From contig NZ_CP007509.1 of NCBI RefSeq assembly GCF_000661915.1, positions 4,353,501-4,417,500 on the forward strand: a stretch of DNA of 64,000 bases, in the 5' to 3' direction. The position numbers were made by a program, and so were the translations under genes. Shown piece by piece: positions 1-64,000 of this stretch. This DNA comes from Stutzerimonas decontaminans (GTDB lineage: Bacteria > Pseudomonadota > Gammaproteobacteria > Pseudomonadales > Pseudomonadaceae). How positions within the stretch are numbered: the stretch's first letter is position 1; each line of letters opens with the position of its first letter. The notes under the pieces were generated by a model. The model worked only from the letters and a program-made list of their open reading frames with translations. It did no database searches and was not told the origin of the DNA.

Positions 1-1
1 T

Positions 2-1432
2 GTGCTGAGTATCCATCGCGAGCTGCGGCGCAAGGGCGTGACCTTGCAGCTGCTGTGGGAGGAGTATCTCGCCGCGCATGCGGGGCAGCCGACCTACCGC
101 TACACCCAGTTCGTCGAGCACTACCGGCGTTACGCACAGACGCTCAAGCGTTCGATGCGCCAGCTGCACCGCGCGGGCGAGAAGCTGTTTATCGACTATG
201 CCGGCCCGACGCTGCCGGTGGTCGATCCAGGCACCGGCGAAGTCCGCCGGGCGCACATCTTCGTCGCCGCCCTGGGCGCCTCGAATTACACCTATGCCTG
301 CGCGACGCCGGGCGAAACCCAGGTGGACTGGCTGACTTCGCTGGGGCAGGCGCTTGCCTACTTCGGCGGCGTGCCGGAGATGGTGGTGCCGGACAATCCG
401 CGCGCCCTGGTCGCCCAGCCGGATCGCTACGAGCCCGGCCTGAACCGGGCGACGCTGGAGTGCGCGCGGCATTACCAGACGGTGATGCTGCCAGCCCGGC
501 CACGCAAACCTCAGGACAAGGCCAAGGCCGAGGTGGCGGTGCAGGTGGTCGAGCGCTGGATCATGGCGCGGCTGCGCCACCGGCAGTTCTTCAGCCTGCA
601 TGCGCTCAACCAGGCCATCGCCGAACTGCTGGAGGAGCTGAATCGACGCCCGTTCAAGCGCCTCGACGGCTGCCGGCGCGACTGGTTCGAGCGCCTGGAT
701 CGCCCAGCCCTACGCCCGCTGCCGGAGCATCCCTACGAGGTCGCCAGCTTCAAGCGCTGCAAGGTCAACATCGACTACCACATCGAGGTCAATGGCAGCT
801 TCTACAGCGTGCCCTCGGCCCTGGCCCGGCAGAGCGTCGAGGTGCGGCTGACGGCGCACACCCTGGAAGTGCTGCATGGCAACCGGCGGGTGGCCAGCCA
901 CCTGCTGCTGGGCCGTCGCGGCGCCTACAGCACGCAGCGCGAGCACATGCCCGCCGCGCACCAGGCGCATCGCGAATGGACGCCGCAACGCCTGCTCGAC
1001 TGGGGCGAGCGGATCGGCCCCTACACGCGCCAACTGATCGATCACCAACTGACCCACAAGCCGCACCCGGAGATGGGCTACCGCGCCTGCCTCGGCCTGC
1101 TCTCGCTGGCCCGCCGCTATGGCAATGCCCGCCTGGAAGCCGCCGCCGAACGGGCCGTCCAGCTACGCGCTTTCACCGGGCGCAGCGTGCGCAACCTACT
1201 TCAGCAAGGCCTGGATCGACAGCCGCTGCCCAAGCGTGCGGCCGAAGCGAGCCTCCCCGAGCACCACGAAAACGTCCGTGGCGCCGACTACTACCAACCC
1301 CCGCAACAGGAGCTGTTCGATGATGCCGCAACACACCCTGAATCAACTGCACCAGCTACGCCTGGACGGCATGGCCCGCGCACTGGAGGAGCAATGGACG
1401 CTGCCGGCCAGCTACAGCCTGAGCTTCGATGA
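2..1432 (+). CDS. istA: IS21-family transposase IstA, 5' truncated by window edge
   Basis: This is the DDE transposase of an IS21 element, which cuts and joins DNA with the help of IstB. The visible part starts after the N-terminal helix-turn-helix of full-length IstA (about 500 residues). It carries the rve-type integrase core, with FIDYAG near residue 63 and [10 protein letters not shown] near residue 125, followed by the beta-barrel domain ([16 protein letters not shown] near residue 260). The frame stays open about 113 bases into istB. Family members often end close to the istB start, so the last 35 or so residues may be an unusual extension. The true start lies upstream of base 1. Confidence 0.92.
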
Positions 1433-2069
1433 ACGCCTCGGCCTGTTGCTTGACCGTGAACTGGCCTGGCGTGACAACCAGCGCCTGGTGCGGCTGCGCA
1501 AGAAAGCCAAGCTCAAGTACAGCAATGCCTGCCTAGAGGATCTCGATCGGCGTCCCGGCCGCGCCCTGGACGAGCGCCTGATCGCCGCTCTGGCCAACGG
1601 TGACTGGATCCGCCAGCAGCACAACCTGCTGTTGACCGGCCCGACCGGTGCCGGCAAGACCTGGCTGGCCTGTGCCTTGGGCAACCAAGCCTGCCGCCAG
1701 GGCTACAGCACCCTGTATCTGCGCACCCCGCGCCTGCTGGAGCAACTGCGCATCGCCCACGGCGACGGCAGCTTCGGCCGCACCCTGCAACAGCTGGCAA
1801 AGGTCGACGTCCTGGTTCTGGACGACTGGGCGCTAGCCCCGCTGGAGGAAGGGGCCCGGCATGACCTGCTGGAGGTGATCGACGACCGCGCCGGCAACCG
1901 CTCCACCATCCTGACCAGTCAACTGCCCATCGAACACTGGCACGGCTGGATCAACGACCCGACCTTGGCCGATGCCATCCTTGATCGCCTGGTGCACAAC
2001 GCTTACCGATTGACGATGAAGGGCGAGTCACTGCGCCGGAAAAAAGCCGAGGAAGACACCGCATCGTGA
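1320..2069 (+). CDS. istB: IS21-family helper ATPase IstB
   Basis: IstB is the AAA+ ATPase that helps IstA choose a target and assemble the transposition complex. The 249-residue protein has a Walker A motif GPTGAGKTW near residue 106, a Walker B VLVLDDW near residue 167, and the C-terminal [17 protein letters not shown] segment typical of the family. The ATG at 1320 is chosen because AGGAG lies about eight bases upstream. A longer open frame from 1119 would only add sequence that shadows istA. The gene overlaps the 3' end of istA, so the two are probably translationally coupled. It appears intact. Confidence 0.95.
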
Positions 2070-2162
2070 CCGATGCGATTACAATCTCAAAACCGCGCAA
2101 CCGGGACGGAAGCACCGGTCACGTATTAGCGAAACGCTCGGTCACGTTCACCGAAATCCGCA

Positions 2163-2285
2163 GCCGCCCGTTTCGCAAGCTGCCGGGCTCCCGGCACTCG
2201 GCCTTCGAGGCTCTGGATCGTCTGGCGCTGCGCCCCTTGCCGGTGCAACCCTACGTCTACGCCGAGTGGAAGAAGGCGCGGGTGG
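2163..2285 (+). pseudogene. Remnant of a second IS21-family istA
   Basis: Forty-one codons read [18 protein letters not shown] then [20 protein letters not shown], which matches the segment of IstA proteins just before the beta-barrel domain. The equivalent stretch in the adjacent istA is at about 646-745 and differs in sequence, so this is another IS21 subgroup. The fragment is bounded on the left by the IS21 end and on the right by the broken IS3 element. It shows nested insertion followed by deletion. Confidence 0.75.
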
Positions 2286-2809
2286 CTTCATCGACCAGCC
2301 AATCACTTGGCGCGAAAACAGATCCAGTACCACCACCAAGTACAACCAACCCTCATAGGTGCGGATGTAAGTGATGTCGGTGACCCAGACCTTGTTCGGT
2401 TCACTGACGTTGAACTTCCGCTCCAGACGGTTGGGCGAGGCCACAGTCGGCTTGCCACCATAGTACCCGGGGCGCCGACGATAACCGGTCTGCGAGCGCA
2501 GTCCCTCTCCCCGCATCAGGCGAGCCACGCGGTGCCGGCCACAAGACTCGCCCAGCTCACGCAGGTCGTCGTGGATCTTGCGGTAGCCGTAGACCTCGCC
2601 GCTTTCCAACCAGGCATGCTTGATCAATCCGAGCAGACGCTGATCCTCCTTGGCGCGTGCAGATTTCGGCTCGGCCAGCCAGGCGTAGTAACCGCTGGGA
2701 TGTACCTGGAGGGTCTGGCAGAGGCGCCGCACCGGGTACTCCACCGACAGCTTGCTGATAACGGCGTACTTCAGCCGGACTCCTTGGCAAAGTACGCGGC
2801 GGCCTTTTT
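2286..2809 (-). pseudogene. IS3-family transposase OrfB, C-terminal part deleted
   Basis: This is the catalytic half of an IS3 transposase, normally made as an OrfAB fusion by -1 frameshifting. A slippery A6G tract lies at about 2803-2810 near the end of orfA, which fits that mechanism. Visible segments include the HTH_21 region ([25 protein letters not shown]) and the start of the rve core with the first Asp (WVTDITYI). The protein ends at GWSMK, before the second half of the DDE core. The frame then runs into unrelated sequence on the other side of the junction, so the gene is non-functional. Confidence 0.85.
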
Positions 2810-3049
2810 TAGGATGTCTCGCTCTTCGGTCACTCGCTTGAGTTCAGCGCGCAAACGACGCAGTTCGGCTTGCTGATCATCTACCTGCTGCCGCTGTACT
2901 TGGGGCTTGCTGTAGCGCTTTACCCAGGCGTACAGGCTATGCGCGGACACACCTAGACGCTCTGCCACATCGGCAACACGCAAGCCGCGCTCAGTGATGT
3001 GCTTGACCGCTTCGATCTTGAATTCTTCGGGGTAACGCTGGTTGCTCAT
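2771..3049 (-). CDS. IS3-family transposase OrfA
   Basis: The product is 92 residues, the usual length for the DNA-binding OrfA subunit of IS3 elements. It has the HTH_8 type helix-turn-helix ([26 protein letters not shown]) followed by a leucine-zipper coiled coil ([22 protein letters not shown]) that ends in KKAAAYFA. It begins at an ATG just inside the left inverted repeat with a GGAGG-type site upstream. It is complete, but its partner OrfB is truncated. Confidence 0.9.
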
Positions 3050-3111
3050 GGCACCTCCTGATAGGCCTCATTATGAGGCTTGGAGGTGTCTACGAAACTA
3101 GGGGCGATTCA

Positions 3112-3852
3112 CACCAAGCGGCCAAAGCCATCAAGCAGCTTGTCAACCCAGTGACAGCGCAAGGTTCAACACTTCCCAAGAAACCCAAACTCAAGCAAAT
3201 CCGCTCGATCACTGAAGAAGACTACAGAGAGCTTCAGGAGCATCTGTTAGCGCGTGAATTCATGGACGAGGCCTGGTCGCTCGTACTTGCCTATTACTTG
3301 GGGGTACGCCCCTGTGAGATGCGCTCGATCACGGTGACAGGCAATCACGTTCATATCATTGGCGGCAAAAAAAATGCTCCGCAGGATAGGGGCGCCGACA
3401 GAACACTGGTCATTGACGACCCTGCCGTGCTCCAGGTTGTGGCTGGCGCCGCGAAATGGATGCGTATCTGCCCTCGCACTAATACAGCTATTCGGGATCG
3501 CCTGCGCAAGGAGTGCCGTGCTCTGTGGCCACGGCGCAAACAGCAGCCGACCCTGAAAAGCTTCAGGCACCAGATTGGTTCGAACCTGAAAGCGTCAGGT
3601 GAAAGCGATGAAGCTCTCGCCTACATGATGGGGCACCAATCCATTGAATCCATCAGCGTCTATGGGAACCGTCGATCTGGGGCTGGTCACAAATTGCATA
3701 TCAGACCTGCACAGGACGCTGACTTGTCAAAAGTTCGCCACCCCAAACAGCCTGCTGTTTTTGGTCGAGAACGAGTGGTCGGCCGTATCGAGGCGCCACA
3801 GCGCCTGACAAACCGACGAACAACTGCACACCCTGTCGCAAATGAACGTTAG
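3112..3852 (+). pseudogene. Tyrosine recombinase, N-terminally truncated by IS3
   Basis: About 245 residues of the catalytic domain of a tyrosine site-specific recombinase remain. The Arg I region (LGVRPCEMR, near 3300), the H-x-x-R region altered to SFRHQIG (near 3560), the GHQS box and the nucleophilic Tyr (SISVYGNR, near 3660) are in order. The core-binding domain should lie upstream, but the IS3 inverted repeat ends directly at the start of this segment, and the open frame upstream of 3112 is IS sequence. It is probably the remnant of a second integration module and is unlikely to be active. Confidence 0.75.
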
Positions 3853-3873
3853 CGTTAGCGGCCGGGCATCATC

Positions 3874-5694
3874 TCAGGCGCCAGCCATCTGCCTAATCGT
3901 AAATGCCCTTCGTCCAACCACCGTAAACCCAGTGGACTCCGGTATTGACTGTTCAAAAACACGCCCGGTCTGCTCCAAGCGCAGATAGCGCGTTGCGCAC
4001 TTTTTATCCAAACAGTTGGCTTTGAACCCTAAAGGGCTTTGGAAAACCAGCGGAGCCCTGCCAGAGCACACCGGGCACTTTTCCAAAGCAAGAATCGCCT
4101 GGTTGTGACCTTCCAGGGCTGACGCTTGCGCAGTGGAGTTAGAGGCAACCAATGCCTCCTTGAGCGCCGTCACTGCCTCCCCGGCCAAGGCCTCAGTAAC
4201 AATCAGTTCATTTTGCTCTGAATTAACCTGAACCCCCGCAACCTGCTTTGCCTGTTCCAGCACTTTTTGCGGGATTTTTTGCAACGGCTGCGCATACGTA
4301 ATCAGAGCCATTCGGCAAAGCACCTGGTCAACCAGCAAGCCAAAGCGCTCCGTGCAATACATGTCCGTGGGAGACAGCGGTATCCACTGCTCCGGGCAAT
4401 AAGCCGCATCAATCTCCTGCCCCATTGCCGGCCAGGCGATAAACCGCTCCTTGCTCTGTGGGGTCACCTCAGGAGCAGGCGCATCACTCAACCAAGGCAC
4501 AATGGTAAGCAATACCTCCTCTGGCGCTGAAAGGCCAGGAGAACTGCAAAGCAATTGCCACTCCAGCCCACGTTGCCGAAGAAGTATGTGCCTTCCGGCC
4601 CAGACACCTTCGTCCTGGCCATTCAGATAAGGCAGCAGTGCCCTCCTCATAACCAGACCGGCGTAACGAGAATAGACAGAAGCAAGAGACTGGTTCTGCC
4701 TGAAGCGCTCTGCTGGCGTGGCACGCTTGGCCTGCGCCACCTTCGCCAACTGATCCCACAAGATAGCCAGATGCCGATAATGCTGGTCGTGGCCAAGTAT
4801 GTTGGTCATATGCAGCGCACCTGTCACTTGCGCCTGCCGACTGACCAACAAATACAGACCACTTTGCTGCAGACCCGTAATCGTCTGGTACAAGCCCTCA
4901 AGTTGATTAAGCGTTTTACCAAGCAACGTTGATGCGTTACTGGTTTCCTCTGCGCTGAATGTCATCCCCCACAAGCGACAAATTTCTTCACGCAGACGGT
5001 AATCGACATTCTCCGCCTCATAGAAGCGCAGCGCCTGATTCAGCGTCGCCTGCAAGCCACGCAACTCCGCCAGGCGTCCGTGCAAATAGCGTTCAATCTT
5101 ATCCAGCAAGCGCGCAAAGACACGATTCTCATAGATGCCATAGTCATCTTCGCTGAAGCGGGCCAGTACCTTCTTGGGGATCACGCCACTCAAGGTCTGC
5201 CGCTGCCAGCACTCCGAGTGCGAGGCCAGATGCACCAAAGCCCCTTTTGCCAAACGGCGTGCGCGCCCGATATCAGCCACCTCATCCTCATAATGCAGAT
5301 CAAGGCGCGGACGCTGCGAGATGTGATGCAGATGCCCTTGCTTCACCACATCCAGAAGCTGCTCCTCAAAGGGCTGCAGATGGCTCTTGGCATCAATGAT
5401 GGAAGCGGGCATCAGGGGGGACATCAAAGGCGCCTGCAGCGCCTCGGCATCAATAGTCGTAATGACCTTGCTCAGCAATTCCGTTGCCGCCGCCAGACTT
5501 TTTTGCGACGGCGTAAAAGTGCAAGCCTCATCACCCAACTGGCAGCGCTGGTCCCCATCACTCACCAGCACACCCGTAAATACCGGTGTATGTCCATTGA
5601 ACGCAGGCCCGTCACCCACAGACTGATAGCGACCGGGCGGAATGAGGGCGGGCAAGTGCCGGCACTGCTCACCAGTAAAACGATCAATCCACAT
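3874..5694 (-). CDS. McrC/DUF2357-like protein with C-terminal zinc ribbon
   Basis: This is the last gene of the TerY-P operon; its ATG overlaps the stop of the McrB-like gene (TGATG), so the two are translationally coupled. The 606-residue protein has an alpha-helical middle with YENRVFARLLDKIERYL (about residues 195-212), which resembles the conserved E/N-R segment of DUF2357 proteins that partner McrB-type ATPases. A C-terminal Cys motif CPVC with a later CLDKKC (about residues 542-570) looks like a zinc ribbon. I cannot see a clear PD-(D/E)xK nuclease motif, so it may be an adaptor rather than a nuclease. By analogy with McrBC I infer that it forms the effector or target-binding partner of the AAA+ ring. 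The function is not established. Confidence 0.6.
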   Translation of the reverse strand: MWIDRFTGEQCRHLPALIPPGRYQSVGDGPAFNGHTPVFTGVLVSDGDQRCQLGDEACTFTPSQKSLAAATELLSKVITTIDAEALQAPLMSPLMPASIIDAKSHLQPFEEQLLDVVKQGHLHHISQRPRLDLHYEDEVADIGRARRLAKGALVHLASHSECWQRQTLSGVIPKKVLARFSEDDYGIYENRVFARLLDKIERYLHGRLAELRGLQATLNQALRFYEAENVDYRLREEICRLWGMTFSAEETSNASTLLGKTLNQLEGLYQTITGLQQSGLYLLVSRQAQVTGALHMTNILGHDQHYRHLAILWDQLAKVAQAKRATPAERFRQNQSLASVYSRYAGLVMRRALLPYLNGQDEGVWAGRHILLRQRGLEWQLLCSSPGLSAPEEVLLTIVPWLSDAPAPEVTPQSKERFIAWPAMGQEIDAAYCPEQWIPLSPTDMYCTERFGLLVDQVLCRMALITYAQPLQKIPQKVLEQAKQVAGVQVNSEQNELIVTEALAGEAVTALKEALVASNSTAQASALEGHNQAILALEKCPVCSGRAPLVFQSPLGFKANCLDKKCATRYLRLEQTGRVFEQSIPESTGFTVVGRRAFTIRQMAGA

Positions 5695-8165
5695 CAGCTA
5701 CGCCCATCCAGGCGACGAATATCAGCCTCCAACAGCTCCATAGACTTGCGCGGATCACCCGCCAGATCAGCGCTGATCCAGAACTCCTCCAGAGCGCCCT
5801 TCAGATTACGCAGCGTCTCGGCAGAAACGTTGTAGCGGCCGGTCACTTTGCCAGGACGCATGATTCTCGTGGCCAGCAAGTGATCGAGCGCCTCCCCCGA
5901 AGAGGCCCCGCAGGCCAGCATGACAGGGATGAAATCCAGCGCCTGTTTTTCAAAGCGGTTCCCCCAGCCCAGCTCAAACTGGCTGCCCAACTGTTCGGTG
6001 AAGGCATCGCCGGTCAAGTCCTTCAGCAGCTTGACGACCTCCTCCTTGCGCTCAGCACGTGCCTTGCCAAATGCCTTGCGCAAGGAGCGATAAGAGTAGT
6101 TGGCCGGCTCAAACGACTTGATCGTGAAGCGCTTATCCTGCTTGGGCAGAGTCATTACATGAGCACGATCATAGGTCTTGTCCGCCAGCTCATTGGTGGT
6201 TTCATCATGGTTCGCGGTACCAATAAACCAGACATTGGCTGGCACCCTGATCTTGCGTCCCTCGGCCAGCATCGCAGGTGCATTGGGCAACGACGTTTCC
6301 GAGAGGCTGATCAAGCGCTCATCGGGGTTGTTCTTCTCCAGGGCAGAGAGGAACTCGGCAAAGTATTGCTCAGGGCGCGACAGGTTCATCTCGTCCAGCA
6401 GGATGATGTTGCAGGTGTCTTCCCAACGCGGGGTCTGCGCTTTGTATAGCGCCTGCAAGCAGTCCTTCTCGTAGAACCGTCGCTCAAAGGCGTTGTAATG
6501 ACCAAGAAGATCATCCCGATCACGCCAACCGGCCTGCACTGAGATGTCTGTGCAGAAGCCCCCCATTGCTTTGGCAAAAGCCTTGGCAAGACTTGTTTTA
6601 CCGGTACCACTGATACCCTGGAAGACATGCAGCTGGCTCATGGCCAAACCACCCAGCAGCACGCGGATATCCTCGATCGGATAGAACAGTTCTACATGCT
6701 TTTCAGCTTTAGCAATCCGATGCTGTAACTGGGTGGCAAATGTCTCTAGATCAGGCACTTCATCCAGTTCCATACGCGCCCGGTAATCACGCTCACTATC
6801 CATCAGCGACATGGCAGGGAATGGCGTCTGGGTCTTCTGCGCACTGGTCAGCTGCTCGATGCGGCTTTCCAGATCATCAATGTGAACGGTAAGGGTATTC
6901 TTGTGTTGCTCCAGAACACGTTTCTCACGCGCCACAGCCTCAAGCTCTGTAGCCGCGACACGCTTGTTGCTCAACTCACGACGCAGCTCATCCCGCTCAG
7001 GGCGTAGCTCAGCTACTTCTCTTTCAAGATCAGCCTTGCTGTCACGCAGGTAGTCATTATCGCGCTGCAATTGCGCCGTATCCGATTGCTCCAGGCTGCG
7101 CTTGAGTTCACGGTTTTCCTGACGCAGCGCTTCCAGTTGCTGCAGGATCTCAGCTCCGGATACTTCGCCCAGGGATTGCTTGAGCTCCTGAATATCGAGC
7201 AGCTGCTCCTTGAGTTCATTCGCCTTGCTCCAGGCCCGCTCACGCTGCTCTTCCAGCTTGGCAACAACCTGGTGATGATTCGCCCGCTCGGATGCCATTT
7301 CCTCATCCAGACGCTGCTGCAAGGCCTTTTCCTCTGCCTGGATATCCGCCCACTCACGATCCAGGCGGCTACGCGCACGATCTAACTCGACCACTTTCTG
7401 CTTGATGTCGTGCTCACGCTGATCAAGCAACCTGACACGTTCAGCCTCTGCCTCCGTGCAACTGAACTTGACCTCCGCCAGCCGCCTTGCTGCCTGGGAA
7501 ATTTCACCGTCGAGCTGGTGCTTGTCTTCGCGCAACGACTGAAGATCCGCTTCATGCTGACGCACCTGCTGACGTTGTTGCGCCTCCAGCTTACGTAAAG
7601 CCGCTTCGTTTTCCGCAACAAAGCCGGCTTGCGCATTGGCCTCTCGCATATTCAGGGAACGCTCGGCCTCCAAATTTTCGGCCATCTTCAGCGCCAATTC
7701 CTGCTGAGCCTCAAGCAGCTTGTCCCACTCAGCCTTGAGCTCAGCTTTCTCTGCATCCAGTCCGGAGCGGACGGCCACAAGCGCTTCCTGTTCGGCTACC
7801 TGCGCCAGTGCCGCCGCCTCGGCAGTTTCAGCTAGTTTGCTGGCAGCAGCCCACCTCTCGGCATATTCGTCATGCAAACGCTCCTTGAAGCGCACCAACT
7901 CCTTGCAGAGCGTGGCGAATTGCTCAATCCAGCGAACCAGATCACTGTCGCCCTCAAAACGCTCGCAGACGCCGCGCAACCACTCACGCTCGACAGAAAT
8001 ATCCAGTGTCATGTCAAAAGACTGATAGGCCTTGGAAGCGTTCTCGAAAGAAGCGCTCCATACATTCACTTGCTGCTCCACTGAAGCACGGGCCATACCG
8101 ACCGCAGACGGTGCCGCTGCAGGGATTTGCTGTGGACCAAACTTGTTCGAGCTTTTCTTGCCCAT
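5694..8165 (-). CDS. Coiled-coil McrB-like AAA+ NTPase
   Basis: The C-terminal third is an AAA+ motor of the McrB/MoxR type: Walker A GISGTGKTSLAK near residue 518, Walker B IILLDEMNLSRPEQYFAEFL near residue 590, and sensor region WFIGTANHDETTNELADKTYDRA. Residues 90-460 are a very long, charged heptad-rich coiled coil, much longer than in McrB itself, which would act as an arm or spacer. The ATG at 8165 is chosen over the one at 8174 because it overlaps the previous stop (TAATG) and places AAGGAA eight bases upstream. With the downstream DUF2357-like protein it forms a McrB/McrC-like pair. Related coiled-coil McrB proteins occur in predicted defence neighbourhoods. The specificity is unknown. 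Confidence 0.8.
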   Translation of the reverse strand: MGKKSSNKFGPQQIPAAAPSAVGMARASVEQQVNVWSASFENASKAYQSFDMTLDISVEREWLRGVCERFEGDSDLVRWIEQFATLCKELVRFKERLHDEYAERWAAASKLAETAEAAALAQVAEQEALVAVRSGLDAEKAELKAEWDKLLEAQQELALKMAENLEAERSLNMREANAQAGFVAENEAALRKLEAQQRQQVRQHEADLQSLREDKHQLDGEISQAARRLAEVKFSCTEAEAERVRLLDQREHDIKQKVVELDRARSRLDREWADIQAEEKALQQRLDEEMASERANHHQVVAKLEEQRERAWSKANELKEQLLDIQELKQSLGEVSGAEILQQLEALRQENRELKRSLEQSDTAQLQRDNDYLRDSKADLEREVAELRPERDELRRELSNKRVAATELEAVAREKRVLEQHKNTLTVHIDDLESRIEQLTSAQKTQTPFPAMSLMDSERDYRARMELDEVPDLETFATQLQHRIAKAEKHVELFYPIEDIRVLLGGLAMSQLHVFQGISGTGKTSLAKAFAKAMGGFCTDISVQAGWRDRDDLLGHYNAFERRFYEKDCLQALYKAQTPRWEDTCNIILLDEMNLSRPEQYFAEFLSALEKNNPDERLISLSETSLPNAPAMLAEGRKIRVPANVWFIGTANHDETTNELADKTYDRAHVMTLPKQDKRFTIKSFEPANYSYRSLRKAFGKARAERKEEVVKLLKDLTGDAFTEQLGSQFELGWGNRFEKQALDFIPVMLACGASSGEALDHLLATRIMRPGKVTGRYNVSAETLRNLKGALEEFWISADLAGDPRKSMELLEADIRRLDGRS

Positions 8166-9655
8166 TACATCCATTCCTTAAAAAATTCGGTGAAGCCCAG
8201 CGCGTACTGGATGTTATCCAGCGTTTCCTCATAGGTGAGGGGGGCGACTTCTCGTCCGGTAAAGCGGCTCTGCGCATGGCTGCTGCGGTTACGCAAATCC
8301 GCAAGCAGCAACAGCCTGTCAAGTTGCAGCTCGCGAGCTAACAGCGTCTTGAACGGGTGCCCGGAGTGGTTGAGCGTTCCCATTGCTGCAGCAAACAGCA
8401 AAGCCTTCAGGGAGCTGCCTGGCCGAGAGCAAGCCAAAATGATCTGATTGATGTTTTGCCCGGCTAGTTTGCTGATTACCCCGTCGGTAAACGCCGGCAA
8501 CTGCAAGGCGGATAGCACGCGCGCATTTAGCCCTCGGCCAAGGTTTTTCTGTTTGGGCAGATGGCCTGCTTCAACTGGATATTGGTGAATCAACCACTGC
8601 ATGAGGACCTCAAGCAGTTTCTGGCACTCCATCACTGCAGCATCCAGTTCCTGCTCACTCTGGTCGCCTTGTTCCAGCTTGTTCATACGCAGTAGCAGGG
8701 CTGCCAAATGCCGCTTGATATCCGGTTGCCGCGCCGCCCAGGGGTATTCCGTGAGCACCTGCATATCCGCCTGCTGGCGCATGGCCTGCAGCCACTGCTC
8801 AACCGTCTGATCATCCGCACGCGGAACAGAAACCAAAGGCTGCAAATGGTTGAGCAGGTACTTGCTACCCCCCTCAGTCTGCTCCCGCAAAGCATCCTGT
8901 AACCACCAGGCGTTGGCTCGCAGCGCAAACGGATCGTCGACTGCCCACAGCTCCAGCCCCTCGTCATCAGGCTTGGCCCAGAGCAGTACCCTTGCAGGCT
9001 TGGCGGTATCATCCAGCCGCTGCACCCCAGACAACTTAAGGAATTGCGGGAACTGGCCGCTATCGAGCTGCCGAGCTGCCCGGCAATCATCCCGATAGTC
9101 GCGATAAGCTATCGCCAGAGCCTCATGATCCAACGTCGGCAGTGATGACTTGCCCGCCGCCATCACAAACGGCCGGATTGACTTGCCGCTTTTCCGCTCC
9201 CCTTTGAATACGGGATAGCGTTGCAGCGGATCTTCGGGCTCGATCGAATCAAGCTGCTCAGCGAAGCGTGGCCAGAACTGACCACTGATAGCATCCTGGA
9301 ACAGATAACCAGCCTTCAGGTTGTCATCCTCAACAGACTCACCATCCAGCAGTTGCTCGCCTTTTTCAGTCAGCCCACGGGCACTATCAGTCAGCCAGCC
9401 GTTACTCACCCCTTGAGCCAGTATCAGCTTGATCAGATTGACATGCAGCCCGGTCAACTCAGCGATTGCCTCCGCTTGCGTCAACTGTGCCCGGATCAAC
9501 CCCAGCACAGCGCGCTGGAACAGATTCAACTGAGCCTCTTTTGCCTCGGGATAAAGCACGCGATGAACCAGCACCGGCCACAACAAGGGCCTAGCCTCGC
9601 CGCGAGGCTTTTCAGCAAACTGCAGATAAGTACCGGTTTCAGCGAATGCAGCCAT
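8165..9655 (-). CDS. Unknown protein with winged-helix-like region and HEPN-like motif
   Basis: I do not recognise a named family. The start is placed at the ATG at 9655 (MAAFAETGTYLQF). An upstream ATG-led extension would only read back through the preceding gene. The 496-residue product has a helix-turn-helix-like stretch (QAEAIAELTGLHVNLIKLIL then NGWLT, about residues 60-90). Near the C-terminus is LADLRNRSSHAQSRF, where Arg455-Asn and His460 make an R-N-x3-H motif like the catalytic R-x4-6-H of HEPN ribonucleases, set in a helical context. It overlaps the helicase stop by 17 bases and the McrB-like start by one base, so it is made together with both. It could be an RNase effector or a structural subunit; the motif alone does not decide. 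Confidence 0.55.
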   Translation of the reverse strand: MAAFAETGTYLQFAEKPRGEARPLLWPVLVHRVLYPEAKEAQLNLFQRAVLGLIRAQLTQAEAIAELTGLHVNLIKLILAQGVSNGWLTDSARGLTEKGEQLLDGESVEDDNLKAGYLFQDAISGQFWPRFAEQLDSIEPEDPLQRYPVFKGERKSGKSIRPFVMAAGKSSLPTLDHEALAIAYRDYRDDCRAARQLDSGQFPQFLKLSGVQRLDDTAKPARVLLWAKPDDEGLELWAVDDPFALRANAWWLQDALREQTEGGSKYLLNHLQPLVSVPRADDQTVEQWLQAMRQQADMQVLTEYPWAARQPDIKRHLAALLLRMNKLEQGDQSEQELDAAVMECQKLLEVLMQWLIHQYPVEAGHLPKQKNLGRGLNARVLSALQLPAFTDGVISKLAGQNINQIILACSRPGSSLKALLFAAAMGTLNHSGHPFKTLLARELQLDRLLLLADLRNRSSHAQSRFTGREVAPLTYEETLDNIQYALGFTEFFKEWM

Positions 9656-12600
9656 GCTCACCCCCACACAGCTGATAAAAAGCAGCCAGAGCTGGTACAG
9701 CCTCTTGTGCATCCGGGTTACTGGCCAAAGCAGCATCCCCGACACAAATCAGCATCTGCCTTTGCCGGCTCATGGCCACGTTCATGCGGTTTGGCAAACG
9801 CAGGAAACCAAACTGACGGTTCAGTTGCAGCTCACGCTCACCCCCCTCGCTGGCAGCAGCTCGCACCGAGCGATTGGGCTGGAAACTGCGCACGCAAGAC
9901 AGCAGCACCACATCGAACTCCTTGCCCTGGAAGGCGTCCACCGAGCCAACCCGCAAGCGTTCCTCTGCAACCACGCTTCCATCTGCCTGCACCTTGCGGG
10001 TCAACTTGAACTGCTCATGCGGCTCGTAGCCCCCCTCGCGCTTTACCATCAAGGGAGTACCGTCGATTTTCTGCTGAGCGAGCTTCTCCATGATCAGATC
10101 GCGCTGTGCCGCGTAGAAAGTAATGATGCCAACAGACAACGCCTCACCGCCGGCCTGCATCAGCTTTACCACTTCGTCAGCAATGCGCTGCGCCTCAATC
10201 TCTCGAACCCGGCTAGTTCCCCGGCGCTGATCACGCCCCTGCACCGCCGGCACATCAATCCACTGACAAACATGGCCGCGGTAGGACTCCGCCAGCGGCC
10301 CCAGCCTGGAAAGCAGCTCCTGGCTGAATACAAACGCATCTGCCGGCCTGCCGGAATGCAGAACCCCCAGGTTTTCACATTCGTAGAAGTGCTTACTGAC
10401 AAAGTTGCCCAAGACCGGATGCATGCGGAACTGGGTATCAAGCATCACCACACGGCGAATCGAATCCTGCTTTTCCAAATCCTGTAGCTTGACCCGCATA
10501 CGCTCGAAAAGACTGGATCGGAAAGCCGCCAGTTGCAGTTCGGTCAGTTCATGCTCCTCCTGCAACTGCCCCTCGATATCCGGCTCAAGCATGTGCGGGA
10601 GCTGGCGGTCATCGCCCACCAGAACAATCCGCCGCTTGGCCATGGACATCGGAATAAACAGATCCAATGGATTGGCCCGTGCTGCCTCGTCGATGACAAC
10701 CGTATCGAACTCGATATCCGAGTTGGAGCTAGTGGATACCTCTTTCAACATTTCCATCTGCTTGCCCGCAGCCTGCTGGCAGGTTGCACCGACCACCATC
10801 GAATACTCATTGACCACAGCCCGCGCAGCGGAACGATCGGACTCCAGACTATCGACCAGTTGCTCCAAGACCCATGCAACCCCCTGCTTGCGCTTGGCCA
10901 TGCGGTCTTCCAGATAGCGATCCACCTCATCAAGCAGCGCTAGGCCATCAGGGTCTACCTGGCGTTTCAGCGCAGCCGGCCGGTAATCCGGCAAGTGCTG
11001 ATCAAGCAACAGATCCTTCCAGATCTTCAGAGCCTGAAGGGTCGCCGGCTCAACGTGCGAGCTGTCGGCAAGTTCTTCCAGCAGGCGCAGCAGCTCCGGG
11101 GCCACACCTTTTTCATGGCGCTTGAGCCAGCTCAGCAGATCCCAGGCACGCTCGCCGCCATCATCGGTAAAGGCAGCAACCTCGACACGCAGAGCACGGA
11201 TACGCCTGAGCAGCTGAGAGGGAGGCAGACCTCCCGCAGCTGTAGCCGGCGCTTGACCGGCAAGCGTATCGATATACTCCTCGAACTGACTTTCAAGCCG
11301 GGGCGGCAATGCCAGGCCGCTTTGCTCCAGTTCACGCAAGTCATGCAAAAGGCGCTGGAACTCATCCGCCTGCTGTGCAGGGCCGGTACTCGCTACCCGG
11401 GCAAGGGCCAACCTCGCGGAAATGGCCCGCAACTGCTCAAGCTCAGGGAAGCGGCTGTATTCCTGCGCAATCTTGCGGTGCAAATGAGCCGCCTGGCGTT
11501 CCAGCCAAGGCTCAATCAAAGCCGCCTGATCACTCTCGCCGTGCTTGCCGCCCACCCGCGCGCCAGGTAAGCCGAATACATCGCTACGCTCCAGTGCATT
11601 GTCGACGGCATCATGCTGAAAACTGCTGACCAGTACCTGCGCCGCAATATTCTGCTTCTCCGCTCGCTCACCCAGACAACGCTGCAATGCTGCAATAACC
11701 TGGGTTTTACCGGTACCAGGAGGGCCGATGATGATTGCCAGATCAGGGGTATTGAGCGCGCAATCCAGCGCCAGCGCCTGCTTCTCGGTCGGCTTGCCAC
11801 CCTTGAAAGACTCCAGCACGTATGGGGTCAGCCCGCTGATCGGGCGTCGTCGCGCAGCAGGAACCGCAACCCCTTCCAGCAGCCATTTCAATTGCGGCAG
11901 CCGCTTGCCCGAGTCAATCGACTGCTTGGCTGCCAAGCGACGCTTACCCATCGAACGTTGGCCGGCAAGAGACAGATACAACCAGCCCTCCCCCGCTTTC
12001 GGTCGGATGTTGGTCTTACCCGCCGCCTGTTTGAAAATCACGCAATCTGGCTCGAAGCGAATAGTCCCCCGCGGAGCATTGGCAGTCCTTTGAGCCTTCT
12101 CGGATGAAAGCTCTTCCAGCCAGTCCGGGCGCTGATCGCCCAGATCAAACTGATCATTGCTGCTCAGCTCCAGATCGCGCCAGCGCTCGCGGAACGCCTG
12201 ATACTGCTCCTGCGACTTGGGAATCAGACGCCAGGCATTGCCACGCCCCTCCTGAAAGCCGTGGCACTCGGCGTAAGCCAGAGAACCCAAACTTTCTGCC
12301 TGCTCTAAAGCTCTTTGCCACTCTTTATCGTTGTAAAGATTCCAGAGTTCGAGATAGCTGGCGTTGTCACGCAGCGCCGCACTCAGCAGAGCCTGCTGAC
12401 TGGCGCTGCCGAGCGCAGCCGCAACAGAGGCATCCTTAAATTCAAATTGGCCAAGCAGGATGGAGAATGCACCATCACGATGGGTATGACGGTTAACACG
12501 CTTGAGCAGAAAACTGCCATCCTGGCGCTGCTCGACATCGGCACGCCAGCCATTACCCAGCAACTGAAAACCGCCCTTGCTAGCGGTGTTGCTGAAACGA

Positions 12601-13034
12601 GCAACCGTCAGCCAGTCCCCCTCGGCCAGACCCTTCACCACAAAGTGCTCGACAAACCAGCGACAGGCCAGTTCAACAGTGCTGCCGGCAATTTCGCGCT
12701 TGGCGTGCAAATCCTCAGCAAGCAGCTCATCAACACCCAGTTCAAGCTGCATTGCCGTTACTTCAACCGGTGCGCAGTATTGCACCAGCAGCTCGTTTTT
12801 CTTCGTACCGGTCAGCAACCAGCGGGTCTGATCACGCAGGGCCAGACGGCCAAATATTTCGGCATCGGCCTTGGCACAATTGACGCGGATGCGCACATCT
12901 CCCTGTACCGCCAGCCAGTCATCTTGATAGCGCTGCAGGAAAATAGCCTGCCCGTCCTGCAAGGCATCCACAGACTCATCTGTAGAAAGCGCCAGCACAT
13001 CGGCTGACAGCATGGGGAAATCTTTAAATTCCAT
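9639..13034 (-). CDS. UPF1/DNA2-like superfamily 1 helicase
   Basis: The second half of this 1,131-residue protein is an SF1B motor: Walker A GPPGTGKTQVIAAL (about residue 436), Walker B VVIDEAARANPLDLF (about 780), then GDDRQLPH, FRMHP, SVGIITFYAAQRDLI, VGSVDAFQGKEFDVVLLSCVR and RMNVAMSRQRQ. A helical insertion of about 250 residues lies between motifs I and II. The N-terminal 400 residues show no recognised domain. The ATG at 13034 follows the kinase stop by six bases. UPF1/DNA2-type helicases unwind DNA or RNA and are frequent in anti-phage operons. Here it is tied by gene order to the kinase triad and the McrB-like pair. Confidence 0.85.
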   Translation of the reverse strand: MEFKDFPMLSADVLALSTDESVDALQDGQAIFLQRYQDDWLAVQGDVRIRVNCAKADAEIFGRLALRDQTRWLLTGTKKNELLVQYCAPVEVTAMQLELGVDELLAEDLHAKREIAGSTVELACRWFVEHFVVKGLAEGDWLTVARFSNTASKGGFQLLGNGWRADVEQRQDGSFLLKRVNRHTHRDGAFSILLGQFEFKDASVAAALGSASQQALLSAALRDNASYLELWNLYNDKEWQRALEQAESLGSLAYAECHGFQEGRGNAWRLIPKSQEQYQAFRERWRDLELSSNDQFDLGDQRPDWLEELSSEKAQRTANAPRGTIRFEPDCVIFKQAAGKTNIRPKAGEGWLYLSLAGQRSMGKRRLAAKQSIDSGKRLPQLKWLLEGVAVPAARRRPISGLTPYVLESFKGGKPTEKQALALDCALNTPDLAIIIGPPGTGKTQVIAALQRCLGERAEKQNIAAQVLVSSFQHDAVDNALERSDVFGLPGARVGGKHGESDQAALIEPWLERQAAHLHRKIAQEYSRFPELEQLRAISARLALARVASTGPAQQADEFQRLLHDLRELEQSGLALPPRLESQFEEYIDTLAGQAPATAAGGLPPSQLLRRIRALRVEVAAFTDDGGERAWDLLSWLKRHEKGVAPELLRLLEELADSSHVEPATLQALKIWKDLLLDQHLPDYRPAALKRQVDPDGLALLDEVDRYLEDRMAKRKQGVAWVLEQLVDSLESDRSAARAVVNEYSMVVGATCQQAAGKQMEMLKEVSTSSNSDIEFDTVVIDEAARANPLDLFIPMSMAKRRIVLVGDDRQLPHMLEPDIEGQLQEEHELTELQLAAFRSSLFERMRVKLQDLEKQDSIRRVVMLDTQFRMHPVLGNFVSKHFYECENLGVLHSGRPADAFVFSQELLSRLGPLAESYRGHVCQWIDVPAVQGRDQRRGTSRVREIEAQRIADEVVKLMQAGGEALSVGIITFYAAQRDLIMEKLAQQKIDGTPLMVKREGGYEPHEQFKLTRKVQADGSVVAEERLRVGSVDAFQGKEFDVVLLSCVRSFQPNRSVRAAASEGGERELQLNRQFGFLRLPNRMNVAMSRQRQMLICVGDAALASNPDAQEAVPALAAFYQLCGGEHGCIR

Positions 13035-13040
13035 TTGCTA

Positions 13041-14477
13041 TCACCACCGGAATTGCCAGACGACTTTGCTGGAGGGCAACCCGGAGTCCTTATGCCCTGA
13101 CTTCGCAGGCTCACCTACATGAATCAGGAAGGGTTCCTCATCCTGGCCACGCAGGCTCTCCTTGAGGCCCTGATAACGCTGCAACGGTTTAATGTTCTCC
13201 CCGCGCTGCAACTGCAACTGGCTCTCAGGCAGCGGGAAAATCCCCAGGCCCTTGTCGCTGTACTCGATACGGATATGGTCAGCCGGCCAACGGTCATAGC
13301 TGAACGTCGGCAGCAAGCGCTTGAGCTCAACCTGCCCTCCCGGCTGCAGCCAGACCTTGCGCCCCGTCGCTACCAGCTCTTGAGGAGTCTCCACATCCCC
13401 TTCCTGCTCGGCAGGCAAGGCAATGAACTCCTCAAACAGAACCAGACGGCTGTCAGCTGGCGCCTCACAGAAAAAACACTCCGCTTCGTCCGCTGCCCGC
13501 AAGTCCACTGGCAACAGGCTGGTACTGCCGCAGCCAGGGCAGCAATAGATGCGCTCGTCCACTTCAACCAGCGCCTCAAGCCACTCGGCCATAGCCGGGC
13601 GCTCATAGGGGCTGGCTCGCCCCCCCTCAAAGCAACGGCTAAACAGTTGGGGTAGCTTGCTGTGCTCCAGCAACTGCAGCGGCAGATTAACGAAGCAAGC
13701 GTTACTGTCGTCCTCGCTATCGTTGATCCAGGGGTGCTCACCTCGCAGCGCGGCATCCTCGACTTCAGGCTCACCGTCGCTGACCATCTCACCCTTGAAC
13801 GGGTGGTTGTGTGTCAGCAACTGATAGGCAATAACGGCGAAGCTCCAGCAATCGGTGAGGCTGGACAACAACGCCTCACCACGCACCACTTCCGGTGCGC
13901 CATAGTCCACGGTGTGCAGGGTCAAGCCACTGTGGCTATCGAGGCTGATGTTGTCGCAGTCAATCAACCAGGTCTCGGCATGTGCAGAATCATCCGAGAC
14001 AAAGATATTGTTCGGCGACAGATCACCGTAGAGCATGCCGCGCCCGTGCAACTGATTCAGTGTTCTGGCCATCTGGCCCAGAATACGAATACGCCGACGC
14101 AGCCCGCCCTGGCGCAGATAATCTTCAGGTGCCTCTTCTTCAGCATTAGCAAAACTGCCCAGCAGCCCCTGCAAAGGCACCAGCCCGTCCATCAGCTCCA
14201 TCACATAACCGCAGCGTGGCTCAGCCAGCAGTACAAGCGGTCTAGCCAGCTTCAAATCGGCCAGATCCTGCCGGGTCAGCCATTCGATGTGCTCACGCCA
14301 ACGACGGCGCGCCTGCTCATCCTTATTGGTAAACCCCTTGATCAGAGCTTGTGGGTACTGGGTGCGGTAAACAACGCCCTGCCCACCACTGCTCAACTCA
14401 CTCGTGAGCTCATAAACCGAACCTTTGCTGTCCTGCACCATGCGCTGCTTCTGCGGCGCGGCCTTGTTCGTGCTCAT
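13041..14477 (-). CDS. Ser/Thr protein kinase with zinc ribbon (TerY-P triad)
   Basis: The N-terminal 280 residues form a eukaryotic-like kinase: glycine-rich loop ELSSGGQGVVY, a Lys in ALIKGF, the catalytic loop LYGDLSPNN (Asp near residue 150), an altered DFG region IDCDN, and GAPEVVRGE. A four-Cys zinc ribbon (CCPGC and CFFC, about residues 320-350) follows, then a beta-rich tail. The Arg of the HRD motif is replaced. The kinase with a PP2C phosphatase and a vWA protein directly upstream is the TerY-P triad known from comparative genomics of tellurium-resistance-related systems. The ATG at 14477 lies just after the phosphatase stop; a TTG at 14486 would overlap it. Its likely role is reversible phosphorylation that gates the helicase and AAA+ components. 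Confidence 0.85.
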   Translation of the reverse strand: MSTNKAAPQKQRMVQDSKGSVYELTSELSSGGQGVVYRTQYPQALIKGFTNKDEQARRRWREHIEWLTRQDLADLKLARPLVLLAEPRCGYVMELMDGLVPLQGLLGSFANAEEEAPEDYLRQGGLRRRIRILGQMARTLNQLHGRGMLYGDLSPNNIFVSDDSAHAETWLIDCDNISLDSHSGLTLHTVDYGAPEVVRGEALLSSLTDCWSFAVIAYQLLTHNHPFKGEMVSDGEPEVEDAALRGEHPWINDSEDDSNACFVNLPLQLLEHSKLPQLFSRCFEGGRASPYERPAMAEWLEALVEVDERIYCCPGCGSTSLLPVDLRAADEAECFFCEAPADSRLVLFEEFIALPAEQEGDVETPQELVATGRKVWLQPGGQVELKRLLPTFSYDRWPADHIRIEYSDKGLGIFPLPESQLQLQRGENIKPLQRYQGLKESLRGQDEEPFLIHVGEPAKSGHKDSGLPSSKVVWQFRW

Positions 14478-14482
14478 CTGTA

Positions 14483-15178
14483 TCAATCCGTTAAGAAAAT
14501 TCCAGCAATGCTCTTGTCGTCACCATGGCGTGGCGTCGACCAGTCCAGCAGCTCACCCGTCAGCCAGCGGCGCATGCTGCGCTTGCTACTACAACGCAGT
14601 TGGCGCCGGTAAATGGCATCAAAAAACGACTCAAGCTGCGATGGAATCAGATCATCCGAGATACCATCCGTCATCAGCAGTACGCCATCACCCGGCTGGC
14701 TCAACTCAAACTCGAAGCTGCGAGTATTCCGGGCATCCGCCTGGGCCAAGGTCAGGGTCTGATTACCGAAGCCCTGGCGTTGATCGGTCAGCACCCTGAA
14801 AGCGCCAGCGCTTCTTGCCAGCAGCAATCCATCGCCAATCTGCCCGGCAACAGCCCGGCCACGGGCATCCACGCGCGCCCACAGGCAGGTCGTTTCATGT
14901 AGGCGATAACGCTCGCCAAAACAGGCCAGCCAGGCCTTGCGAACCTCGTCAGTAACCGCTGCATGAGTAATGTCCGCCTGGCACCGAAGCACGTGCCGTG
15001 ACAACTGCACCGCCTTGCGCGAACCGAAGTGGCTCAAGGGGCGACTGCCCAATCCATCGGCAACTGCAACGCACCAACCGCCGCGTATACCACTGACGGC
15101 CAGGGCATCCTGGTTAGGTGAGTCATCCTGTTGGTGGGCGGGGCCCCTCACCGAAGCCCCACTCGCCAACAAGCGCAT
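14483..15178 (-). CDS. PP2C-type Ser/Thr phosphatase (TerY-P triad)
   Basis: The 231-residue protein carries the metal-binding motifs of PPM/PP2C phosphatases: SPNQDAL near residue 20, VADGLGSRPLS near 38, GQIGDG near 113, MTDGISDDL near 168 and GDDKS near 219. It has no membrane segment and should act in the cytoplasm against the neighbouring kinase or its targets. Its ATG overlaps the stop of the vWA gene by one base and its stop adjoins the kinase start, which indicates coupled translation of the triad. Confidence 0.88.
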   Translation of the reverse strand: MRLLASGASVRGPAHQQDDSPNQDALAVSGIRGGWCVAVADGLGSRPLSHFGSRKAVQLSRHVLRCQADITHAAVTDEVRKAWLACFGERYRLHETTCLWARVDARGRAVAGQIGDGLLLARSAGAFRVLTDQRQGFGNQTLTLAQADARNTRSFEFELSQPGDGVLLMTDGISDDLIPSQLESFFDAIYRRQLRCSSKRSMRRWLTGELLDWSTPRHGDDKSIAGIFLTD

Positions 15179-15843
15179 CAGAAATCCCAGTCCTGATCAT
15201 CCGTCGGGATTTGCAGCGGAGCAGACTGATTCGGCGTCGCCGAGCGGCTACGTGCACTGACGCTCATCGTCACAGCGCGGAAAAAACGGTGGATATCCGC
15301 AGCATTCTCGGCACGGAACAGCGGTGCCTCCGGGTCATTGGCAAAATCACCGAGCATGCTCTCATCGGCATCAGCACCGATGGCCATGGCAAAGCGAGTG
15401 GCCTTGGACGAGCGCTCGCCATTGGCCAGACGAGCAAAGGAACCCTGCCAGTCATCAGTAGGGTGGCCATCGGAAACCAGCACGATTACCGGTTTGTAGG
15501 CGCGGGAGGGGATGCTGTCCTTGTCTTCGATCATCTGGCTGGCCAGTGCCAGAGCACCACCCAGCGGAGTCGCCCCCGCAGCAGTAAGCGGGGTGAAGCC
15601 CTGCAACTGATGAGCCGGAGTCAAAGGCAAATTCACCTCTGCTTGACTGCCAAAGGTGATCAAACTGACCTGCAGTTCAGCCCGCAGGCGGCTCTCGCCG
15701 GCAAAGCTGCTGATCATGTCTTTCAGGCCCTTGTTCAGCGCCTCGATCTTGCCATCCACAGACATGCTGCCACTGGTGTCAGCCAGAACGATGATCGGCA
15801 GCGGACGGGCGGTTTGGACCTGGAATTTTTTGAGTTCTGACAC
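15178..15843 (-). CDS. TerY-type von Willebrand factor A protein
   Basis: The 221-residue protein is nearly all vWA domain with an intact MIDAS site: LADTSGSMS near residue 21, Thr in TPLGGAL near residue 95, and VSDGHPTDDW near residue 124. Similar TerY proteins bind divalent metal and assemble partners. It is the first gene of an operon running down to 3874. The start is GTG at 15843 with AAGGAA about ten bases upstream. A near-consensus sigma-54 promoter lies about 40 bases upstream. The C-terminal 25 residues are a polar tail. Confidence 0.88.
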   Translation of the reverse strand: MSELKKFQVQTARPLPIIVLADTSGSMSVDGKIEALNKGLKDMISSFAGESRLRAELQVSLITFGSQAEVNLPLTPAHQLQGFTPLTAAGATPLGGALALASQMIEDKDSIPSRAYKPVIVLVSDGHPTDDWQGSFARLANGERSSKATRFAMAIGADADESMLGDFANDPEAPLFRAENAADIHRFFRAVTMSVSARSRSATPNQSAPLQIPTDDQDWDF

Positions 15844-15882
15844 TGTGTACTTCCTTGATAGTCAATTGGATATCTCCCTATA

Positions 15883-15899
15883 AGCGCATTCCGTGCCAA
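15883..15899 (-). promoter_or_regulatory. Candidate sigma-54 promoter of the TerY-P operon
   Basis: On the minus strand the bases read TTGGCACGGAATGCGCT. The -24 GG (15897-15896) and -12 GC (15885-15884) are ten bases apart, exactly the sigma-54 spacing, and the TGGCACG block is consensus. The -12 side (TGCGC rather than TTGC) is weaker. The predicted start of transcription is near 15872, giving a leader of about 30 bases before the GTG at 15843. The sequence upstream is AT-rich, as expected for an enhancer region. Confidence 0.7.
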
Positions 15900-15973
15900 C
15901 TCATGTTTTCTTTTAAAAACAGTATGTTATGCAATCTTGAAGGCCGAGAAATATCGTTATATACGTAAAAACC

Positions 15974-15999
15974 GTTATTTATTGGTAATTTTGTTTACC
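15974..15999. promoter_or_regulatory. Candidate activator site upstream of the sigma-54 promoter
   Basis: An AT-rich stretch holds the inverted repeat GGTAA-N6-TTACC (15984-15999), preceded by gttattt. It lies about 100-115 bases upstream of the predicted transcription start, the usual distance for an enhancer-binding protein. A related string, gttattgccggtaa, occurs at 29725-29738 at a similar distance from the second sigma-54 promoter, but there it is inside coding sequence. The assignment is tentative. Confidence 0.3.
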
Positions 16000-16042
16000 G
16001 ACACGAACAGGGGCTCATTCACAACGCTGTGGGAAATACCCC

Positions 16043-16200
16043 TCACAATCCCCAGTAATACTGCTTAATCTTCTGCGCCATCCGCTGTCGGCGTTCGAGC
16101 AGAAACTCGTCGAACTGATCCGGCGCGTAGGCATCCAGATTGTCCGGCAGACAGTTAGCAGCCAGGTTCGCCTTGAGGCCCTCCAGGCGGTGGTACGCCC
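16043..16200 (-). pseudogene. 3' remnant of an unidentified gene
   Basis: An open frame ends with about 50 residues that look like a genuine protein tail: RLEGLKANLAANCLPDNL followed by FDEFLLERRQRMAQKIKQYY and a stop at 16043. It resembles the charged C-terminal helices of large restriction-like proteins, but I cannot name the family. Upstream the same frame is only the shadow of the TPR gene, so the 5' part has been lost. It sits between the two defence operons and may mark a deletion or recombination scar. Confidence 0.4.
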
Positions 16201-16352
16201 CCACGGCGCGTAACCCAACAGTGGAAGTGCACCCATGATCAGGCTTGGGGCGGCGGCCAGGGGTGCTGCCTTGAAAAAGCCGGACTGCAGAATTCTCTTT
16301 CGCAATTATTTGTGAACTCTCAAAAGCCAGAGAACGACCAACATGTAGCCGT

Positions 16353-18244
16353 CTACAACGGCTGAATGGATACGGCCTTCCATCCCCAGCTTTCACGCTT
16401 TTTGTTGTAGACCTGTACCGCCGTACCGGAAACCTGCTGACCGTCTTCGATCTCGCAGCGCTCCACCAATGGCGGAGGAATAAATATTTCGCTTGGGGTA
16501 AATCCCATGCCGTTAGAGACGCGAACCGCCTCGGTGAAGTCCTTGCGCAACAAATCGCCTGGCACTTTTTCGCTCGCCTTTGCGGAAAGCACGCGGTATT
16601 GAGGGCCACGCTTCGAAACATAGCGAACAAGCTGCACCTCGATGGCATCGCCCTCGGCAAACGCACACGGCAACACCGACATCGGGATCTCACCATTGAT
16701 CTCCCGGCTGACGATGTAGCGAATGACCTGTTTGTCCTCATTCACCTGGCTCACAACCCCTAAAAGCTCGGGTGCCACATCCCACGCAGTAGCGCCAGGC
16801 CGGCGCTCCAGCACAAACAGGTTGAAGCGCTGCTTCTCATCAAACTCGCCCTTGATCCTGACGGCATCCCCGGCCGCCAAACTCATCCGCGCGACCTTTG
16901 ACTCAGGAATCGACACCTCCGCGGGGATTGAGCCCGTTTTCAGGAAAACCTTGCGCTTGGGCTTGTTCTCTCTACCCGGCACGACAAAGGTCTCGCCCAG
17001 GCAAGCATCAATCCAGGGCAAGTCATTGAACAGCAGCGCCTCAGCCGCCTTTGCATGCAGCCTGTAGTAGTCACGGTTGGATACCTTGGCCTGCACACCG
17101 GCAAACCAGTCCTGCGCCGCTATACTGGCAACCTCTTCAGGGATCTTGTAGCCCTCCTGCTCCTTGGCTCGAACAATAGCCTCGACCTCATGCTTGGCTG
17201 CTGCATGGTCATTAGCCTCCAGCATGCGCTCGGCGACTTTCAGGCGGATTTTCCCGGTGAACTTGTCCTCTGCCGAGCAGGTCAGCGCCTTGCAATAACA
17301 GCCCAGCGCAGCGTCCTGATCCTTTTGCGAGACAATTTCCCCCAGCAGCCCCCAGGCCCAGTAATCGTTGGACTTGGCCTTGGTCACCGCAATCCCGAAA
17401 GCCAGCGCCTCGTCATGCCGGCCCAGCGCCAGCAGCAGCTTGGCCTTGTTCAGCTTGAGAAATACGTTGTCCGGGAAGCGGCCCATGGCACTATCAATGA
17501 AGGGCAGTATGTACTCCTGTCCGTCAGCATCATCCGCAGCGGCCGCCTCCTTGCCCGCGAGCTGGATGACCTTCTCAGCCAGTGACGGATACTCCCTGCC
17601 ATCCTCGGCGCGGTAACGCTCATAGTCTTCCCCGCGCAGGTGCTGGAGATCCCAATGGCGGGAAAAGGCCAGCATTTTCAGCTTGTCCTGCCCGGCCAGT
17701 TTGGCGGCCAACTGCAGCATGCGAGAGTGGAGCGGAGAGGGCTTTTCGATCTCCAGCTTGAGATAGTCACTTAAATTGCGCTTGACCTCGCCAACGCTGA
17801 AGTTCTCCTTGGCCAGCAGCGCCTTGGTGTGCTGGTAAAGCTCCCAGCCGAAACTGGTCTGGATCTCCTGATCGGCAGCACCGTTCATCCATACCTTGCG
17901 GTAGATGGCTGCAGCCTGCGCATGCTGCCCGCTCTTACTCAGCCCCTTGGCCTCGCTGATCTGCTGGCCAAAGGGATTGCACAGCGATAGCGCATGGCGA
18001 ACGCCTTTACTCAGCACATCGTCACCAGGATCGACAGCAAGACTCTCCAACTGGCTGCGATAGTGCGGCAGGTTCTCCAGATCCCCGCCCTTGACGTCTC
18101 GCTTGATCAGGTCGACCAGACACCAGGCAAATGCCTTGCGGTCCCAGTCATCTACCTGCGGCGCAGCCATCAACTCAAGCGCCATCTTGTAGGCCTCGTC
18201 GATCGCTCCTTCCCTGCGCTTGGCGAAAACCTCCTTGTTGCTAA

Positions 18245-18248
<4 letters not shown>
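16353..18248 (-). CDS. TPR-repeat protein with C-terminal OB-fold region
   Basis: The 631-residue protein begins with helical repeats of TPR type (for example AAAIYRKVWMNG and LALGRHDEALAFGIAVTKAK, about residues 130-350). The last 200 residues are beta-rich, with spaced segments such as AAGDAVRIKGEFDEKQRFNL and CEIEDGQQVSGTAVQVYNKK that look like S1 or cold-shock type OB folds, which bind nucleic acid. The start is a GTG at 18248 overlapping the stop of the helicase gene (GTGA), so it is coupled to that helicase and probably works with it as a nucleic-acid-binding scaffold. Similar TPR-OB proteins paired with helicases are known in predicted conflict systems. The exact role is unknown. Confidence 0.65.
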
Positions 18249-21082
<2,834 letters not shown>

Positions 21083-21145
21083 CCATATTCCTTACACAAC
21101 AGGCGAGCCCAGAGACAACTCAGAAACCCTAATCCAATACCAAGA

Positions 21146-21523
21146 CTACCTTGCAGTCTTTTCGCGCAGTTCCGCCCGGAGCTTGTCCCTTTTCACCAGA
21201 ACCTCATCTGCGGCTTCTCCCGTCAGGCGGCCAGCCAGCTCCTCATACACCTGCAAAAGCTCCTTACGCTTGGCCATGACCTGACGCGGTAAAACCGCAA
21301 AAATCTCCGGATGGGCAATCTGAGCCTCAAGAACTTTCACCTGCGTTTCCAGAGCAGGAGTCCTTCCTGCCTCAAGGCGTTCCTTGAGTGAACGGTTAAA
21401 TTCAGCCGATGAGCGATTAACGTCATCCAGAAAGTCGTTGAGCACTGTAAGCGCTCGCGAAACGGCCTCCGCAGCCGAACCCAGCACAGCGACAGTGCGT
21501 TTCAAGCCCGTCCAGATTGACAT
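21146..21523 (-). CDS. Small coiled-coil protein of unknown function
   Basis: The 125-residue product starts at an ATG at 21523 (MSIWTGLKRTVAVLG). A short hydrophobic N-terminal segment is followed by two amphipathic stretches (VNRSSAEFNRSLKERLEAG and VMAKRKELLQVYEELAGRL) likely to form coiled coils. There is no recognisable catalytic motif. It lies between the OLD-type nuclease gene and the helicase gene on the same strand, with gaps of about 100 and 60 bases, so it probably belongs to the same transcript. It could be a small regulatory or membrane-associated subunit; no function can be assigned. Confidence 0.5.
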   Translation of the reverse strand: MSIWTGLKRTVAVLGSAAEAVSRALTVLNDFLDDVNRSSAEFNRSLKERLEAGRTPALETQVKVLEAQIAHPEIFAVLPRQVMAKRKELLQVYEELAGRLTGEAADEVLVKRDKLRAELREKTAR

Positions 21524-21626
21524 ATAACTGCCTCAAATCCTGAATAAATAAATCTGTCCCGTTTATCCCCTGCACTGGGAGCAGGCAGACCAAACCGCTT
21601 CAGCAGAGCCATACACCACGCGGGAT

Positions 21627-23453
21627 TCAAGGAACCAACGCCAGCAAACTCTCAACGAGCTCTTTCAGCTCCGAGCGCTGTTTGTCGCCATCTTGGTACA
21701 TCGAGCGCTGGAGGATTTTGTCGGCACTCATCAGTGGCCAAAATCGATCTGAAACATCGTCTGGTTTCATCCCTACTGCGTCACCAATGATCTGCTTGGC
21801 ATCGCTGGTATCGGTGAAATTAACCACGACACCGGCTTCTTGCAGAATCAAATCTGGACACAGGTAGTTCTCGATTTCACGCTTACGAGTCGAATAAAAC
21901 GCCCGTCCAAGCCCTTCAACTTCTTGTTTTCGCTTGAGGTTTGTCTTGTGCTGAAAGGGATCACCAAGATCTGAGTCGAGGAAAACGCACCAAGGCAGGC
22001 CAATTTCGTCGGCAAGTTGATGAGTGACCCAATGCTTCACGTTTCCACAGCCGCCAACGTGAATCGGGATAAGCCCCTGATCATCGAGATCGCGGTCAAT
22101 AACGCTTGCTGCCTTGAGGGTGCTAGCTGTGTGACGCAGGAAGGTGATGTCGCTCTTGCCTTCCACCAGGATGATTCCCTTCGCACGCTCCATCCCCGTT
22201 TCGGGGAGCACACCCAAACTCTCGGCGGCCTCCTTGAGCACATTGTCATCTGGCATCTTGACGATGGGGATGCCGTTCTCATCCTTGGTGACGTAGCGGA
22301 TGCCATCGATGGGCATCAGGCCGGCCAGGGCGGGAACGTGGGTGGTGACAATGATCTGCCGGTTGGGCTGGTTGGAGAGTTCCAGCAACGCCTTCATCAG
22401 CATCATCTGGTAGTTCGGGTGCTGGGAGGTTTCCGGCTCTTCGATGGCGTAAATCACATTACGCTGGGAGCCCATTACCGCCTTCTCCGCCTCGGCGCGG
22501 AAGAAATTGAGCAGGATCAGCCGGCGCACGCCGCTGCCGCGCTTGTTGATGGGGATACCGTTCTCGCCATCCAGGGTGAAGCTGAAGCTCCACTTGGGCT
22601 TTTCCTTGAAACGTGGGGTCAGTTCATTGGCCAGCTCGGGGGCCATTTCCCGCAGCTTGTCGAGGGTACGCTCAGCGACATCCAGCACACTGGCTTCGAT
22701 CTGTTGCTCCAGCGCGCTGATCTGATCCTGCAGCGCAGCCTGAGCTTCCTTGACCGCCTGCTGCAGCGGGTTCTTGGCCTCAGCATCGCCGTCACTGCTT
22801 TCACGATCCGCCTTGAACAGGGCAAAGGTAGGCAACTGGGCCTCGATCTTTTCCCAAATGGATTTGCTGTCGGTCGAAAGTCCTTTGCTAACGTCCAGCA
22901 GCCTCTCCTGACAGGCAATGGGCTGCGCTGCAGCACGGATAGCCTGCCGCCACTGTGAAGCCACGCGCTTGTCTGCTACTTGCTCAGCAACGCCTTGCTG
23001 CTCACCGAGCCTTTTCAGTTCGGTCATCTTCAGGCTCAGCAGCCCAGCCAGCGCTTCATCCGCAGGGTGCTGGCAGCGGATAGCGGTGCGCTCCAGCTTG
23101 CCGGTATTGGCCTTGAAGGTTTTGACAATCTCCAGCGCACCCTCGGCGTTGAGCAAGTACTCCTGCGCCAAGGAGGTCTCTGCATTTTCATCGAGCACCA
23201 GCGCCTCAGGCAGATCATCAAACTCACAGGCAATCTCGAACTGCTCGGCGCCCTCGGCCAGGCTGAAGCAGTTCATATCGCTCTTGTCGGCCTTGACGTC
23301 GCCGCTCTCGAAGAAGATCGCCAGGGCTTCGAGGATGGTCGATTTGCCATAGTCATTGCGCCCGACGATGCCGGTCATGGCTTCGTCGATGGGAATGACG
23401 GTAGTGGCGCGGTAGCCGCGAAAATGTGTGAGCTTGACGGACTTGAGGCGCAT
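21627..23453 (-). CDS. OLD-family ATP-dependent endonuclease (AAA + TOPRIM)
   Basis: The 608-residue protein begins with an ABC/SMC-type ATPase half: MRLKSVKLTHFRGYRA, Walker A GRNDYGKST (about residue 31), signature region KRGSGVRRL (about 305), Walker B YAIEEPETSQHP (about 335), and the H-loop VTTHVPAL. A TOPRIM domain follows, with ILVEGKSDITFL (about 428) and CVFLDSDLGD (about 495). This order is that of OLD nucleases, which cut DNA and protect against phage, and are often partnered in defence islands. The ATG at 23453 lies 14 bases after hsdS with AAGGAA upstream, so it is probably co-expressed with the type I restriction genes. Confidence 0.82.
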   Translation of the reverse strand: MRLKSVKLTHFRGYRATTVIPIDEAMTGIVGRNDYGKSTILEALAIFFESGDVKADKSDMNCFSLAEGAEQFEIACEFDDLPEALVLDENAETSLAQEYLLNAEGALEIVKTFKANTGKLERTAIRCQHPADEALAGLLSLKMTELKRLGEQQGVAEQVADKRVASQWRQAIRAAAQPIACQERLLDVSKGLSTDSKSIWEKIEAQLPTFALFKADRESSDGDAEAKNPLQQAVKEAQAALQDQISALEQQIEASVLDVAERTLDKLREMAPELANELTPRFKEKPKWSFSFTLDGENGIPINKRGSGVRRLILLNFFRAEAEKAVMGSQRNVIYAIEEPETSQHPNYQMMLMKALLELSNQPNRQIIVTTHVPALAGLMPIDGIRYVTKDENGIPIVKMPDDNVLKEAAESLGVLPETGMERAKGIILVEGKSDITFLRHTASTLKAASVIDRDLDDQGLIPIHVGGCGNVKHWVTHQLADEIGLPWCVFLDSDLGDPFQHKTNLKRKQEVEGLGRAFYSTRKREIENYLCPDLILQEAGVVVNFTDTSDAKQIIGDAVGMKPDDVSDRFWPLMSADKILQRSMYQDGDKQRSELKELVESLLALVP

Positions 23454-23467
23454 GGGGATTTCCTTAT

Positions 23468-24598
23468 CTAAAGCTGTCCTGAAAACGCCAGCTGGGATAG
23501 CGATTCGAAAAGTGGCGTATTCAACCCAGATTCGTGGCGGAGGCTAGACTCCGATACTTTCTGCGCAATAGCGGAAAATTTCTCCTGAAGGCCTATCGGC
23601 GGGACAGGGATTTCAATTTCGTCAAATAGTGATTTTTTTAGAATCGGAAGTGTAGTCTGAATTGCTTTAGAGCTAACCAACCCAGGAGACAGCTTAAATA
23701 CAAAAAACCCATAAATATCTGAAATTTCAGAACCCCACTCCTGCGCATTTATCTGCTGATTGAATGCTAAAGAGCGGCCAGCAATCCCAACCTTCCCAAC
23801 AGTACCTATACAACAGACCAACAAGCTGCCTTTGCGGCAAATTTTTGAATACTCAGCCCCCTCTCGGGTCACCTCCCGAACAGAAGAGTCAACTTTCCCA
23901 CACAAATCACCAGGAGTTACAAAAGGCAAACCTTCGCCCCACATACCAACTTTCTCACCTGGGGGCGTCCTGCCAGTTGCTGACTTACCCAGTAATTTAA
24001 GGCTTTTCTTGGGCCATCCCTTCGGATTGCTTACCGGGTCGCCGAACATGTCCAGAAACACGGCGCGGAGGAAGTCGTCGACGAGCTGGATGGCTTGCTG
24101 GTGTTTGAGGCGAATGGCATCGGCCTTGTCTAGGATAGCGGCGATGCGCTTTTGTTCGGGCAGAGGTGGGAGAGGGATTTGCATCGCCTCGAAATTGCCC
24201 TTATTAATAATCGCTACGGTAGTTGATGGAGCCATAGCCTCCATTTTTGGCTTTAAAAGCTGCAAAGCGTAGAAGCCATACTTTGCGTCAACTCTATTCT
24301 CGTCAAAGATCACTGAGTTGATCTGTTGATTTGTGGCAACAGGCGTACCCGCAATCGCCATCTTCCCAAGCGAGCCTATACAGCAAACCATTACAGCATT
24401 ATTTGGTACCAGCTTAATTGCCGAGGCGCCTTTAGCGGACAAGGTTCTTGGCGCACTCGTTACATAAGTCTCCAGTCCAAGCTCAGCAGGAGTGACAAAC
24501 GGAATATCCCCGCCAAAGTTCTGATCATCCACCGTTGATGGTGTCTTCCCTGTAACAACCTTTGCCACTTCTTTTATGGCAACAAGAGGCCAGCTCAC
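23468..24598 (-). CDS. hsdS: Type I restriction-modification specificity subunit HsdS
   Basis: The 376-residue protein has two target recognition domains, each starting with a P-L/S-G-K-(T/S)-P pattern (VVTGKTPSTV near residue 16; SATGRTPPGEK near 210) and each ending in a conserved helix that spaces the two half-sites (LPEQKRIAAILDKADAIRLK near 145-165; GLQEKFSAIAQKVSES near the end). It sets which bipartite DNA sequence the HsdM/HsdR complex recognises. The start is GTG at 24598 overlapping the hsdM stop (GTGA). Base composition is visibly richer in A+T in both recognition domains than in the neighbours, as expected for exchanged modules. Confidence 0.93.
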   Translation of the reverse strand: MSWPLVAIKEVAKVVTGKTPSTVDDQNFGGDIPFVTPAELGLETYVTSAPRTLSAKGASAIKLVPNNAVMVCCIGSLGKMAIAGTPVATNQQINSVIFDENRVDAKYGFYALQLLKPKMEAMAPSTTVAIINKGNFEAMQIPLPPLPEQKRIAAILDKADAIRLKHQQAIQLVDDFLRAVFLDMFGDPVSNPKGWPKKSLKLLGKSATGRTPPGEKVGMWGEGLPFVTPGDLCGKVDSSVREVTREGAEYSKICRKGSLLVCCIGTVGKVGIAGRSLAFNQQINAQEWGSEISDIYGFFVFKLSPGLVSSKAIQTTLPILKKSLFDEIEIPVPPIGLQEKFSAIAQKVSESSLRHESGLNTPLFESLSQLAFSGQL

Positions 24599-26178
24599 AG
24601 CATCCCCTCCAGCTCATCCAGATCCGCCAGAATTTCCTGCTCCAGCCCTTTTAGCCGTTGCAGAATCACCTTGGGATCCTCGTACTGTTCCTGCCGGTAC
24701 TCCACTTCCTTGTAGCGATTGATGGAGAGGTCGTACTTGTTGGCAGCAATATCCTCTGCGGGCACGACAAAGGCCTTTTTGCGCTTGTCGCCGAACAGGG
24801 TATTGATGGTGCTGGCGCTGAGGTTGCCCTCAATCATCTGCCGGTACTTATGCCACTGGGCTATAGCATCGGGCAGGTCGTTGCTGCCCTCTCCTTTCAG
24901 CTCGGTGCGCTTGTCGTCCAGCGAGTAGCCGTCGGCCTGCAGGTCATAGAACCACACACGTTCGGTGGTACCGCCCTTGGTAAAAATCAGGATGGCAGTG
25001 CTGACGCCGGCGTAGGGTTTGAACACACCGCTGGGCAGGCTGACGATGCCTTCGAGCTGGTTGTTGTCGAGCAGCTCCTGGCGCAGTTGCTGGTGGGCTT
25101 TGGACGAGCCGAACAGCACGCCGTCCGGCACGATCACGGCGGCGCGGCCGCCGAGCTTGAGCGAGCGGAGGATATGGGCAACGAACAGCAGCTCGGTCTT
25201 CTTGGTTTTCACCAGACCGAGCACGTCGGGGTTGGTGTTGGTTTCGTCCAGGCTGCCTTTGAACGGAGGGTTGGCCAGCACCACGTCGAAGAAGTCTTGT
25301 TCCTGACGCGGGTAGTGCTCCTTGATGGATTTGCTCAGGGAGTCCTGGTAGCGGATGTTCCCGCCGTTCACGCCGTGCAGCATCATGTTCATGCTGGAGA
25401 CGCGCAGCATGGTGGTGTCGAAGTCGAAGCCCCAGAACATCTGGCTGTTGATGTGCTGGCGGTAGGGTTCGAGCAGGTCGCCGGAGTAATGCAGGTTGCC
25501 GTCTTCGTCGGTGAAGGTGCCTTCCGGGCTTGAATGCACGCGGTTGAGGTATTCCATGGTGCGGGCGAGAAAGCCCGCCGTGCCGCAGGCCGGGTCGCAG
25601 ATTACCTCGGTCGGCTGCGGGGCGATCAGTTCGATCATCGCGTCGATGATGTGGCGCGGGGTGCGGAACTGGCCGTTGATGCCGGCGGTGGTGAGCTTGC
25701 TCAGCAGGTATTCGTAGATATCGCCCTTGACGTCGCTCTGGGTCAGCGGCAGGTCATTGACCATCTCCACAGCGGAGGTGAGTACGGACTCGTTCTTGAT
25801 CTCTAGATCGGCGTCCTGCATGTACTCGCTGATATGACCGAGGCCCTCGCGCTCACCGCCCTCGCCTTCAGCACCGCCGAGTTGGGCGAAGAAGGGGTAG
25901 ACCTTCTGCTTGAGATGGCTGTGCAGCTCCTTGCCACTCATGTTGCGGAAGTTCTTCCAGCGCAGCAGCTGGCCTTCCGGGGTATTGGGAAAGAGGCGGT
26001 CGAAGGGCTTGCCGGTGCGATTGGCTTTGCGCTCGGCCACGTCTTCCTGCATGTCGAGCATGCGGGCGAACATCAGGTAGCTGATCTGTTCGATCACAGT
26101 CAGCGGGTTGGTGATGCCGCCGGTCCAGAATTTTTCCCAGAGCTTGTCGATATCGTTGCGGATTTTGCCGGTGAGCAT
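24595..26178 (-). CDS. hsdM: Type I restriction-modification DNA methyltransferase HsdM
   Basis: This 527-residue N6-adenine methyltransferase has the N-terminal HsdM helical domain (residues 1-150), the SAM-binding motif CDPACGTAGFLARTMEYL (about residue 198) and the catalytic motif VVLANPPFKGS (about 305). It methylates the target sequence and, with HsdS, forms the modification core. The ATG directly abuts the hsdR stop with no gap, and the stop overlaps the hsdS start. Its length and motif order are normal for the family. Confidence 0.95.
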   Translation of the reverse strand: MLTGKIRNDIDKLWEKFWTGGITNPLTVIEQISYLMFARMLDMQEDVAERKANRTGKPFDRLFPNTPEGQLLRWKNFRNMSGKELHSHLKQKVYPFFAQLGGAEGEGGEREGLGHISEYMQDADLEIKNESVLTSAVEMVNDLPLTQSDVKGDIYEYLLSKLTTAGINGQFRTPRHIIDAMIELIAPQPTEVICDPACGTAGFLARTMEYLNRVHSSPEGTFTDEDGNLHYSGDLLEPYRQHINSQMFWGFDFDTTMLRVSSMNMMLHGVNGGNIRYQDSLSKSIKEHYPRQEQDFFDVVLANPPFKGSLDETNTNPDVLGLVKTKKTELLFVAHILRSLKLGGRAAVIVPDGVLFGSSKAHQQLRQELLDNNQLEGIVSLPSGVFKPYAGVSTAILIFTKGGTTERVWFYDLQADGYSLDDKRTELKGEGSNDLPDAIAQWHKYRQMIEGNLSASTINTLFGDKRKKAFVVPAEDIAANKYDLSINRYKEVEYRQEQYEDPKVILQRLKGLEQEILADLDELEGML

Positions 26179-29100
26179 TCAGTGGTCTCGATCTATAGGT
26201 TGTGCGGCCATCAGGCGGGGGGGGCCGGGCTGGTCGGGGTTCTTCAAAAAGGGTTTGAGCACGGCCACCAGTTCGGTGACATCGGCGGGGGCGAACACGC
26301 CGTCGATGCCCTCGTGGGAGATGCTGGAAAACGGCGCGTCGTAGAGTGTTTCAATCACGATGCTGCCGTGCTGGGCGATGTAGTTTTTCAGCAGGTTCAT
26401 AAAGCGCACCTGCTGGGCGGTCAGGCTGGGATGGGCATGGAGGAACTGTTTGAAGTGTTCCTCAATGGCGTGTGCATCCAGGCCAATGATCTCGCGTACG
26501 GTGAGGTGCAGTTGATCGGCTGTGCGACCGTAGAACTCGTTGAGCACCTCCAGGCTGACGCCGGGGTGGCTGGTGAGGATGGTCGAGGTCAGGGTTTTCA
26601 GCTCGCTCTCGGCAATGGGTTCGCCCTTGTGGATTTTTTGCAGGGTCGGGTTGGCGGCGAGCATGCCGGCAAGGATGTCCTTGAGGCGGCGGCGGTAGAT
26701 CATGGCCTCGCTGGCGCCAGTGATGTACACCGCGCGCTCGTCGCCCAGCAGGTTGCCATCCTTGGTTTTGGTGGTTCCTATGCCATCACCTGGCCCGGTG
26801 CCGGTCTGACGATATTTCATGATGCCGCGCAGTTCCTGGCGGGCGTTTTCCAGCTTGTCGATGCTCGGCTGCAGCCAGAAGTCGGCGCTGCGTACTTCGG
26901 CGATCAGGGCATCCTTCTGGCGGACGGCCTGGATATTCACGGCGAGCTTGTCCAACTCGGCCAGCAGGGCAATTTTGCCGTCCTCGAAGCAGGTGGCCTG
27001 CTCGACCAGGCAGCACTGAATACCGGCGATCAGCTTATCCAGCGCAGTGGCGTGTTTGTCGCGCAGCACGCGGGCCGACATCAGCGGGGCAATGGTGTTT
27101 GTCAGCAGGTGTTGGGTTTTGCCATCGAACTGCTGCAGCTGCTGGGTTTGCTGCAACTGGTGCACGGCGCGCAGTTCACGCTTTACCGCCACGCTGGTGT
27201 CGGGCAGGTCGTTGATGTCGGCACGCAGCAGGGCAATGGCGGCGTCAAAGGCAGCGGCATGGTTGTGGCGTAGGGCGGCTTGGGCCAGCGCCAGGCGAGC
27301 TTCGAAGGTGGTTTGCAGCAGGGATTTGCTGCCGGTGTCTTCCGGCTCCTGATACTCCTGCTCGAAGAAATCGAAGTTGCCGTAGTGGTCGAAGATCAAA
27401 AACTCGGTTTTGTCTTTACCGGGGCCAAACAGGTTGGGGCGCAGGCGCGTACCGCGGCCGATCATCTGCCAGAACTTAACCCAGGATTTGACCGGCTTGG
27501 CGAACACCAGGTTGACCACTTCCGGTACGTCGATGCCGGTGTCGAGCATGTCCACCGAGATGGCGATGCGGAAGTCGTTATCCGGCTTTTTGAATTCCTT
27601 GATCAGGGTGTCCACGTGCGGGATGGCGTTGTGGATGACCTTGCAGACCTTGGTGCCGTACTGCGGGTAGAGCTTGCAGAAGAGCTTTTCCAGGTGCTCG
27701 GCGTGGTCCTGACGCTGGGCGAAGACGATGGTTTTGCCGACCAGTGAGCCGGTCTCATCCTTGATGCCGTTGTTGATCAGGTTTTCCAGGATGATGCGGT
27801 CGGTGTCTTCGCTGAAGATTTTGCGACCGATGTCCTTGCCGGCGATGGTGGTGCGCTTGGCCTCCTCCTCGCCGAGGTCCTCTTCGAGCTGGCGCTTCTG
27901 CTCGTCGCTGAGGTCGTTGTAGTGGATGCCGTCGCGTAGGAAGTCCGTGGTGAGGTCCTTCACGCGGAATGGCACCAGATAAGGCGGCTCATTATTGATG
28001 GCAGCATCGAGGCCGAACTCGAAAGTCGGGTCTGTGGTTTCGCAGTCGAAAATATCGAAGGTGTTGCGGCTGATGAACTTCACCGGCGTGGCAGTGAGGC
28101 CGACCTGCAGCGCGTCGAAGTAGTCGAACAGGTCGCGGTACTTGTTATAGATGCTGCGGTGGCTTTCGTCGGCGATGATCAGGTCGAAGAAGCCCACATC
28201 AAGCTGGGCGAAGCGGTTCATCATGCCCGGGTAGGTGGCGATGTAGATGCGCGCGGTCTGGTCGACCTTGCCGGTTTCGCCGATCACACAGCGCGGCTCG
28301 CTGGGCAGGTTTTGCTTGAAGGCGTCATCGGCCTGCACGCGCAGCTCTTTGCGGTCGCAGAGGAACAGCACGCGCTTGGCCCAGCCGGTGCGCAGCAGCA
28401 ACTCAGCCAGGGCGATGGCCACGCGGGTTTTGCCGGTGCCGGTGGCCTGGATGATCAGGGCCTTGCGGCGCTGCTGCTGGAAGTGGGCGGCGACGGTTTT
28501 GATCGCCTCAATCTGGTAGGGGCGGTCGGCAATGCTCAGCTCTGGGTTGTGTTTCTCCAGCGTGGGGACACGGTACTGGCGCTGATAGGCGAGGTATTCC
28601 AGGCTGTCCTTGCTGTAGATGCCGTACACCGGGCGGTAGGTGTTGTACTGCTTATCGTCCCAGATAAAGGTTTCGTAGCCGTTGCTGTAGAAAATCACCG
28701 GGCGCTGCATGCCCATGCGCTCGAAGCCGTCGGCGTACATGCGCGCCTGTTCGCGCCCGGCTTGCAGGCTGACATTGCCGGATTTCTTGGCCTCGATCAC
28801 GGCCAGGGGCTGACCGTTGTCGCCCCATAGCACGTAGTCCGCACGGCCCTTGCCGGAGACGTTGCCGGGGAAATCGACCTCCACTTCCTGGCCGACCTGC
28901 GCGGGGTTGCTGACATCCCAGCCGGCTTGCAGGAGCATGGCGTCGATCAGCAATGCGCGGGTTTTGGCTTCGTTCCACTGCAGGCTGTCGGCCACCTTCT
29001 GGCTCTGCTGCTGACGCTTTTGCTGATCAGGCTTGGCAGGCGGGTCGACCTTGTCGAGGTGGCGGGTGCGCTCCTGCTCCAGCTTGTCCATCACGCTCTG

Positions 29101-29595
29101 CAGCGCTTCCTGCTGCTGGTTGAGTTCCTTCTCATAGCTGGAGACGGTTTTCTGCAGGCGGACGAGGGTCGCGGTCGGATCCTGCACCTCGGCAAAGGGC
29201 GGAATATCGGCCTGTGCGGTACCGTAGTACTTGATGGCCATGTACATGGCCAGCTGATGGGCGGTCTTCAGTGCCAGTTGTGCATTGCGCAGGTCACCTT
29301 CAGCGCCGTGTGCGGTGTCGTTACCCTGGATGCGCAGGAAATTGATCTGGTGCACCAGCGGCTTGCTGACGCAATCGACAAAAACCGAGTTTTTCACCAG
29401 GTCGTAGAAGGTTGACTGCGGCATGCGCGGCAGCAGCTCTTCCTTGTAGATGGCTTTGGTCAGCTCTTCGGCAAAGCTGCGCAGGCGAGTGAGTGCGCTG
29501 CCCGGATCGATATGCAGGACGGCTTCAGCGAGGCCTGCGAGGTTCGCCAGCAATTCGTTGCCGGTGCGGAGGAACTCGAAGTTGACTGATTTCAT
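26179..29595 (-). CDS. hsdR: Type I restriction endonuclease subunit HsdR with DUF4145 domain
   Basis: The translocating nuclease subunit. A DUF4145 domain (residues 1-105, ending FLRIQGNDTAHGAEGDL) precedes the PD-(D/E)xK nuclease (VDFPGNVSGKGRADYVLW and AVIEAKKSG, about residues 240-275), an SF2 motor (Walker A QATGTGKTRVAIAL, ADESHRS, VGLTATP, GRGTRLRP) and a helical C-terminal region. I choose the ATG at 29595 rather than 29613. The predicted sigma-54 transcription start falls at about 29614, and the related DUF4145 domain at 21082 begins at the equivalent MVSDNF position. It heads an R-M-S gene order, unlike the common M-S-R order. Confidence 0.92.
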   Translation of the reverse strand: MKSVNFEFLRTGNELLANLAGLAEAVLHIDPGSALTRLRSFAEELTKAIYKEELLPRMPQSTFYDLVKNSVFVDCVSKPLVHQINFLRIQGNDTAHGAEGDLRNAQLALKTAHQLAMYMAIKYYGTAQADIPPFAEVQDPTATLVRLQKTVSSYEKELNQQQEALQSVMDKLEQERTRHLDKVDPPAKPDQQKRQQQSQKVADSLQWNEAKTRALLIDAMLLQAGWDVSNPAQVGQEVEVDFPGNVSGKGRADYVLWGDNGQPLAVIEAKKSGNVSLQAGREQARMYADGFERMGMQRPVIFYSNGYETFIWDDKQYNTYRPVYGIYSKDSLEYLAYQRQYRVPTLEKHNPELSIADRPYQIEAIKTVAAHFQQQRRKALIIQATGTGKTRVAIALAELLLRTGWAKRVLFLCDRKELRVQADDAFKQNLPSEPRCVIGETGKVDQTARIYIATYPGMMNRFAQLDVGFFDLIIADESHRSIYNKYRDLFDYFDALQVGLTATPVKFISRNTFDIFDCETTDPTFEFGLDAAINNEPPYLVPFRVKDLTTDFLRDGIHYNDLSDEQKRQLEEDLGEEEAKRTTIAGKDIGRKIFSEDTDRIILENLINNGIKDETGSLVGKTIVFAQRQDHAEHLEKLFCKLYPQYGTKVCKVIHNAIPHVDTLIKEFKKPDNDFRIAISVDMLDTGIDVPEVVNLVFAKPVKSWVKFWQMIGRGTRLRPNLFGPGKDKTEFLIFDHYGNFDFFEQEYQEPEDTGSKSLLQTTFEARLALAQAALRHNHAAAFDAAIALLRADINDLPDTSVAVKRELRAVHQLQQTQQLQQFDGKTQHLLTNTIAPLMSARVLRDKHATALDKLIAGIQCCLVEQATCFEDGKIALLAELDKLAVNIQAVRQKDALIAEVRSADFWLQPSIDKLENARQELRGIMKYRQTGTGPGDGIGTTKTKDGNLLGDERAVYITGASEAMIYRRRLKDILAGMLAANPTLQKIHKGEPIAESELKTLTSTILTSHPGVSLEVLNEFYGRTADQLHLTVREIIGLDAHAIEEHFKQFLHAHPSLTAQQVRFMNLLKNYIAQHGSIVIETLYDAPFSSISHEGIDGVFAPADVTELVAVLKPFLKNPDQPGPPRLMAAQPIDRDH

Positions 29596-29624
29596 GTAGG
29601 CGATTCTGTCCATGAGGGTCCTAG

Positions 29625-29641
29625 AGCGAGGACCGTGCCAG
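29625..29641 (-). promoter_or_regulatory. Candidate sigma-54 promoter of the hsdRMS operon
   Basis: The minus strand reads CTGGCACGGTCCTCGCT. The -24 GG (29639-29638) and -12 GC (29627-29626) are exactly ten bases apart. The match to TGGCACG-N4-TTGC is broken only at one T of the -12 block. It lies directly after the stop codon of the sigma-54 activator gene (29644) and predicts a start of transcription near 29614, just before hsdR. The first in-frame ATG (29613) would then be leaderless, which favours the ATG at 29595. Confidence 0.72.
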
Positions 29642-29643
29642 TT

Positions 29644-31125
29644 TTATTCGATGCCGTATTTGTCCATCCAGTTGCTCAGCGTTTGCTGGCTTTTGAGGCC
29701 TAGCAGGCTGGCCGCCCGGGTCTTGTTATTGCCGGTAAGCGTCAGCGCCTTGCGCAGATAATGCCCGGCAACCTCGGCAATTACCCCTTGTAAATCAATG
29801 CCTTGAGATACATCTTGAGACAAGGAGCTCTTCTGCTCACGAGGCGATTGGAACATCGCCTGTTCAATATCCGCAGCGCCAATCACATCACCCGGGCACC
29901 AGAGGGCGGCGCGCAACAAGGTGGACTGCAACTCCCGCACATTGCCTCTCCACGGGTGATTAAGGATAAGATTTTTTGCTTCTGCGGAAATTTTCTTACC
30001 CTTTAGCGATTCGTCCCCTGCGACAATCCCACTCAACAGGGAGTCGGCCAACAACAGCAGGTCACCCTCGCGCTCACGCAGTGGCGGTAGATGCAGGACA
30101 CCGATGGCAACGCGATAGAAAAGATCCTCACGGAAGCCACCCTCTGCTACGGCTTGCATCAGATTGCGGTGAGTCGCGGTAATCAGACGCACATCCACTC
30201 TGACTTCCTGACTGCCACCTACCGGAGTCACTACACCCTCCTGCAGCACCCGCAACAGACGCACCTGGGCATCAGGAGCCAGCTCACCAAACTCGTCCAG
30301 GAACAGGGTTCCACCATCAGCCTGCTGGAAGACACCAGCTCGATTCTCAACAGCGCCTGTGAACGCGCCTTTGCGGTGACCAAACAATGTGGAGTCAATC
30401 AGCTCCGGCGGAATAGCGCCGCAGTTGACCGCTACAAATGGCCCTAATGATCGAGGACTGGCATTGTGAATCGCTCTGGCGAATAGCTCCTTGCCAGTGC
30501 CCGTTTCGCCATAGATCAGGACAGGCACCTGCTTTTGAGCAAGAACCTGCGCCTGCGCCTTGAGCCTGAACATGCGCTCACTCTGTGTAACGATGCTGTC
30601 AAAGGCCGCGTTGACTGGGGCCTGGCCGTCAGCAAGCTGAAGCAGCTTGTCACCCGTAATGGTGTTGGCTGCCGGCACATATTCCGCAGCAATCTCGAAT
30701 GGCACATCGACCTTCTGCACCCCCTGCTCTAACGAGGATTGGTAGAAGGTGACTGGATAGCGGGTCTTACCGAGCAAAATCCAAACCGCCTGCATGGCTG
30801 GCGTGCCGGGACTGAGCAGGATGGATAGCTGTGTGCCAGAGACATGCAGCCGCTTTAGGTGTGCATTGGCAGCCTGGTAGATATCTCCGAAATGCACCGG
30901 AGACCTAAGCGACTCATAGCTAAGATTGACCTGCGAATTCACCTGCTCACGCAGCCAGGCCAGGTAGGGCTCAACCTGCGCAGCCGGGTAAGAAGAGAGC
31001 AGTTCGACCTGATCGAAAGACTCCGCTTTCAGCGTCGAAAGCACAGGCCCAGCATCACTTCCTGATGGTGCTTTGAGGTCGTTTCCACCTACCCAGCAGA
31101 GCAGCACATTCTGCTTTTTAGCCAC
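29644..31125 (-). CDS. CARF-domain sigma-54-dependent transcriptional activator (RtcR-like)
   Basis: The 493-residue protein has three parts. Residues 1-180 form a Rossmann-like sensor with VLLCWVGGNDLKA at the start and QLSILLSPGTPAMQAVWI near residue 100, the glycine/threonine motif typical of CARF domains that bind cyclic oligonucleotides or RNA ends. Residues 185-420 are a sigma-54 AAA+ domain with YGETGTGKELFARA, the sigma-54-contacting GAFTGA loop, LFLDEFGEL and PWRGNVREL. The C-terminus is a Fis-type helix-turn-helix (NNKTRAASLLGLKSQQTLSN). A GTG at 31125 with AGGA upstream is preferred over a TTG at 31158. RtcR is the named relative with this architecture, but no rtcBA RNA-repair genes are here. 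The likely targets are the two sigma-54 promoters in this island. Confidence 0.85.
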   Translation of the reverse strand: MAKKQNVLLCWVGGNDLKAPSGSDAGPVLSTLKAESFDQVELLSSYPAAQVEPYLAWLREQVNSQVNLSYESLRSPVHFGDIYQAANAHLKRLHVSGTQLSILLSPGTPAMQAVWILLGKTRYPVTFYQSSLEQGVQKVDVPFEIAAEYVPAANTITGDKLLQLADGQAPVNAAFDSIVTQSERMFRLKAQAQVLAQKQVPVLIYGETGTGKELFARAIHNASPRSLGPFVAVNCGAIPPELIDSTLFGHRKGAFTGAVENRAGVFQQADGGTLFLDEFGELAPDAQVRLLRVLQEGVVTPVGGSQEVRVDVRLITATHRNLMQAVAEGGFREDLFYRVAIGVLHLPPLREREGDLLLLADSLLSGIVAGDESLKGKKISAEAKNLILNHPWRGNVRELQSTLLRAALWCPGDVIGAADIEQAMFQSPREQKSSLSQDVSQGIDLQGVIAEVAGHYLRKALTLTGNNKTRAASLLGLKSQQTLSNWMDKYGIE

Positions 31126-31158
31126 GCTTCCTAACCCTCTGCTTTTACTCGCTTCCAA

Positions 31159-31481
31159 ATGCGCGAATCACCCAGCACCGTGCTCCGCCTCACAGTTTCT
31201 GGATAGTAAACCATCTGGTTAGGTTCGGGCTGAGTGAGACGATGCGACTTGAAACGCATTAGCAAATGCGGGGCGAAGCAAGGTTTCTACAGGTGAGTAG
31301 GCGTTGCTGAAGGCAAAAGACTGTAGGACTGAAAATCCTACGTACCAGTGAGACAGAGTACGCTGACACTACCGATCCCCCGCGCCACCAGCCTGGGGGC
31401 TGGGTCGGGAGGCGGCTCGGGCTAATCATTGACCCACAGCCCCTGATCGCCCGCAGCAGCGAGGCTGCTCAGGACATAGCT
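31159..31481. other. Intergenic region between the integrase and the CARF activator
   Basis: No open frame with coding character is seen. The stretch should contain the promoter of the activator gene, but no clear -35/-10 pair stands out. It includes a hairpin that looks like a tRNA-Phe anticodon arm at 31323-31341 and several short G+C-rich inverted repeats near 31380-31420. Confidence 0.5.
31323..31341 (+). other. Hairpin resembling a tRNA-Phe anticodon arm
   Basis: A six-base-pair stem (GTAGGA/TCCTAC) closes a seven-base loop CTGAAAA, which is the standard anticodon loop for tRNA-Phe (T33, anticodon GAA, purine 37). Flanking bases do not form D, T or acceptor arms, so it is not a functional tRNA gene. 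It could be chance, a tRNA relic, or a regulatory mimic. Confidence 0.4.
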
Positions 31482-32855
31482 TTATTCCCCCTCATCATCT
31501 GGTGCAGAGGCCTCCATGCGCCGCCCGTAGAACCCTACCCAGTCCACGTCACCAAACTCCTTCTGCAGCAACCCCTTCAGATAGGCATGCCACCCCTGGA
31601 GAGCCTCAGCCTTTTCTTCAAAGTATGAGTAACGGTCATAGATCGCATCCACCGACAGGTCCTTATGGTTGAGGATGCGACTGCGCACGTCCTTGCCCAA
31701 GCCATGCTTGGACATGTGCGTGGTTGCCGTACGGCGCAAGTCATGCACGGTCGGACGCGGATAGCCGTCTGCGACCCGCAGCAGGCTCTCCTCTTCAACA
31801 CGCTCTGGGTCCTTCAGATAGTCATCGTAGAAGCGGCGCATGGCGCGGTTGAGTGAGGGCTGTGTCTGCGGCTTGGCGGGCCAGCGCCCCGGAAACACGT
31901 ACTGCCCCGGGCTCGGCAATTTTCTACTGTCAGCCCAGCGCTCAGGGTCACTCGACATCACGTTCTGAACCTGCCGCTCACGCAGGTATTTCAGAATGCT
32001 CAGCACATCCTCGGAAAGCGGAATGGCAATCGGGTTTTCGTTTTTTTCAAACAGGCCACTGCGGTCCCAGATCACATCGTCGAGATCAATGTCGACCCAA
32101 CGCATGGTGACGATGCGCCCGGAACGCTGCGCCAGCATCAGACTCAGCAACAGCGAAAACCGCGTATTGGTTGTCAGCGAGGCACCGGCCAGCTGGTGCA
32201 GAAACCACACCAACTCATGCCGGTTAAGGCTGCGCTCGCGGCGTTTTTCCTTGGCGACACGCGGCATCTTCACCAGCGGTGTGGCCTCAAGAATCTGCCG
32301 CTCCACGCAGAAGTTGAACAGCTTGCGGATCACGGACAGCAGGCGGTTGGCCTGCACCGGCGCGGTTTTGGCTTTGTGATCAAGCAGCGCAATCACCTCC
32401 TTGCGCCTGATGTCAGCAATTTTGGTCTTGCCCAGGTGGGGGACAAACTCGCTGCGCAGCATGCGCTCATCCTCACGCCACGACTTCTTGTTCTTTTCGG
32501 CCCACTCCAGGTAGCTGACAATCGCCTCTTCGAGCGTCGGGCTAGTGCGGTACGCAACCAACTCGACGAGCTTCTTCTTCCCAGGATCGACGCCCTGCTT
32601 GAGCAGCTCCCCCGCCTGCGCGGCCTTAGCACGCGCCTCAGCGAGGGACAGCTCGGGGTATTTGCCCAGGGTCAGACGCCGAGAGTCGCCATGAAAGCTG
32701 TAGAGCAAGATGAAACTTATGCATGTTTTGTTGACCCGCACGCCGAAGGTACCCTGCCCGGGCATGGGCGGATCGAGGTAGTCCTGACGGCCTTTTTGCG
32801 GGTCGTACTTGAGCCGTTGGAGGATGTGCTCCTTCATCGCCACGCGCTGTTTCAT
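31482..32855 (-). CDS. P4-type tyrosine integrase of the island
   Basis: The 457-residue integrase has an N-terminal DUF4102/arm-binding region (LTLGKYPELSLAEARAKA near residue 65), a SAM-like core-binding domain (about 115-205) and a catalytic domain with the Arg of LAQRSGRIVTMRW, VHDLRRTATTHM, ILNHKD and the nucleophilic Tyr in YDRYSY near the C-terminus. The ATG at 32855 has AGGAG seven bases upstream. It faces away from the tRNA-Thr half-site at 33069-33118 and is preceded by two perfect 20-bp repeats that probably serve as arm sites. The gene appears intact, so the island may still be able to excise. Confidence 0.92.
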   Translation of the reverse strand: MKQRVAMKEHILQRLKYDPQKGRQDYLDPPMPGQGTFGVRVNKTCISFILLYSFHGDSRRLTLGKYPELSLAEARAKAAQAGELLKQGVDPGKKKLVELVAYRTSPTLEEAIVSYLEWAEKNKKSWREDERMLRSEFVPHLGKTKIADIRRKEVIALLDHKAKTAPVQANRLLSVIRKLFNFCVERQILEATPLVKMPRVAKEKRRERSLNRHELVWFLHQLAGASLTTNTRFSLLLSLMLAQRSGRIVTMRWVDIDLDDVIWDRSGLFEKNENPIAIPLSEDVLSILKYLRERQVQNVMSSDPERWADSRKLPSPGQYVFPGRWPAKPQTQPSLNRAMRRFYDDYLKDPERVEEESLLRVADGYPRPTVHDLRRTATTHMSKHGLGKDVRSRILNHKDLSVDAIYDRYSYFEEKAEALQGWHAYLKGLLQKEFGDVDWVGFYGRRMEASAPDDEGE

Positions 32856-32877
32856 CTGCCCGCTCCTGACCAATTCC

Positions 32878-32928
32878 GGGGTAGGTTTGGGGTAGGACTA
32901 TAGCCCACGGGGTAGGTTTGGGGTAGGA
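32878..32928. repeat. Paired 20-bp direct repeats upstream of the integrase
   Basis: Two identical 20-base units, at 32878-32897 and 32909-32928, start 31 bases apart, that is three helical turns. Each is itself a doublet of ggggtagg. The position between the integrase start and the attachment site, and the helical phasing, fit arm-type integrase binding sites. They may also allow the integrase to control its own promoter. Confidence 0.7.
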
Positions 32929-33068
32929 ATTTGACTAAAGATTAAACAGCGGTTAGATTTTTCAACGCAGCCCAGTAAAATCGACTTATCCCTTTATATT
33001 CATGCATTTACATAGCCTAAATGCTTGTCAATTTTGCTGATACGACCTGTGGAAAACCTGCATTTTAC

Positions 33069-33118
33069 ACTGACTTGTAATCAGTAGGTCCCGGGTTCGA
33101 CTCCTGGTGCCGGCACCA
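33069..33118 (+). other. Island attachment site: 3' half of tRNA-Thr(TGT)
   Basis: Fifty bases match the anticodon arm, variable loop, T arm (ggttcgactcc) and 3' acceptor strand through CCA of a Pseudomonas tRNA-Thr with anticodon TGT. The 5' half (acceptor strand and D arm) is absent: upstream of 33069 the sequence is AT-rich and unrelated. This is the duplicate made when an island enters the 3' end of a tRNA gene. The intact tRNA-Thr should lie at the other island end, left of this window. The region 32929-33068 holds no gene. Confidence 0.85.
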
Positions 33119-33124
33119 CGATTA

Positions 33125-33153
33125 AAAGGCTCGCAGAAATGCGGGCCTTTTTC
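33125..33153 (+). terminator. Rho-independent terminator after the tRNA-Thr copy
   Basis: AAAGGC-t-CGC pairs with GCG-g-GCCTTT around a six-base loop and runs into a T tract. It sits seven bases after the CCA end and is probably the original tRNA-Thr terminator of the chromosome. Confidence 0.8.
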
Positions 33154-33366
33154 GTTCTTAGAAATCAACTTCTTTGATGCATTGCTTGACGGCGCCCTCC
33201 TGCAACGTCGATTGGTGCCGCGAGCATTGAGCTAGCCCAGCGTTTACGCTAGCTCTGGGGGGCTTCCCCCTCAGTAATGCCCCCTACTGTCTTTCTCAAC
33301 TACGTTCCAGAGGTTCGGCTGTTCTCGAGTAAACTCCCGAGGCGCGTCGACTATAGGGAATGCCGT
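33154..33366. other. Intergenic region before the secretion locus
   Basis: About 210 bases lie between the tRNA terminator and the first secretion gene. An upstream in-frame extension of that gene from 33277 lacks protein-like character and would bury its signal peptide, so it is treated as leader. An inverted repeat near 33225-33265 (gctagcccagcgtt / acgctagctctggggggc) is visible. No confident promoter was found. Confidence 0.5.
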
Positions 33367-34137
33367 ATGAAAAACATGCTATTGGCGCTGCTGAGCCTAT
33401 TGGGTACTACGGCTTGGGCGGAGGTGCCGCCAATTGATGCCCCGCTTCTAACTTTTTCTACAGCAATCAATACGGAGCGAGCTGCTCGTGGCGTATTACG
33501 CGCCCGCGATCAGGCGCTGCTGTCCAGTGAACTGGCAGGCCGCATCATCGAAATGCCCTATTCCGACGGTCAGGACTTTAAGAAGGGTGATGTGCTGGTG
33601 CGCTTTGATTGCAGTGCTTACCAGGCTCAGCTGAGTGCGGCCCAGGCGGCTGGTCGGGCCGCTCGCGAAGAGCTGGCTCACAAGAAGCAATTGGCGGCCC
33701 TGAACTCTGTCGGCCGTTTTGAAGTGGCCTTGGCCGAGGCCAGACACGCCCAAGCCCTCGCGGAAACACAGGTTTTTCAAGTACAGGTAAACCGCTGCAG
33801 CGTTATCGCTCCATTCGCTGGCCGCGTGGTGCAACGCCATGTGCGCCCCCACGAAAGCGTCGCAGCCGGTTCGGCGCTGCTGGAAATTGTCGACAATCGC
33901 ACGCTGGAGGTACACATCCTAGTATCGTCAAGCTGGTTCGAACGCGTCGTACCCGGTACTGCATTTCAGTTCACGCCGGATGAAACCGGCCAACCCTTGC
34001 AGGTCCAAATCAAACGCTTGGGCGCGCGCATCGACGAAGGCAGCCAGACCCTGCTACTGATCGGCAGCCTGCCCGAGGACGCTAAAGGCCTGCTCGCCGG
34101 TATGAGTGGAACCGCCCAATTTCAGGTGGCGGAATGA
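33367..34137 (+). CDS. Periplasmic membrane-fusion protein (HlyD/RND-MFP type)
   Basis: The 256-residue protein begins with a cleavable signal peptide (MKNMLLALLSLLGTTAWA), which sets the start at 33367. The mature part has a first lipoyl half (LLSSELAGRIIEMPYSDGQDF then KGDVLVRFD, about residues 50-80), a short alpha-helical hairpin (about 85-140) and a second lipoyl half (VIAPFAGRVVQRHVRPHESV, about 145-175), then a beta-barrel. It is shorter than usual efflux adaptors. Its stop overlaps the next start (ATGA). It should bridge inner-membrane and TolC-like components encoded in the same locus. Confidence 0.85.
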   Translation: MKNMLLALLSLLGTTAWAEVPPIDAPLLTFSTAINTERAARGVLRARDQALLSSELAGRIIEMPYSDGQDFKKGDVLVRFDCSAYQAQLSAAQAAGRAAREELAHKKQLAALNSVGRFEVALAEARHAQALAETQVFQVQVNRCSVIAPFAGRVVQRHVRPHESVAAGSALLEIVDNRTLEVHILVSSSWFERVVPGTAFQFTPDETGQPLQVQIKRLGARIDEGSQTLLLIGSLPEDAKGLLAGMSGTAQFQVAE

Positions 34138-35453
34138 ACGCACCGCTGCCCGGCACGACTGAACGGGTTTTCGCCCTGTTCCTCGGCCTCGAGCAGCAGG
34201 CGCGCAAGGCCGCTAGCACCGAGCAACTAGCCTTCGCCATGGTCAATGACGGCCAGGCGCTGTTCGGCTTTCGTCATGCCGCCCTGCTGATTGCCGGGAA
34301 GGTACAGGCCCTGACAGGCATCAGCGTGGTGGAAGCGCACGCGCCCTTCGTCGCCTTCGTCGAGCGCGCGGCCGCGACCCTGCTAGAACATGGCCGACTG
34401 GATGAAGGCCACTGCGTCGACCCGGCGCAGCTGGACGAGCAGACCCGTCTCGACATGAACGCCCTGTCCGCGCCGCATGCCTACTGGCTGCCTTTGAAGA
34501 ACCGCAGCGGCGTAACCTTCGGCGGCCTGTGGCTGGCACGCGACCAAGCATTCAGCAACGCCGAGCAATCCCTGCTCCAACAGTCGGCCGACACATACGC
34601 CCACGCCTGGCTCGCCCTGCAACCGCGCAAGCCGTGGCGCATGCGCTGGCCGCGTCGTAAGTTGCTGGCGGTTGCCGCCGCGCTCTCGCTATTGCTGCTG
34701 ATTCCAGTGCGCCAGTCGGTGCTGGCCCCCGCTGAGGTCGTGCCATTGGGTGGCCGTGTGGTGTCGGCGCCGCTCGATGGCGTAATCACCGAATTTCTGG
34801 TCAAGCCCAACCAGAGCGTCGCGGCCGGTGACCTGCTGGTGCGCTTCGATGCCACCAGTCTCAAAGCCCAGGCCGATGTCGCAGAACGCGCCCTGGGCGT
34901 GGCCGAAGCAGAACTCAAGGCCAACAGCCAGCGGGCCTTCGCCGATGCCGAATCCAGCGCCCGCCTGGATCTTTTGGCTGCGCGCGTCGAACAGAAACGC
35001 GCTGAACGCGACTACGCCCAGCAGTTGCTGGCCCGCAGCGAAGTACGCGCCGAACGATCAGGTATCGCCGTATTTGCCGATGCCGAACGCCTGACCGGAA
35101 AACCGGTACAGACCGGCGAGCGCCTGATGCAGATTGCCGATCCGATCCAAGCGGAATTGCGCATCGAACTGCCGGTCGGCGATGCCATCGCCCTACAGCC
35201 CGGTGCCGAAGTGGCGCTGTTTCTCGACAGCGACCCGCTCAACCGGCACGAGGCACGGCTGGAGCGCTCTGCCTACGAGGCGCAGAACACCGCAGCCGGT
35301 CAGTTGGCCTACCGCCTCGACGCCACCTTCGTCGAGACGCCGCCGCGAATCGGCTTGCGTGGCACGGCCAAGCTGTTCGGCGAGCGTGCGCCACTGGCTT
35401 ATTACCTGTTGCGCCGGCCCCTAGCCGCGGTGCGGCAGAGTTTGGGGTTGTGA
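34134..35453 (+). CDS. GAF-domain plus HlyD-type membrane-fusion protein
   Basis: The 439-residue protein has a cytoplasmic N-terminal region of about 160 residues that reads as a GAF domain (LAFAMVNDGQALFGFRHAAL through YWLPLKNRSGVTFGGLWLAR). One transmembrane helix follows (KLLAVAAALSLLLLIPV, about residues 178-195), then a periplasmic HlyD part: lipoyl halves GVITEFLVKPNQSVAAGDLL and VFADAERLTGKPVQTGERLM around a coiled-coil hairpin. A ligand-sensing GAF domain joined to an export adaptor is unusual. The gene overlaps both neighbours by a few bases, so the three adaptor genes are translationally coupled. Confidence 0.82.
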   Translation: MNAPLPGTTERVFALFLGLEQQARKAASTEQLAFAMVNDGQALFGFRHAALLIAGKVQALTGISVVEAHAPFVAFVERAAATLLEHGRLDEGHCVDPAQLDEQTRLDMNALSAPHAYWLPLKNRSGVTFGGLWLARDQAFSNAEQSLLQQSADTYAHAWLALQPRKPWRMRWPRRKLLAVAAALSLLLLIPVRQSVLAPAEVVPLGGRVVSAPLDGVITEFLVKPNQSVAAGDLLVRFDATSLKAQADVAERALGVAEAELKANSQRAFADAESSARLDLLAARVEQKRAERDYAQQLLARSEVRAERSGIAVFADAERLTGKPVQTGERLMQIADPIQAELRIELPVGDAIALQPGAEVALFLDSDPLNRHEARLERSAYEAQNTAAGQLAYRLDATFVETPPRIGLRGTAKLFGERAPLAYYLLRRPLAAVRQSLGL

Positions 35454-37546
35454 TGCTGCCCGCCTTGCGCGCCGATCTGCAGCTATCGCCGGCTGCCCCT
35501 GGCCTCGACGGCGCGCCGCAATGGACGCTGGCCGACCCGCTGCGTGGTCGCTACTTCAAGCTTGGCGCCGCCGCTGTGCGCCTGCTGCGGCATTGGCCCC
35601 TGGGCGATCCGCAGCATGTGCTGGCTGCCGCCAACGCCGAGCCGGGCCTGCCCCTAGGCAAAACTGAACTGGAAGAAATGCTGAGCTTTCTCAGTCACCA
35701 TGACCTGGTCGCCGCCCTGGATGACAAGCAGCGCGCCAGCTACGCCATGAAGGCAGCCGCCCAACAGCAGAGCCCCTGGAAGCGGGTGCTGCATCAATAT
35801 CTATTCTTCCGCATTCCACTTTGGCGTCCGGATCCCTTCCTCAATCGCGCCTGGCCGGTACTCAAGCGACATGGCCCTTGGCTGCTGCGCTGGGGTCTGC
35901 CGCTGGTCTTCGTCCTTGGCCTGTTCCTAGTGATACGCGACTGGCAGCGCTTTCTCACCACCTTCCCCCATCTGTTCAGCCTCGGTGGTGCCCTGGCGTT
36001 CGGCGTGGCCCTGACCTTCGCCAAGCTCTGTCATGAATTCGGCCATGCCTTCATGGCCAAGCGCGCCGGTTGCCGAGTGCAGAGCATGGGCCTGGCCTTC
36101 ATGGTGCTGCTGCCCATGTTCTACACCGATGTCAGCGACGCCTGGCGCGTGCGTGACCGCCGCTCACGGCTGCTGATCGGCGCTGGCGGCGTGCTCGCCG
36201 AACTGCTGTTGGCGGTACTGGCACTGCTGGCCTGGTCATTGCTGCCGGACGGCCCCCTGCGCACCTCGGCCTTCATGCTGGCCAGCGCCACCTGGATCAC
36301 TACCCTGGTGATCAACCTCAACCCCTTCATGCGCTTCGATGGTTATTTTCTGATCAGCGACCTGTGGGGTGTGGACAACCTGCAACACCGCGCCTTCGCC
36401 CTGTGCCGATGGCGCCTGCGCGAGGCACTGTTCGGTTATGGCGAACCGGCGCCCGAGCCCTGGTCATCGAGCATGACCAAGCGCCTGCTGATCTGGGGCT
36501 ATGGCTCCTGGCTCTGGCGCGCGATCCTGTTCCTCGGTATTGCCCTGGCGGTCTACCACCTGTTCTTCAAGGTGCTTGGCATATTCCTGATGCTGGTGGA
36601 ACTGCTCTGGTTCATAGGCTTGCCCATCTGGCGCGAGCTGGGCGAATGGTGGCAACGCCGCGAACAGGCCGAATCGCGCAAAGTGCTGATCACTGGCCTG
36701 GGCCTTGGTACGGTACTGCTGGTGCTGATCGTGCCCTGGCGCAGTTCGGTGGAAATACCAGCCCTGCTGGAAGCATCGCGCACCCACGGCCTGCATGCGC
36801 CGGTGGCGGCGCGTCTGAAGGCCGTGCACGTGCAAGACGGTCAGACGGTGGCTGCCGGCGATCTGCTGCTGGAACTGGACTCGCCCGACCTGGACTCACG
36901 GCAAACCATCGTTCGTCGTGAGATCGAGATTCTGCAACTGCAGCTACGCCGCCTGTCTGCGCGCAGCGAAACGGCGGCCGACGCCGGCGTCCTCCAACAG
37001 CGCCTGGCCGAGGCCGTGGCCGAATACCGCGGCCTCGCCGCGCAACGTGAGCGTCTGCAGATACGCACGCCTCAGACCGGCGTGGTGCGCGATCTGCAGC
37101 GCGACCTAAGCGCGGATCGCTGGCTGCATCCCGCCGAGCCGCTGGCGCGCATCGTCGAGCCCGGGCTGCGCCTGCGCGGCTATCTGGCCGAAGAGAACCT
37201 CTGGCGAGTCGAAACGGGCAGCGTTGGGCGCTTCATCCCCGATGACCCGGCACGCCCCGCCATGTCGGTGCGCCTGGATGAAGTGGATGCCACCGGCGTC
37301 GCCTATCTGGAGCTGGAAGCGCTCAGTTCCGACAACAGCGGCCCGATCGCCGTACGCCGCAACGCCCAGCAGCGCGCTGAACCCGTGCAGGCACAATACG
37401 GTGTACGCCTGAGCCTGCTCGATAACGACACTCACCCTGCTCATCCGCTGCGCGGCATGGTGCTGCTCGATGGTGAGCGGCAGTCGCTGCTGGGCGCTGC
37501 CTGGCGGCGGATCGCGGCACTCGGCGTGCGCGAAAGCGGATTTTAG
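35453..37546 (+). CDS. Polytopic M50-type metalloprotease fused to a HlyD domain
   Basis: The 697-residue inner-membrane protein has a cytoplasmic N-terminal PqqD-like region (residues 20-100), then a site-2-protease-like membrane domain with the zinc motif HEFGHA (His194, Glu195, His198) and the third ligand region NLNPFMRFDGYF (Asp296). Several further membrane helices follow, to about residue 430. The C-terminal 250 residues are a periplasmic HlyD adaptor with lipoyl halves (GLHAPVAARLKAVHVQDGQT; IRTPQTGVVRDL) around a coiled coil. Both catalytic motifs look intact. The ATG at 35453 overlaps the previous TGA; a GTG at 35450 is possible. In a locus without an ABC ATPase it is the only polytopic inner-membrane component. 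Confidence 0.85.
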   Translation: MLPALRADLQLSPAAPGLDGAPQWTLADPLRGRYFKLGAAAVRLLRHWPLGDPQHVLAAANAEPGLPLGKTELEEMLSFLSHHDLVAALDDKQRASYAMKAAAQQQSPWKRVLHQYLFFRIPLWRPDPFLNRAWPVLKRHGPWLLRWGLPLVFVLGLFLVIRDWQRFLTTFPHLFSLGGALAFGVALTFAKLCHEFGHAFMAKRAGCRVQSMGLAFMVLLPMFYTDVSDAWRVRDRRSRLLIGAGGVLAELLLAVLALLAWSLLPDGPLRTSAFMLASATWITTLVINLNPFMRFDGYFLISDLWGVDNLQHRAFALCRWRLREALFGYGEPAPEPWSSSMTKRLLIWGYGSWLWRAILFLGIALAVYHLFFKVLGIFLMLVELLWFIGLPIWRELGEWWQRREQAESRKVLITGLGLGTVLLVLIVPWRSSVEIPALLEASRTHGLHAPVAARLKAVHVQDGQTVAAGDLLLELDSPDLDSRQTIVRREIEILQLQLRRLSARSETAADAGVLQQRLAEAVAEYRGLAAQRERLQIRTPQTGVVRDLQRDLSADRWLHPAEPLARIVEPGLRLRGYLAEENLWRVETGSVGRFIPDDPARPAMSVRLDEVDATGVAYLELEALSSDNSGPIAVRRNAQQRAEPVQAQYGVRLSLLDNDTHPAHPLRGMVLLDGERQSLLGAAWRRIAALGVRESGF

Positions 37547-37600
37547 GCCCCACTATCCATATGAGCCTGAACCCGCGGCCTGGTCATTACCTGAGGGCCA

Positions 37601-37675
37601 TTGACAGTTAGACTCAAAGCAATCCTAATCGGCCCTCCAACCTAATGGCATGATGCGATCGCAGGGAGCTGTTCC
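37601..37675 (+). promoter_or_regulatory. Leader of the adhesin gene with a possible -35 element
   Basis: A perfect TTGACA occurs at 37601-37606, but no convincing -10 box lies at the right spacing (cctaat at 37624-37629 is the nearest). AGGGAG at about 37662 is a good ribosome-binding site for the ATG at 37676. The 130-base gap after the M50 gene suggests the adhesin may have its own promoter. Confidence 0.3.
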
Positions 37676-40600
37676 ATGTTCTGGAATCACAATAAGAATT
37701 CATCGCCCCGCTCCCATATCGCCATGCCAAGAGCACCGATGGCCACTTCCCTAGAGCCGCGCATGATGTTTGACGGCGCGATCGCCGCAACTGCCGGGGA
37801 TGTCGTCGACGATGCCGCTCCCTCGCCTGATGACGTTCGCGCCCATGATACGTCCGATATCCGCGATAACTCGGTGCCGCTTGCCGCGAGTAGTGACGAG
37901 CGTCAGGAGGTCGTATTCATCGACGGTAAGGTCAGCGACAAACAACAGTTAATCGATGGCATCAGGCCTGGTGTCGAGATCGTCATTCTCGATAGCAGCA
38001 AAGACGGTCTGCAGCAGATTGCCGATTATCTGCAAAACAGGGAGGACATTGACGCCGTACATATCCTTAGTCACGGCGATACCGGCCGTATCCTGCTGGG
38101 TAATACCTGGCTCGACCAAGATGGCCTCGAAAACCGAAGCGAGTTGCTCGCTGCGCTTGGCAGCGCGCTCAGCGAGAATGGCGACATTCTGCTTTACGGC
38201 TGCAGCGTAGGAGCAGACGGTGCTGGAGCCGAATTCATCCAGGCATTTGCCTCTGCGACAAGCGCCGACATCGCGGCCTCCAATGACCTGACTGGGCACA
38301 GTGCCTTGCAAGGGAACTGGATACTGGAGGTGAGCACTGGCAGCGTAGAGGCTTCGGCAGCAGTCTCGACTTTAACAGCGGATAACTACCTGCACACTTT
38401 GGAGCCCGTGGACCAGGACTTCGAAAACCCACCTAGTGGGGCTCCGTATTCATTTATTGGCTCACAGACCATTAACGGTGTCACCTACAACCTGGTATCG
38501 CCGGCCGGCGGCTTCTCCACCATCACGGCCACCGACGACTTCAGCATTACTCCGCCAGATCCCAGCAAAACTTACGGTTATGACCTGGCCCTCGTATTCA
38601 ATCTAGATCAGAACAATGTAGGCGTGCCTGGTCCTCTGGACGCCCGCATCAGTTCTGCCAACGGTGACGAGTTCAAGCTGGTATCGATGGAGGTCGATAC
38701 TGGAACAAACATGGATACTAGCCCGAGCCTGACAATCAAGGGTTACCTCAATGGCGTCGAGGTGGCGTCCGACACGCTGAATACTGGTGCATCGGACAGC
38801 TCAGGCTCGATCACCTACACAAAAAATTCTGTTCCTGGCGGCTCTGGAGGCACGCTGACCTTTTCCAGTGCCTGGCAGTACATCGATGAAATCAGGATTA
38901 CTGGCAATGACACCATTGTTGCTGTCGACGATCTGAACTTTGCGCCAGCGGTACTCCCCAACGCCGCCCCCACCATCAACAACATCAATGGCAGCGTCAC
39001 CTGGGCCGGGGTCAGCAGCAGCGTCCCCCTGGATGTCGGCAGCAACGCCAGCCTGAGCGATGCCGAGTTGGGCGCACTCAACGGCGGTAACGGCAACTGG
39101 GCGGGTGCCAGCCTGGTGATCCAGCGCAACGGCACAGCGGTGGCCAGCGATGCCCTGGATTTCAACACCGAGGGCGCGCTGTTCACCGTGAGCGGCAACA
39201 ACCTGCAGTCGGGCGGCCAGACCTTCGCCACCTTCACCAACACGGGTGGGGTGCTGACCATCAACTTCACCAGCAGCGGCACCATGGCGACCACCGCACT
39301 GGTAAACGATGTGGCGCAGCGCATCACCTATCGCAGCGATACGCCGGCGGGCGATGCCATCATGAGCGTCACCGTCAACGATGGCAGCGGGGGCAGCGCG
39401 ATCGCCACTGTCACCGTTGCCAGCGACACCATCTACGTCACCAGCACTGGCGACACAGCCACCATCGATCCCAGCAATGGCGTGAGCTTCAGTGAGGCCA
39501 TCGCCATTGCCGCTGCCGACAACACCGGTAGCCAGACCATCGTCTTCGCCAGCAATCTGGCCGGGCAGACGCTGACTCTAAACAACGTGTCTATCAACGA
39601 AAGCCTGACCTTCGACATGGACCAGGCCAATGGCCTGACGCTGACCGGTGGCACCATCACCCTGGCCGGCGGCACCACCCAGACTTTCACCAACGGCTCT
39701 GGCGATACGGCCGCTATTTCCAGCCTGATCACCGGCAACGGCGCGCTGACCAAGGACGGTGCGGGCAACCTGACCCTGTCCGGCGCTGGCAACAGCTATA
39801 TGGGAGACACCACCCTGGCCGCGGGGACTCTCACGCTCAGCGGCGGCGGCGCCATCTACAACGCAAGCAGCGTTTCCGTCGAAGCAGGCGCCACCCTGGC
39901 ACTGTCCAGTAACGAGACCATCGGCAACCTTTCCGGCGCGGGATCGATAAACCTCGGCAACAGTACTCTGACCACGCTGCAAACGGCAGATACCATCTTC
40001 TCCGGCAACATCAGTGGTACTGGTGGCCTGGCGCTCAGCCAGGGCAGCGCCGCGACCTATTCGTTGACGCTCTCGGGCAGCAATACCTACACCGGCGCGA
40101 CCACCTTGAGCGACTATGGCTGGCTCAGACTCGATGGCGACGCCTCGATGTCCAGCAGCAGCGCCGTGCGGGTCAATGGCAACAGCGTGCTGACGCTGCT
40201 CTCGGATCAAACCATCGGCAGCCTGGCCAGTAGCAACTCGAATGCCAGCATCCAGCTCGGCAGCCATACGCTGACAGCGGGCGAAAACAATACCAGCACT
40301 TTTACTGCCGGGGCCATTTCCGGCAGCGGCTCGCTGATCAAGCAAGGCAGTGGCGTCCTCACCCTGGCCGGCACCAATAGCTACACAGGCACCACCACCG
40401 TGTCCGCTGGCACGCTGTCGATCAGCAATGATTTCAATCTGGGTGCAGGCAGTCTGACCCTGGCAGGAGGTGCGCTCGATATCACTGCAGCTACCACCAT
40501 CGACAATGCCATCATCCTTGCGAACAACAGCACCATCAGCAATGCCGACAACGTAACGCTCAGCGGCGCAGTCAGCGGCGCCTACGCATTGACCAAAGCC

Positions 40601-43600
40601 GGCGCAGGCACCCTGACCCTCGCGGGCAACAACAGCTACGCGCAAACCTTCATCAATGCTGGCACGCTCAGCGTGAGCAGCGATGCCAACCTGGGCAGCG
40701 GATCGGTGACCCTGGGTAGCGGCAGCACGCTACAGATCAGCGGTGCCACCACCATCGACAACGCCATCACCCTGACGGGCAATGCCACGGTAAGCAACTC
40801 GGCGGCAGCGACCCTGTCTGGGGTGGTCAGCGGGGCATTTACCCTGACCAAGGCCGGTGCCAGCAACCTGACCCTGTCCGGTAGCAACACCTACGGTGCC
40901 ACCACCGTCAGCGCCGGCACGCTCAGCGTCGCCAGCGACAGCAACCTGGGCAGCGACACCTTGACCCTGGCAGCCGGATCGACCCTGGCCGTGACCAGCG
41001 CCACCACCATCGATAACGCCATCGCCCTGAGCGGCAACGCCACAGTGAGCACCGGCGCCGACACCACGCTGTCCGGTGTGATCAGCGGGAGCAACAACCT
41101 GACCAAGACCGGCGCAGGGACACTGACGCTCTCCGCCAGCAACACCTACAGCGGCACCACCAGCCTCAATGCCGGCACCCTGAGCATTGCCAGTGATGCC
41201 AACCTCGGCTCGGGCGCGCTCAACCTGGCCACTGGCACCACCCTGCTGATCACCGGCAACACCACCATCGACAACGCCCTGGTACTCACTGGTGTGGCCA
41301 CGGTGAACGCTGGCGCTGCCGCAACGCTCTCCGGCGTGATCAGCGGCAGCGGCGGTCTGAGCAAAGCCGGCGCCGGCAGCCTGACCCTCACGGCCAGCAA
41401 CACCAATCTGGGCAGCAACACCGTGTCTGCTGGCACCCTGGTCGTGGATGGCAGCACCAATAGCGCCACCACTGTGGCCAATGGCGCCACCCTGGCCGGC
41501 GGCGGCACCCTGGGTGGCGACGTCATCGTGCAGAACGGCGCGACCCTGTCGCCGGGCAACGCCGGAGCAGGCACTCTGACCATCAACGGCAACCTGAACA
41601 TGGCTGCAGGCAGCACCCTGGCCGTGGACATCAACGGTGCCAGCGCCGGCAGCGGCTACGACCAAGTGGTGGTCAACGGCGCAGTCGACATTTCCGGGGC
41701 CACCCTGGCAGTCAGCCACGGCTACGCAGCTGGCCCTGGCGTGGTTTACAACGTGATCGTCAACGATGCTGCGGACGCCATCACTGGCACCTTCAGCGGC
41801 GTCACAGAGGGCAGCACATTCAGCGCATCGGGCAACGGTACGGAGCTGACTGCCAGCTACATCGGCGGTACGGGAAATGATCTGGCGCTCATCACGCCGA
41901 TCGCGCCAGTGGTGACCAACGTCTCGTCCAGCAATGCCAATGGCACCTACAAGATTGGCGATGTCATCACCGTCACCGTGCAGTTCGACAGCGCGGTCGA
42001 TGTCACCGGCACCCCGACCCTTACCTTGGAAACCGGCAGCACCGACCGCGTGCTCGACTACGTTTCCGGCTCTGGCAGCAACACCCTGAGTTTCAGCTAC
42101 ACCGTGCAGGCCGGCGATACCTCTGCCGACCTCGAGTACGTTTCGTCATCGGCGCTAAGCCTCAATGGCGGCACCATCACGGACGCCAGCAACAGATCGG
42201 CCATCCTCATCCTGCCAACGCCCGGCACCTCCGGCTCCCTGGGCGCCAACAAAGCGCTGATAGTAGATGGCGTGCGCCCGGCCGCCACCAGCATCACCCT
42301 CAGTGACACGACCCTGGGCATAGGCGAAACCGCCACCGTCACCATCACCTTCAACGAGGCGGTGCTCGGACTGGATGTCGGCGACTTCAACGTAGCCAAC
42401 GGCACTCTCAGCAACCCCACTAGCAGCAACGGTGGCTTGACCTGGACAGCGATCTTCACCCCGAGCGCCAATATCACTGATGCAAGCAACGTCATCACAC
42501 TCAACAACGCTGGCGTGATGGACCAGGCCGGCAACCTCGGCAGCGGCACCACGGACTCAGGCAACTATGCCATCGACACCCTGCGCCCCAGCGCGACCAT
42601 CGTGGTGAGCGATAGCGCACTCGCGGCTGGCGAGACGGCGACAGTGACCATCACCTTCAACGAGGCGGTGACCGGGCTGACCATCGCCGACTTCAGCGTC
42701 GCCAACGGCACCCTCAGCAACCTGTTCACCGCGGACAACATCACCTATACCGCCACCCTGACGCCAAGCGCCAACATCACTGATTCCAGCAACCTGATCA
42801 CCCTGGACAACACAGGCGTGCAGGACGTGGCAGGCAATGCCGGCACCGGCACCACCGACTCGAACAACTACGCCATCGACACCCAGCGCCCGACGGCCAG
42901 CATCGTGGTCACCGACACCGCACTGAAGGCCGGCCAGAGCACCACGGTCACCATCACCTTCAGCGAGGCGGTTACCGGGCTAACCACCGCCGACTTCAGC
43001 GTGGCCAACGGCAGCCTCAGCGGACTCAGCTCCAGCGACGGCGGCATCACCTGGACGGCGACCCTGACGCCAAACGCCGATGTCACCGACAGCAGCAATC
43101 TGATCACCATCGACAACACCGGCTACAGCGATATCGCCGGTAATACCGGTACCGGCGCCACCGACTCGAACAACTACGCCATCGATAGCCAAGCTCCAGC
43201 GGTCACCTCCGTCGGCGTGCCCGCCAACGGTACCTATGTGGCCGGCAACACCCTCGACTTCACGGTGAACTTCGACGAGGCCGTGACCGTAGACACCAGC
43301 GGGGGTACGCCACGCCTGGCAATCACCCTGGACACCGGCGGCATCGTCTACGCTAACTACATCAGCGGTTCGGGCAGCGCTGCGCTGGTGTTCCGCCTGA
43401 CGATCGCCGACGGCCAGCAGGACAGCGACGGCATTGCCATCGGCACCAACCTCCAGACCAACGGCGCGACACTGCGCGATGCTGCCGGTAACGACACGAC
43501 CGCAGCCCTCAACAACGTCGGCGCCACAACCGACGTATTGGTGGATGCAGCCCCGCCGCAAGTCACAGCCATCACCCTCGACGGCCCCTCGCCCACCTCC

Positions 43601-44407
43601 AATAGCACTCTCGGTTTCACCGTCGCCTTCAGCGAAGGCGTCAACGGCGTCGACCTGAGCGATTTCGCTCTGGCCACCACAGGCAGCGCCAGCGGCACGC
43701 TGCTATCACTTGTGCAGGTGGATGCACGCACCTATCGCATCACTGTCGGCGGGGTGACCGGCCAGGGCACACTAGGTCTATCGCTCACGGCCGCGGGTAG
43801 TGGCATCGTCGACGGCGTCGGTAACGCCATGCTGAGCAACTTCTCCGGTGCCACCTATACGCTGGGTGGACTCAATACTGGCGACCCAGAATTCCGGGCC
43901 AATCCGGCACCGAGCGTGTCACCCATGCCTGCTGCACCGACACAACCAAGTGTGCCGAGCGTGCCGCCATCCAACACCCTCTCTCCGTTGTTGCCGCCGC
44001 CACTGTTCGAGGTACCGACCCTGGGCAGCGGCGTACCGACTCTGGGCAACGTTTTCATCAACAACGGCGCGCCAGCGCCCAGCTACATCGCCCAGGTCTT
44101 TACCAGCAGTGATAGCAGCTCAGGCAATGGGGGCGCCGCCGGCTTCCTCGGCTTTGGCGGCGGCGATGGCGGAATCTTCGGCACCAGCAGTTTTTCCAGC
44201 ATTTTCGGTAAGGAAGTACCGCTGGAGTCGGGTGAGATACAACTACGCTGGGGTGGCTCGCCCAGCAATGGTTTGGGCGGTGGCGAGACTCTCGGAGCGC
44301 CGACGCTGAGCCAGCAACTGCTGGAGATAGGGGAAAGCGAACAGCGCCAGATCAGAAATCTTGCCTGGGCGTTGGGGGAAATATCGTTGCAGATGCCACA
44401 AGCGTAA
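37676..44407 (+). CDS. Giant DUF4347 surface protein with beta-helix and Ig-like repeats
   Basis: This 2,243-residue protein is the likely cargo of the neighbouring exporter. It has no Sec signal peptide. Instead an N-terminal SLEPRMMFDGA motif (residues 25-35) marks the LEPR-type export class. A DUF4347 domain follows (about 78-235: VVFIDGKVSDKQQL, VHILSHGDTGRILLG, DILLYGCSVGADGAG). Residues 660-1340 contain autotransporter-associated strand repeats (units like LTKAGAGTLTLAGNNSY then AGTLSVSSDANLGSG). From about 1410 there are Ig-like domains, including three tandem copies of about 100 residues beginning RPxAxIVVxDxxLxAGxT. The C-terminus is Pro- and Gly-rich, with no autotransporter barrel and no RTX nonapeptides. 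The inferred role is adhesion or biofilm matrix. Confidence 0.85.
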   Translation: MFWNHNKNSSPRSHIAMPRAPMATSLEPRMMFDGAIAATAGDVVDDAAPSPDDVRAHDTSDIRDNSVPLAASSDERQEVVFIDGKVSDKQQLIDGIRPGVEIVILDSSKDGLQQIADYLQNREDIDAVHILSHGDTGRILLGNTWLDQDGLENRSELLAALGSALSENGDILLYGCSVGADGAGAEFIQAFASATSADIAASNDLTGHSALQGNWILEVSTGSVEASAAVSTLTADNYLHTLEPVDQDFENPPSGAPYSFIGSQTINGVTYNLVSPAGGFSTITATDDFSITPPDPSKTYGYDLALVFNLDQNNVGVPGPLDARISSANGDEFKLVSMEVDTGTNMDTSPSLTIKGYLNGVEVASDTLNTGASDSSGSITYTKNSVPGGSGGTLTFSSAWQYIDEIRITGNDTIVAVDDLNFAPAVLPNAAPTINNINGSVTWAGVSSSVPLDVGSNASLSDAELGALNGGNGNWAGASLVIQRNGTAVASDALDFNTEGALFTVSGNNLQSGGQTFATFTNTGGVLTINFTSSGTMATTALVNDVAQRITYRSDTPAGDAIMSVTVNDGSGGSAIATVTVASDTIYVTSTGDTATIDPSNGVSFSEAIAIAAADNTGSQTIVFASNLAGQTLTLNNVSINESLTFDMDQANGLTLTGGTITLAGGTTQTFTNGSGDTAAISSLITGNGALTKDGAGNLTLSGAGNSYMGDTTLAAGTLTLSGGGAIYNASSVSVEAGATLALSSNETIGNLSGAGSINLGNSTLTTLQTADTIFSGNISGTGGLALSQGSAATYSLTLSGSNTYTGATTLSDYGWLRLDGDASMSSSSAVRVNGNSVLTLLSDQTIGSLASSNSNASIQLGSHTLTAGENNTSTFTAGAISGSGSLIKQGSGVLTLAGTNSYTGTTTVSAGTLSISNDFNLGAGSLTLAGGALDITAATTIDNAIILANNSTISNADNVTLSGAVSGAYALTKAGAGTLTLAGNNSYAQTFINAGTLSVSSDANLGSGSVTLGSGSTLQISGATTIDNAITLTGNATVSNSAAATLSGVVSGAFTLTKAGASNLTLSGSNTYGATTVSAGTLSVASDSNLGSDTLTLAAGSTLAVTSATTIDNAIALSGNATVSTGADTTLSGVISGSNNLTKTGAGTLTLSASNTYSGTTSLNAGTLSIASDANLGSGALNLATGTTLLITGNTTIDNALVLTGVATVNAGAAATLSGVISGSGGLSKAGAGSLTLTASNTNLGSNTVSAGTLVVDGSTNSATTVANGATLAGGGTLGGDVIVQNGATLSPGNAGAGTLTINGNLNMAAGSTLAVDINGASAGSGYDQVVVNGAVDISGATLAVSHGYAAGPGVVYNVIVNDAADAITGTFSGVTEGSTFSASGNGTELTASYIGGTGNDLALITPIAPVVTNVSSSNANGTYKIGDVITVTVQFDSAVDVTGTPTLTLETGSTDRVLDYVSGSGSNTLSFSYTVQAGDTSADLEYVSSSALSLNGGTITDASNRSAILILPTPGTSGSLGANKALIVDGVRPAATSITLSDTTLGIGETATVTITFNEAVLGLDVGDFNVANGTLSNPTSSNGGLTWTAIFTPSANITDASNVITLNNAGVMDQAGNLGSGTTDSGNYAIDTLRPSATIVVSDSALAAGETATVTITFNEAVTGLTIADFSVANGTLSNLFTADNITYTATLTPSANITDSSNLITLDNTGVQDVAGNAGTGTTDSNNYAIDTQRPTASIVVTDTALKAGQSTTVTITFSEAVTGLTTADFSVANGSLSGLSSSDGGITWTATLTPNADVTDSSNLITIDNTGYSDIAGNTGTGATDSNNYAIDSQAPAVTSVGVPANGTYVAGNTLDFTVNFDEAVTVDTSGGTPRLAITLDTGGIVYANYISGSGSAALVFRLTIADGQQDSDGIAIGTNLQTNGATLRDAAGNDTTAALNNVGATTDVLVDAAPPQVTAITLDGPSPTSNSTLGFTVAFSEGVNGVDLSDFALATTGSASGTLLSLVQVDARTYRITVGGVTGQGTLGLSLTAAGSGIVDGVGNAMLSNFSGATYTLGGLNTGDPEFRANPAPSVSPMPAAPTQPSVPSVPPSNTLSPLLPPPLFEVPTLGSGVPTLGNVFINNGAPAPSYIAQVFTSSDSSSGNGGAAGFLGFGGGDGGIFGTSSFSSIFGKEVPLESGEIQLRWGGSPSNGLGGGETLGAPTLSQQLLEIGESEQRQIRNLAWALGEISLQMPQA
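40407..41390 (+). repeat. Tandem beta-helix repeats in the adhesin gene
   Basis: Four diverged units of about 240 bases encode AGTLSxxSDxNLGSGxLxL, then TTIDNAIxLxGNATVS, then TLSGVISGxxxLTKAGAGTLTLSxSNTY. Such repeats can recombine and change the length of the protein stalk, and short-read assemblies may collapse them. Confidence 0.8.
42277..43185 (+). repeat. Three tandem Ig-like domain repeats in the adhesin gene
   Basis: Three units of about 300 bases, starting near 42277, 42586 and 42886, each encode VTITFxEAVxGLxxxDFxVANGxLS followed by SNxITLDNxGxxDxAGNxGTGxTDSxNYAID. Identity is high at both protein and DNA level, especially between the second and third units, which points to recent duplication. 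Confidence 0.8.
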
Positions 44408-44460
44408 TCGACACAACAGATAAGAATTGAATGTGTGCCGTACCAGGGGGCGGCCCAAGG

Positions 44461-45945
44461 ATGAGCAAAGCAGCGAAGTTTTTCAGCATCAGTGTACTGG
44501 CGCTGACAGTCAGCGGCTGTGCAGTGACCAGCCAGCCCATCGACCGTAGCGTCAGCGAGCAACGCGCTCAGCAGGATCTGGCGATCATGTTCAAGGATCA
44601 GGAACCGCTCAGCGGCCCACTGACTCTGCATGAGGCCATGGCCCGCGCGGTGAAGTACAACCTTGAGGCGCGCCTAAAAGTCATGGAAGAGGCCATGGCC
44701 CAGCGCCAAGTCGACCTGGCCACCTTCGACATGCTGCCACGTATGGCGCTGTCGGCTGGCTACGCCGGACGCAGCAACATAAGCGCCTCGAGCAGCGAGA
44801 GCATCCGCACCGGCACCCAGTCGCTGGAACCTTCCACTTCGCAGGATCGCGACCGTGGCGTCGCAGACCTGACCATGGTGTGGAACGTGCTGGACTTTGG
44901 CGTCAGCTACGTCAGTGCCAAGCAACAGGGCGACCAGCGCCTGATCGTTCAAGAGCGCCGGCGCAAGGTAGTGCATACCATCATTCAGGACGTGCGCTCG
45001 GCTTATTGGCGCGCACTGGCCGCGGAGCGTCTACTCACCCAGATCGACAGCTTGATGGATCGTGTCAAGCAAGCACGTGATAACAGCCAGCGTCTGAGCG
45101 AGCAGCGTATCGGCGACCCTGTTCAGGCACTGAGCTACCAACGCGCTCTAATCGAAGCCACCCGCCAGCTGGAAGATCAGCGTCGCGCCTTGTCCCTGGC
45201 CAAGACAGAGCTGGCGACGCTGATCAACCTACCGCTAGGTACTGACTTGACCTTAGCTTCCAACAGTGACTATCCAGTGCCGCGGCTGAACGTCCAACTT
45301 AGTGAGCTGGAACGTGAGGCTCTGGCGACTCGCCCCGAGCTGCGTGAACAGGACTATCAAGCACGCATCAGCGCCGCAGAAACGCGCAAAGCCATGCTGC
45401 GCCTGTTGCCGGGCCTGGAGTTCTCGGCGGGCGGCCACTACGACAGCAACAGCTTTCTGGTGAACCAGAGTTGGGCTGACTATGGCGTTAAGATCACCTG
45501 GAACCTCTTTAACGTTCTATCGGCACCGGCCTCCATTAATGTATCGAAAGCAGGTGAGCAAGTAGCCGAAGCTCGCCGCCAGGCCATGTCCATGGCGATT
45601 CTTGCACAGCTCTATGTTGCTAACGCCAACTTCAACGAAGCCCAGCGCCAGTTCCAAACAAGCCAGCAACTGGCTGGACTCGATAACCAAATCGTCGAGC
45701 AACTGCGGAACCGCTATAAGGCCCAGGGAATTGGCGAGCTGGAGCTGATTCAGGGTGAACTGAATGCATTGCAGGCCAATTTGCGCCGCGACCTCTCTTA
45801 TGCAGAGTTACGCAATAGCTACGGCCAACTGTTCGCAAGTGCGGGGTTTGATCCATTGCCAGAACAGCTACCATCAAGCGAGTTGAGCTCCATTGCTCAG
45901 GCGTTAGCTAATCAAGAGGCCAAGTGGCAAGCCGGAGAGCTATAG
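44461..45945 (+). CDS. TolC-like outer-membrane factor, lipoprotein
   Basis: The start at 44461 gives a lipoprotein signal peptide with lipobox LTVSGC (Cys near residue 20), as in many outer-membrane factors. The 494-residue protein has two TolC-type repeats of long helices (for example MAQRQVDLATFDMLPRMALS and ATRPELREQDYQARISAAET) and beta-strand segments for the outer-membrane pore. It follows the adhesin gene by 53 bases and completes a membrane-fusion/outer-membrane export path. It is probably the exit duct for the giant surface protein. Confidence 0.88.
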   Translation: MSKAAKFFSISVLALTVSGCAVTSQPIDRSVSEQRAQQDLAIMFKDQEPLSGPLTLHEAMARAVKYNLEARLKVMEEAMAQRQVDLATFDMLPRMALSAGYAGRSNISASSSESIRTGTQSLEPSTSQDRDRGVADLTMVWNVLDFGVSYVSAKQQGDQRLIVQERRRKVVHTIIQDVRSAYWRALAAERLLTQIDSLMDRVKQARDNSQRLSEQRIGDPVQALSYQRALIEATRQLEDQRRALSLAKTELATLINLPLGTDLTLASNSDYPVPRLNVQLSELEREALATRPELREQDYQARISAAETRKAMLRLLPGLEFSAGGHYDSNSFLVNQSWADYGVKITWNLFNVLSAPASINVSKAGEQVAEARRQAMSMAILAQLYVANANFNEAQRQFQTSQQLAGLDNQIVEQLRNRYKAQGIGELELIQGELNALQANLRRDLSYAELRNSYGQLFASAGFDPLPEQLPSSELSSIAQALANQEAKWQAGEL

Positions 45946-46369
45946 CGTCGTAACAGCTGGCAAAGGCCCTTGCCGGGATTTGTATACATCAACAAGGCGC
46001 TCAGGGAGCACTTGCCCGGTAACATTGGCAAGTGCAGCTCTCGGATACTGCAGCCACAGCTAACAGCTCGATGAGCTAGCCAGGCTTATAAGCCGTACGC
46101 TTCAAAATATTTACCCACCCCAAGACCGGCTTTTTCAGAAGAGTCGGCCGTGTTTTGCCATTCGCCGACAGCTGCTATGGATCGCTGATGCCAGAATAGT
46201 AACTGCTGCTAACAAATCAGGGTTTGCCTCCTGACTCGCTAAATGCCGACGCAATGCAATCGAAACCCGCCAGCGGACGGACTGCTGCTCCCTGAGTTTT
46301 TCTCACCTGCGTTGCCTGGACGGACTGAGCGTGTAGAATCCCGCGCCCCGAAATTCAGGAGACAGAACG
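45946..46369. other. Intergenic region after the secretion locus
   Basis: About 420 bases without a credible gene. A short imperfect palindrome (ggcaaaggcccttgcc, near 45957) could form a hairpin after the TolC-like gene but lacks a T tract. Nothing else is recognised. Confidence 0.5.
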
Positions 46370-46798
46370 TTGGTGATTCATTACTCCGCCTCCAATGGCA
46401 ATGTCGCATGTGGGCGCGCGGGATCGAGCCTGAACAGTTCGGCGGACGCCACTCAGGTTTCATGCAAGCTGTGCCTGCGCAGCGTGAAAAAGACGGTGAG
46501 CGAGCCTGTACGCAAGACACCGAGCCTCGCCGAACTGAGGGCTGCCGCGAAGGCGGCGAAGACCACCGCGGGTGTACCTGCAGCCGTGGCGAAGACGGCG
46601 ACGACGGCCCCCTCAGCGGCAGCGAGAACTACTGCGAGTGCGCCCGCGGCGTCGGTGAAGCCCGCTCCGAGTGGGCTCGAAACGGCAGCAAAGCCGGCCT
46701 CCGTCCTGTCCGCACGCGCCGAATGGCAGAAGCGCCTGGAGCAGCTGCCGGGGCGCAATCGCCTGCCCCGTGGCGTCTCGCGGCAGGCGTTCATCTAG
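46370..46798 (+). CDS. Small Ala-rich protein with N-terminal Cys motif
   Basis: The 142-residue product has a compact N-terminal region with three Cys (VACGRAG and VSCKLCLRS, residues 14-37) that could bind a metal, followed by a low-complexity Ala/Thr/Pro/Lys linker (residues 50-110) and a short basic tail (AEWQKRLEQLPGRNRLPRG). AGGAG at 46357-46361 is placed for the TTG at 46370; a GTG at 46373 is the alternative. No family is recognised with certainty. The composition suggests a small nucleic-acid- or protein-binding factor, but that is only an inference. Confidence 0.6.
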   Translation: MVIHYSASNGNVACGRAGSSLNSSADATQVSCKLCLRSVKKTVSEPVRKTPSLAELRAAAKAAKTTAGVPAAVAKTATTAPSAAARTTASAPAASVKPAPSGLETAAKPASVLSARAEWQKRLEQLPGRNRLPRGVSRQAFI

Positions 46799-46819
46799 CC
46801 CGAAACGCGGTGCTGGCGA

Positions 46820-47378
46820 TCAGTCCTGCAGTATGTGCAGGCCTGGCCAGGTTTCAGACCAGCCCTTCGTTGCCAGGCGCTCCAGATAGACCTGTCGCTT
46901 ACCGGCACCAAAGGCCGCCGTGGGTCGGACGATCAGATTGAACAGATCGTCCAGCCCCAGCGGAGCCGCCACCTCGATCTCATCCATGTCTCCCAGTCTT
47001 ACTCCAACTGCAGTGGCCGTTTCCGGCCAGCGGCTCATTGCATCCATCGCCGACCGGTAGGGCTGGTCACCATTATGAATGGTGCATGCGGGCCTGGTTT
47101 TTCACCGACCAGTTGAGTGAGCCGCCCACAAGCCGTAGTGCGGCCTCGATTCGGGTATCGACCGCCTTTTCAAGCCGGTCGGGGTCGAACCAGATGACAT
47201 CGATGTCCGGCGGTAATGTGCCAGCGTTGCGCAGGTGCAGATGGTCCCAGACCGCGCTGCGCACGAAGCCTGCAGCCACCCAACAATCCGGCAAGGCGAG
47301 CGCTTTCACGAGAGTGAGCACCCGCATGCGCACCGGGTCGGCTGTGATGATGGCGCGCAACCGGGCGTGTGCATGCAT
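46820..47378 (-). pseudogene. Nucleotidyltransferase family protein (DUF925-like), frameshifted
   Basis: Two open frames on the minus strand together make one protein. The first part (47378 to 47073) has AGFVRSAVWDHLH and PPDIDVIWFDPDR, the nucleotidyltransferase fold with acidic residues, and ends VKNQARMHHS-stop. The second part, in another frame, continues HNGDQPYRSAMDAMSRWPET and LGDMDEIEVAAPLGLDDLFN. Removing one base around 47087-47089 would join them as VKNQARMH-IHNGDQPY. The gene is therefore either a recent pseudogene or carries a sequencing error. Intact members are about 190 residues. Confidence 0.8.
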
Positions 47379-47500
47379 AAGTGTTTTCCCCGAAGGTCGG
47401 AAAGGGCAGGCTATCAGCCTGCGCAGAGCACTCGCGCAACTCGACCGAACCGCCTGGGCCGGCGGCCCTCTAACCCTGCATCACGTCAGAGGAGCCGCGC

Positions 47501-47725
47501 ATGGACAACTACCACATCAATGCTACCGATAACGGCTGGGAGCTGCGCAAGCAGGGGGCGACCCGCGCCTCGAAAACCGCTGCGACCAAGGAGGAGATGC
47601 TGCAGGTGACTGCAACCTTCCTCGAAGGCAAGACGGCCTCGGTGAAGATTCACAAGAAGGACGGCACCATTCAGGAAGAGCGCACCTATCCGCGCAGTGC
47701 CGACCCGAGTCGCAGTGAAGGCTGA
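47501..47725 (+). CDS. DUF2188-type small conserved protein
   Basis: The 74-residue product (MDNYHINATDNGWELRKQGA) has the pattern of DUF2188 proteins: an N-terminal strand pair ending in a W-E-L-R/K segment, a helix with A-S-K-T-A-A-T-K-E-E, and the final KIHKKDGTIQEERTY strand. A GAGGAG site lies just upstream of the ATG. The molecular role of the family is not known; it is small, basic and probably cytoplasmic. Confidence 0.75.
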   Translation: MDNYHINATDNGWELRKQGATRASKTAATKEEMLQVTATFLEGKTASVKIHKKDGTIQEERTYPRSADPSRSEG

Positions 47726-47866
47726 GCGGCCGGACCAGAGCCAAACTCCGACGCAGCCGCCTTTGCCGTGTCGCAGGTCTGGCGGAGCCCGCCAGTAGAA
47801 TCGGCTTGGCCTGGGCGGACAACTGCCGCACCCTGTCGGCAGTCGTCCTTCCAGCGAGGCATTCCG

Positions 47867-48856
47867 ATGCGCATCACCCTGTTCAGCAGCAAACCCTACG
47901 ACCGCGATAGCTTTCAGGCCGCAAATCGGGCCTATGGCTTCGAACTGCATTTTCTCGAGACGAGGCTCGACCCGGACACCGCCGCGCTGGCAGCCGGGGC
48001 TGAGGTGGTCTGCCCGTTCGTCAATGACGTGCTCTCAGCACCGGTGCTGGAGAAGCTCGCCGCTGGCGGTACGCGGCTGATCGCGCTGCGTTCGGCTGGC
48101 TACAACCATGTCGACCTATCTTGCGCCCAGCGCCTCGGCTTGCCGGTGGTGCGCGTGCCAGCCTATTCGCCGCACGCGGTGGCCGAGCACACCGTGGCGC
48201 TGATCCTGGCGCTCAACCGACGCCTGCCACGGGCCTACAACCGTACCCGCGAAGGCAATTTCTCGCTGCAGGGGCTGACCGGCTTCGACCTGGCGGGCAA
48301 GCGTGTCGGCGTGGTCGGCAGCGGGCAGATCGGCGCCGTGTTTGGGCGGATCATGCTCGGTTTCGGCTGCGAGGTGCAGCTCTACGACCCCTACCCGAAC
48401 CCGGAGCTGGAGCGCCTCGGCATGCGTTACGTGGCGCTCGACGAGCTGCTCGCCAGCAGTGATATCGTCAGCCTGCACTGCCCGCTCACCGCGCAGACCC
48501 ACCATCTGATCAATCAGCAAAGCCTGGCGACCATGAAACCCCGCGCCATGCTGATCAACACCGGCCGTGGCGCGTTGATCGACACACCAGCACTGATCGG
48601 CGCGCTGAAGAGCGGCCAGCTCGGTTATCTGGGCCTGGACGTCTACGAGGAAGAGGCCGGGCTGTTCTTCGAGGACCATTCCGGCCTGCCGCTGCAGGAC
48701 GACGTGCTGGCGCGGCTGCTGTCGTTCCCCAATGTCATTGTCACCGCGCATCAGGCGTTTCTCACCGAGGAGGCGCTGGCCGCCATCGCCGGCACCACCC
48801 TGGGCAACGTCGCGGCCTGGCACGCCGGGCAGATCAGCAACCGGGTCAGTGACTAG
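47867..48856 (+). CDS. ldhA: D-2-hydroxyacid dehydrogenase (D-lactate dehydrogenase type)
   Basis: The ATG at 47867 (MRITLFSSKPYDRDSF) is used; the frame upstream to 47768 is non-coding in character. The 329-residue NAD-dependent enzyme has the Rossmann motif VGVVGSGQIGAVFGRI (about residue 147), the NAD-contact Asp in LYDPYPN, the substrate Arg in NTGRGALIDT (about 230), Glu in DVYEEEAGLFFEDHS and the catalytic His in VTAHQAFLT (about 293). The motif spacing and the EEAGLFFEDHS segment match proteobacterial fermentative D-lactate dehydrogenases that interconvert pyruvate and D-lactate. It stands alone, convergent with the downstream gene. Confidence 0.9.
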   Translation: MRITLFSSKPYDRDSFQAANRAYGFELHFLETRLDPDTAALAAGAEVVCPFVNDVLSAPVLEKLAAGGTRLIALRSAGYNHVDLSCAQRLGLPVVRVPAYSPHAVAEHTVALILALNRRLPRAYNRTREGNFSLQGLTGFDLAGKRVGVVGSGQIGAVFGRIMLGFGCEVQLYDPYPNPELERLGMRYVALDELLASSDIVSLHCPLTAQTHHLINQQSLATMKPRAMLINTGRGALIDTPALIGALKSGQLGYLGLDVYEEEAGLFFEDHSGLPLQDDVLARLLSFPNVIVTAHQAFLTEEALAAIAGTTLGNVAAWHAGQISNRVSD

Positions 48857-49535
48857 CGCTTAGCTGCCCGACGAGTTGGCACAGGCGCGCCTCGAGCAGT
48901 GCGGGGAAGCGCTTGAACCAGGTCTGGTTCAATGGCGAGGGATGCGGCAGCGGGTGCAAGGTGAAGCTTCGCGCATGGCCTTGCGCGTCCTGCAGCTCGA
49001 CATCGAGGCTGGCCGTGAAGCGATCCTCACGCTGCCAGAAGGCCTCCAGGCGTTGACGCTCTGCGCGCGGCTGGTCGATGCCGAACCAGAGAAATGCCTC
49101 GCGGCCGAGCGTGACGATCTGCCGGCCGTGCCAGCTATCCACCAGCAGCTGACGCATCAGCGGATGGAAACGGCGCTTCACCGCCATCGACCAGGCCTTG
49201 TTACCAACCGGCTTGTACGGCACGGTGTTGATCCAGAAGTAGTGCCGGCCCAGCGCCCGTCCGGCCGCGAAGTCCGGCATCTCTGCGCCGTGCAGGTGGC
49301 GATAGAGCACGCGCCGGACGATCTGCCCGCCAGAGCCGATGAAGGGCTCGCCATGGCGAACCTCCTCGCGACCGGGGTCACGGCCGAAGAAGCAGAGCGG
49401 CGCGTCGGCATCGCCAAGCCCGATGATCGGCTCCAGTGGATCACGTTCGAATGCCTGATAGATCGGCAGATCGATGCCATCGGTGTGCGCGGCGAGCTCG
49501 CGCAGCGCCTGACGTATCTCGGTGGGTAGCGTCAT
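48846..49535 (-). CDS. Uracil-DNA glycosylase family protein
   Basis: The start at the ATG at 49535 (MTLPTEIRQAL) lies 10 bases after the preceding gene. The 229-residue protein has FFGRDPGREEVRHGEPFIG near residue 47, the nucleotide-binding loop of UDG-superfamily enzymes (G-x-D-P-G-x-x-E), KPVGNKAWS near residue 107, and TLGREAFLWFGI near 140. The family removes uracil or related lesions from DNA. I do not see the four Cys of the iron-sulfur subfamilies, so this is a divergent group and the activity is inferred. Its end overlaps the convergent dehydrogenase by 11 bases. Confidence 0.75.
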   Translation of the reverse strand: MTLPTEIRQALRELAAHTDGIDLPIYQAFERDPLEPIIGLGDADAPLCFFGRDPGREEVRHGEPFIGSGGQIVRRVLYRHLHGAEMPDFAAGRALGRHYFWINTVPYKPVGNKAWSMAVKRRFHPLMRQLLVDSWHGRQIVTLGREAFLWFGIDQPRAERQRLEAFWQREDRFTASLDVELQDAQGHARSFTLHPLPHPSPLNQTWFKRFPALLEARLCQLVGQLSASH

Positions 49536-49545
49536 TGCCTGTGGC

Positions 49546-50082
49546 TCAGAAGTCGCTTTCGTCGACCAGCTCGACTGCTGCGGCTTCCAGCGCATAGGCG
49601 GCATCGGCCAGGTCGTTGCTGACCGGCTCGATCTGCAGACGACCGTCGACCCACAGCGGCGCGTAGATGTCCTCTAGGGCGATGCCCTTCGGGTAGCGCA
49701 CCAGCACGATCTGGTTCGGTGGCGGCGGTGGCACGTGGATGCAGGCGCCCGGATAGGGAACCAGGAAGAATTCGGTGCTGCGCCCGCGCTCGTCGCTCTC
49801 CAGCGGCACCGGATAGCCACCGAGGCGGATCTCGCGGCCGTTCAGCTCAGCGACGGTCTTGGCGGAGTACATCACCGCCGGCAACCCGGCCTCCTGCTTG
49901 AGCCCTCCCTGGTCGCTGAAGCCCAGATCCTCGGGCGTCGCGTGGCCGATCTCGGGCATTTCCTCCAGCGCCTGGCGATCCTCGGGCGGCATCAGTTCGA
50001 GCCAGTCGAGCTCCGCCGGTGCGGCATGAACGGTGGACGCGAATGCAAGACAGCAGAACAGTGAAAGGAGGGATTTGCGCAT
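49546..50082 (-). CDS. DUF3299-type periplasmic protein
   Basis: The start at 50082 gives a signal peptide (MRKSLLSLFCCLAFASTVHA), so the 178-residue product is exported. The mature part has the DUF3299 pattern: GREIRLGGYPVPLE, then FFLVPYPGACIHVPPPPPNQIV and VWVDGRLQIEP-like segments. It contains a conserved CIH-PPPP motif. The function of the family is unknown. It is followed closely by the glycosylase gene and may be co-transcribed with it. Confidence 0.8.
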   Translation of the reverse strand: MRKSLLSLFCCLAFASTVHAAPAELDWLELMPPEDRQALEEMPEIGHATPEDLGFSDQGGLKQEAGLPAVMYSAKTVAELNGREIRLGGYPVPLESDERGRSTEFFLVPYPGACIHVPPPPPNQIVLVRYPKGIALEDIYAPLWVDGRLQIEPVSNDLADAAYALEAAAVELVDESDF

Positions 50083-50105
50083 AGGGCAACTACATGAGAG
50101 AGAAC

Positions 50106-50127
50106 GGGGCCGCAGGGCGCGGCCCCG
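50106..50127 (-). terminator. Hairpin after the GlsB-type gene
   Basis: GGGGCCGC pairs with GCGGCCCC across a short loop, directly after the stop of the minus-strand membrane-protein gene. The bases beyond the stem are only moderately T-rich on that strand, so its strength is uncertain. Confidence 0.45.
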
Positions 50128-50134
50128 CGGTGCA

Positions 50135-50386
50135 TCAATGCTTGCGACTGGTGACCATGCCGTAGATGACCAGCAGGATGATCGCACCGACCACGGCGCC
50201 GATAAAGCCTGCGCCCTCACCCGCCTGGTAGAGGCCGAGCGCCTGGCCACCGTAGGTCGCCAGCAGCGAGCCGCCGATACCCAGCAGGATGGTCATGATC
50301 CAGCCCATGCTGTCGTCGCCGGGTTTCAGGAAGCGTGCGATCAGGCCGACGATCAAGCCGATGATGATGGTGCCGATGATGCCCAT
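50135..50386 (-). CDS. GlsB/YeaQ/YmgE family small membrane protein
   Basis: The start at 50386 (MGIIGTIIIGLIVGLIARFL) has AGGAG upstream. The 83-residue protein has three Gly-rich membrane helices (residues 1-20, 28-48, 57-78) and the family motif ARFLKPGDD. Members are called transglycosylase-associated proteins and are often stress-induced, but their biochemical role is unclear. Confidence 0.9.
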   Translation of the reverse strand: MGIIGTIIIGLIVGLIARFLKPGDDSMGWIMTILLGIGGSLLATYGGQALGLYQAGEGAGFIGAVVGAIILLVIYGMVTSRKH

Positions 50387-50470
50387 GGATAATCTCCTCA
50401 GGTCCGAAAGGTGGGTAACCAATGGACCCGAGGGCTCTGCGGCGGTTCGCCGAAGCCTGACGGCCGGGCG

Positions 50471-51556
50471 TCAGGAATGCGGGATCAGCGTCTCGACCGC
50501 GGTGATCTGACGGTCCAGCGTGGCGCGGTCAGGGCAGCGCAAGGTCGCGTGGCCGACCTTGCGTCCGGCCTTGAAGGCCTTGCCGTAGTGGTGCAGGTGG
50601 CAGTCCTGAATGGCGATCACCTTCTCCACCGGCGGCACTTCACCGATGAAGTTGAGCATCGCGCTTTCGCCCAGCTTGGCAGTCGAGCCCAGCGGCAGAC
50701 CGGCGACGGCACGCAAGTGGTTCTCGAACTGGCTGCACTCGGCGCCTTCGATGGTCCAGTGCCCGGAGTTGTGCACGCGCGGCGCGATCTCGTTGGCCTT
50801 CAGGCCACCATCGACTTCGAAGAACTCGAAGGCCAGCACGCCGACATAGTCGAGTTGCTTGAGCACGCGACCGACGTAGTCCTCGGCCAGCGCCTGCAGC
50901 GGATGGTTGCTGCTGGCAACCGACAGCCGCAGGATGCCGCTCTCGTGGCTGTTGTGTACCAGCGGATAGAAGCAGGTCTCGCCATCACGCCCGCGCACGG
51001 CGATCAGCGAGACTTCGCCGGTGAAGGGTACGAAGCCCTCGAGGATGCACGGCACGCTACCCAGCTCGGCGAAGGCATTGCTCACATCGGCCGGCTTGCG
51101 CAGCAGCTTCTGGCCCTTACCGTCGTAACCCAGGGTGCGGGTCTTGAGCACGGCTGGCAGGCCGATGCTGGCCACCGCGGCGTCGAGGTCGGCCTGGGAC
51201 TGGATATCGGCGAACTCCGGGGTGGGAATGCCGAGCTCCTTGAACATGGATTTCTCGAACCAGCGATCACGGGCGATGCGCAGCGATTCGGCGCTCGGGT
51301 AGACCGGCACGAACTGCGAGAGAAAGGCCACCGTCTCGGCCGGCACGCTCTCGAACTCGAAGGTCACCAGATCCACTTCGTCGGCCAGCCGGCGCAGGTG
51401 ATCCTTGTCGTCATAGTCGGCGCGGATGTGCTCGCCGAGGGCCTGGGCGCAGGCATCCGGGGCCGGGTCGAGGAAGGCGAAGTTCATGCCTAGCGGGGTG
51501 CCCGCCAGCGCCAGCATGCGGCCGAGCTGGCCGCCACCGATCACACCAATTTTCAT
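50471..51556 (-). CDS. purK: N5-carboxyaminoimidazole ribonucleotide synthase
   Basis: PurK uses ATP and bicarbonate to carboxylate AIR in purine synthesis. The 361-residue ATP-grasp enzyme begins MKIGVIGGGQLGRMLALAG, and has the ATP-grasp segments PAVLKTRTLGYDGKGQ (about residue 137), EGFVPFTGEVSLIAVRG and LAFEFFEVDGGLKANEIAPRVHNSGHWTIEG (about 250-280). It follows purE by about 100 bases on the same strand, the usual purEK arrangement. Confidence 0.97.
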   Translation of the reverse strand: MKIGVIGGGQLGRMLALAGTPLGMNFAFLDPAPDACAQALGEHIRADYDDKDHLRRLADEVDLVTFEFESVPAETVAFLSQFVPVYPSAESLRIARDRWFEKSMFKELGIPTPEFADIQSQADLDAAVASIGLPAVLKTRTLGYDGKGQKLLRKPADVSNAFAELGSVPCILEGFVPFTGEVSLIAVRGRDGETCFYPLVHNSHESGILRLSVASSNHPLQALAEDYVGRVLKQLDYVGVLAFEFFEVDGGLKANEIAPRVHNSGHWTIEGAECSQFENHLRAVAGLPLGSTAKLGESAMLNFIGEVPPVEKVIAIQDCHLHHYGKAFKAGRKVGHATLRCPDRATLDRQITAVETLIPHS

Positions 51557-51659
51557 ATCAACGGCCCTTCAGTAGGCGGCAGATCAAGCGCGCGCGTTAC
51601 GGCGCAGGAAAGCAAGTTTATACCCGCCAGCCGCGTCGCCGGGACTGGCGAAGGGCGGC

Positions 51660-52148
51660 TCAGAGGCGCGGGTCTGGGCAGTCCAGTACAGTCTGGGTCT
51701 GCTCGTCGCGGAATTTCTTCAACGCCTGGTGATACTCAGGGAATTCATGCCCGATGATGCTTGCCGACAGCAGCGCGGCGTTGATCGCGCCGGCCTTGCC
51801 GATGGCCAGCGTGGCAACCGGAACACCAGCCGGCATCTGCACGATCGACAAGAGCGAATCGACACCGGACAGCATCGACGACTGCACCGGCACGCCAAGC
51901 ACCGGCAGGTGCGTCTTGGCCGCGCACATGCCCGGCAGGTGGGCAGCGCCGCCGGCGCCGGCGATGATCACACGCAGGCCGCGGGCTTCGGCCTGTTCGG
52001 CGTACTGGAAGAGCAGGTCCGGGGTGCGGTGGGCGGAAACCACCGTCACTTCGTGGGGGATGCCCAGCTTTTCCAGCATATCGGCGGTGTGGCTCAGGGT
52101 GGACCAGTCGGACTTGGAGCCCATGATCACGCCTACCAGTGCGCTCAT
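51660..52148 (-). CDS. purE: N5-carboxyaminoimidazole ribonucleotide mutase
   Basis: PurE converts N5-CAIR to CAIR, the next step after PurK. The 162-residue protein has the phosphate-binding loop [10 protein letters not shown] (residues 5-14), [14 protein letters not shown] (about 42), the glycine-rich [16 protein letters not shown] (about 68) and [16 protein letters not shown]. The start at 52148 (MSALVGV) is preferred over the upstream ATG at 52163, in line with other PurE proteins. Confidence 0.97.
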
Positions 52149-52306
52149 CGTCGTGCCTCTCATCGGGCGCCCGCGGGCGCGTCAAGAACAACAAACCACG
52201 CAAAAGAGCGTGGCCTGGATGGTCGGCAAACGGCCTCGGCCGCTCGCGCGAAAGCCGCGCAGTATAGCGCAAGGCGTGACCGGCCAGTACCCCAGCAGTC
52301 GGGCCG

Positions 52307-54799
52307 CTACTGCGGTTGCAGTGGCGCCACCCGCGGCAGCTCGATCCAGAAACGGCTGCCCACGCCCGGTTCGCTGTGCAGCCCCAGCTGACCGTTCATC
52401 AGCCGGGCGAACTCCAGGCACAGCGACAGACCGATACCGGTGCCCTGGATCATGCTGTTCTCGCGCCCGAGCCGCTGGAACGGCTCGAACACCTGCGCCT
52501 GCTGCGCCTGATCGATGCCCAGGCCGGTGTCCTCGACCAGGATGCGCACATGACCGGGGCTGGTTTCGGCGCGCAGGCTGATGTGGCCGTTGGGTACGTT
52601 GTATTTCATCGCGTTGGACAGCAAGTTCAGCAGCACCTGGCGCAGGCGCCGCGGTTCGGCGAGCACCAGCAGGCCGTCGTCCGGCAGGCTCAGATCGAGT
52701 TGCAGGCCCCGCTGCTGCACTTCCAGCGCGATCAGCTCGGCGCATTCGCGCATCAGGCTGCACACATCCACCGGCTGCAGTTCCAGCTGTGGGCGCTCTT
52801 TCTGCAGACTGGACCATTCGAGGATCTCGCCCAGCAGCTGGTTGAGATGACGGCTGGCCAGAAGGATTTCATCAAGGTACTCGGCCGCTTCGGACTGGCT
52901 GCTGTCATCGCAGTCCATGCGCATCAGCTGGGCGAAGCCGAGGATCGCATTGAGCGGCGTGCGCAACTCGTGGCTGATACCCGAGAGCAGGCGTCCCTTC
53001 GCTTCACTGGCAGCCTGGGCCTGCAGCGTTGCCGCGCGCAATTCGGCCTCGACGCGTTTGAGCGCATCGATATCCACATGAGTGCCGGCCAGCACCCGCG
53101 CCATGCCGGTTTCTGGGTCCTGCTCCAGAACGCGGCCACGGCTGAGCAGCCAGTGGTACTCGCCTAGCGCATCGGCAAAACGGTATTCAGCTTCGTAGCG
53201 CTGCTGCAGACCCTGCTGTATCCGCTCAACCTGGGCCACCGCCTGGGGCAGGTCGTCCGGATGGATGCGCTGGCGGAACTCGCGGTCGCTGAGCTGGCCG
53301 GTGGGCAGACCGAAGCGGCCCAGCATGCTGCCTCGCACGCGCAGCGTGTGATTGGGAATATCGTATTCCCAGAGACTCTCGGTCGCGCTCTCCAGCACCA
53401 GCTCCAGGCGCCGTTGCGCTTCCCAGCGCTCGGACTCACTGTGGGACAGACGACTGCCGATGTCCTGAGTGTGCCGGGACATCTCGTCGAGCTCGCGGAT
53501 CTGCGCACGCACCGGATCTGGACGCCAGCGGCCCAAGCCGATATCGCCGAGCATCCGCGAGATGCCGGCGATAGGCGCCAGCAGTGCCTGGCTGAGCTGC
53601 CGCGCGCGCAGCCACATGACGGCAAAGAAGCCGATGTAGAACAGCACCAGGCCGGCGATCAGCAGATAACCGATTTGCTGGTAGCGGCTGGCCAGGATAT
53701 TGGTCTGACGAAACACCGCCGTTTCGTCCACCACCGCCAGCAGATGCCAACCGGTCTGCGCCACGGTGGTCCAGGCCACCAGCTGCGGGCGGCCACCGAG
53801 CATCACCTGTTGCACGCCGTTGCTGGCGCCGGAAATGGCGGCGGCCAGTTCCGCGGTTTCAGCCCGGCTGTCGAGCTGGAAATCTTCCGGCTTGAACATC
53901 TCGCTGCGGATCGCCTGCTGGTAGGAATGATCGGTCAGCTCGGCGAGGCCGAAATCATCCTCGCCCGGCTCCGGCAGCGCCATGATCGTCAGGTCATCGC
54001 TGACCAGCATGGCATAGCCACCCCAGGGCACCTGCAGCTGACCGATCTGATCGAGGATGACGCTGACGGTGATGTCGATACCGACCACCCCTTCGAGGAA
54101 GTCATCACGGTAGACCGGCGCAATCGCCGACATCATCCAGCCATGACCGGCCGGATCGAGGTAGACATCGGTCCACACCACGCCGCGTGACGGGTTGTGC
54201 TCGGCGTCGGCCAGGTAATAGAAGTTGTACCGAGGAATATCCATATCCGCCGGGTACTGATCGAGGGTGAAGAACCATGGATAGATGTGGTTGAAGCTGT
54301 CCCAGCTGTTGAAATACAGGCTGGCAACCAACGGATTGCGCGCCTCGATCTCCTTCATCAACGGCTCCAGCTGGCGCAGCCTGGCGATCTTCTGCAGATC
54401 ATGCTGCTCAGCCGGCGTCGCACCGGAGTAGAACACCGCTGCGCCGCCATCGTCGTCGGGGCTGTAGCGCACGCCGTCGGCGCTCAGTGCTAGGTCCGGC
54501 AGCGCGACCGGGTCGCCATCCTGCAGCGCCTGAGCAGTGAGGTTGCGATACAGCTGGGTCAGCGAGCCAACCTGGGCAAGCTGCTCGCTGATCAGGCGCG
54601 ACTCCAGGCTGGCCGAGGCCTGCAGGTCATTGAGCGCGGTCTGGCGTAGATGGTCGATCTGCGCGTCGCGGATCGCGCCGTTGGTCAGCAGATAGATCGC
54701 GATCAGCGCGGTTTCCACCAAGACCAGCGGAATCAGCGCGCTGCGAACGAAGGCTCGCCAGATCCATTGACGCAAGCCGATTGGTTTTGGGATGGGCAC
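52307..54799 (-). CDS. Hybrid-free sensor histidine kinase with Cache and PAS domains
   Basis: The 830-residue membrane kinase has an N-terminal membrane helix (LIPLVLVETALIAIYLLT), a large periplasmic Cache-type sensor (residues 45-340, with WTDVYLDPAGHGWMMSAIAP and VVGIDITVSVILDQIGQL), a second helix (YLLIAGLVLFYIGFFAVMWL), a PAS domain (YEAEYRFADALGEYHWLL, about residue 540), HisKA with ISHELRTPLNAILGF (about 608) and HATPase with VEDTGLGIDQAQQAQVFEPF (about 770). The GTG at 54799 has GGAG seven bases upstream; a TTG at 54823 is the other option. No response regulator adjoins it. The signal is probably a small organic ligand. Confidence 0.85.
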   Translation of the reverse strand: MPIPKPIGLRQWIWRAFVRSALIPLVLVETALIAIYLLTNGAIRDAQIDHLRQTALNDLQASASLESRLISEQLAQVGSLTQLYRNLTAQALQDGDPVALPDLALSADGVRYSPDDDGGAAVFYSGATPAEQHDLQKIARLRQLEPLMKEIEARNPLVASLYFNSWDSFNHIYPWFFTLDQYPADMDIPRYNFYYLADAEHNPSRGVVWTDVYLDPAGHGWMMSAIAPVYRDDFLEGVVGIDITVSVILDQIGQLQVPWGGYAMLVSDDLTIMALPEPGEDDFGLAELTDHSYQQAIRSEMFKPEDFQLDSRAETAELAAAISGASNGVQQVMLGGRPQLVAWTTVAQTGWHLLAVVDETAVFRQTNILASRYQQIGYLLIAGLVLFYIGFFAVMWLRARQLSQALLAPIAGISRMLGDIGLGRWRPDPVRAQIRELDEMSRHTQDIGSRLSHSESERWEAQRRLELVLESATESLWEYDIPNHTLRVRGSMLGRFGLPTGQLSDREFRQRIHPDDLPQAVAQVERIQQGLQQRYEAEYRFADALGEYHWLLSRGRVLEQDPETGMARVLAGTHVDIDALKRVEAELRAATLQAQAASEAKGRLLSGISHELRTPLNAILGFAQLMRMDCDDSSQSEAAEYLDEILLASRHLNQLLGEILEWSSLQKERPQLELQPVDVCSLMRECAELIALEVQQRGLQLDLSLPDDGLLVLAEPRRLRQVLLNLLSNAMKYNVPNGHISLRAETSPGHVRILVEDTGLGIDQAQQAQVFEPFQRLGRENSMIQGTGIGLSLCLEFARLMNGQLGLHSEPGVGSRFWIELPRVAPLQPQ

Positions 54800-54918
54800 G
54801 ATCGGGCTCCAGCAACCGCGCAAGGCACGCCATCAGCAGTAGGCGCAGCAGGGTCGCGATCATAGCACCCCAGCCGCGGCGGCAAACCATCACCTTCGCC
54901 GCAAGCACCGCCGCGGTT

Positions 54919-56844
54919 TCAGGAGGCGCTGGCCAGAGCGGTCGCGGTGGGTGCAGTGCGGCGACACTGCTTGGCCATGGCGGCCAGGCGTACCGCCACG
55001 TTAGCCGTCCCGTAGCCGGCGTAGCCGTTGCAGCGCTGCAGAATCTCGAAGAAGAAGCGCCCCTCGAACGGCTCGGTATAGACGTGGAACAGCTCGCCGC
55101 CCTCGGCGTCGCGGTCGTACAGCACGTTGTAACGCGCCAGCTCGGCGAGCAGCGAGTCGTCGAAGTCGAAACGCGCGGCCAGGTCGTCGTAATAGTTGCG
55201 CGGAATCTGCAACAGCGGCACGCCGGCCGCCTGTGCGCGGGCCACCTCGGCGAAGATGTCGTCACAGGCGAACGCCACATGGTGCACGCCGGCGCCGCGG
55301 TAGCTGGATAGCGCCTGGGCGATCACCGTGTCGCGATCCTGCGACGTGTTCAGCGGCAGGCGGACCCGGCCGCAAGGGCTGCGCATGGCACGGCATTTCA
55401 TCAGGCCATAGGGATCGGGCAGCAGCAGCTCGTCGTCGGCCTCGAAATCGAACAGGCTACGGTAGAACAGCACCCAGCTGGCCAGGCTCTCGGCCGGCAG
55501 TGCGGTGGCCATGTGATCGATCCGCTGCAGGCCGGCGCCCACTGGGGTCACGGCGTGCAGGCGGAAATCGATGTCGTAGTTGCTCTGTCCTGGCGCCCCG
55601 GATTCGAGCAGGTAGATCAGTCCGCCGTCCGGCGCGCGCACCGCCGGAATCTGCCGCTCGTTCGGCCCGATAAGCCCGCGATAGGGCTGCCCGCCGAAGG
55701 CGCAGGCACGCGCCAGCGCCGATGCTTCGTCATCGATCTTCAGCGCCATGGCGCACACCGAAGGACCGTGTGCCTCGAAGTAGTTGTGCGCGAAGGAATA
55801 GGGTTCGGCATTGAGCACGATGTTGATTTCGCCCTGACGAAACAACTGCACATCTTTCGAGCGGTGCTGGCCGACATGGGCAAAGCCGAGCTGCTGCAGC
55901 CAACTGCCGAGGCGCACCGCGTGCGGCTCGTCCACCGCGAACTCGAGAAAATCGATGCCCTCGTAGCGCGGTGCCGCTGGCGCCGTGAACAGCGACGGTA
56001 CGACGGCTGCGGACGGCGCCGAAGCGCTCAGTCGCTGGCCGGTCTTTTCTTCCAGGTGCCGCAGCGCACGCAAGCCATCGGCCGCGATGCCACGCGGCGG
56101 TGCGGCACGGAAGCCGTCGTTGAACACCTCCAACGACAACGGACCGCTGTAGCCGGCCTGCAGCACCGGCGCGAGGAAGCCCGCCAGATCGAACTCGCCC
56201 TGGCCGGGGAAGCAGCGGAAATGCCGGCTCCACTCCAGCACGTCCATGGCCAGCACCGGCGCATCAGCCAGCTGCACGAAGAAGATCCGCTCACCGGGAA
56301 TCTCGACGATACCGCTCGGATCGTCGCCCAGGGCCAGGGTATGGAAGCTGTCGAGAATCACGCCCAGTGCCGGATGGTCCACCTGCTGCACCAGCGTCCA
56401 GACATCACGCCAGGTCTTCACGTGGCGACCCCAGGCCAGCGCCTCGTAGCCGACCCGCAGACCACGTGCGCCAGCCCGCTCGGCGATGAGGCCGAGGTCG
56501 CCGAGCAGCGTCTCGCGATCGCCCAGCGCATCGGCCTGCACGTTGCTGCACAACAGCATCAGCTCGGCGCCAAGTTCCTGCATCAGATCGAACTTGCGTT
56601 CGGCACGGTCGAGATTGCGCTGCAGCCGCTCGCGCGGGCAGCCCTCGAAGTCTCGGAATGGCTGGAACAGCGTCACGGCCAGCCCCAGCTCCTCGCAGCG
56701 CCGGCGGACGTCCAGCGGGCTGCCGGAGTGGTACAGCAGATCGTTCTCGAACAGTTCGATACCGTCGAACCCCGCGGCCGCTGCGGCCTCGAGCTTTTCC
56801 GGCAGAGTACCGCTGAGAGACACGGTGGCGATGGAGCGCTTCAT
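54919..56844 (-). CDS. quiC: 3-dehydroshikimate dehydratase, two-domain QuiC type
   Basis: The enzyme converts 3-dehydroshikimate to protocatechuate in quinate/shikimate catabolism. The ATG at 56844 (MKRSIATVSLSG) starts a sugar-phosphate-isomerase-like TIM barrel (residues 1-270) with metal-binding Glu and Asp (GYEALAWGRH; LGVILDSFHTL; LSLEVFND). From about residue 300 a second part folds like 4-hydroxyphenylpyruvate dioxygenase, with HVAFACDDIF and a late Glu in GRFFFEILQR. This 641-residue fusion is the bacterial QuiC1 architecture. An NRPS-like gene lies 70 bases upstream on the same strand, so protocatechuate could be either catabolised or used by that enzyme. Confidence 0.88.
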   Translation of the reverse strand: MKRSIATVSLSGTLPEKLEAAAAAGFDGIELFENDLLYHSGSPLDVRRRCEELGLAVTLFQPFRDFEGCPRERLQRNLDRAERKFDLMQELGAELMLLCSNVQADALGDRETLLGDLGLIAERAGARGLRVGYEALAWGRHVKTWRDVWTLVQQVDHPALGVILDSFHTLALGDDPSGIVEIPGERIFFVQLADAPVLAMDVLEWSRHFRCFPGQGEFDLAGFLAPVLQAGYSGPLSLEVFNDGFRAAPPRGIAADGLRALRHLEEKTGQRLSASAPSAAVVPSLFTAPAAPRYEGIDFLEFAVDEPHAVRLGSWLQQLGFAHVGQHRSKDVQLFRQGEINIVLNAEPYSFAHNYFEAHGPSVCAMALKIDDEASALARACAFGGQPYRGLIGPNERQIPAVRAPDGGLIYLLESGAPGQSNYDIDFRLHAVTPVGAGLQRIDHMATALPAESLASWVLFYRSLFDFEADDELLLPDPYGLMKCRAMRSPCGRVRLPLNTSQDRDTVIAQALSSYRGAGVHHVAFACDDIFAEVARAQAAGVPLLQIPRNYYDDLAARFDFDDSLLAELARYNVLYDRDAEGGELFHVYTEPFEGRFFFEILQRCNGYAGYGTANVAVRLAAMAKQCRRTAPTATALASAS

Positions 56845-56914
56845 GCGGTTAATCCTGTTACCGGGGGCTTCGGCCGTGCAGGCCGCCGACGGATATGCGA
56901 AGCCAGAGTCATGA

Positions 56915-59647
56915 TCAAGGCACCAGACCATCACGCTTGACCGGATCGGTCAGCGGCAGCCTCAGACCGCTCTGGGCTGGCATCGGCGCTGCCGAATCCT
57001 CCAGCAGTGCGCGCAGCGGAGTGGCGATCGAGGCGGTGTAATCCTTGACGCAGCGGTGGTGGCCGCCGAGGACGTCGTAGCTTTCGAAGCTCGCACCCAT
57101 GTTGCGCCAGGCCCGGCTGGTGTAATCGGCAGAGAAATAGACCACCGGCGCGTCGATGCGCTGCGGCAGGTAGCGCGCCATCACCAGCGAGTACTGCAGG
57201 AAGCGCACGCGCACTTCGCGGTCCCGCGCCGTGGGGGGCGGCGCCACCTCGCCGGCCAGCCGCTGCTGCACCAGGCGCGTACCGCGGTGCGTGAGCTTCC
57301 AGGCCAGGTTGGCCAGGCGCTTCGGGTAGGGCCATTTGCTGGTTTCGCCGAAGCGGCTCAGCGCCTCGTAGGCACGGGCGAGATAGCTATCCGGCAACAC
57401 GCGGTCGAGGGTGCGCAGGATCGCTCGCGACCAGGGCCGCACATTGGCGGTGGGCGGGTCGATCAGCGCGACGATTTCCACGCGGTGTCCGGCTTCCACG
57501 AGCAGGCGAGCCGCTTCGAAGGCCACCAGCGCGCCGTTGCAGTAGCCGCCAATGCGATACGGCCCTTCGGGCTGACGCTCGAGGATCAGCGGCAGGCGCT
57601 CGCGGGCCATCTGTTGCACCGATTCGGGAATCGGCTCGTCGCCCATGCCGTGCGGCGCAATGGCGGTCAGCGGCTGCTGAGAGCCGAGCAGCCTGGCCAG
57701 GCGGCGGATGTAGTAACCGCCATGGGCGAAATCGCCGTGGAACCAGAACAACGCCGTCCGCCCCGGCTGCGCGTTAAAGTCGATGACGGGGATGACGTGC
57801 GCCGCGAGATTTTCCAGGCGCTCGGCCAGCTCTCGTGCGGTCTCGGCCTCCACCAGTACCGACTCGGGAATCACCCGGCCGAGCATCTGCTCCAGTTCGG
57901 TCAGCATCTCGGTGGCCAGCAGCGAATCGCCGCCGCAATCGAGAAAGTTGTCCTGCGGGCCTACCGCTTCGGTTTTCAGCAGGCGGCGCCAGAGCGCCAG
58001 CACTTCTTGCTCCAGCGGCGAGGCGGCCTCGCTGGCGCCGGCCTGACGGGCTCGCTCGCTGCGCTGCTCGACATACGCATCCGCCAGGTGATGGCGCAGT
58101 ACCTTGCCCGTCAGCCCGCGCGGCAAGGCGTCGACGACCTGTACGCGCCGCGGCACCTTGAAATAAACGAGCTCACCACGCAGGAAGTTCTGCAGTTCAC
58201 TGGGCGAGACACCCGTCTGCGGATGCAGCACGACCGCCGCGGCTACGTCCTGGCCGAGACGCGGATGCGGCACGGCGAACGCGGCGGCATCCGCCACCGC
58301 CGGATGGCGCAGCAAAGCGGCGTCGACTTCCGGCAGGCTGACCTTCTCGCCACCGCGGTTGATGACTTCGCGCAGGCGCCCGTGCAGGTAGAGGAAGCCG
58401 TCCTCGTCGAGGCTGCCGATGTCGCCGGTGTGGAACCAGCCCTCTCGCAGCACCTCATTCAGCGCGGGATCGCCGAGATAGCCGGGCATCACCGTTGCGC
58501 CGCGGACGCGGATTTCACCGCGCTGGCCGGTCGGCACCGGCAGGCCGTCCTCGTCGACGATGCTCAGCGTTTCCGGCCAGGGTCGGCCTACGCTGCCATT
58601 CTTGCGCTCCACGGGGGTATTGACGGCGATCTGCGCTGCCTCGCTGGAACCGTAATGCTCCAGCAGCGGGAAGCCCATGGCCTGTTCGAAGGCATCGATG
58701 ATGTCCTGCCCCAGCGGCGCGCCACCGGAAGAGGCGAAGCGCGGTCGGTGCGCGCCGAGGCCTTCGGGATGGGTAGTGGCGGCCTCGAGAATGGCGCGGT
58801 GCAGCGCCGGACCGGCGGAATACCAGGTGGGGCGCAGGGCGTCGAACCACTCGTGCAGGTCCACCACCGCAGGGCTGAGCGGGAAGGCGACACTGCCGCC
58901 TGCGAGCAAGGGTGTCAGGATGGTGACCTTCAGCCCGTGGGAATAATAGGGCGCTGACACGCACAGGCAGCGGTCGCCGGCATCCAGGCCGAACCAGCGC
59001 TGCCACTTGCGCGCAGCGGTCAGCATGTTGCGATGGGTGAAGGGAATCAGCTTGGGCAGGGCGGTGGTGCCGGAGCTGCGCAGGATGAACGCCGGGGCGT
59101 CAGGTAGCGGCAGGCCATCGGAGGCCGGCTGTGCGGCGAGCGGCATATCGAGCAGCAACGCCGGGCTGCCGTCCGCAGCCGCTTCGGCGCTGATCAGCGT
59201 CAGCCCATGGCGCTCGGCTGCGGCTCGGCCCTGCTGATCGCCATCGCTGCCGATCAGCAGGGCATCGAGCGGCAATTGCTTGAGAAACTGGTCCAGCTCG
59301 GCCGGGCCGAGGCGCGGATCGAGCGGTACGGCAACCGCCGAACAGGCGATGGCAATGATCGCGACCGCCGCCTGCGGGGCTTCCGGCAGCAATACACCGA
59401 TCCGCGCATCGCGGCCGAAGCCGGCCAGGCGCAACTGGCGACGGGTCTGCTCGATCATCTGCTGCAGGCCGCGATGGTCCAGCGGCGCGAAGCGGGTCGA
59501 AAGCACCGCCGGTCGATCGGGCGCGCCTTGCGCAATTCGGGTCAGCGCGGCATGCAGCGTGACGGGCGCGATGCTGCCGGTCGCCGGGTCGGGTATAGCA
59601 AAGACCGCGTCCGTAGCGGGCACGGTGGCGTCGGAGTCGTGGTTCAC
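56915..59647 (-). CDS. NRPS-like adenylation - carrier - thioesterase protein
   Basis: The 910-residue protein has an AMP-binding adenylation domain (residues 30-520; LRSSGTTALPKLIPFTHRN, YGSSEAAQIAVN, GWFHTGDIGSLDEDGFLYLHGR), a phosphopantetheine carrier domain (LDCGGDSLLATEML, about 585) and an alpha/beta-hydrolase thioesterase (about 640-880; LFWFHGDFAHGG, IGGYCNGALVAFEA, GGHHRCVKD). The thioesterase nucleophile is Cys (GYCNG) instead of Ser. There is no condensation domain. The A-T-TE order is that of enzymes that release aryl- or amino-acid-derived small molecules. The GTG at 59647 is the start. Its place upstream of quiC suggests an aromatic substrate such as protocatechuate; this is unproven. 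Confidence 0.8.
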   Translation of the reverse strand: MNHDSDATVPATDAVFAIPDPATGSIAPVTLHAALTRIAQGAPDRPAVLSTRFAPLDHRGLQQMIEQTRRQLRLAGFGRDARIGVLLPEAPQAAVAIIAIACSAVAVPLDPRLGPAELDQFLKQLPLDALLIGSDGDQQGRAAAERHGLTLISAEAAADGSPALLLDMPLAAQPASDGLPLPDAPAFILRSSGTTALPKLIPFTHRNMLTAARKWQRWFGLDAGDRCLCVSAPYYSHGLKVTILTPLLAGGSVAFPLSPAVVDLHEWFDALRPTWYSAGPALHRAILEAATTHPEGLGAHRPRFASSGGAPLGQDIIDAFEQAMGFPLLEHYGSSEAAQIAVNTPVERKNGSVGRPWPETLSIVDEDGLPVPTGQRGEIRVRGATVMPGYLGDPALNEVLREGWFHTGDIGSLDEDGFLYLHGRLREVINRGGEKVSLPEVDAALLRHPAVADAAAFAVPHPRLGQDVAAAVVLHPQTGVSPSELQNFLRGELVYFKVPRRVQVVDALPRGLTGKVLRHHLADAYVEQRSERARQAGASEAASPLEQEVLALWRRLLKTEAVGPQDNFLDCGGDSLLATEMLTELEQMLGRVIPESVLVEAETARELAERLENLAAHVIPVIDFNAQPGRTALFWFHGDFAHGGYYIRRLARLLGSQQPLTAIAPHGMGDEPIPESVQQMARERLPLILERQPEGPYRIGGYCNGALVAFEAARLLVEAGHRVEIVALIDPPTANVRPWSRAILRTLDRVLPDSYLARAYEALSRFGETSKWPYPKRLANLAWKLTHRGTRLVQQRLAGEVAPPPTARDREVRVRFLQYSLVMARYLPQRIDAPVVYFSADYTSRAWRNMGASFESYDVLGGHHRCVKDYTASIATPLRALLEDSAAPMPAQSGLRLPLTDPVKRDGLVP

Positions 59648-59793
59648 GGCTGTCTGTCCTAGGCTGGGTCCGGCCTGGCCACGGCTCGGATTGCTCAGCT
59701 AAGACAGTGCCGCCAGAAAAAGTTGCCCTGCACGACGCAACAAAATGTGTGCAATTAGCCGCTTGATACGCTCATTTGGCTGCGCAGAACGCT

Positions 59794-60726
59794 TTAACCC
59801 GCCGCTTCGCCCGCCTGTCGCTGGGCTTCCGCGGCACGGTTTTCCAACCTTCGCCAGAGCAATCGCACCGCGCCCTTGCGCATCAGCGAGCAGCGATACA
59901 GGCGGATCTCCAGTGGCACGCGCCATTGCTCGCTACCGCAGACCGCCAGCTCGCCGCGCTGCAGTTCGGGTTCGACACTGAGCCGCGGCACCCAGGCAAT
60001 GCCCAGCCCCTGCAGCGCCATGCTTTTCAGGCTGTCGGCCATGGCCGTCTCGTAAACGGTGGTCGAACGCAGTGCGCGCTGGCGCAGCAGCAGGTTCACC
60101 GAACGACCGAGAAAGGCGCCGGCGCTGTAGGCCAGCAGCGGCACCGTCTGCCCGCTGTCGACGTCGTACAGCGGGACGCCGTCGGCACCCGCCGCGCAAA
60201 CCGGCAGCATCTCGGTGCGGCCCAGGTGCAGCGAGGGAAACAGCTCCGGGTCGAGCTGCAGCGCGGCGTCCGGGTCGTAGTAGGCGAGGATCAGGTCGCA
60301 GCCACCTTCGCGCAGCACATGCACGGCTTCGCCGACGTTGGTGGCGATCAGCCGGGTGGCGAGGTTCAGTCCTTCGTGGCGCAGCCCGGCGATCCAGGCG
60401 GGGAAGAAGCCCAGCGCCAGTGAGTGCGCGGCGGAAATCTGCAGCACCTCGCCCTGCTGGCCCTCGACGTGGTGCAGATGGCGCACCACTTCGCCGAGCT
60501 GTTCGACCATGTTGCGCGCACTGACAAGAAACAGCTGACCGGCCTCGGTCAGCTCGATCGGCGTGCGCGAACGATTGATCAACTGCAGACCGAGAGCCTC
60601 TTCCAGCGAACGGATCCGCCGGCTGAAGGCAGGCTGGGTGACGAAGCGGCGTTGCGCGGCCTGGGAGAAGCTGCGGGTCGCTGCCAGGGCGATGAAGTCC
60701 TCCAGCCACTTGGTTTCCAGATTCAA
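59794..60726 (-). CDS. LysR-family transcriptional regulator
   Basis: The 310-residue regulator has the N-terminal winged helix-turn-helix (LEDFIALAATRSFSQAAQRR then VTQPAFSRRIRSLEEALG, residues 8-55) and a LysR effector-binding domain (about 90-300). The likely start is the TTG at 60726 with GAGGGA upstream. It is divergent from the aspartase gene across a 162-base gap, the usual arrangement for a LysR protein controlling its neighbour. The effector could be aspartate, fumarate or another dicarboxylate. Control of the downstream A-T-TE/quiC pair, which is read in the same direction, is also possible. Confidence 0.88.
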   Translation of the reverse strand: MNLETKWLEDFIALAATRSFSQAAQRRFVTQPAFSRRIRSLEEALGLQLINRSRTPIELTEAGQLFLVSARNMVEQLGEVVRHLHHVEGQQGEVLQISAAHSLALGFFPAWIAGLRHEGLNLATRLIATNVGEAVHVLREGGCDLILAYYDPDAALQLDPELFPSLHLGRTEMLPVCAAGADGVPLYDVDSGQTVPLLAYSAGAFLGRSVNLLLRQRALRSTTVYETAMADSLKSMALQGLGIAWVPRLSVEPELQRGELAVCGSEQWRVPLEIRLYRCSLMRKGAVRLLWRRLENRAAEAQRQAGEAAG

Positions 60727-60888
60727 CTGAACATCCCTCGATACGATTGCGGCCAGTACAAAGTCACAGCCACATTATGCCGTTTCGGCATAGGGCAGCC
60801 AGCAACGGCATTGGCCGCAAAACCTCTGAAAGCCTTACTTTAGGCGCACTGCAGCACTGCCTGCGCCTACCGAAGCCACATTACCATC

Positions 60889-62313
<1,425 letters not shown>

Positions 62314-62321
62314 TCATCCCT

Positions 62322-62372
62322 GCGCCCGGCACATAGCCGGGCGCTTGCTTTACGGGCCGCCAGTCCGGCCCG
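62322..62372 (+). terminator. Two hairpins between aspartase and symporter genes
   Basis: A perfect nine-base-pair stem (GCGCCCGGC/GCCGGGCGC, 62322-62344) is followed by ttgcttt, and a second G+C-rich stem lies at about 62353-62372. They could end most aspartase transcripts and lower expression of the symporter, or protect the mRNA. Confidence 0.5.
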
Positions 62373-62401
62373 TTCGCACAATAAAAACAACAGGAAAACC
62401 C

Positions 62402-63661
62402 ATGACTCAGAGTACGACCCTCTCCGCTCCCCTGCGCCTGCTCGTCCGCCTGCCGCTCTGGCAGCAGATCCTCATTGGCCTCGCCCTCGGCGTCGCCGCC
62501 GGCATGGCCTTCGGCGCAGACGCGCAGCTGCTGGCACCGATCGGCACGCTGTTTCTCAATGCGATCAAGATGCTCATCGTGCCGCTGGTGTTCGTCTCGC
62601 TGGTGGCCGGCATCACCTCGATGCAGGACAGCGCCAAGCTTGGCCGTATCAGCCTGAAAACCATCGCCATCTATCTGGTGACCACCGCCTTCGCGGTCAG
62701 CATCGGCCTGCTGTTCGGCGCGCTGTTCAGCCCCGGCGAAGGGATGAACATGGTCGCCAGTGGCAATGAACAGGCCAAGCAGGCGCCCTCGCTGGTGTCG
62801 ATCCTGGTCGGCCTGGTGCCGGCCAATCCGGTCACCGCCTTTGCCGAAGGCAACATCCTGCAGATCATCGTTTTCGCCATCGCGCTGGGCGTGAGCATCA
62901 ACCTGATCGGCGAGCGCGGCGCGCCGGCGGTGCGCCTGTTCGATGCGCTGGCCGAAACCTTCTACAAGCTCACTGACCTGGTGATGCGCGTCGCGCCGAT
63001 CGGCGTCTTCGCCCTGACCGCCGGTGTGGTCGGCAGCCATGGTGCCGAAGTGCTGCTGCCGCTGGCAGGCGTGATCGGGGTGATCTACCTGGCCAGCATC
63101 GCCCATGTACTGCTGGTCTACGGCGGGCTGCTCGGCCTGCTGGCGCGACTCAATCCGCTGCGTTTCTTCCAGGGCATCGCCCCGGCACTGGCGGTGGCAT
63201 TCAGTACGTCGAGCAGCTCCGGCACCCTGCCGGTGTCCATCGAGTGTGCACGCAAGAACCTCGGTGTATCGGAGGGTGTGGCGGGCTTCGTGCTGCCGGT
63301 GGGCGCGACCATCAACATGGACGGCACCGCGATCTATCAGGGCGTGCTCGCACTGTTCATCGCTCAGGCCTTCGGCATCGACCTCAGTGCCGGGCAGTAC
63401 GCGATGATCATCCTCACCGCGACGCTGGCCTCCATCGGCACCGCCGGCATCCCCGGCGCCGGGCTGATCATGCTCGGCCTGGTGCTCACCGCTGCCGGCC
63501 TGCCGCTGGAAGGCGTGGCGCTGATCGCCGGAATCGACCGCATCCTCGACATGGCGCGCACCACGGTGAACGTCGCCGGCGACCTGATGACCACCACCCT
63601 GGTCGGTCGTAGCGAGCAGGAGCTCGACCGCGCGATCTATGACAGCAGCAACAAGGAGTAA
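62402..63661 (+). CDS. Dicarboxylate/amino acid:cation symporter
   Basis: The 419-residue protein is a member of the DAACS family (GltP/DctA/GltT). It has eight membrane helices and the two re-entrant hairpins, including the serine-rich AVAFSTSSSSGTLPVSIECA (about residue 265), GATINMDGTAIYQG (about 302) and the last substrate-site region IAGIDRILDMARTTVNVAGD (about 370). The Arg in this last motif, where glutamate/aspartate carriers bind the side-chain carboxylate, fits an acidic substrate. The ATG at 62402 follows an AGGAAA site. With aspartase upstream, uptake of aspartate or C4-dicarboxylates is likely. Confidence 0.9.
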   Translation: MTQSTTLSAPLRLLVRLPLWQQILIGLALGVAAGMAFGADAQLLAPIGTLFLNAIKMLIVPLVFVSLVAGITSMQDSAKLGRISLKTIAIYLVTTAFAVSIGLLFGALFSPGEGMNMVASGNEQAKQAPSLVSILVGLVPANPVTAFAEGNILQIIVFAIALGVSINLIGERGAPAVRLFDALAETFYKLTDLVMRVAPIGVFALTAGVVGSHGAEVLLPLAGVIGVIYLASIAHVLLVYGGLLGLLARLNPLRFFQGIAPALAVAFSTSSSSGTLPVSIECARKNLGVSEGVAGFVLPVGATINMDGTAIYQGVLALFIAQAFGIDLSAGQYAMIILTATLASIGTAGIPGAGLIMLGLVLTAAGLPLEGVALIAGIDRILDMARTTVNVAGDLMTTTLVGRSEQELDRAIYDSSNKE

Positions 63662-63670
63662 CGGCGCGTG

Positions 63671-64000
63671 TCACTCGATGCCGAACAGCCCTTTCTCCAC
63701 ATGCGGCGTCGCCAGGCGCTCGCGGATCTCCGGGTCGATGCGCGGGTCGTCCGGGCTGTAGAGCATCACCTGGCGATAGGCACTGACCCGGTTGATCTCG
63801 CGGCCCAGGTATTCCCACACCACCGAGGTGCAGGCCGGTGTGCGGCGGTCGCCCGAGGAGACGCCGGTTTTCATTCCATTGAGGCGCGTAATGCGACTCT
63901 TGAAGCTGGGAATGAGGATGGTCTGGCTCATCTCGTTGAGCGTCAGCGATTCGTAGTCGATCAGGAACAGTCGGTCCTGCAGGCCGAAGGCCGCACCCAG
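63671..64000 (-). CDS. Unidentified protein, N-terminal part beyond the window
   Basis: An open minus-strand frame runs from the window edge (64000) to a stop at 63671, 109 residues. The visible part reads LGAAFGLQDRLFLIDYESL, then SRITRLNGMKTGVSSGDRRT, and ends HVEKGLFGIE. An internal ATG at 63931 could be a start, but coding character continues upstream without a break. I recognise no family. It is convergent with the symporter gene, nine bases apart. Confidence 0.6.
   Translation of the reverse strand: MGAAFGLQDRLFLIDYESLTLNEMSQTILIPSFKSRITRLNGMKTGVSSGDRRTPACTSVVWEYLGREINRVSAYRQVMLYSPDDPRIDPEIRERLATPHVEKGLFGIE

Follow-up and report, generated by a model that had tools for sequence, protein, structure and literature searches.

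A predicted mobile defence island of Stutzerimonas decontaminans with a Type II CoCoNuT, probably governed by one RtcR-like activator through two sigma-54 promoters

The idea that RtcR-type regulators control restriction and CoCoNuT loci is not new. Sigma-54 activation by RtcR-like CARF-AAA-HTH proteins linked to R-M genes was predicted by Makarova 2014 (PMC4012209), and Bell 2024 (PMC11090510) described Type II CoCoNuTs that follow RtcR and a type I restriction-modification (RM) system, with the prediction that ligand binding by CARF activates the RM-CoCoNuT cluster as a whole. Joint regulation of such an island, which the initial annotation of the present locus took to be undescribed, had thus already been foreseen. 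The locus follows the order of Bell's superoperon, with an RtcR-like gene at the 5' end, the type I RM genes next and TerY-P plus CnuH/E/B/C last, all in one direction; it differs in having OLD and PDC-M16/TOTE genes in between, and in having no ShdA between hsdR and hsdM. With the RtcR-like proteins of Makarova 2014 it shares the architecture and the R-M linkage, but the account given of those proteins includes neither promoter elements nor a CoCoNuT. The main text of Bell 2024 does not use the word promoter beyond one remark on internal promoters, whereas here conserved -24/-12 elements stand at both operons. No published sigma-54 promoter for hsdR or TerY in such islands was found among the matches listed from openly licensed main texts. 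What appears to be new is the promoter elements, the second of which, at the CoCoNuT, suggests a regulon rather than one long operon, and the placing of the hsdR start codon at a fixed distance past the -12 GC.

The window, by which we mean the whole 64-kb stretch of DNA that was analysed, carries on the minus strand of 3874-31158 a CARF regulator, type I RM genes with an OLD gene, a PDC-M16 (TOTE) pair and CoCoNuT genes. The features, in the direction of transcription of the island, are these:

31482..32873, minus strand: tyrosine integrase at the island edge (PF00589 among others)
29644..31158, minus strand: regulator, an RtcR_PspF2-type CARF-AAA+-HTH sigma-54 activator; probable start GTG at 31125, listed ORF from 31158
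26179..29613, minus strand: hsdR, type I restriction subunit with a DUF4145-like N-terminus (PDLC03047 E 0; ResIII, EcoEI_R_C)
24595..26178, minus strand: hsdM, type I methyltransferase (family profiles)
23468..24598, minus strand: hsdS, specificity subunit (family profiles)
21627..23453, minus strand: OLD/AriA-like ATPase + TOPRIM (PF13175, PF20469; AriA and GajA models)
21146..21523, minus strand: 125-aa ORF without a family match
18245..21082, minus strand: PDC-M16A, DUF4145 + RecD-like helicase + TBP-TOTE
16353..18248, minus strand: PDC-M16B, partner of M16A, with two S1/CSD-TOTE domains
15178..15843, minus strand: terY, TerY-like vWA protein (PF00092)
14483..15178, minus strand: PP2C phosphatase (PF13672)
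13041..14486, minus strand: Ser/Thr kinase with two C-terminal CxxC motifs (zinc ribbon)
9639..13034, minus strand: CnuH, UPF1-like SF1 helicase (AAA_11/AAA_12; TIGR00376 E 2.2e-37)
8165..9745, minus strand: CnuE, wHTH + HEPN-type RxxxxH (RNRSSH) (PF24409; motif; 36% identical to the copy in locus L118)
5694..8174, minus strand: CnuB, McrB-like GTPase with an NxD motif (NHD at 655-657)
3874..5694, minus strand: CnuC, McrC-like; without a family match of its own, 36% identical to an L118 protein matching DUF2357
3073..3852, plus strand: tyrosine integrase-like ORF at the opposite edge (PF00589 E 1.2e-5, below the Pfam cut-off)

All the genes that the initial annotation had named lie where it had placed them, on the minus strand, and family profiles find HsdR, HsdM and HsdS all present. 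No att repeat of at least 14 nt was found in a comparison of flank 1701-4100 with 31101-35000. The island genes share one direction and mostly abut, as one would expect of the single superoperon drawn by Bell 2024 (PMC11090510), in which the regulator would fire its adjacent promoter only, the CoCoNuT would be transcribed late, either through read-through or from internal promoters that do not need sigma-54, and gene order would set the timing. We think this unlikely for the present island: M16B and terY are separated by about 500 nt, in which nothing was found but a leftover 3' end of a GmrSD-like gene, and terY has a -24/-12 element of its own whose presence, as described below, goes with a linked regulator.

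The block of vWA, PP2C, kinase, helicase, HEPN, McrB and McrC genes is, as judged from its predicted domains, a Type II CoCoNuT. The initial annotation had set the McrB-like pair and the SF1 helicase apart as additional components; the genes are indeed there, but they are the CoCoNuT core. The TerY-P triad of vWA, PP2C and kinase is complete, with the kinase CxxC motifs at 316 and 337. CnuB has NxD in place of NxxD (TANHDETTNE), which is conserved with the L118 copy. The CnuH match to TIGR00376 (IGHMBP2 family) lies below that family's curated cut-off, and its AAA_11 match spreads 257 model positions over residues 417-813, which is consistent with an insertion after Walker A. CnuE matches PF24409 at E 1.1e-7, and its RNRSSH is an RxxxxH by motif search, marking a putative HEPN domain. 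CnuC has no direct Pfam match, and the L118 CnuC to which it is related itself matches DUF2357 at E 1.4e-5.

What sort of sensor is the regulator? A PDLC01995 match over residues 16-504 takes in CARF, sigma-54 AAA+ and HTH, and a fold search retrieved CARF folds, so that family profile and predicted fold agree on the CARF-domain sigma-54 activator of the initial annotation. When solved structures were searched by sequence, with the CARF alignment as query, four chains were listed at E <= 1, none of them CARF proteins. Against the NCBIfam RtcR model the regulator scores 321 bits, with the cut-off at 650, and so falls short of RtcR proper. It resembles the RtcR of E. coli rtcBA in being, as predicted, a CARF-repressed sigma-54 activator (PMC9650030). 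E. coli RtcR needs RtcB, however (PMC9650030), whereas no RtcB match was found in the host genome and no rtcBA adjoins the regulator; the island sensor therefore cannot work through RtcAB in the manner of the E. coli protein. In comparison with the CARF proteins Csm6, Can2 and Csa3, the CARF domain here sits on a sigma-54 activator and not on a nuclease. The host genome has rpoN, and its sigma-54 activators are numerous, with 15 matches at E <= 1e-90 (genome G000, island regulator included).

Sigma-54 promoters have a GG and a GC at a spacing of 10 nt, within a frame like TGGCAC-N5-TTGC, and an RpoN-dependent start would be expected some 12 nt past the GC. Two elements in the window fit this spacing:

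29625..29641, minus strand: -24/-12 element CTGGCACGGTCCTCGCT, before hsdR; the C of the -12 GC is at 29626, 13 nt from the A of the ATG at 29613
15883..15899, minus strand: -24/-12 element TTGGCACGGAATGCGCT, 39 nt upstream of the terY start

They are the only sites in the 64-kb window with at least 12 of the 13 positions of TTGGCAYGNNNNTYGCT, a pattern drafted after some sites were already known, and they are the two near-consensus sites that the initial annotation had picked out before the operons. Its wording that they stand exactly in front of the operons proved apt for hsdR in an unexpected way, as the predicted transcription start coincides with the hsdR ATG. Might both be chance matches, or serve another function? 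The raw count is close to expectation: the chance figure for the two sites is 0.37, or 0.61 in a second estimate, 10 of 100 shuffled windows yield at least two, so that the number itself is unremarkable, and a laxer pattern gives 49 matches in the window against 48.4 expected. Being near chance, raw motif counts were rejected as evidence. It is position in the operon gaps together with conservation, and not number, that lifts both elements above chance: elements are kept behind regulators of 42-95% identity, with diverged flanks and fixed spacing to hsdR, and we regard an accidental or unrelated origin of the matches as highly improbable.

The initial annotation had pointed to related islands as the place to look, and there regulator and elements recur together. 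Of 49 distinct loci, 41 have a site with at least 11 of the 13 positions no more than 120 nt past the regulator stop, where chance would give about 0.005 per 120-nt stretch (hand arithmetic). The 49 are those whose regulator match runs from residue 60 or earlier to residue 480 or later, which leaves out, among others, L018-L032 and the AAA-only matches; duplicate tails were merged before counting, and L061 and the G593 regulator (L097) were counted in spite of an internal stop. Tails without such a site are those of L053, where one lies farther off, at 205 nt, and of L057, L065, L066, L067, L068, L118 and L119. The gene after the element is hsdR, or else a vWA gene (L037, L052, L095), that for HsdM (L062) or that for a bpMoxR ternary-system ATPase (L058). 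A regulator stop followed by TTGGCAYG-N4-TYGCT may therefore serve as a portable signature for candidate CARF/sigma-54 defence operons, the MoxR ternary-system gene of L058 being an example.

At terY, a site with at least 11 of 13 positions is present within 350 nt upstream in 10 of the 15 records where a full-length regulator is linked, whereas the six vWA copies that lack a linked regulator have none. The identity of those six to the vWA protein of the window is no more than 46-58%, however, and one of them (G009), whose regulator stands on a 4.2-kb contig, may be linked after all; vWA matches L039-L043 (<100 bits) were left out of this count. The misses despite a linked regulator are G255 (10/13), G338, where the regulator is downstream of the CoCoNuT, G593, L118, scanned over 260 nt after the regulator stop rather than 350 nt before vWA, and G706, whose site lies about 390 nt upstream, beyond the counted 350 nt. 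Among islands with a single regulator, both operons carry strong elements in G000, G005, G008, G010 and G013, which are close relatives, and in G195. Marinomonas G015 has two regulators, one right before hsdR and the other right before vWA-PP2C-kinase, each with its own element behind it, and on a Rhodoferax plasmid the regulator immediately precedes a complete CoCoNuT.

Could terY answer to another activator, with the CARF regulator limited to its adjacent promoter? The host has activators enough, and no shared enhancer was found: at terY the best dyads in eight upstream stretches were matched by 10-73% of shuffles, and a limited look by eye at these eight and at four hsdR upstream stretches, whose dyads were listed without a shuffle control, gave no common motif. 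As no enhancer was found, direct binding of the regulator at terY is putative. A separate activator nevertheless seems quite unlikely to us, since the regulator is the next gene upstream of terY in Marinomonas, G242, G706 (518-nt gap) and Rhodoferax, and terY elements were unseen in the six copies lacking a linked regulator. One of the four hsdR stretches, that of L013, has a perfect 8-nt dyad within the regulator gene.

We consider it likely, on gene content and conserved elements, that the island is a mobile defence superlocus of the Type II CoCoNuT kind, with one RtcR-like activator and two sigma-54 promoters; joint sigma-54 control of both operons appears well supported by sequence. The conserved elements, the CARF activator and the host rpoN lend partial support to the single inducible system of the initial annotation, its claim of novelty aside. 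By analogy with RtcR, the CARF domain would restrain the AAA+ motor until it binds a nucleotide or RNA-end ligand arising from infection, and the freed activator would then remodel sigma-54 RNA polymerase at two promoters. The first, 3' of the regulator gene, would drive hsdR-hsdM-hsdS-OLD, with the M16 genes perhaps reached by read-through, and the second, 14 kb downstream, would drive terY-PP2C-kinase-cnuHEBC. DNA restriction and a predicted RNA-cutting arm would belong to one regulon as two separate units rather than share a single transcript. They could fire together instead of strictly in sequence, a point of relevance to the 'echeloned' defence that has been proposed. The published idea of CARF control of RM-CoCoNuT superloci is thereby turned into base-level predictions: two starts, one regulator, one sigma factor.

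How would hsdR be translated from such a start? The hsdR start codon lies 13-14 nt past the -12 GC in 32 of 39 loci (13 nt in 27, 14 nt in 5), and the base before the AUG in those 32 is always a pyrimidine. The fixed spacing predicts a leaderless hsdR mRNA. If that is correct, restriction could be inducible while normal translation initiation is damaged, and the message could still be translated when ribosomes lose the anti-Shine-Dalgarno tail, a benefit we invoke because the sensor resembles one responding to broken RNA. The promoter also contains a repeat:

29617..29634, minus strand: inverted repeat GGTCCT-CGCTCT-AGGACC, covering the -12 element and the Shine-Dalgarno (SD)-like AGGA of hsdR

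The arms covary between loci (swap test 0/3000), and of the 19 sequences whose stem is at least as stable as -6 kcal/mol, 17 have an SD-like core, as against 1 of the 8 whose stem is weaker. Control folds of seven terY stretches gave 0 to -6.6 kcal/mol, so that stems of moderate strength are not unusual at promoters of this kind. We suggest, tentatively, that the hsdR promoter acts as a translation switch with two states, giving leaderless mRNA from the sigma-54 start and an SD-burying hairpin on read-through from the regulator gene; with the SD hidden, read-through transcripts would yield little HsdR. The repeat might instead be a DNA operator for a repressor, which is a serious possibility, if somewhat short of an even chance: it lies across the -12 element, on the upstream side of the predicted sigma-54 transcript start, though the arm sequences vary among loci while complementarity is kept, unlike a fixed operator, and the SD-like core goes with the strong stems.

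If the hairpin does act as a translation switch, one might think that it would allow constitutive modification with inducible restriction. This notion is weakened by the junction of the two genes: in L008, L010, L011, L012 and L014, as in the window, the hsdR TGA directly adjoins the hsdM ATG and no clear SD is seen, so that HsdM looks translationally coupled to HsdR. A second hsdR ATG, at codon 7, is less likely to be the true start: it is absent in L061, and an SD stands immediately before the first ATG in L054 and L055, which favours the first.

What distinguishes this island at the sequence level? The genes lie on the minus strand in the following order.

Genes of the island (window 3874-31158, minus strand), in order
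First gene, minus strand: CARF-AAA-HTH regulator
Next after the regulator, minus strand: HsdR, HsdM, HsdS, in that order
After HsdS, minus strand: OLD/AriA-like ATPase-TOPRIM protein
After the OLD/AriA-like gene, minus strand: 125-aa ORF without a family
After the 125-aa ORF, minus strand: PDC-M16A, then PDC-M16B
Last in the island, minus strand: vWA (terY), PP2C, kinase, SF1 helicase, wHTH protein, McrB-like AAA and McrC-like protein, in that order

The island has a G+C content of about 0.55-0.60, whereas most 2-kb steps between 34 and 64 kb show about 0.64-0.68. It is edged by a tyrosine integrase on one side and an integrase-like ORF with IS21 genes on the other. The host has one match to the RpoN DNA-binding domain. 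Just beyond the island, 37676-44407 encodes a 2243-aa repetitive Ig-like/DUF4347 surface protein, adjoined by HlyD-like, M50/HlyD and OEP genes.

A 13-position pattern, TTGGCAYGNNNNTYGCT, was modelled on the textbook -24/-12 element and drawn up once the first sites were known. Only two stretches of the 64-kb window match it at 12 or more of the 13 defined positions, one in the gap before hsdR (29625-29641) and one in the gap before terY (15883-15899); they are the two sites that the initial annotation named as near-consensus sigma-54 promoters. The expected number of such sites is 0.37 or 0.61 by two estimates, so that a count of two is by itself no proof. Across all 4.83 Mb of the genome there are 8 occurrences of TTGGCAYGNNNNNYGCT, versus 4 of the backward control; the terY site is one of the 8, and the hsdR site, which starts CTGG, falls outside this count.

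Are the elements kept in related islands, where the initial annotation would have them sought? A scan of genome_contigs gave 32 regulator loci and plasmids gave 4 records; at E <= 1e-120 the regulator was present in 24 of 390 order genomes and 5 of 369 class genomes, the host being counted in each. Merging identical tails and keeping near-full-length regulators left 49 distinct loci, the window among them. In 41 of these, the 120 nt after the regulator stop contain a site of at least 11/13. The eight loci lacking one are L053 (a site at 205 nt instead), L057 (best 10/13), L067 (best 9/13), L065 and L066 (which have TTGGCACG but GG at -12), and L068, L118 and L119 (10/13). The gene called downstream is hsdR at 37 loci, vWA at 4, HsdM at 1 and another at 7; the last group includes L058, L064, with the start of another HsdR, and L116, with an hsdR-like stretch that the gene list omits. 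Judged from this variety, the -24/-12 element moves together with the regulator, whichever operon comes next. In L058 a MoxR-vWA-beta-propeller ternary-system ATPase gene (bpMoxR; 1-1422, minus strand) directly follows regulator and element, so that this control may extend to another conflict system. The HsdR-like ORF of L064 (3-1475, minus strand) also matches Peptidase_S24 in its N-terminal part.

HsdR-type starts follow the regulator at 39 loci (the 37 called, L064 and L116). At 32 of them, the distance from the C of the -12 GC to the A of the hsdR ATG is 13 nt (27 loci) or 14 nt (5 loci). In these 32, regulator identity ranges over 46-100% and the intervening bases vary; the base preceding the ATG is a pyrimidine in 32/32. 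In L006, L009, L113 and L117 an earlier, out-of-place ATG also occurs. The exceptions are L054, L055, L064, L065, L066, L114 and L119; L054 and L055 have a longer distance, and in both a purine-rich SD immediately precedes the same ATG. We infer that sigma-54 transcripts begin at the AUG of hsdR or one base upstream, in which case the hsdR mRNA would be leaderless, unlike that of terY, whose leader contains AAGGAA. HsdR-M-S (29613-26178) forms one unit behind the predicted inducible promoter. Read-through as a constitutive supply of HsdM and HsdS is weakened, because the hsdR TGA abuts the hsdM ATG.

The bases flanking the -12 element pair into a stem in many of 27 nonredundant sequences. Folding energy averages -5.76 over 14 distinct left arms, versus -3.14 (sd 0.54) with right arms redealt, and 0 of 3000 deals reach -5.76, relatedness being ignored; in the divergent L015, L051, L061, L067, L112 and L113 no stem better than shuffles was found. 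An SD-like core is present in 17/19 sequences whose stem reaches -6 or better, versus 1/8 of the others. The stem may hide the hsdR SD on read-through mRNA; a rival reading is that its bases are a DNA operator.

Does the same regulator type serve terY? Counting vWA genes of at least 100 bits, 15 records have a linked full-length regulator: genomes G000 (the host), G005, G008, G010, G013, G015, G195, G215, G242, G255, G338 (regulator downstream of the CoCoNuT), G366 (regulator divergent), G593 and G706, and the Rhodoferax plasmid L118. In 10/15, the 350 nt before vWA contain a site of at least 11/13. G255 has 10/13, the site of G706 is farther upstream, 86 nt past the regulator stop, and G338, G593 and L118 have no such site before vWA. 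Among copies lacking a linked regulator (G042, G171, G403, G461, G009 and the second vWA of G000) the count is 0/6, the best being 10/13 in G461; these rank among the more distant vWA copies, and G009, with its regulator on a short separate contig, may or may not be unlinked. The one-sided hypergeometric probability of 10/15 versus 0/6 is about 0.0085, calculated by hand with relatedness left out of account. In six islands with a single regulator, both operons carry strong elements. Marinomonas G015 gives the most direct genetic hint that the regulator type serves both operons: it has two regulators, each sharing 60-61% identity with that of the window, one preceding hsdR and the other vWA-PP2C-kinase, and each is followed by its own element. 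The gap before terY contains a 52-residue 3' remnant (about 16043-16200) that matches, at 73% identity, the end of a GmrSD-like restriction gene which L033 carries ahead of terY; a further defence gene has probably been lost immediately upstream of the terY promoter.

The joint regulation had been taken as undescribed, a claim that does not stand: Makarova 2014 (PMC4012209) and Bell 2024 (PMC11090510) already put forward the concept of RtcR-type control. The island kind is thus known, and the addition is the promoter architecture; among the papers listed in searches of open-access main texts, we found no report of the promoter elements, the second element at the CoCoNuT or a leaderless hsdR.

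What signal might be sensed? In a study of E. coli RtcR (PMC9650030), the CARF domain keeps RtcR off, RtcA and RtcB are required, oligoadenylates do not activate, and tRNA fragments bind the CARF domain yet are insufficient. The island regulator differs in sitting in a host genome with no RtcB match (9 of 14 control genomes match), and so must work without an RtcB partner. Candidate ligands are a cyclic oligonucleotide, an RNA end or a phage nucleotide. According to a review (PMC12186496), MazF-trimmed ribosomes favour leaderless mRNAs and RtcB religates those ribosomes; PMC6561028 indicates that some of the MazF account is under dispute. A link from trimmed ribosomes to hsdR is speculation.

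HsdR (26179-29613) and the PDC-M16A helicase (18245-21082) have in common an N-terminal DUF4145-like module (27-37% identity), perhaps a docking or sensing part, and each matches the other's PADLOC model. Between hsdR and hsdM, L001 carries an RmuC-domain protein (14948-17086) that fits Bell's description of ShdA; gaps about as large occur in several other relatives and are absent from the window. HsdS (23468-24598) is 29-58% identical to compared relatives, HsdM over 90% in most of those, a contrast that points to fast swapping of specificity.
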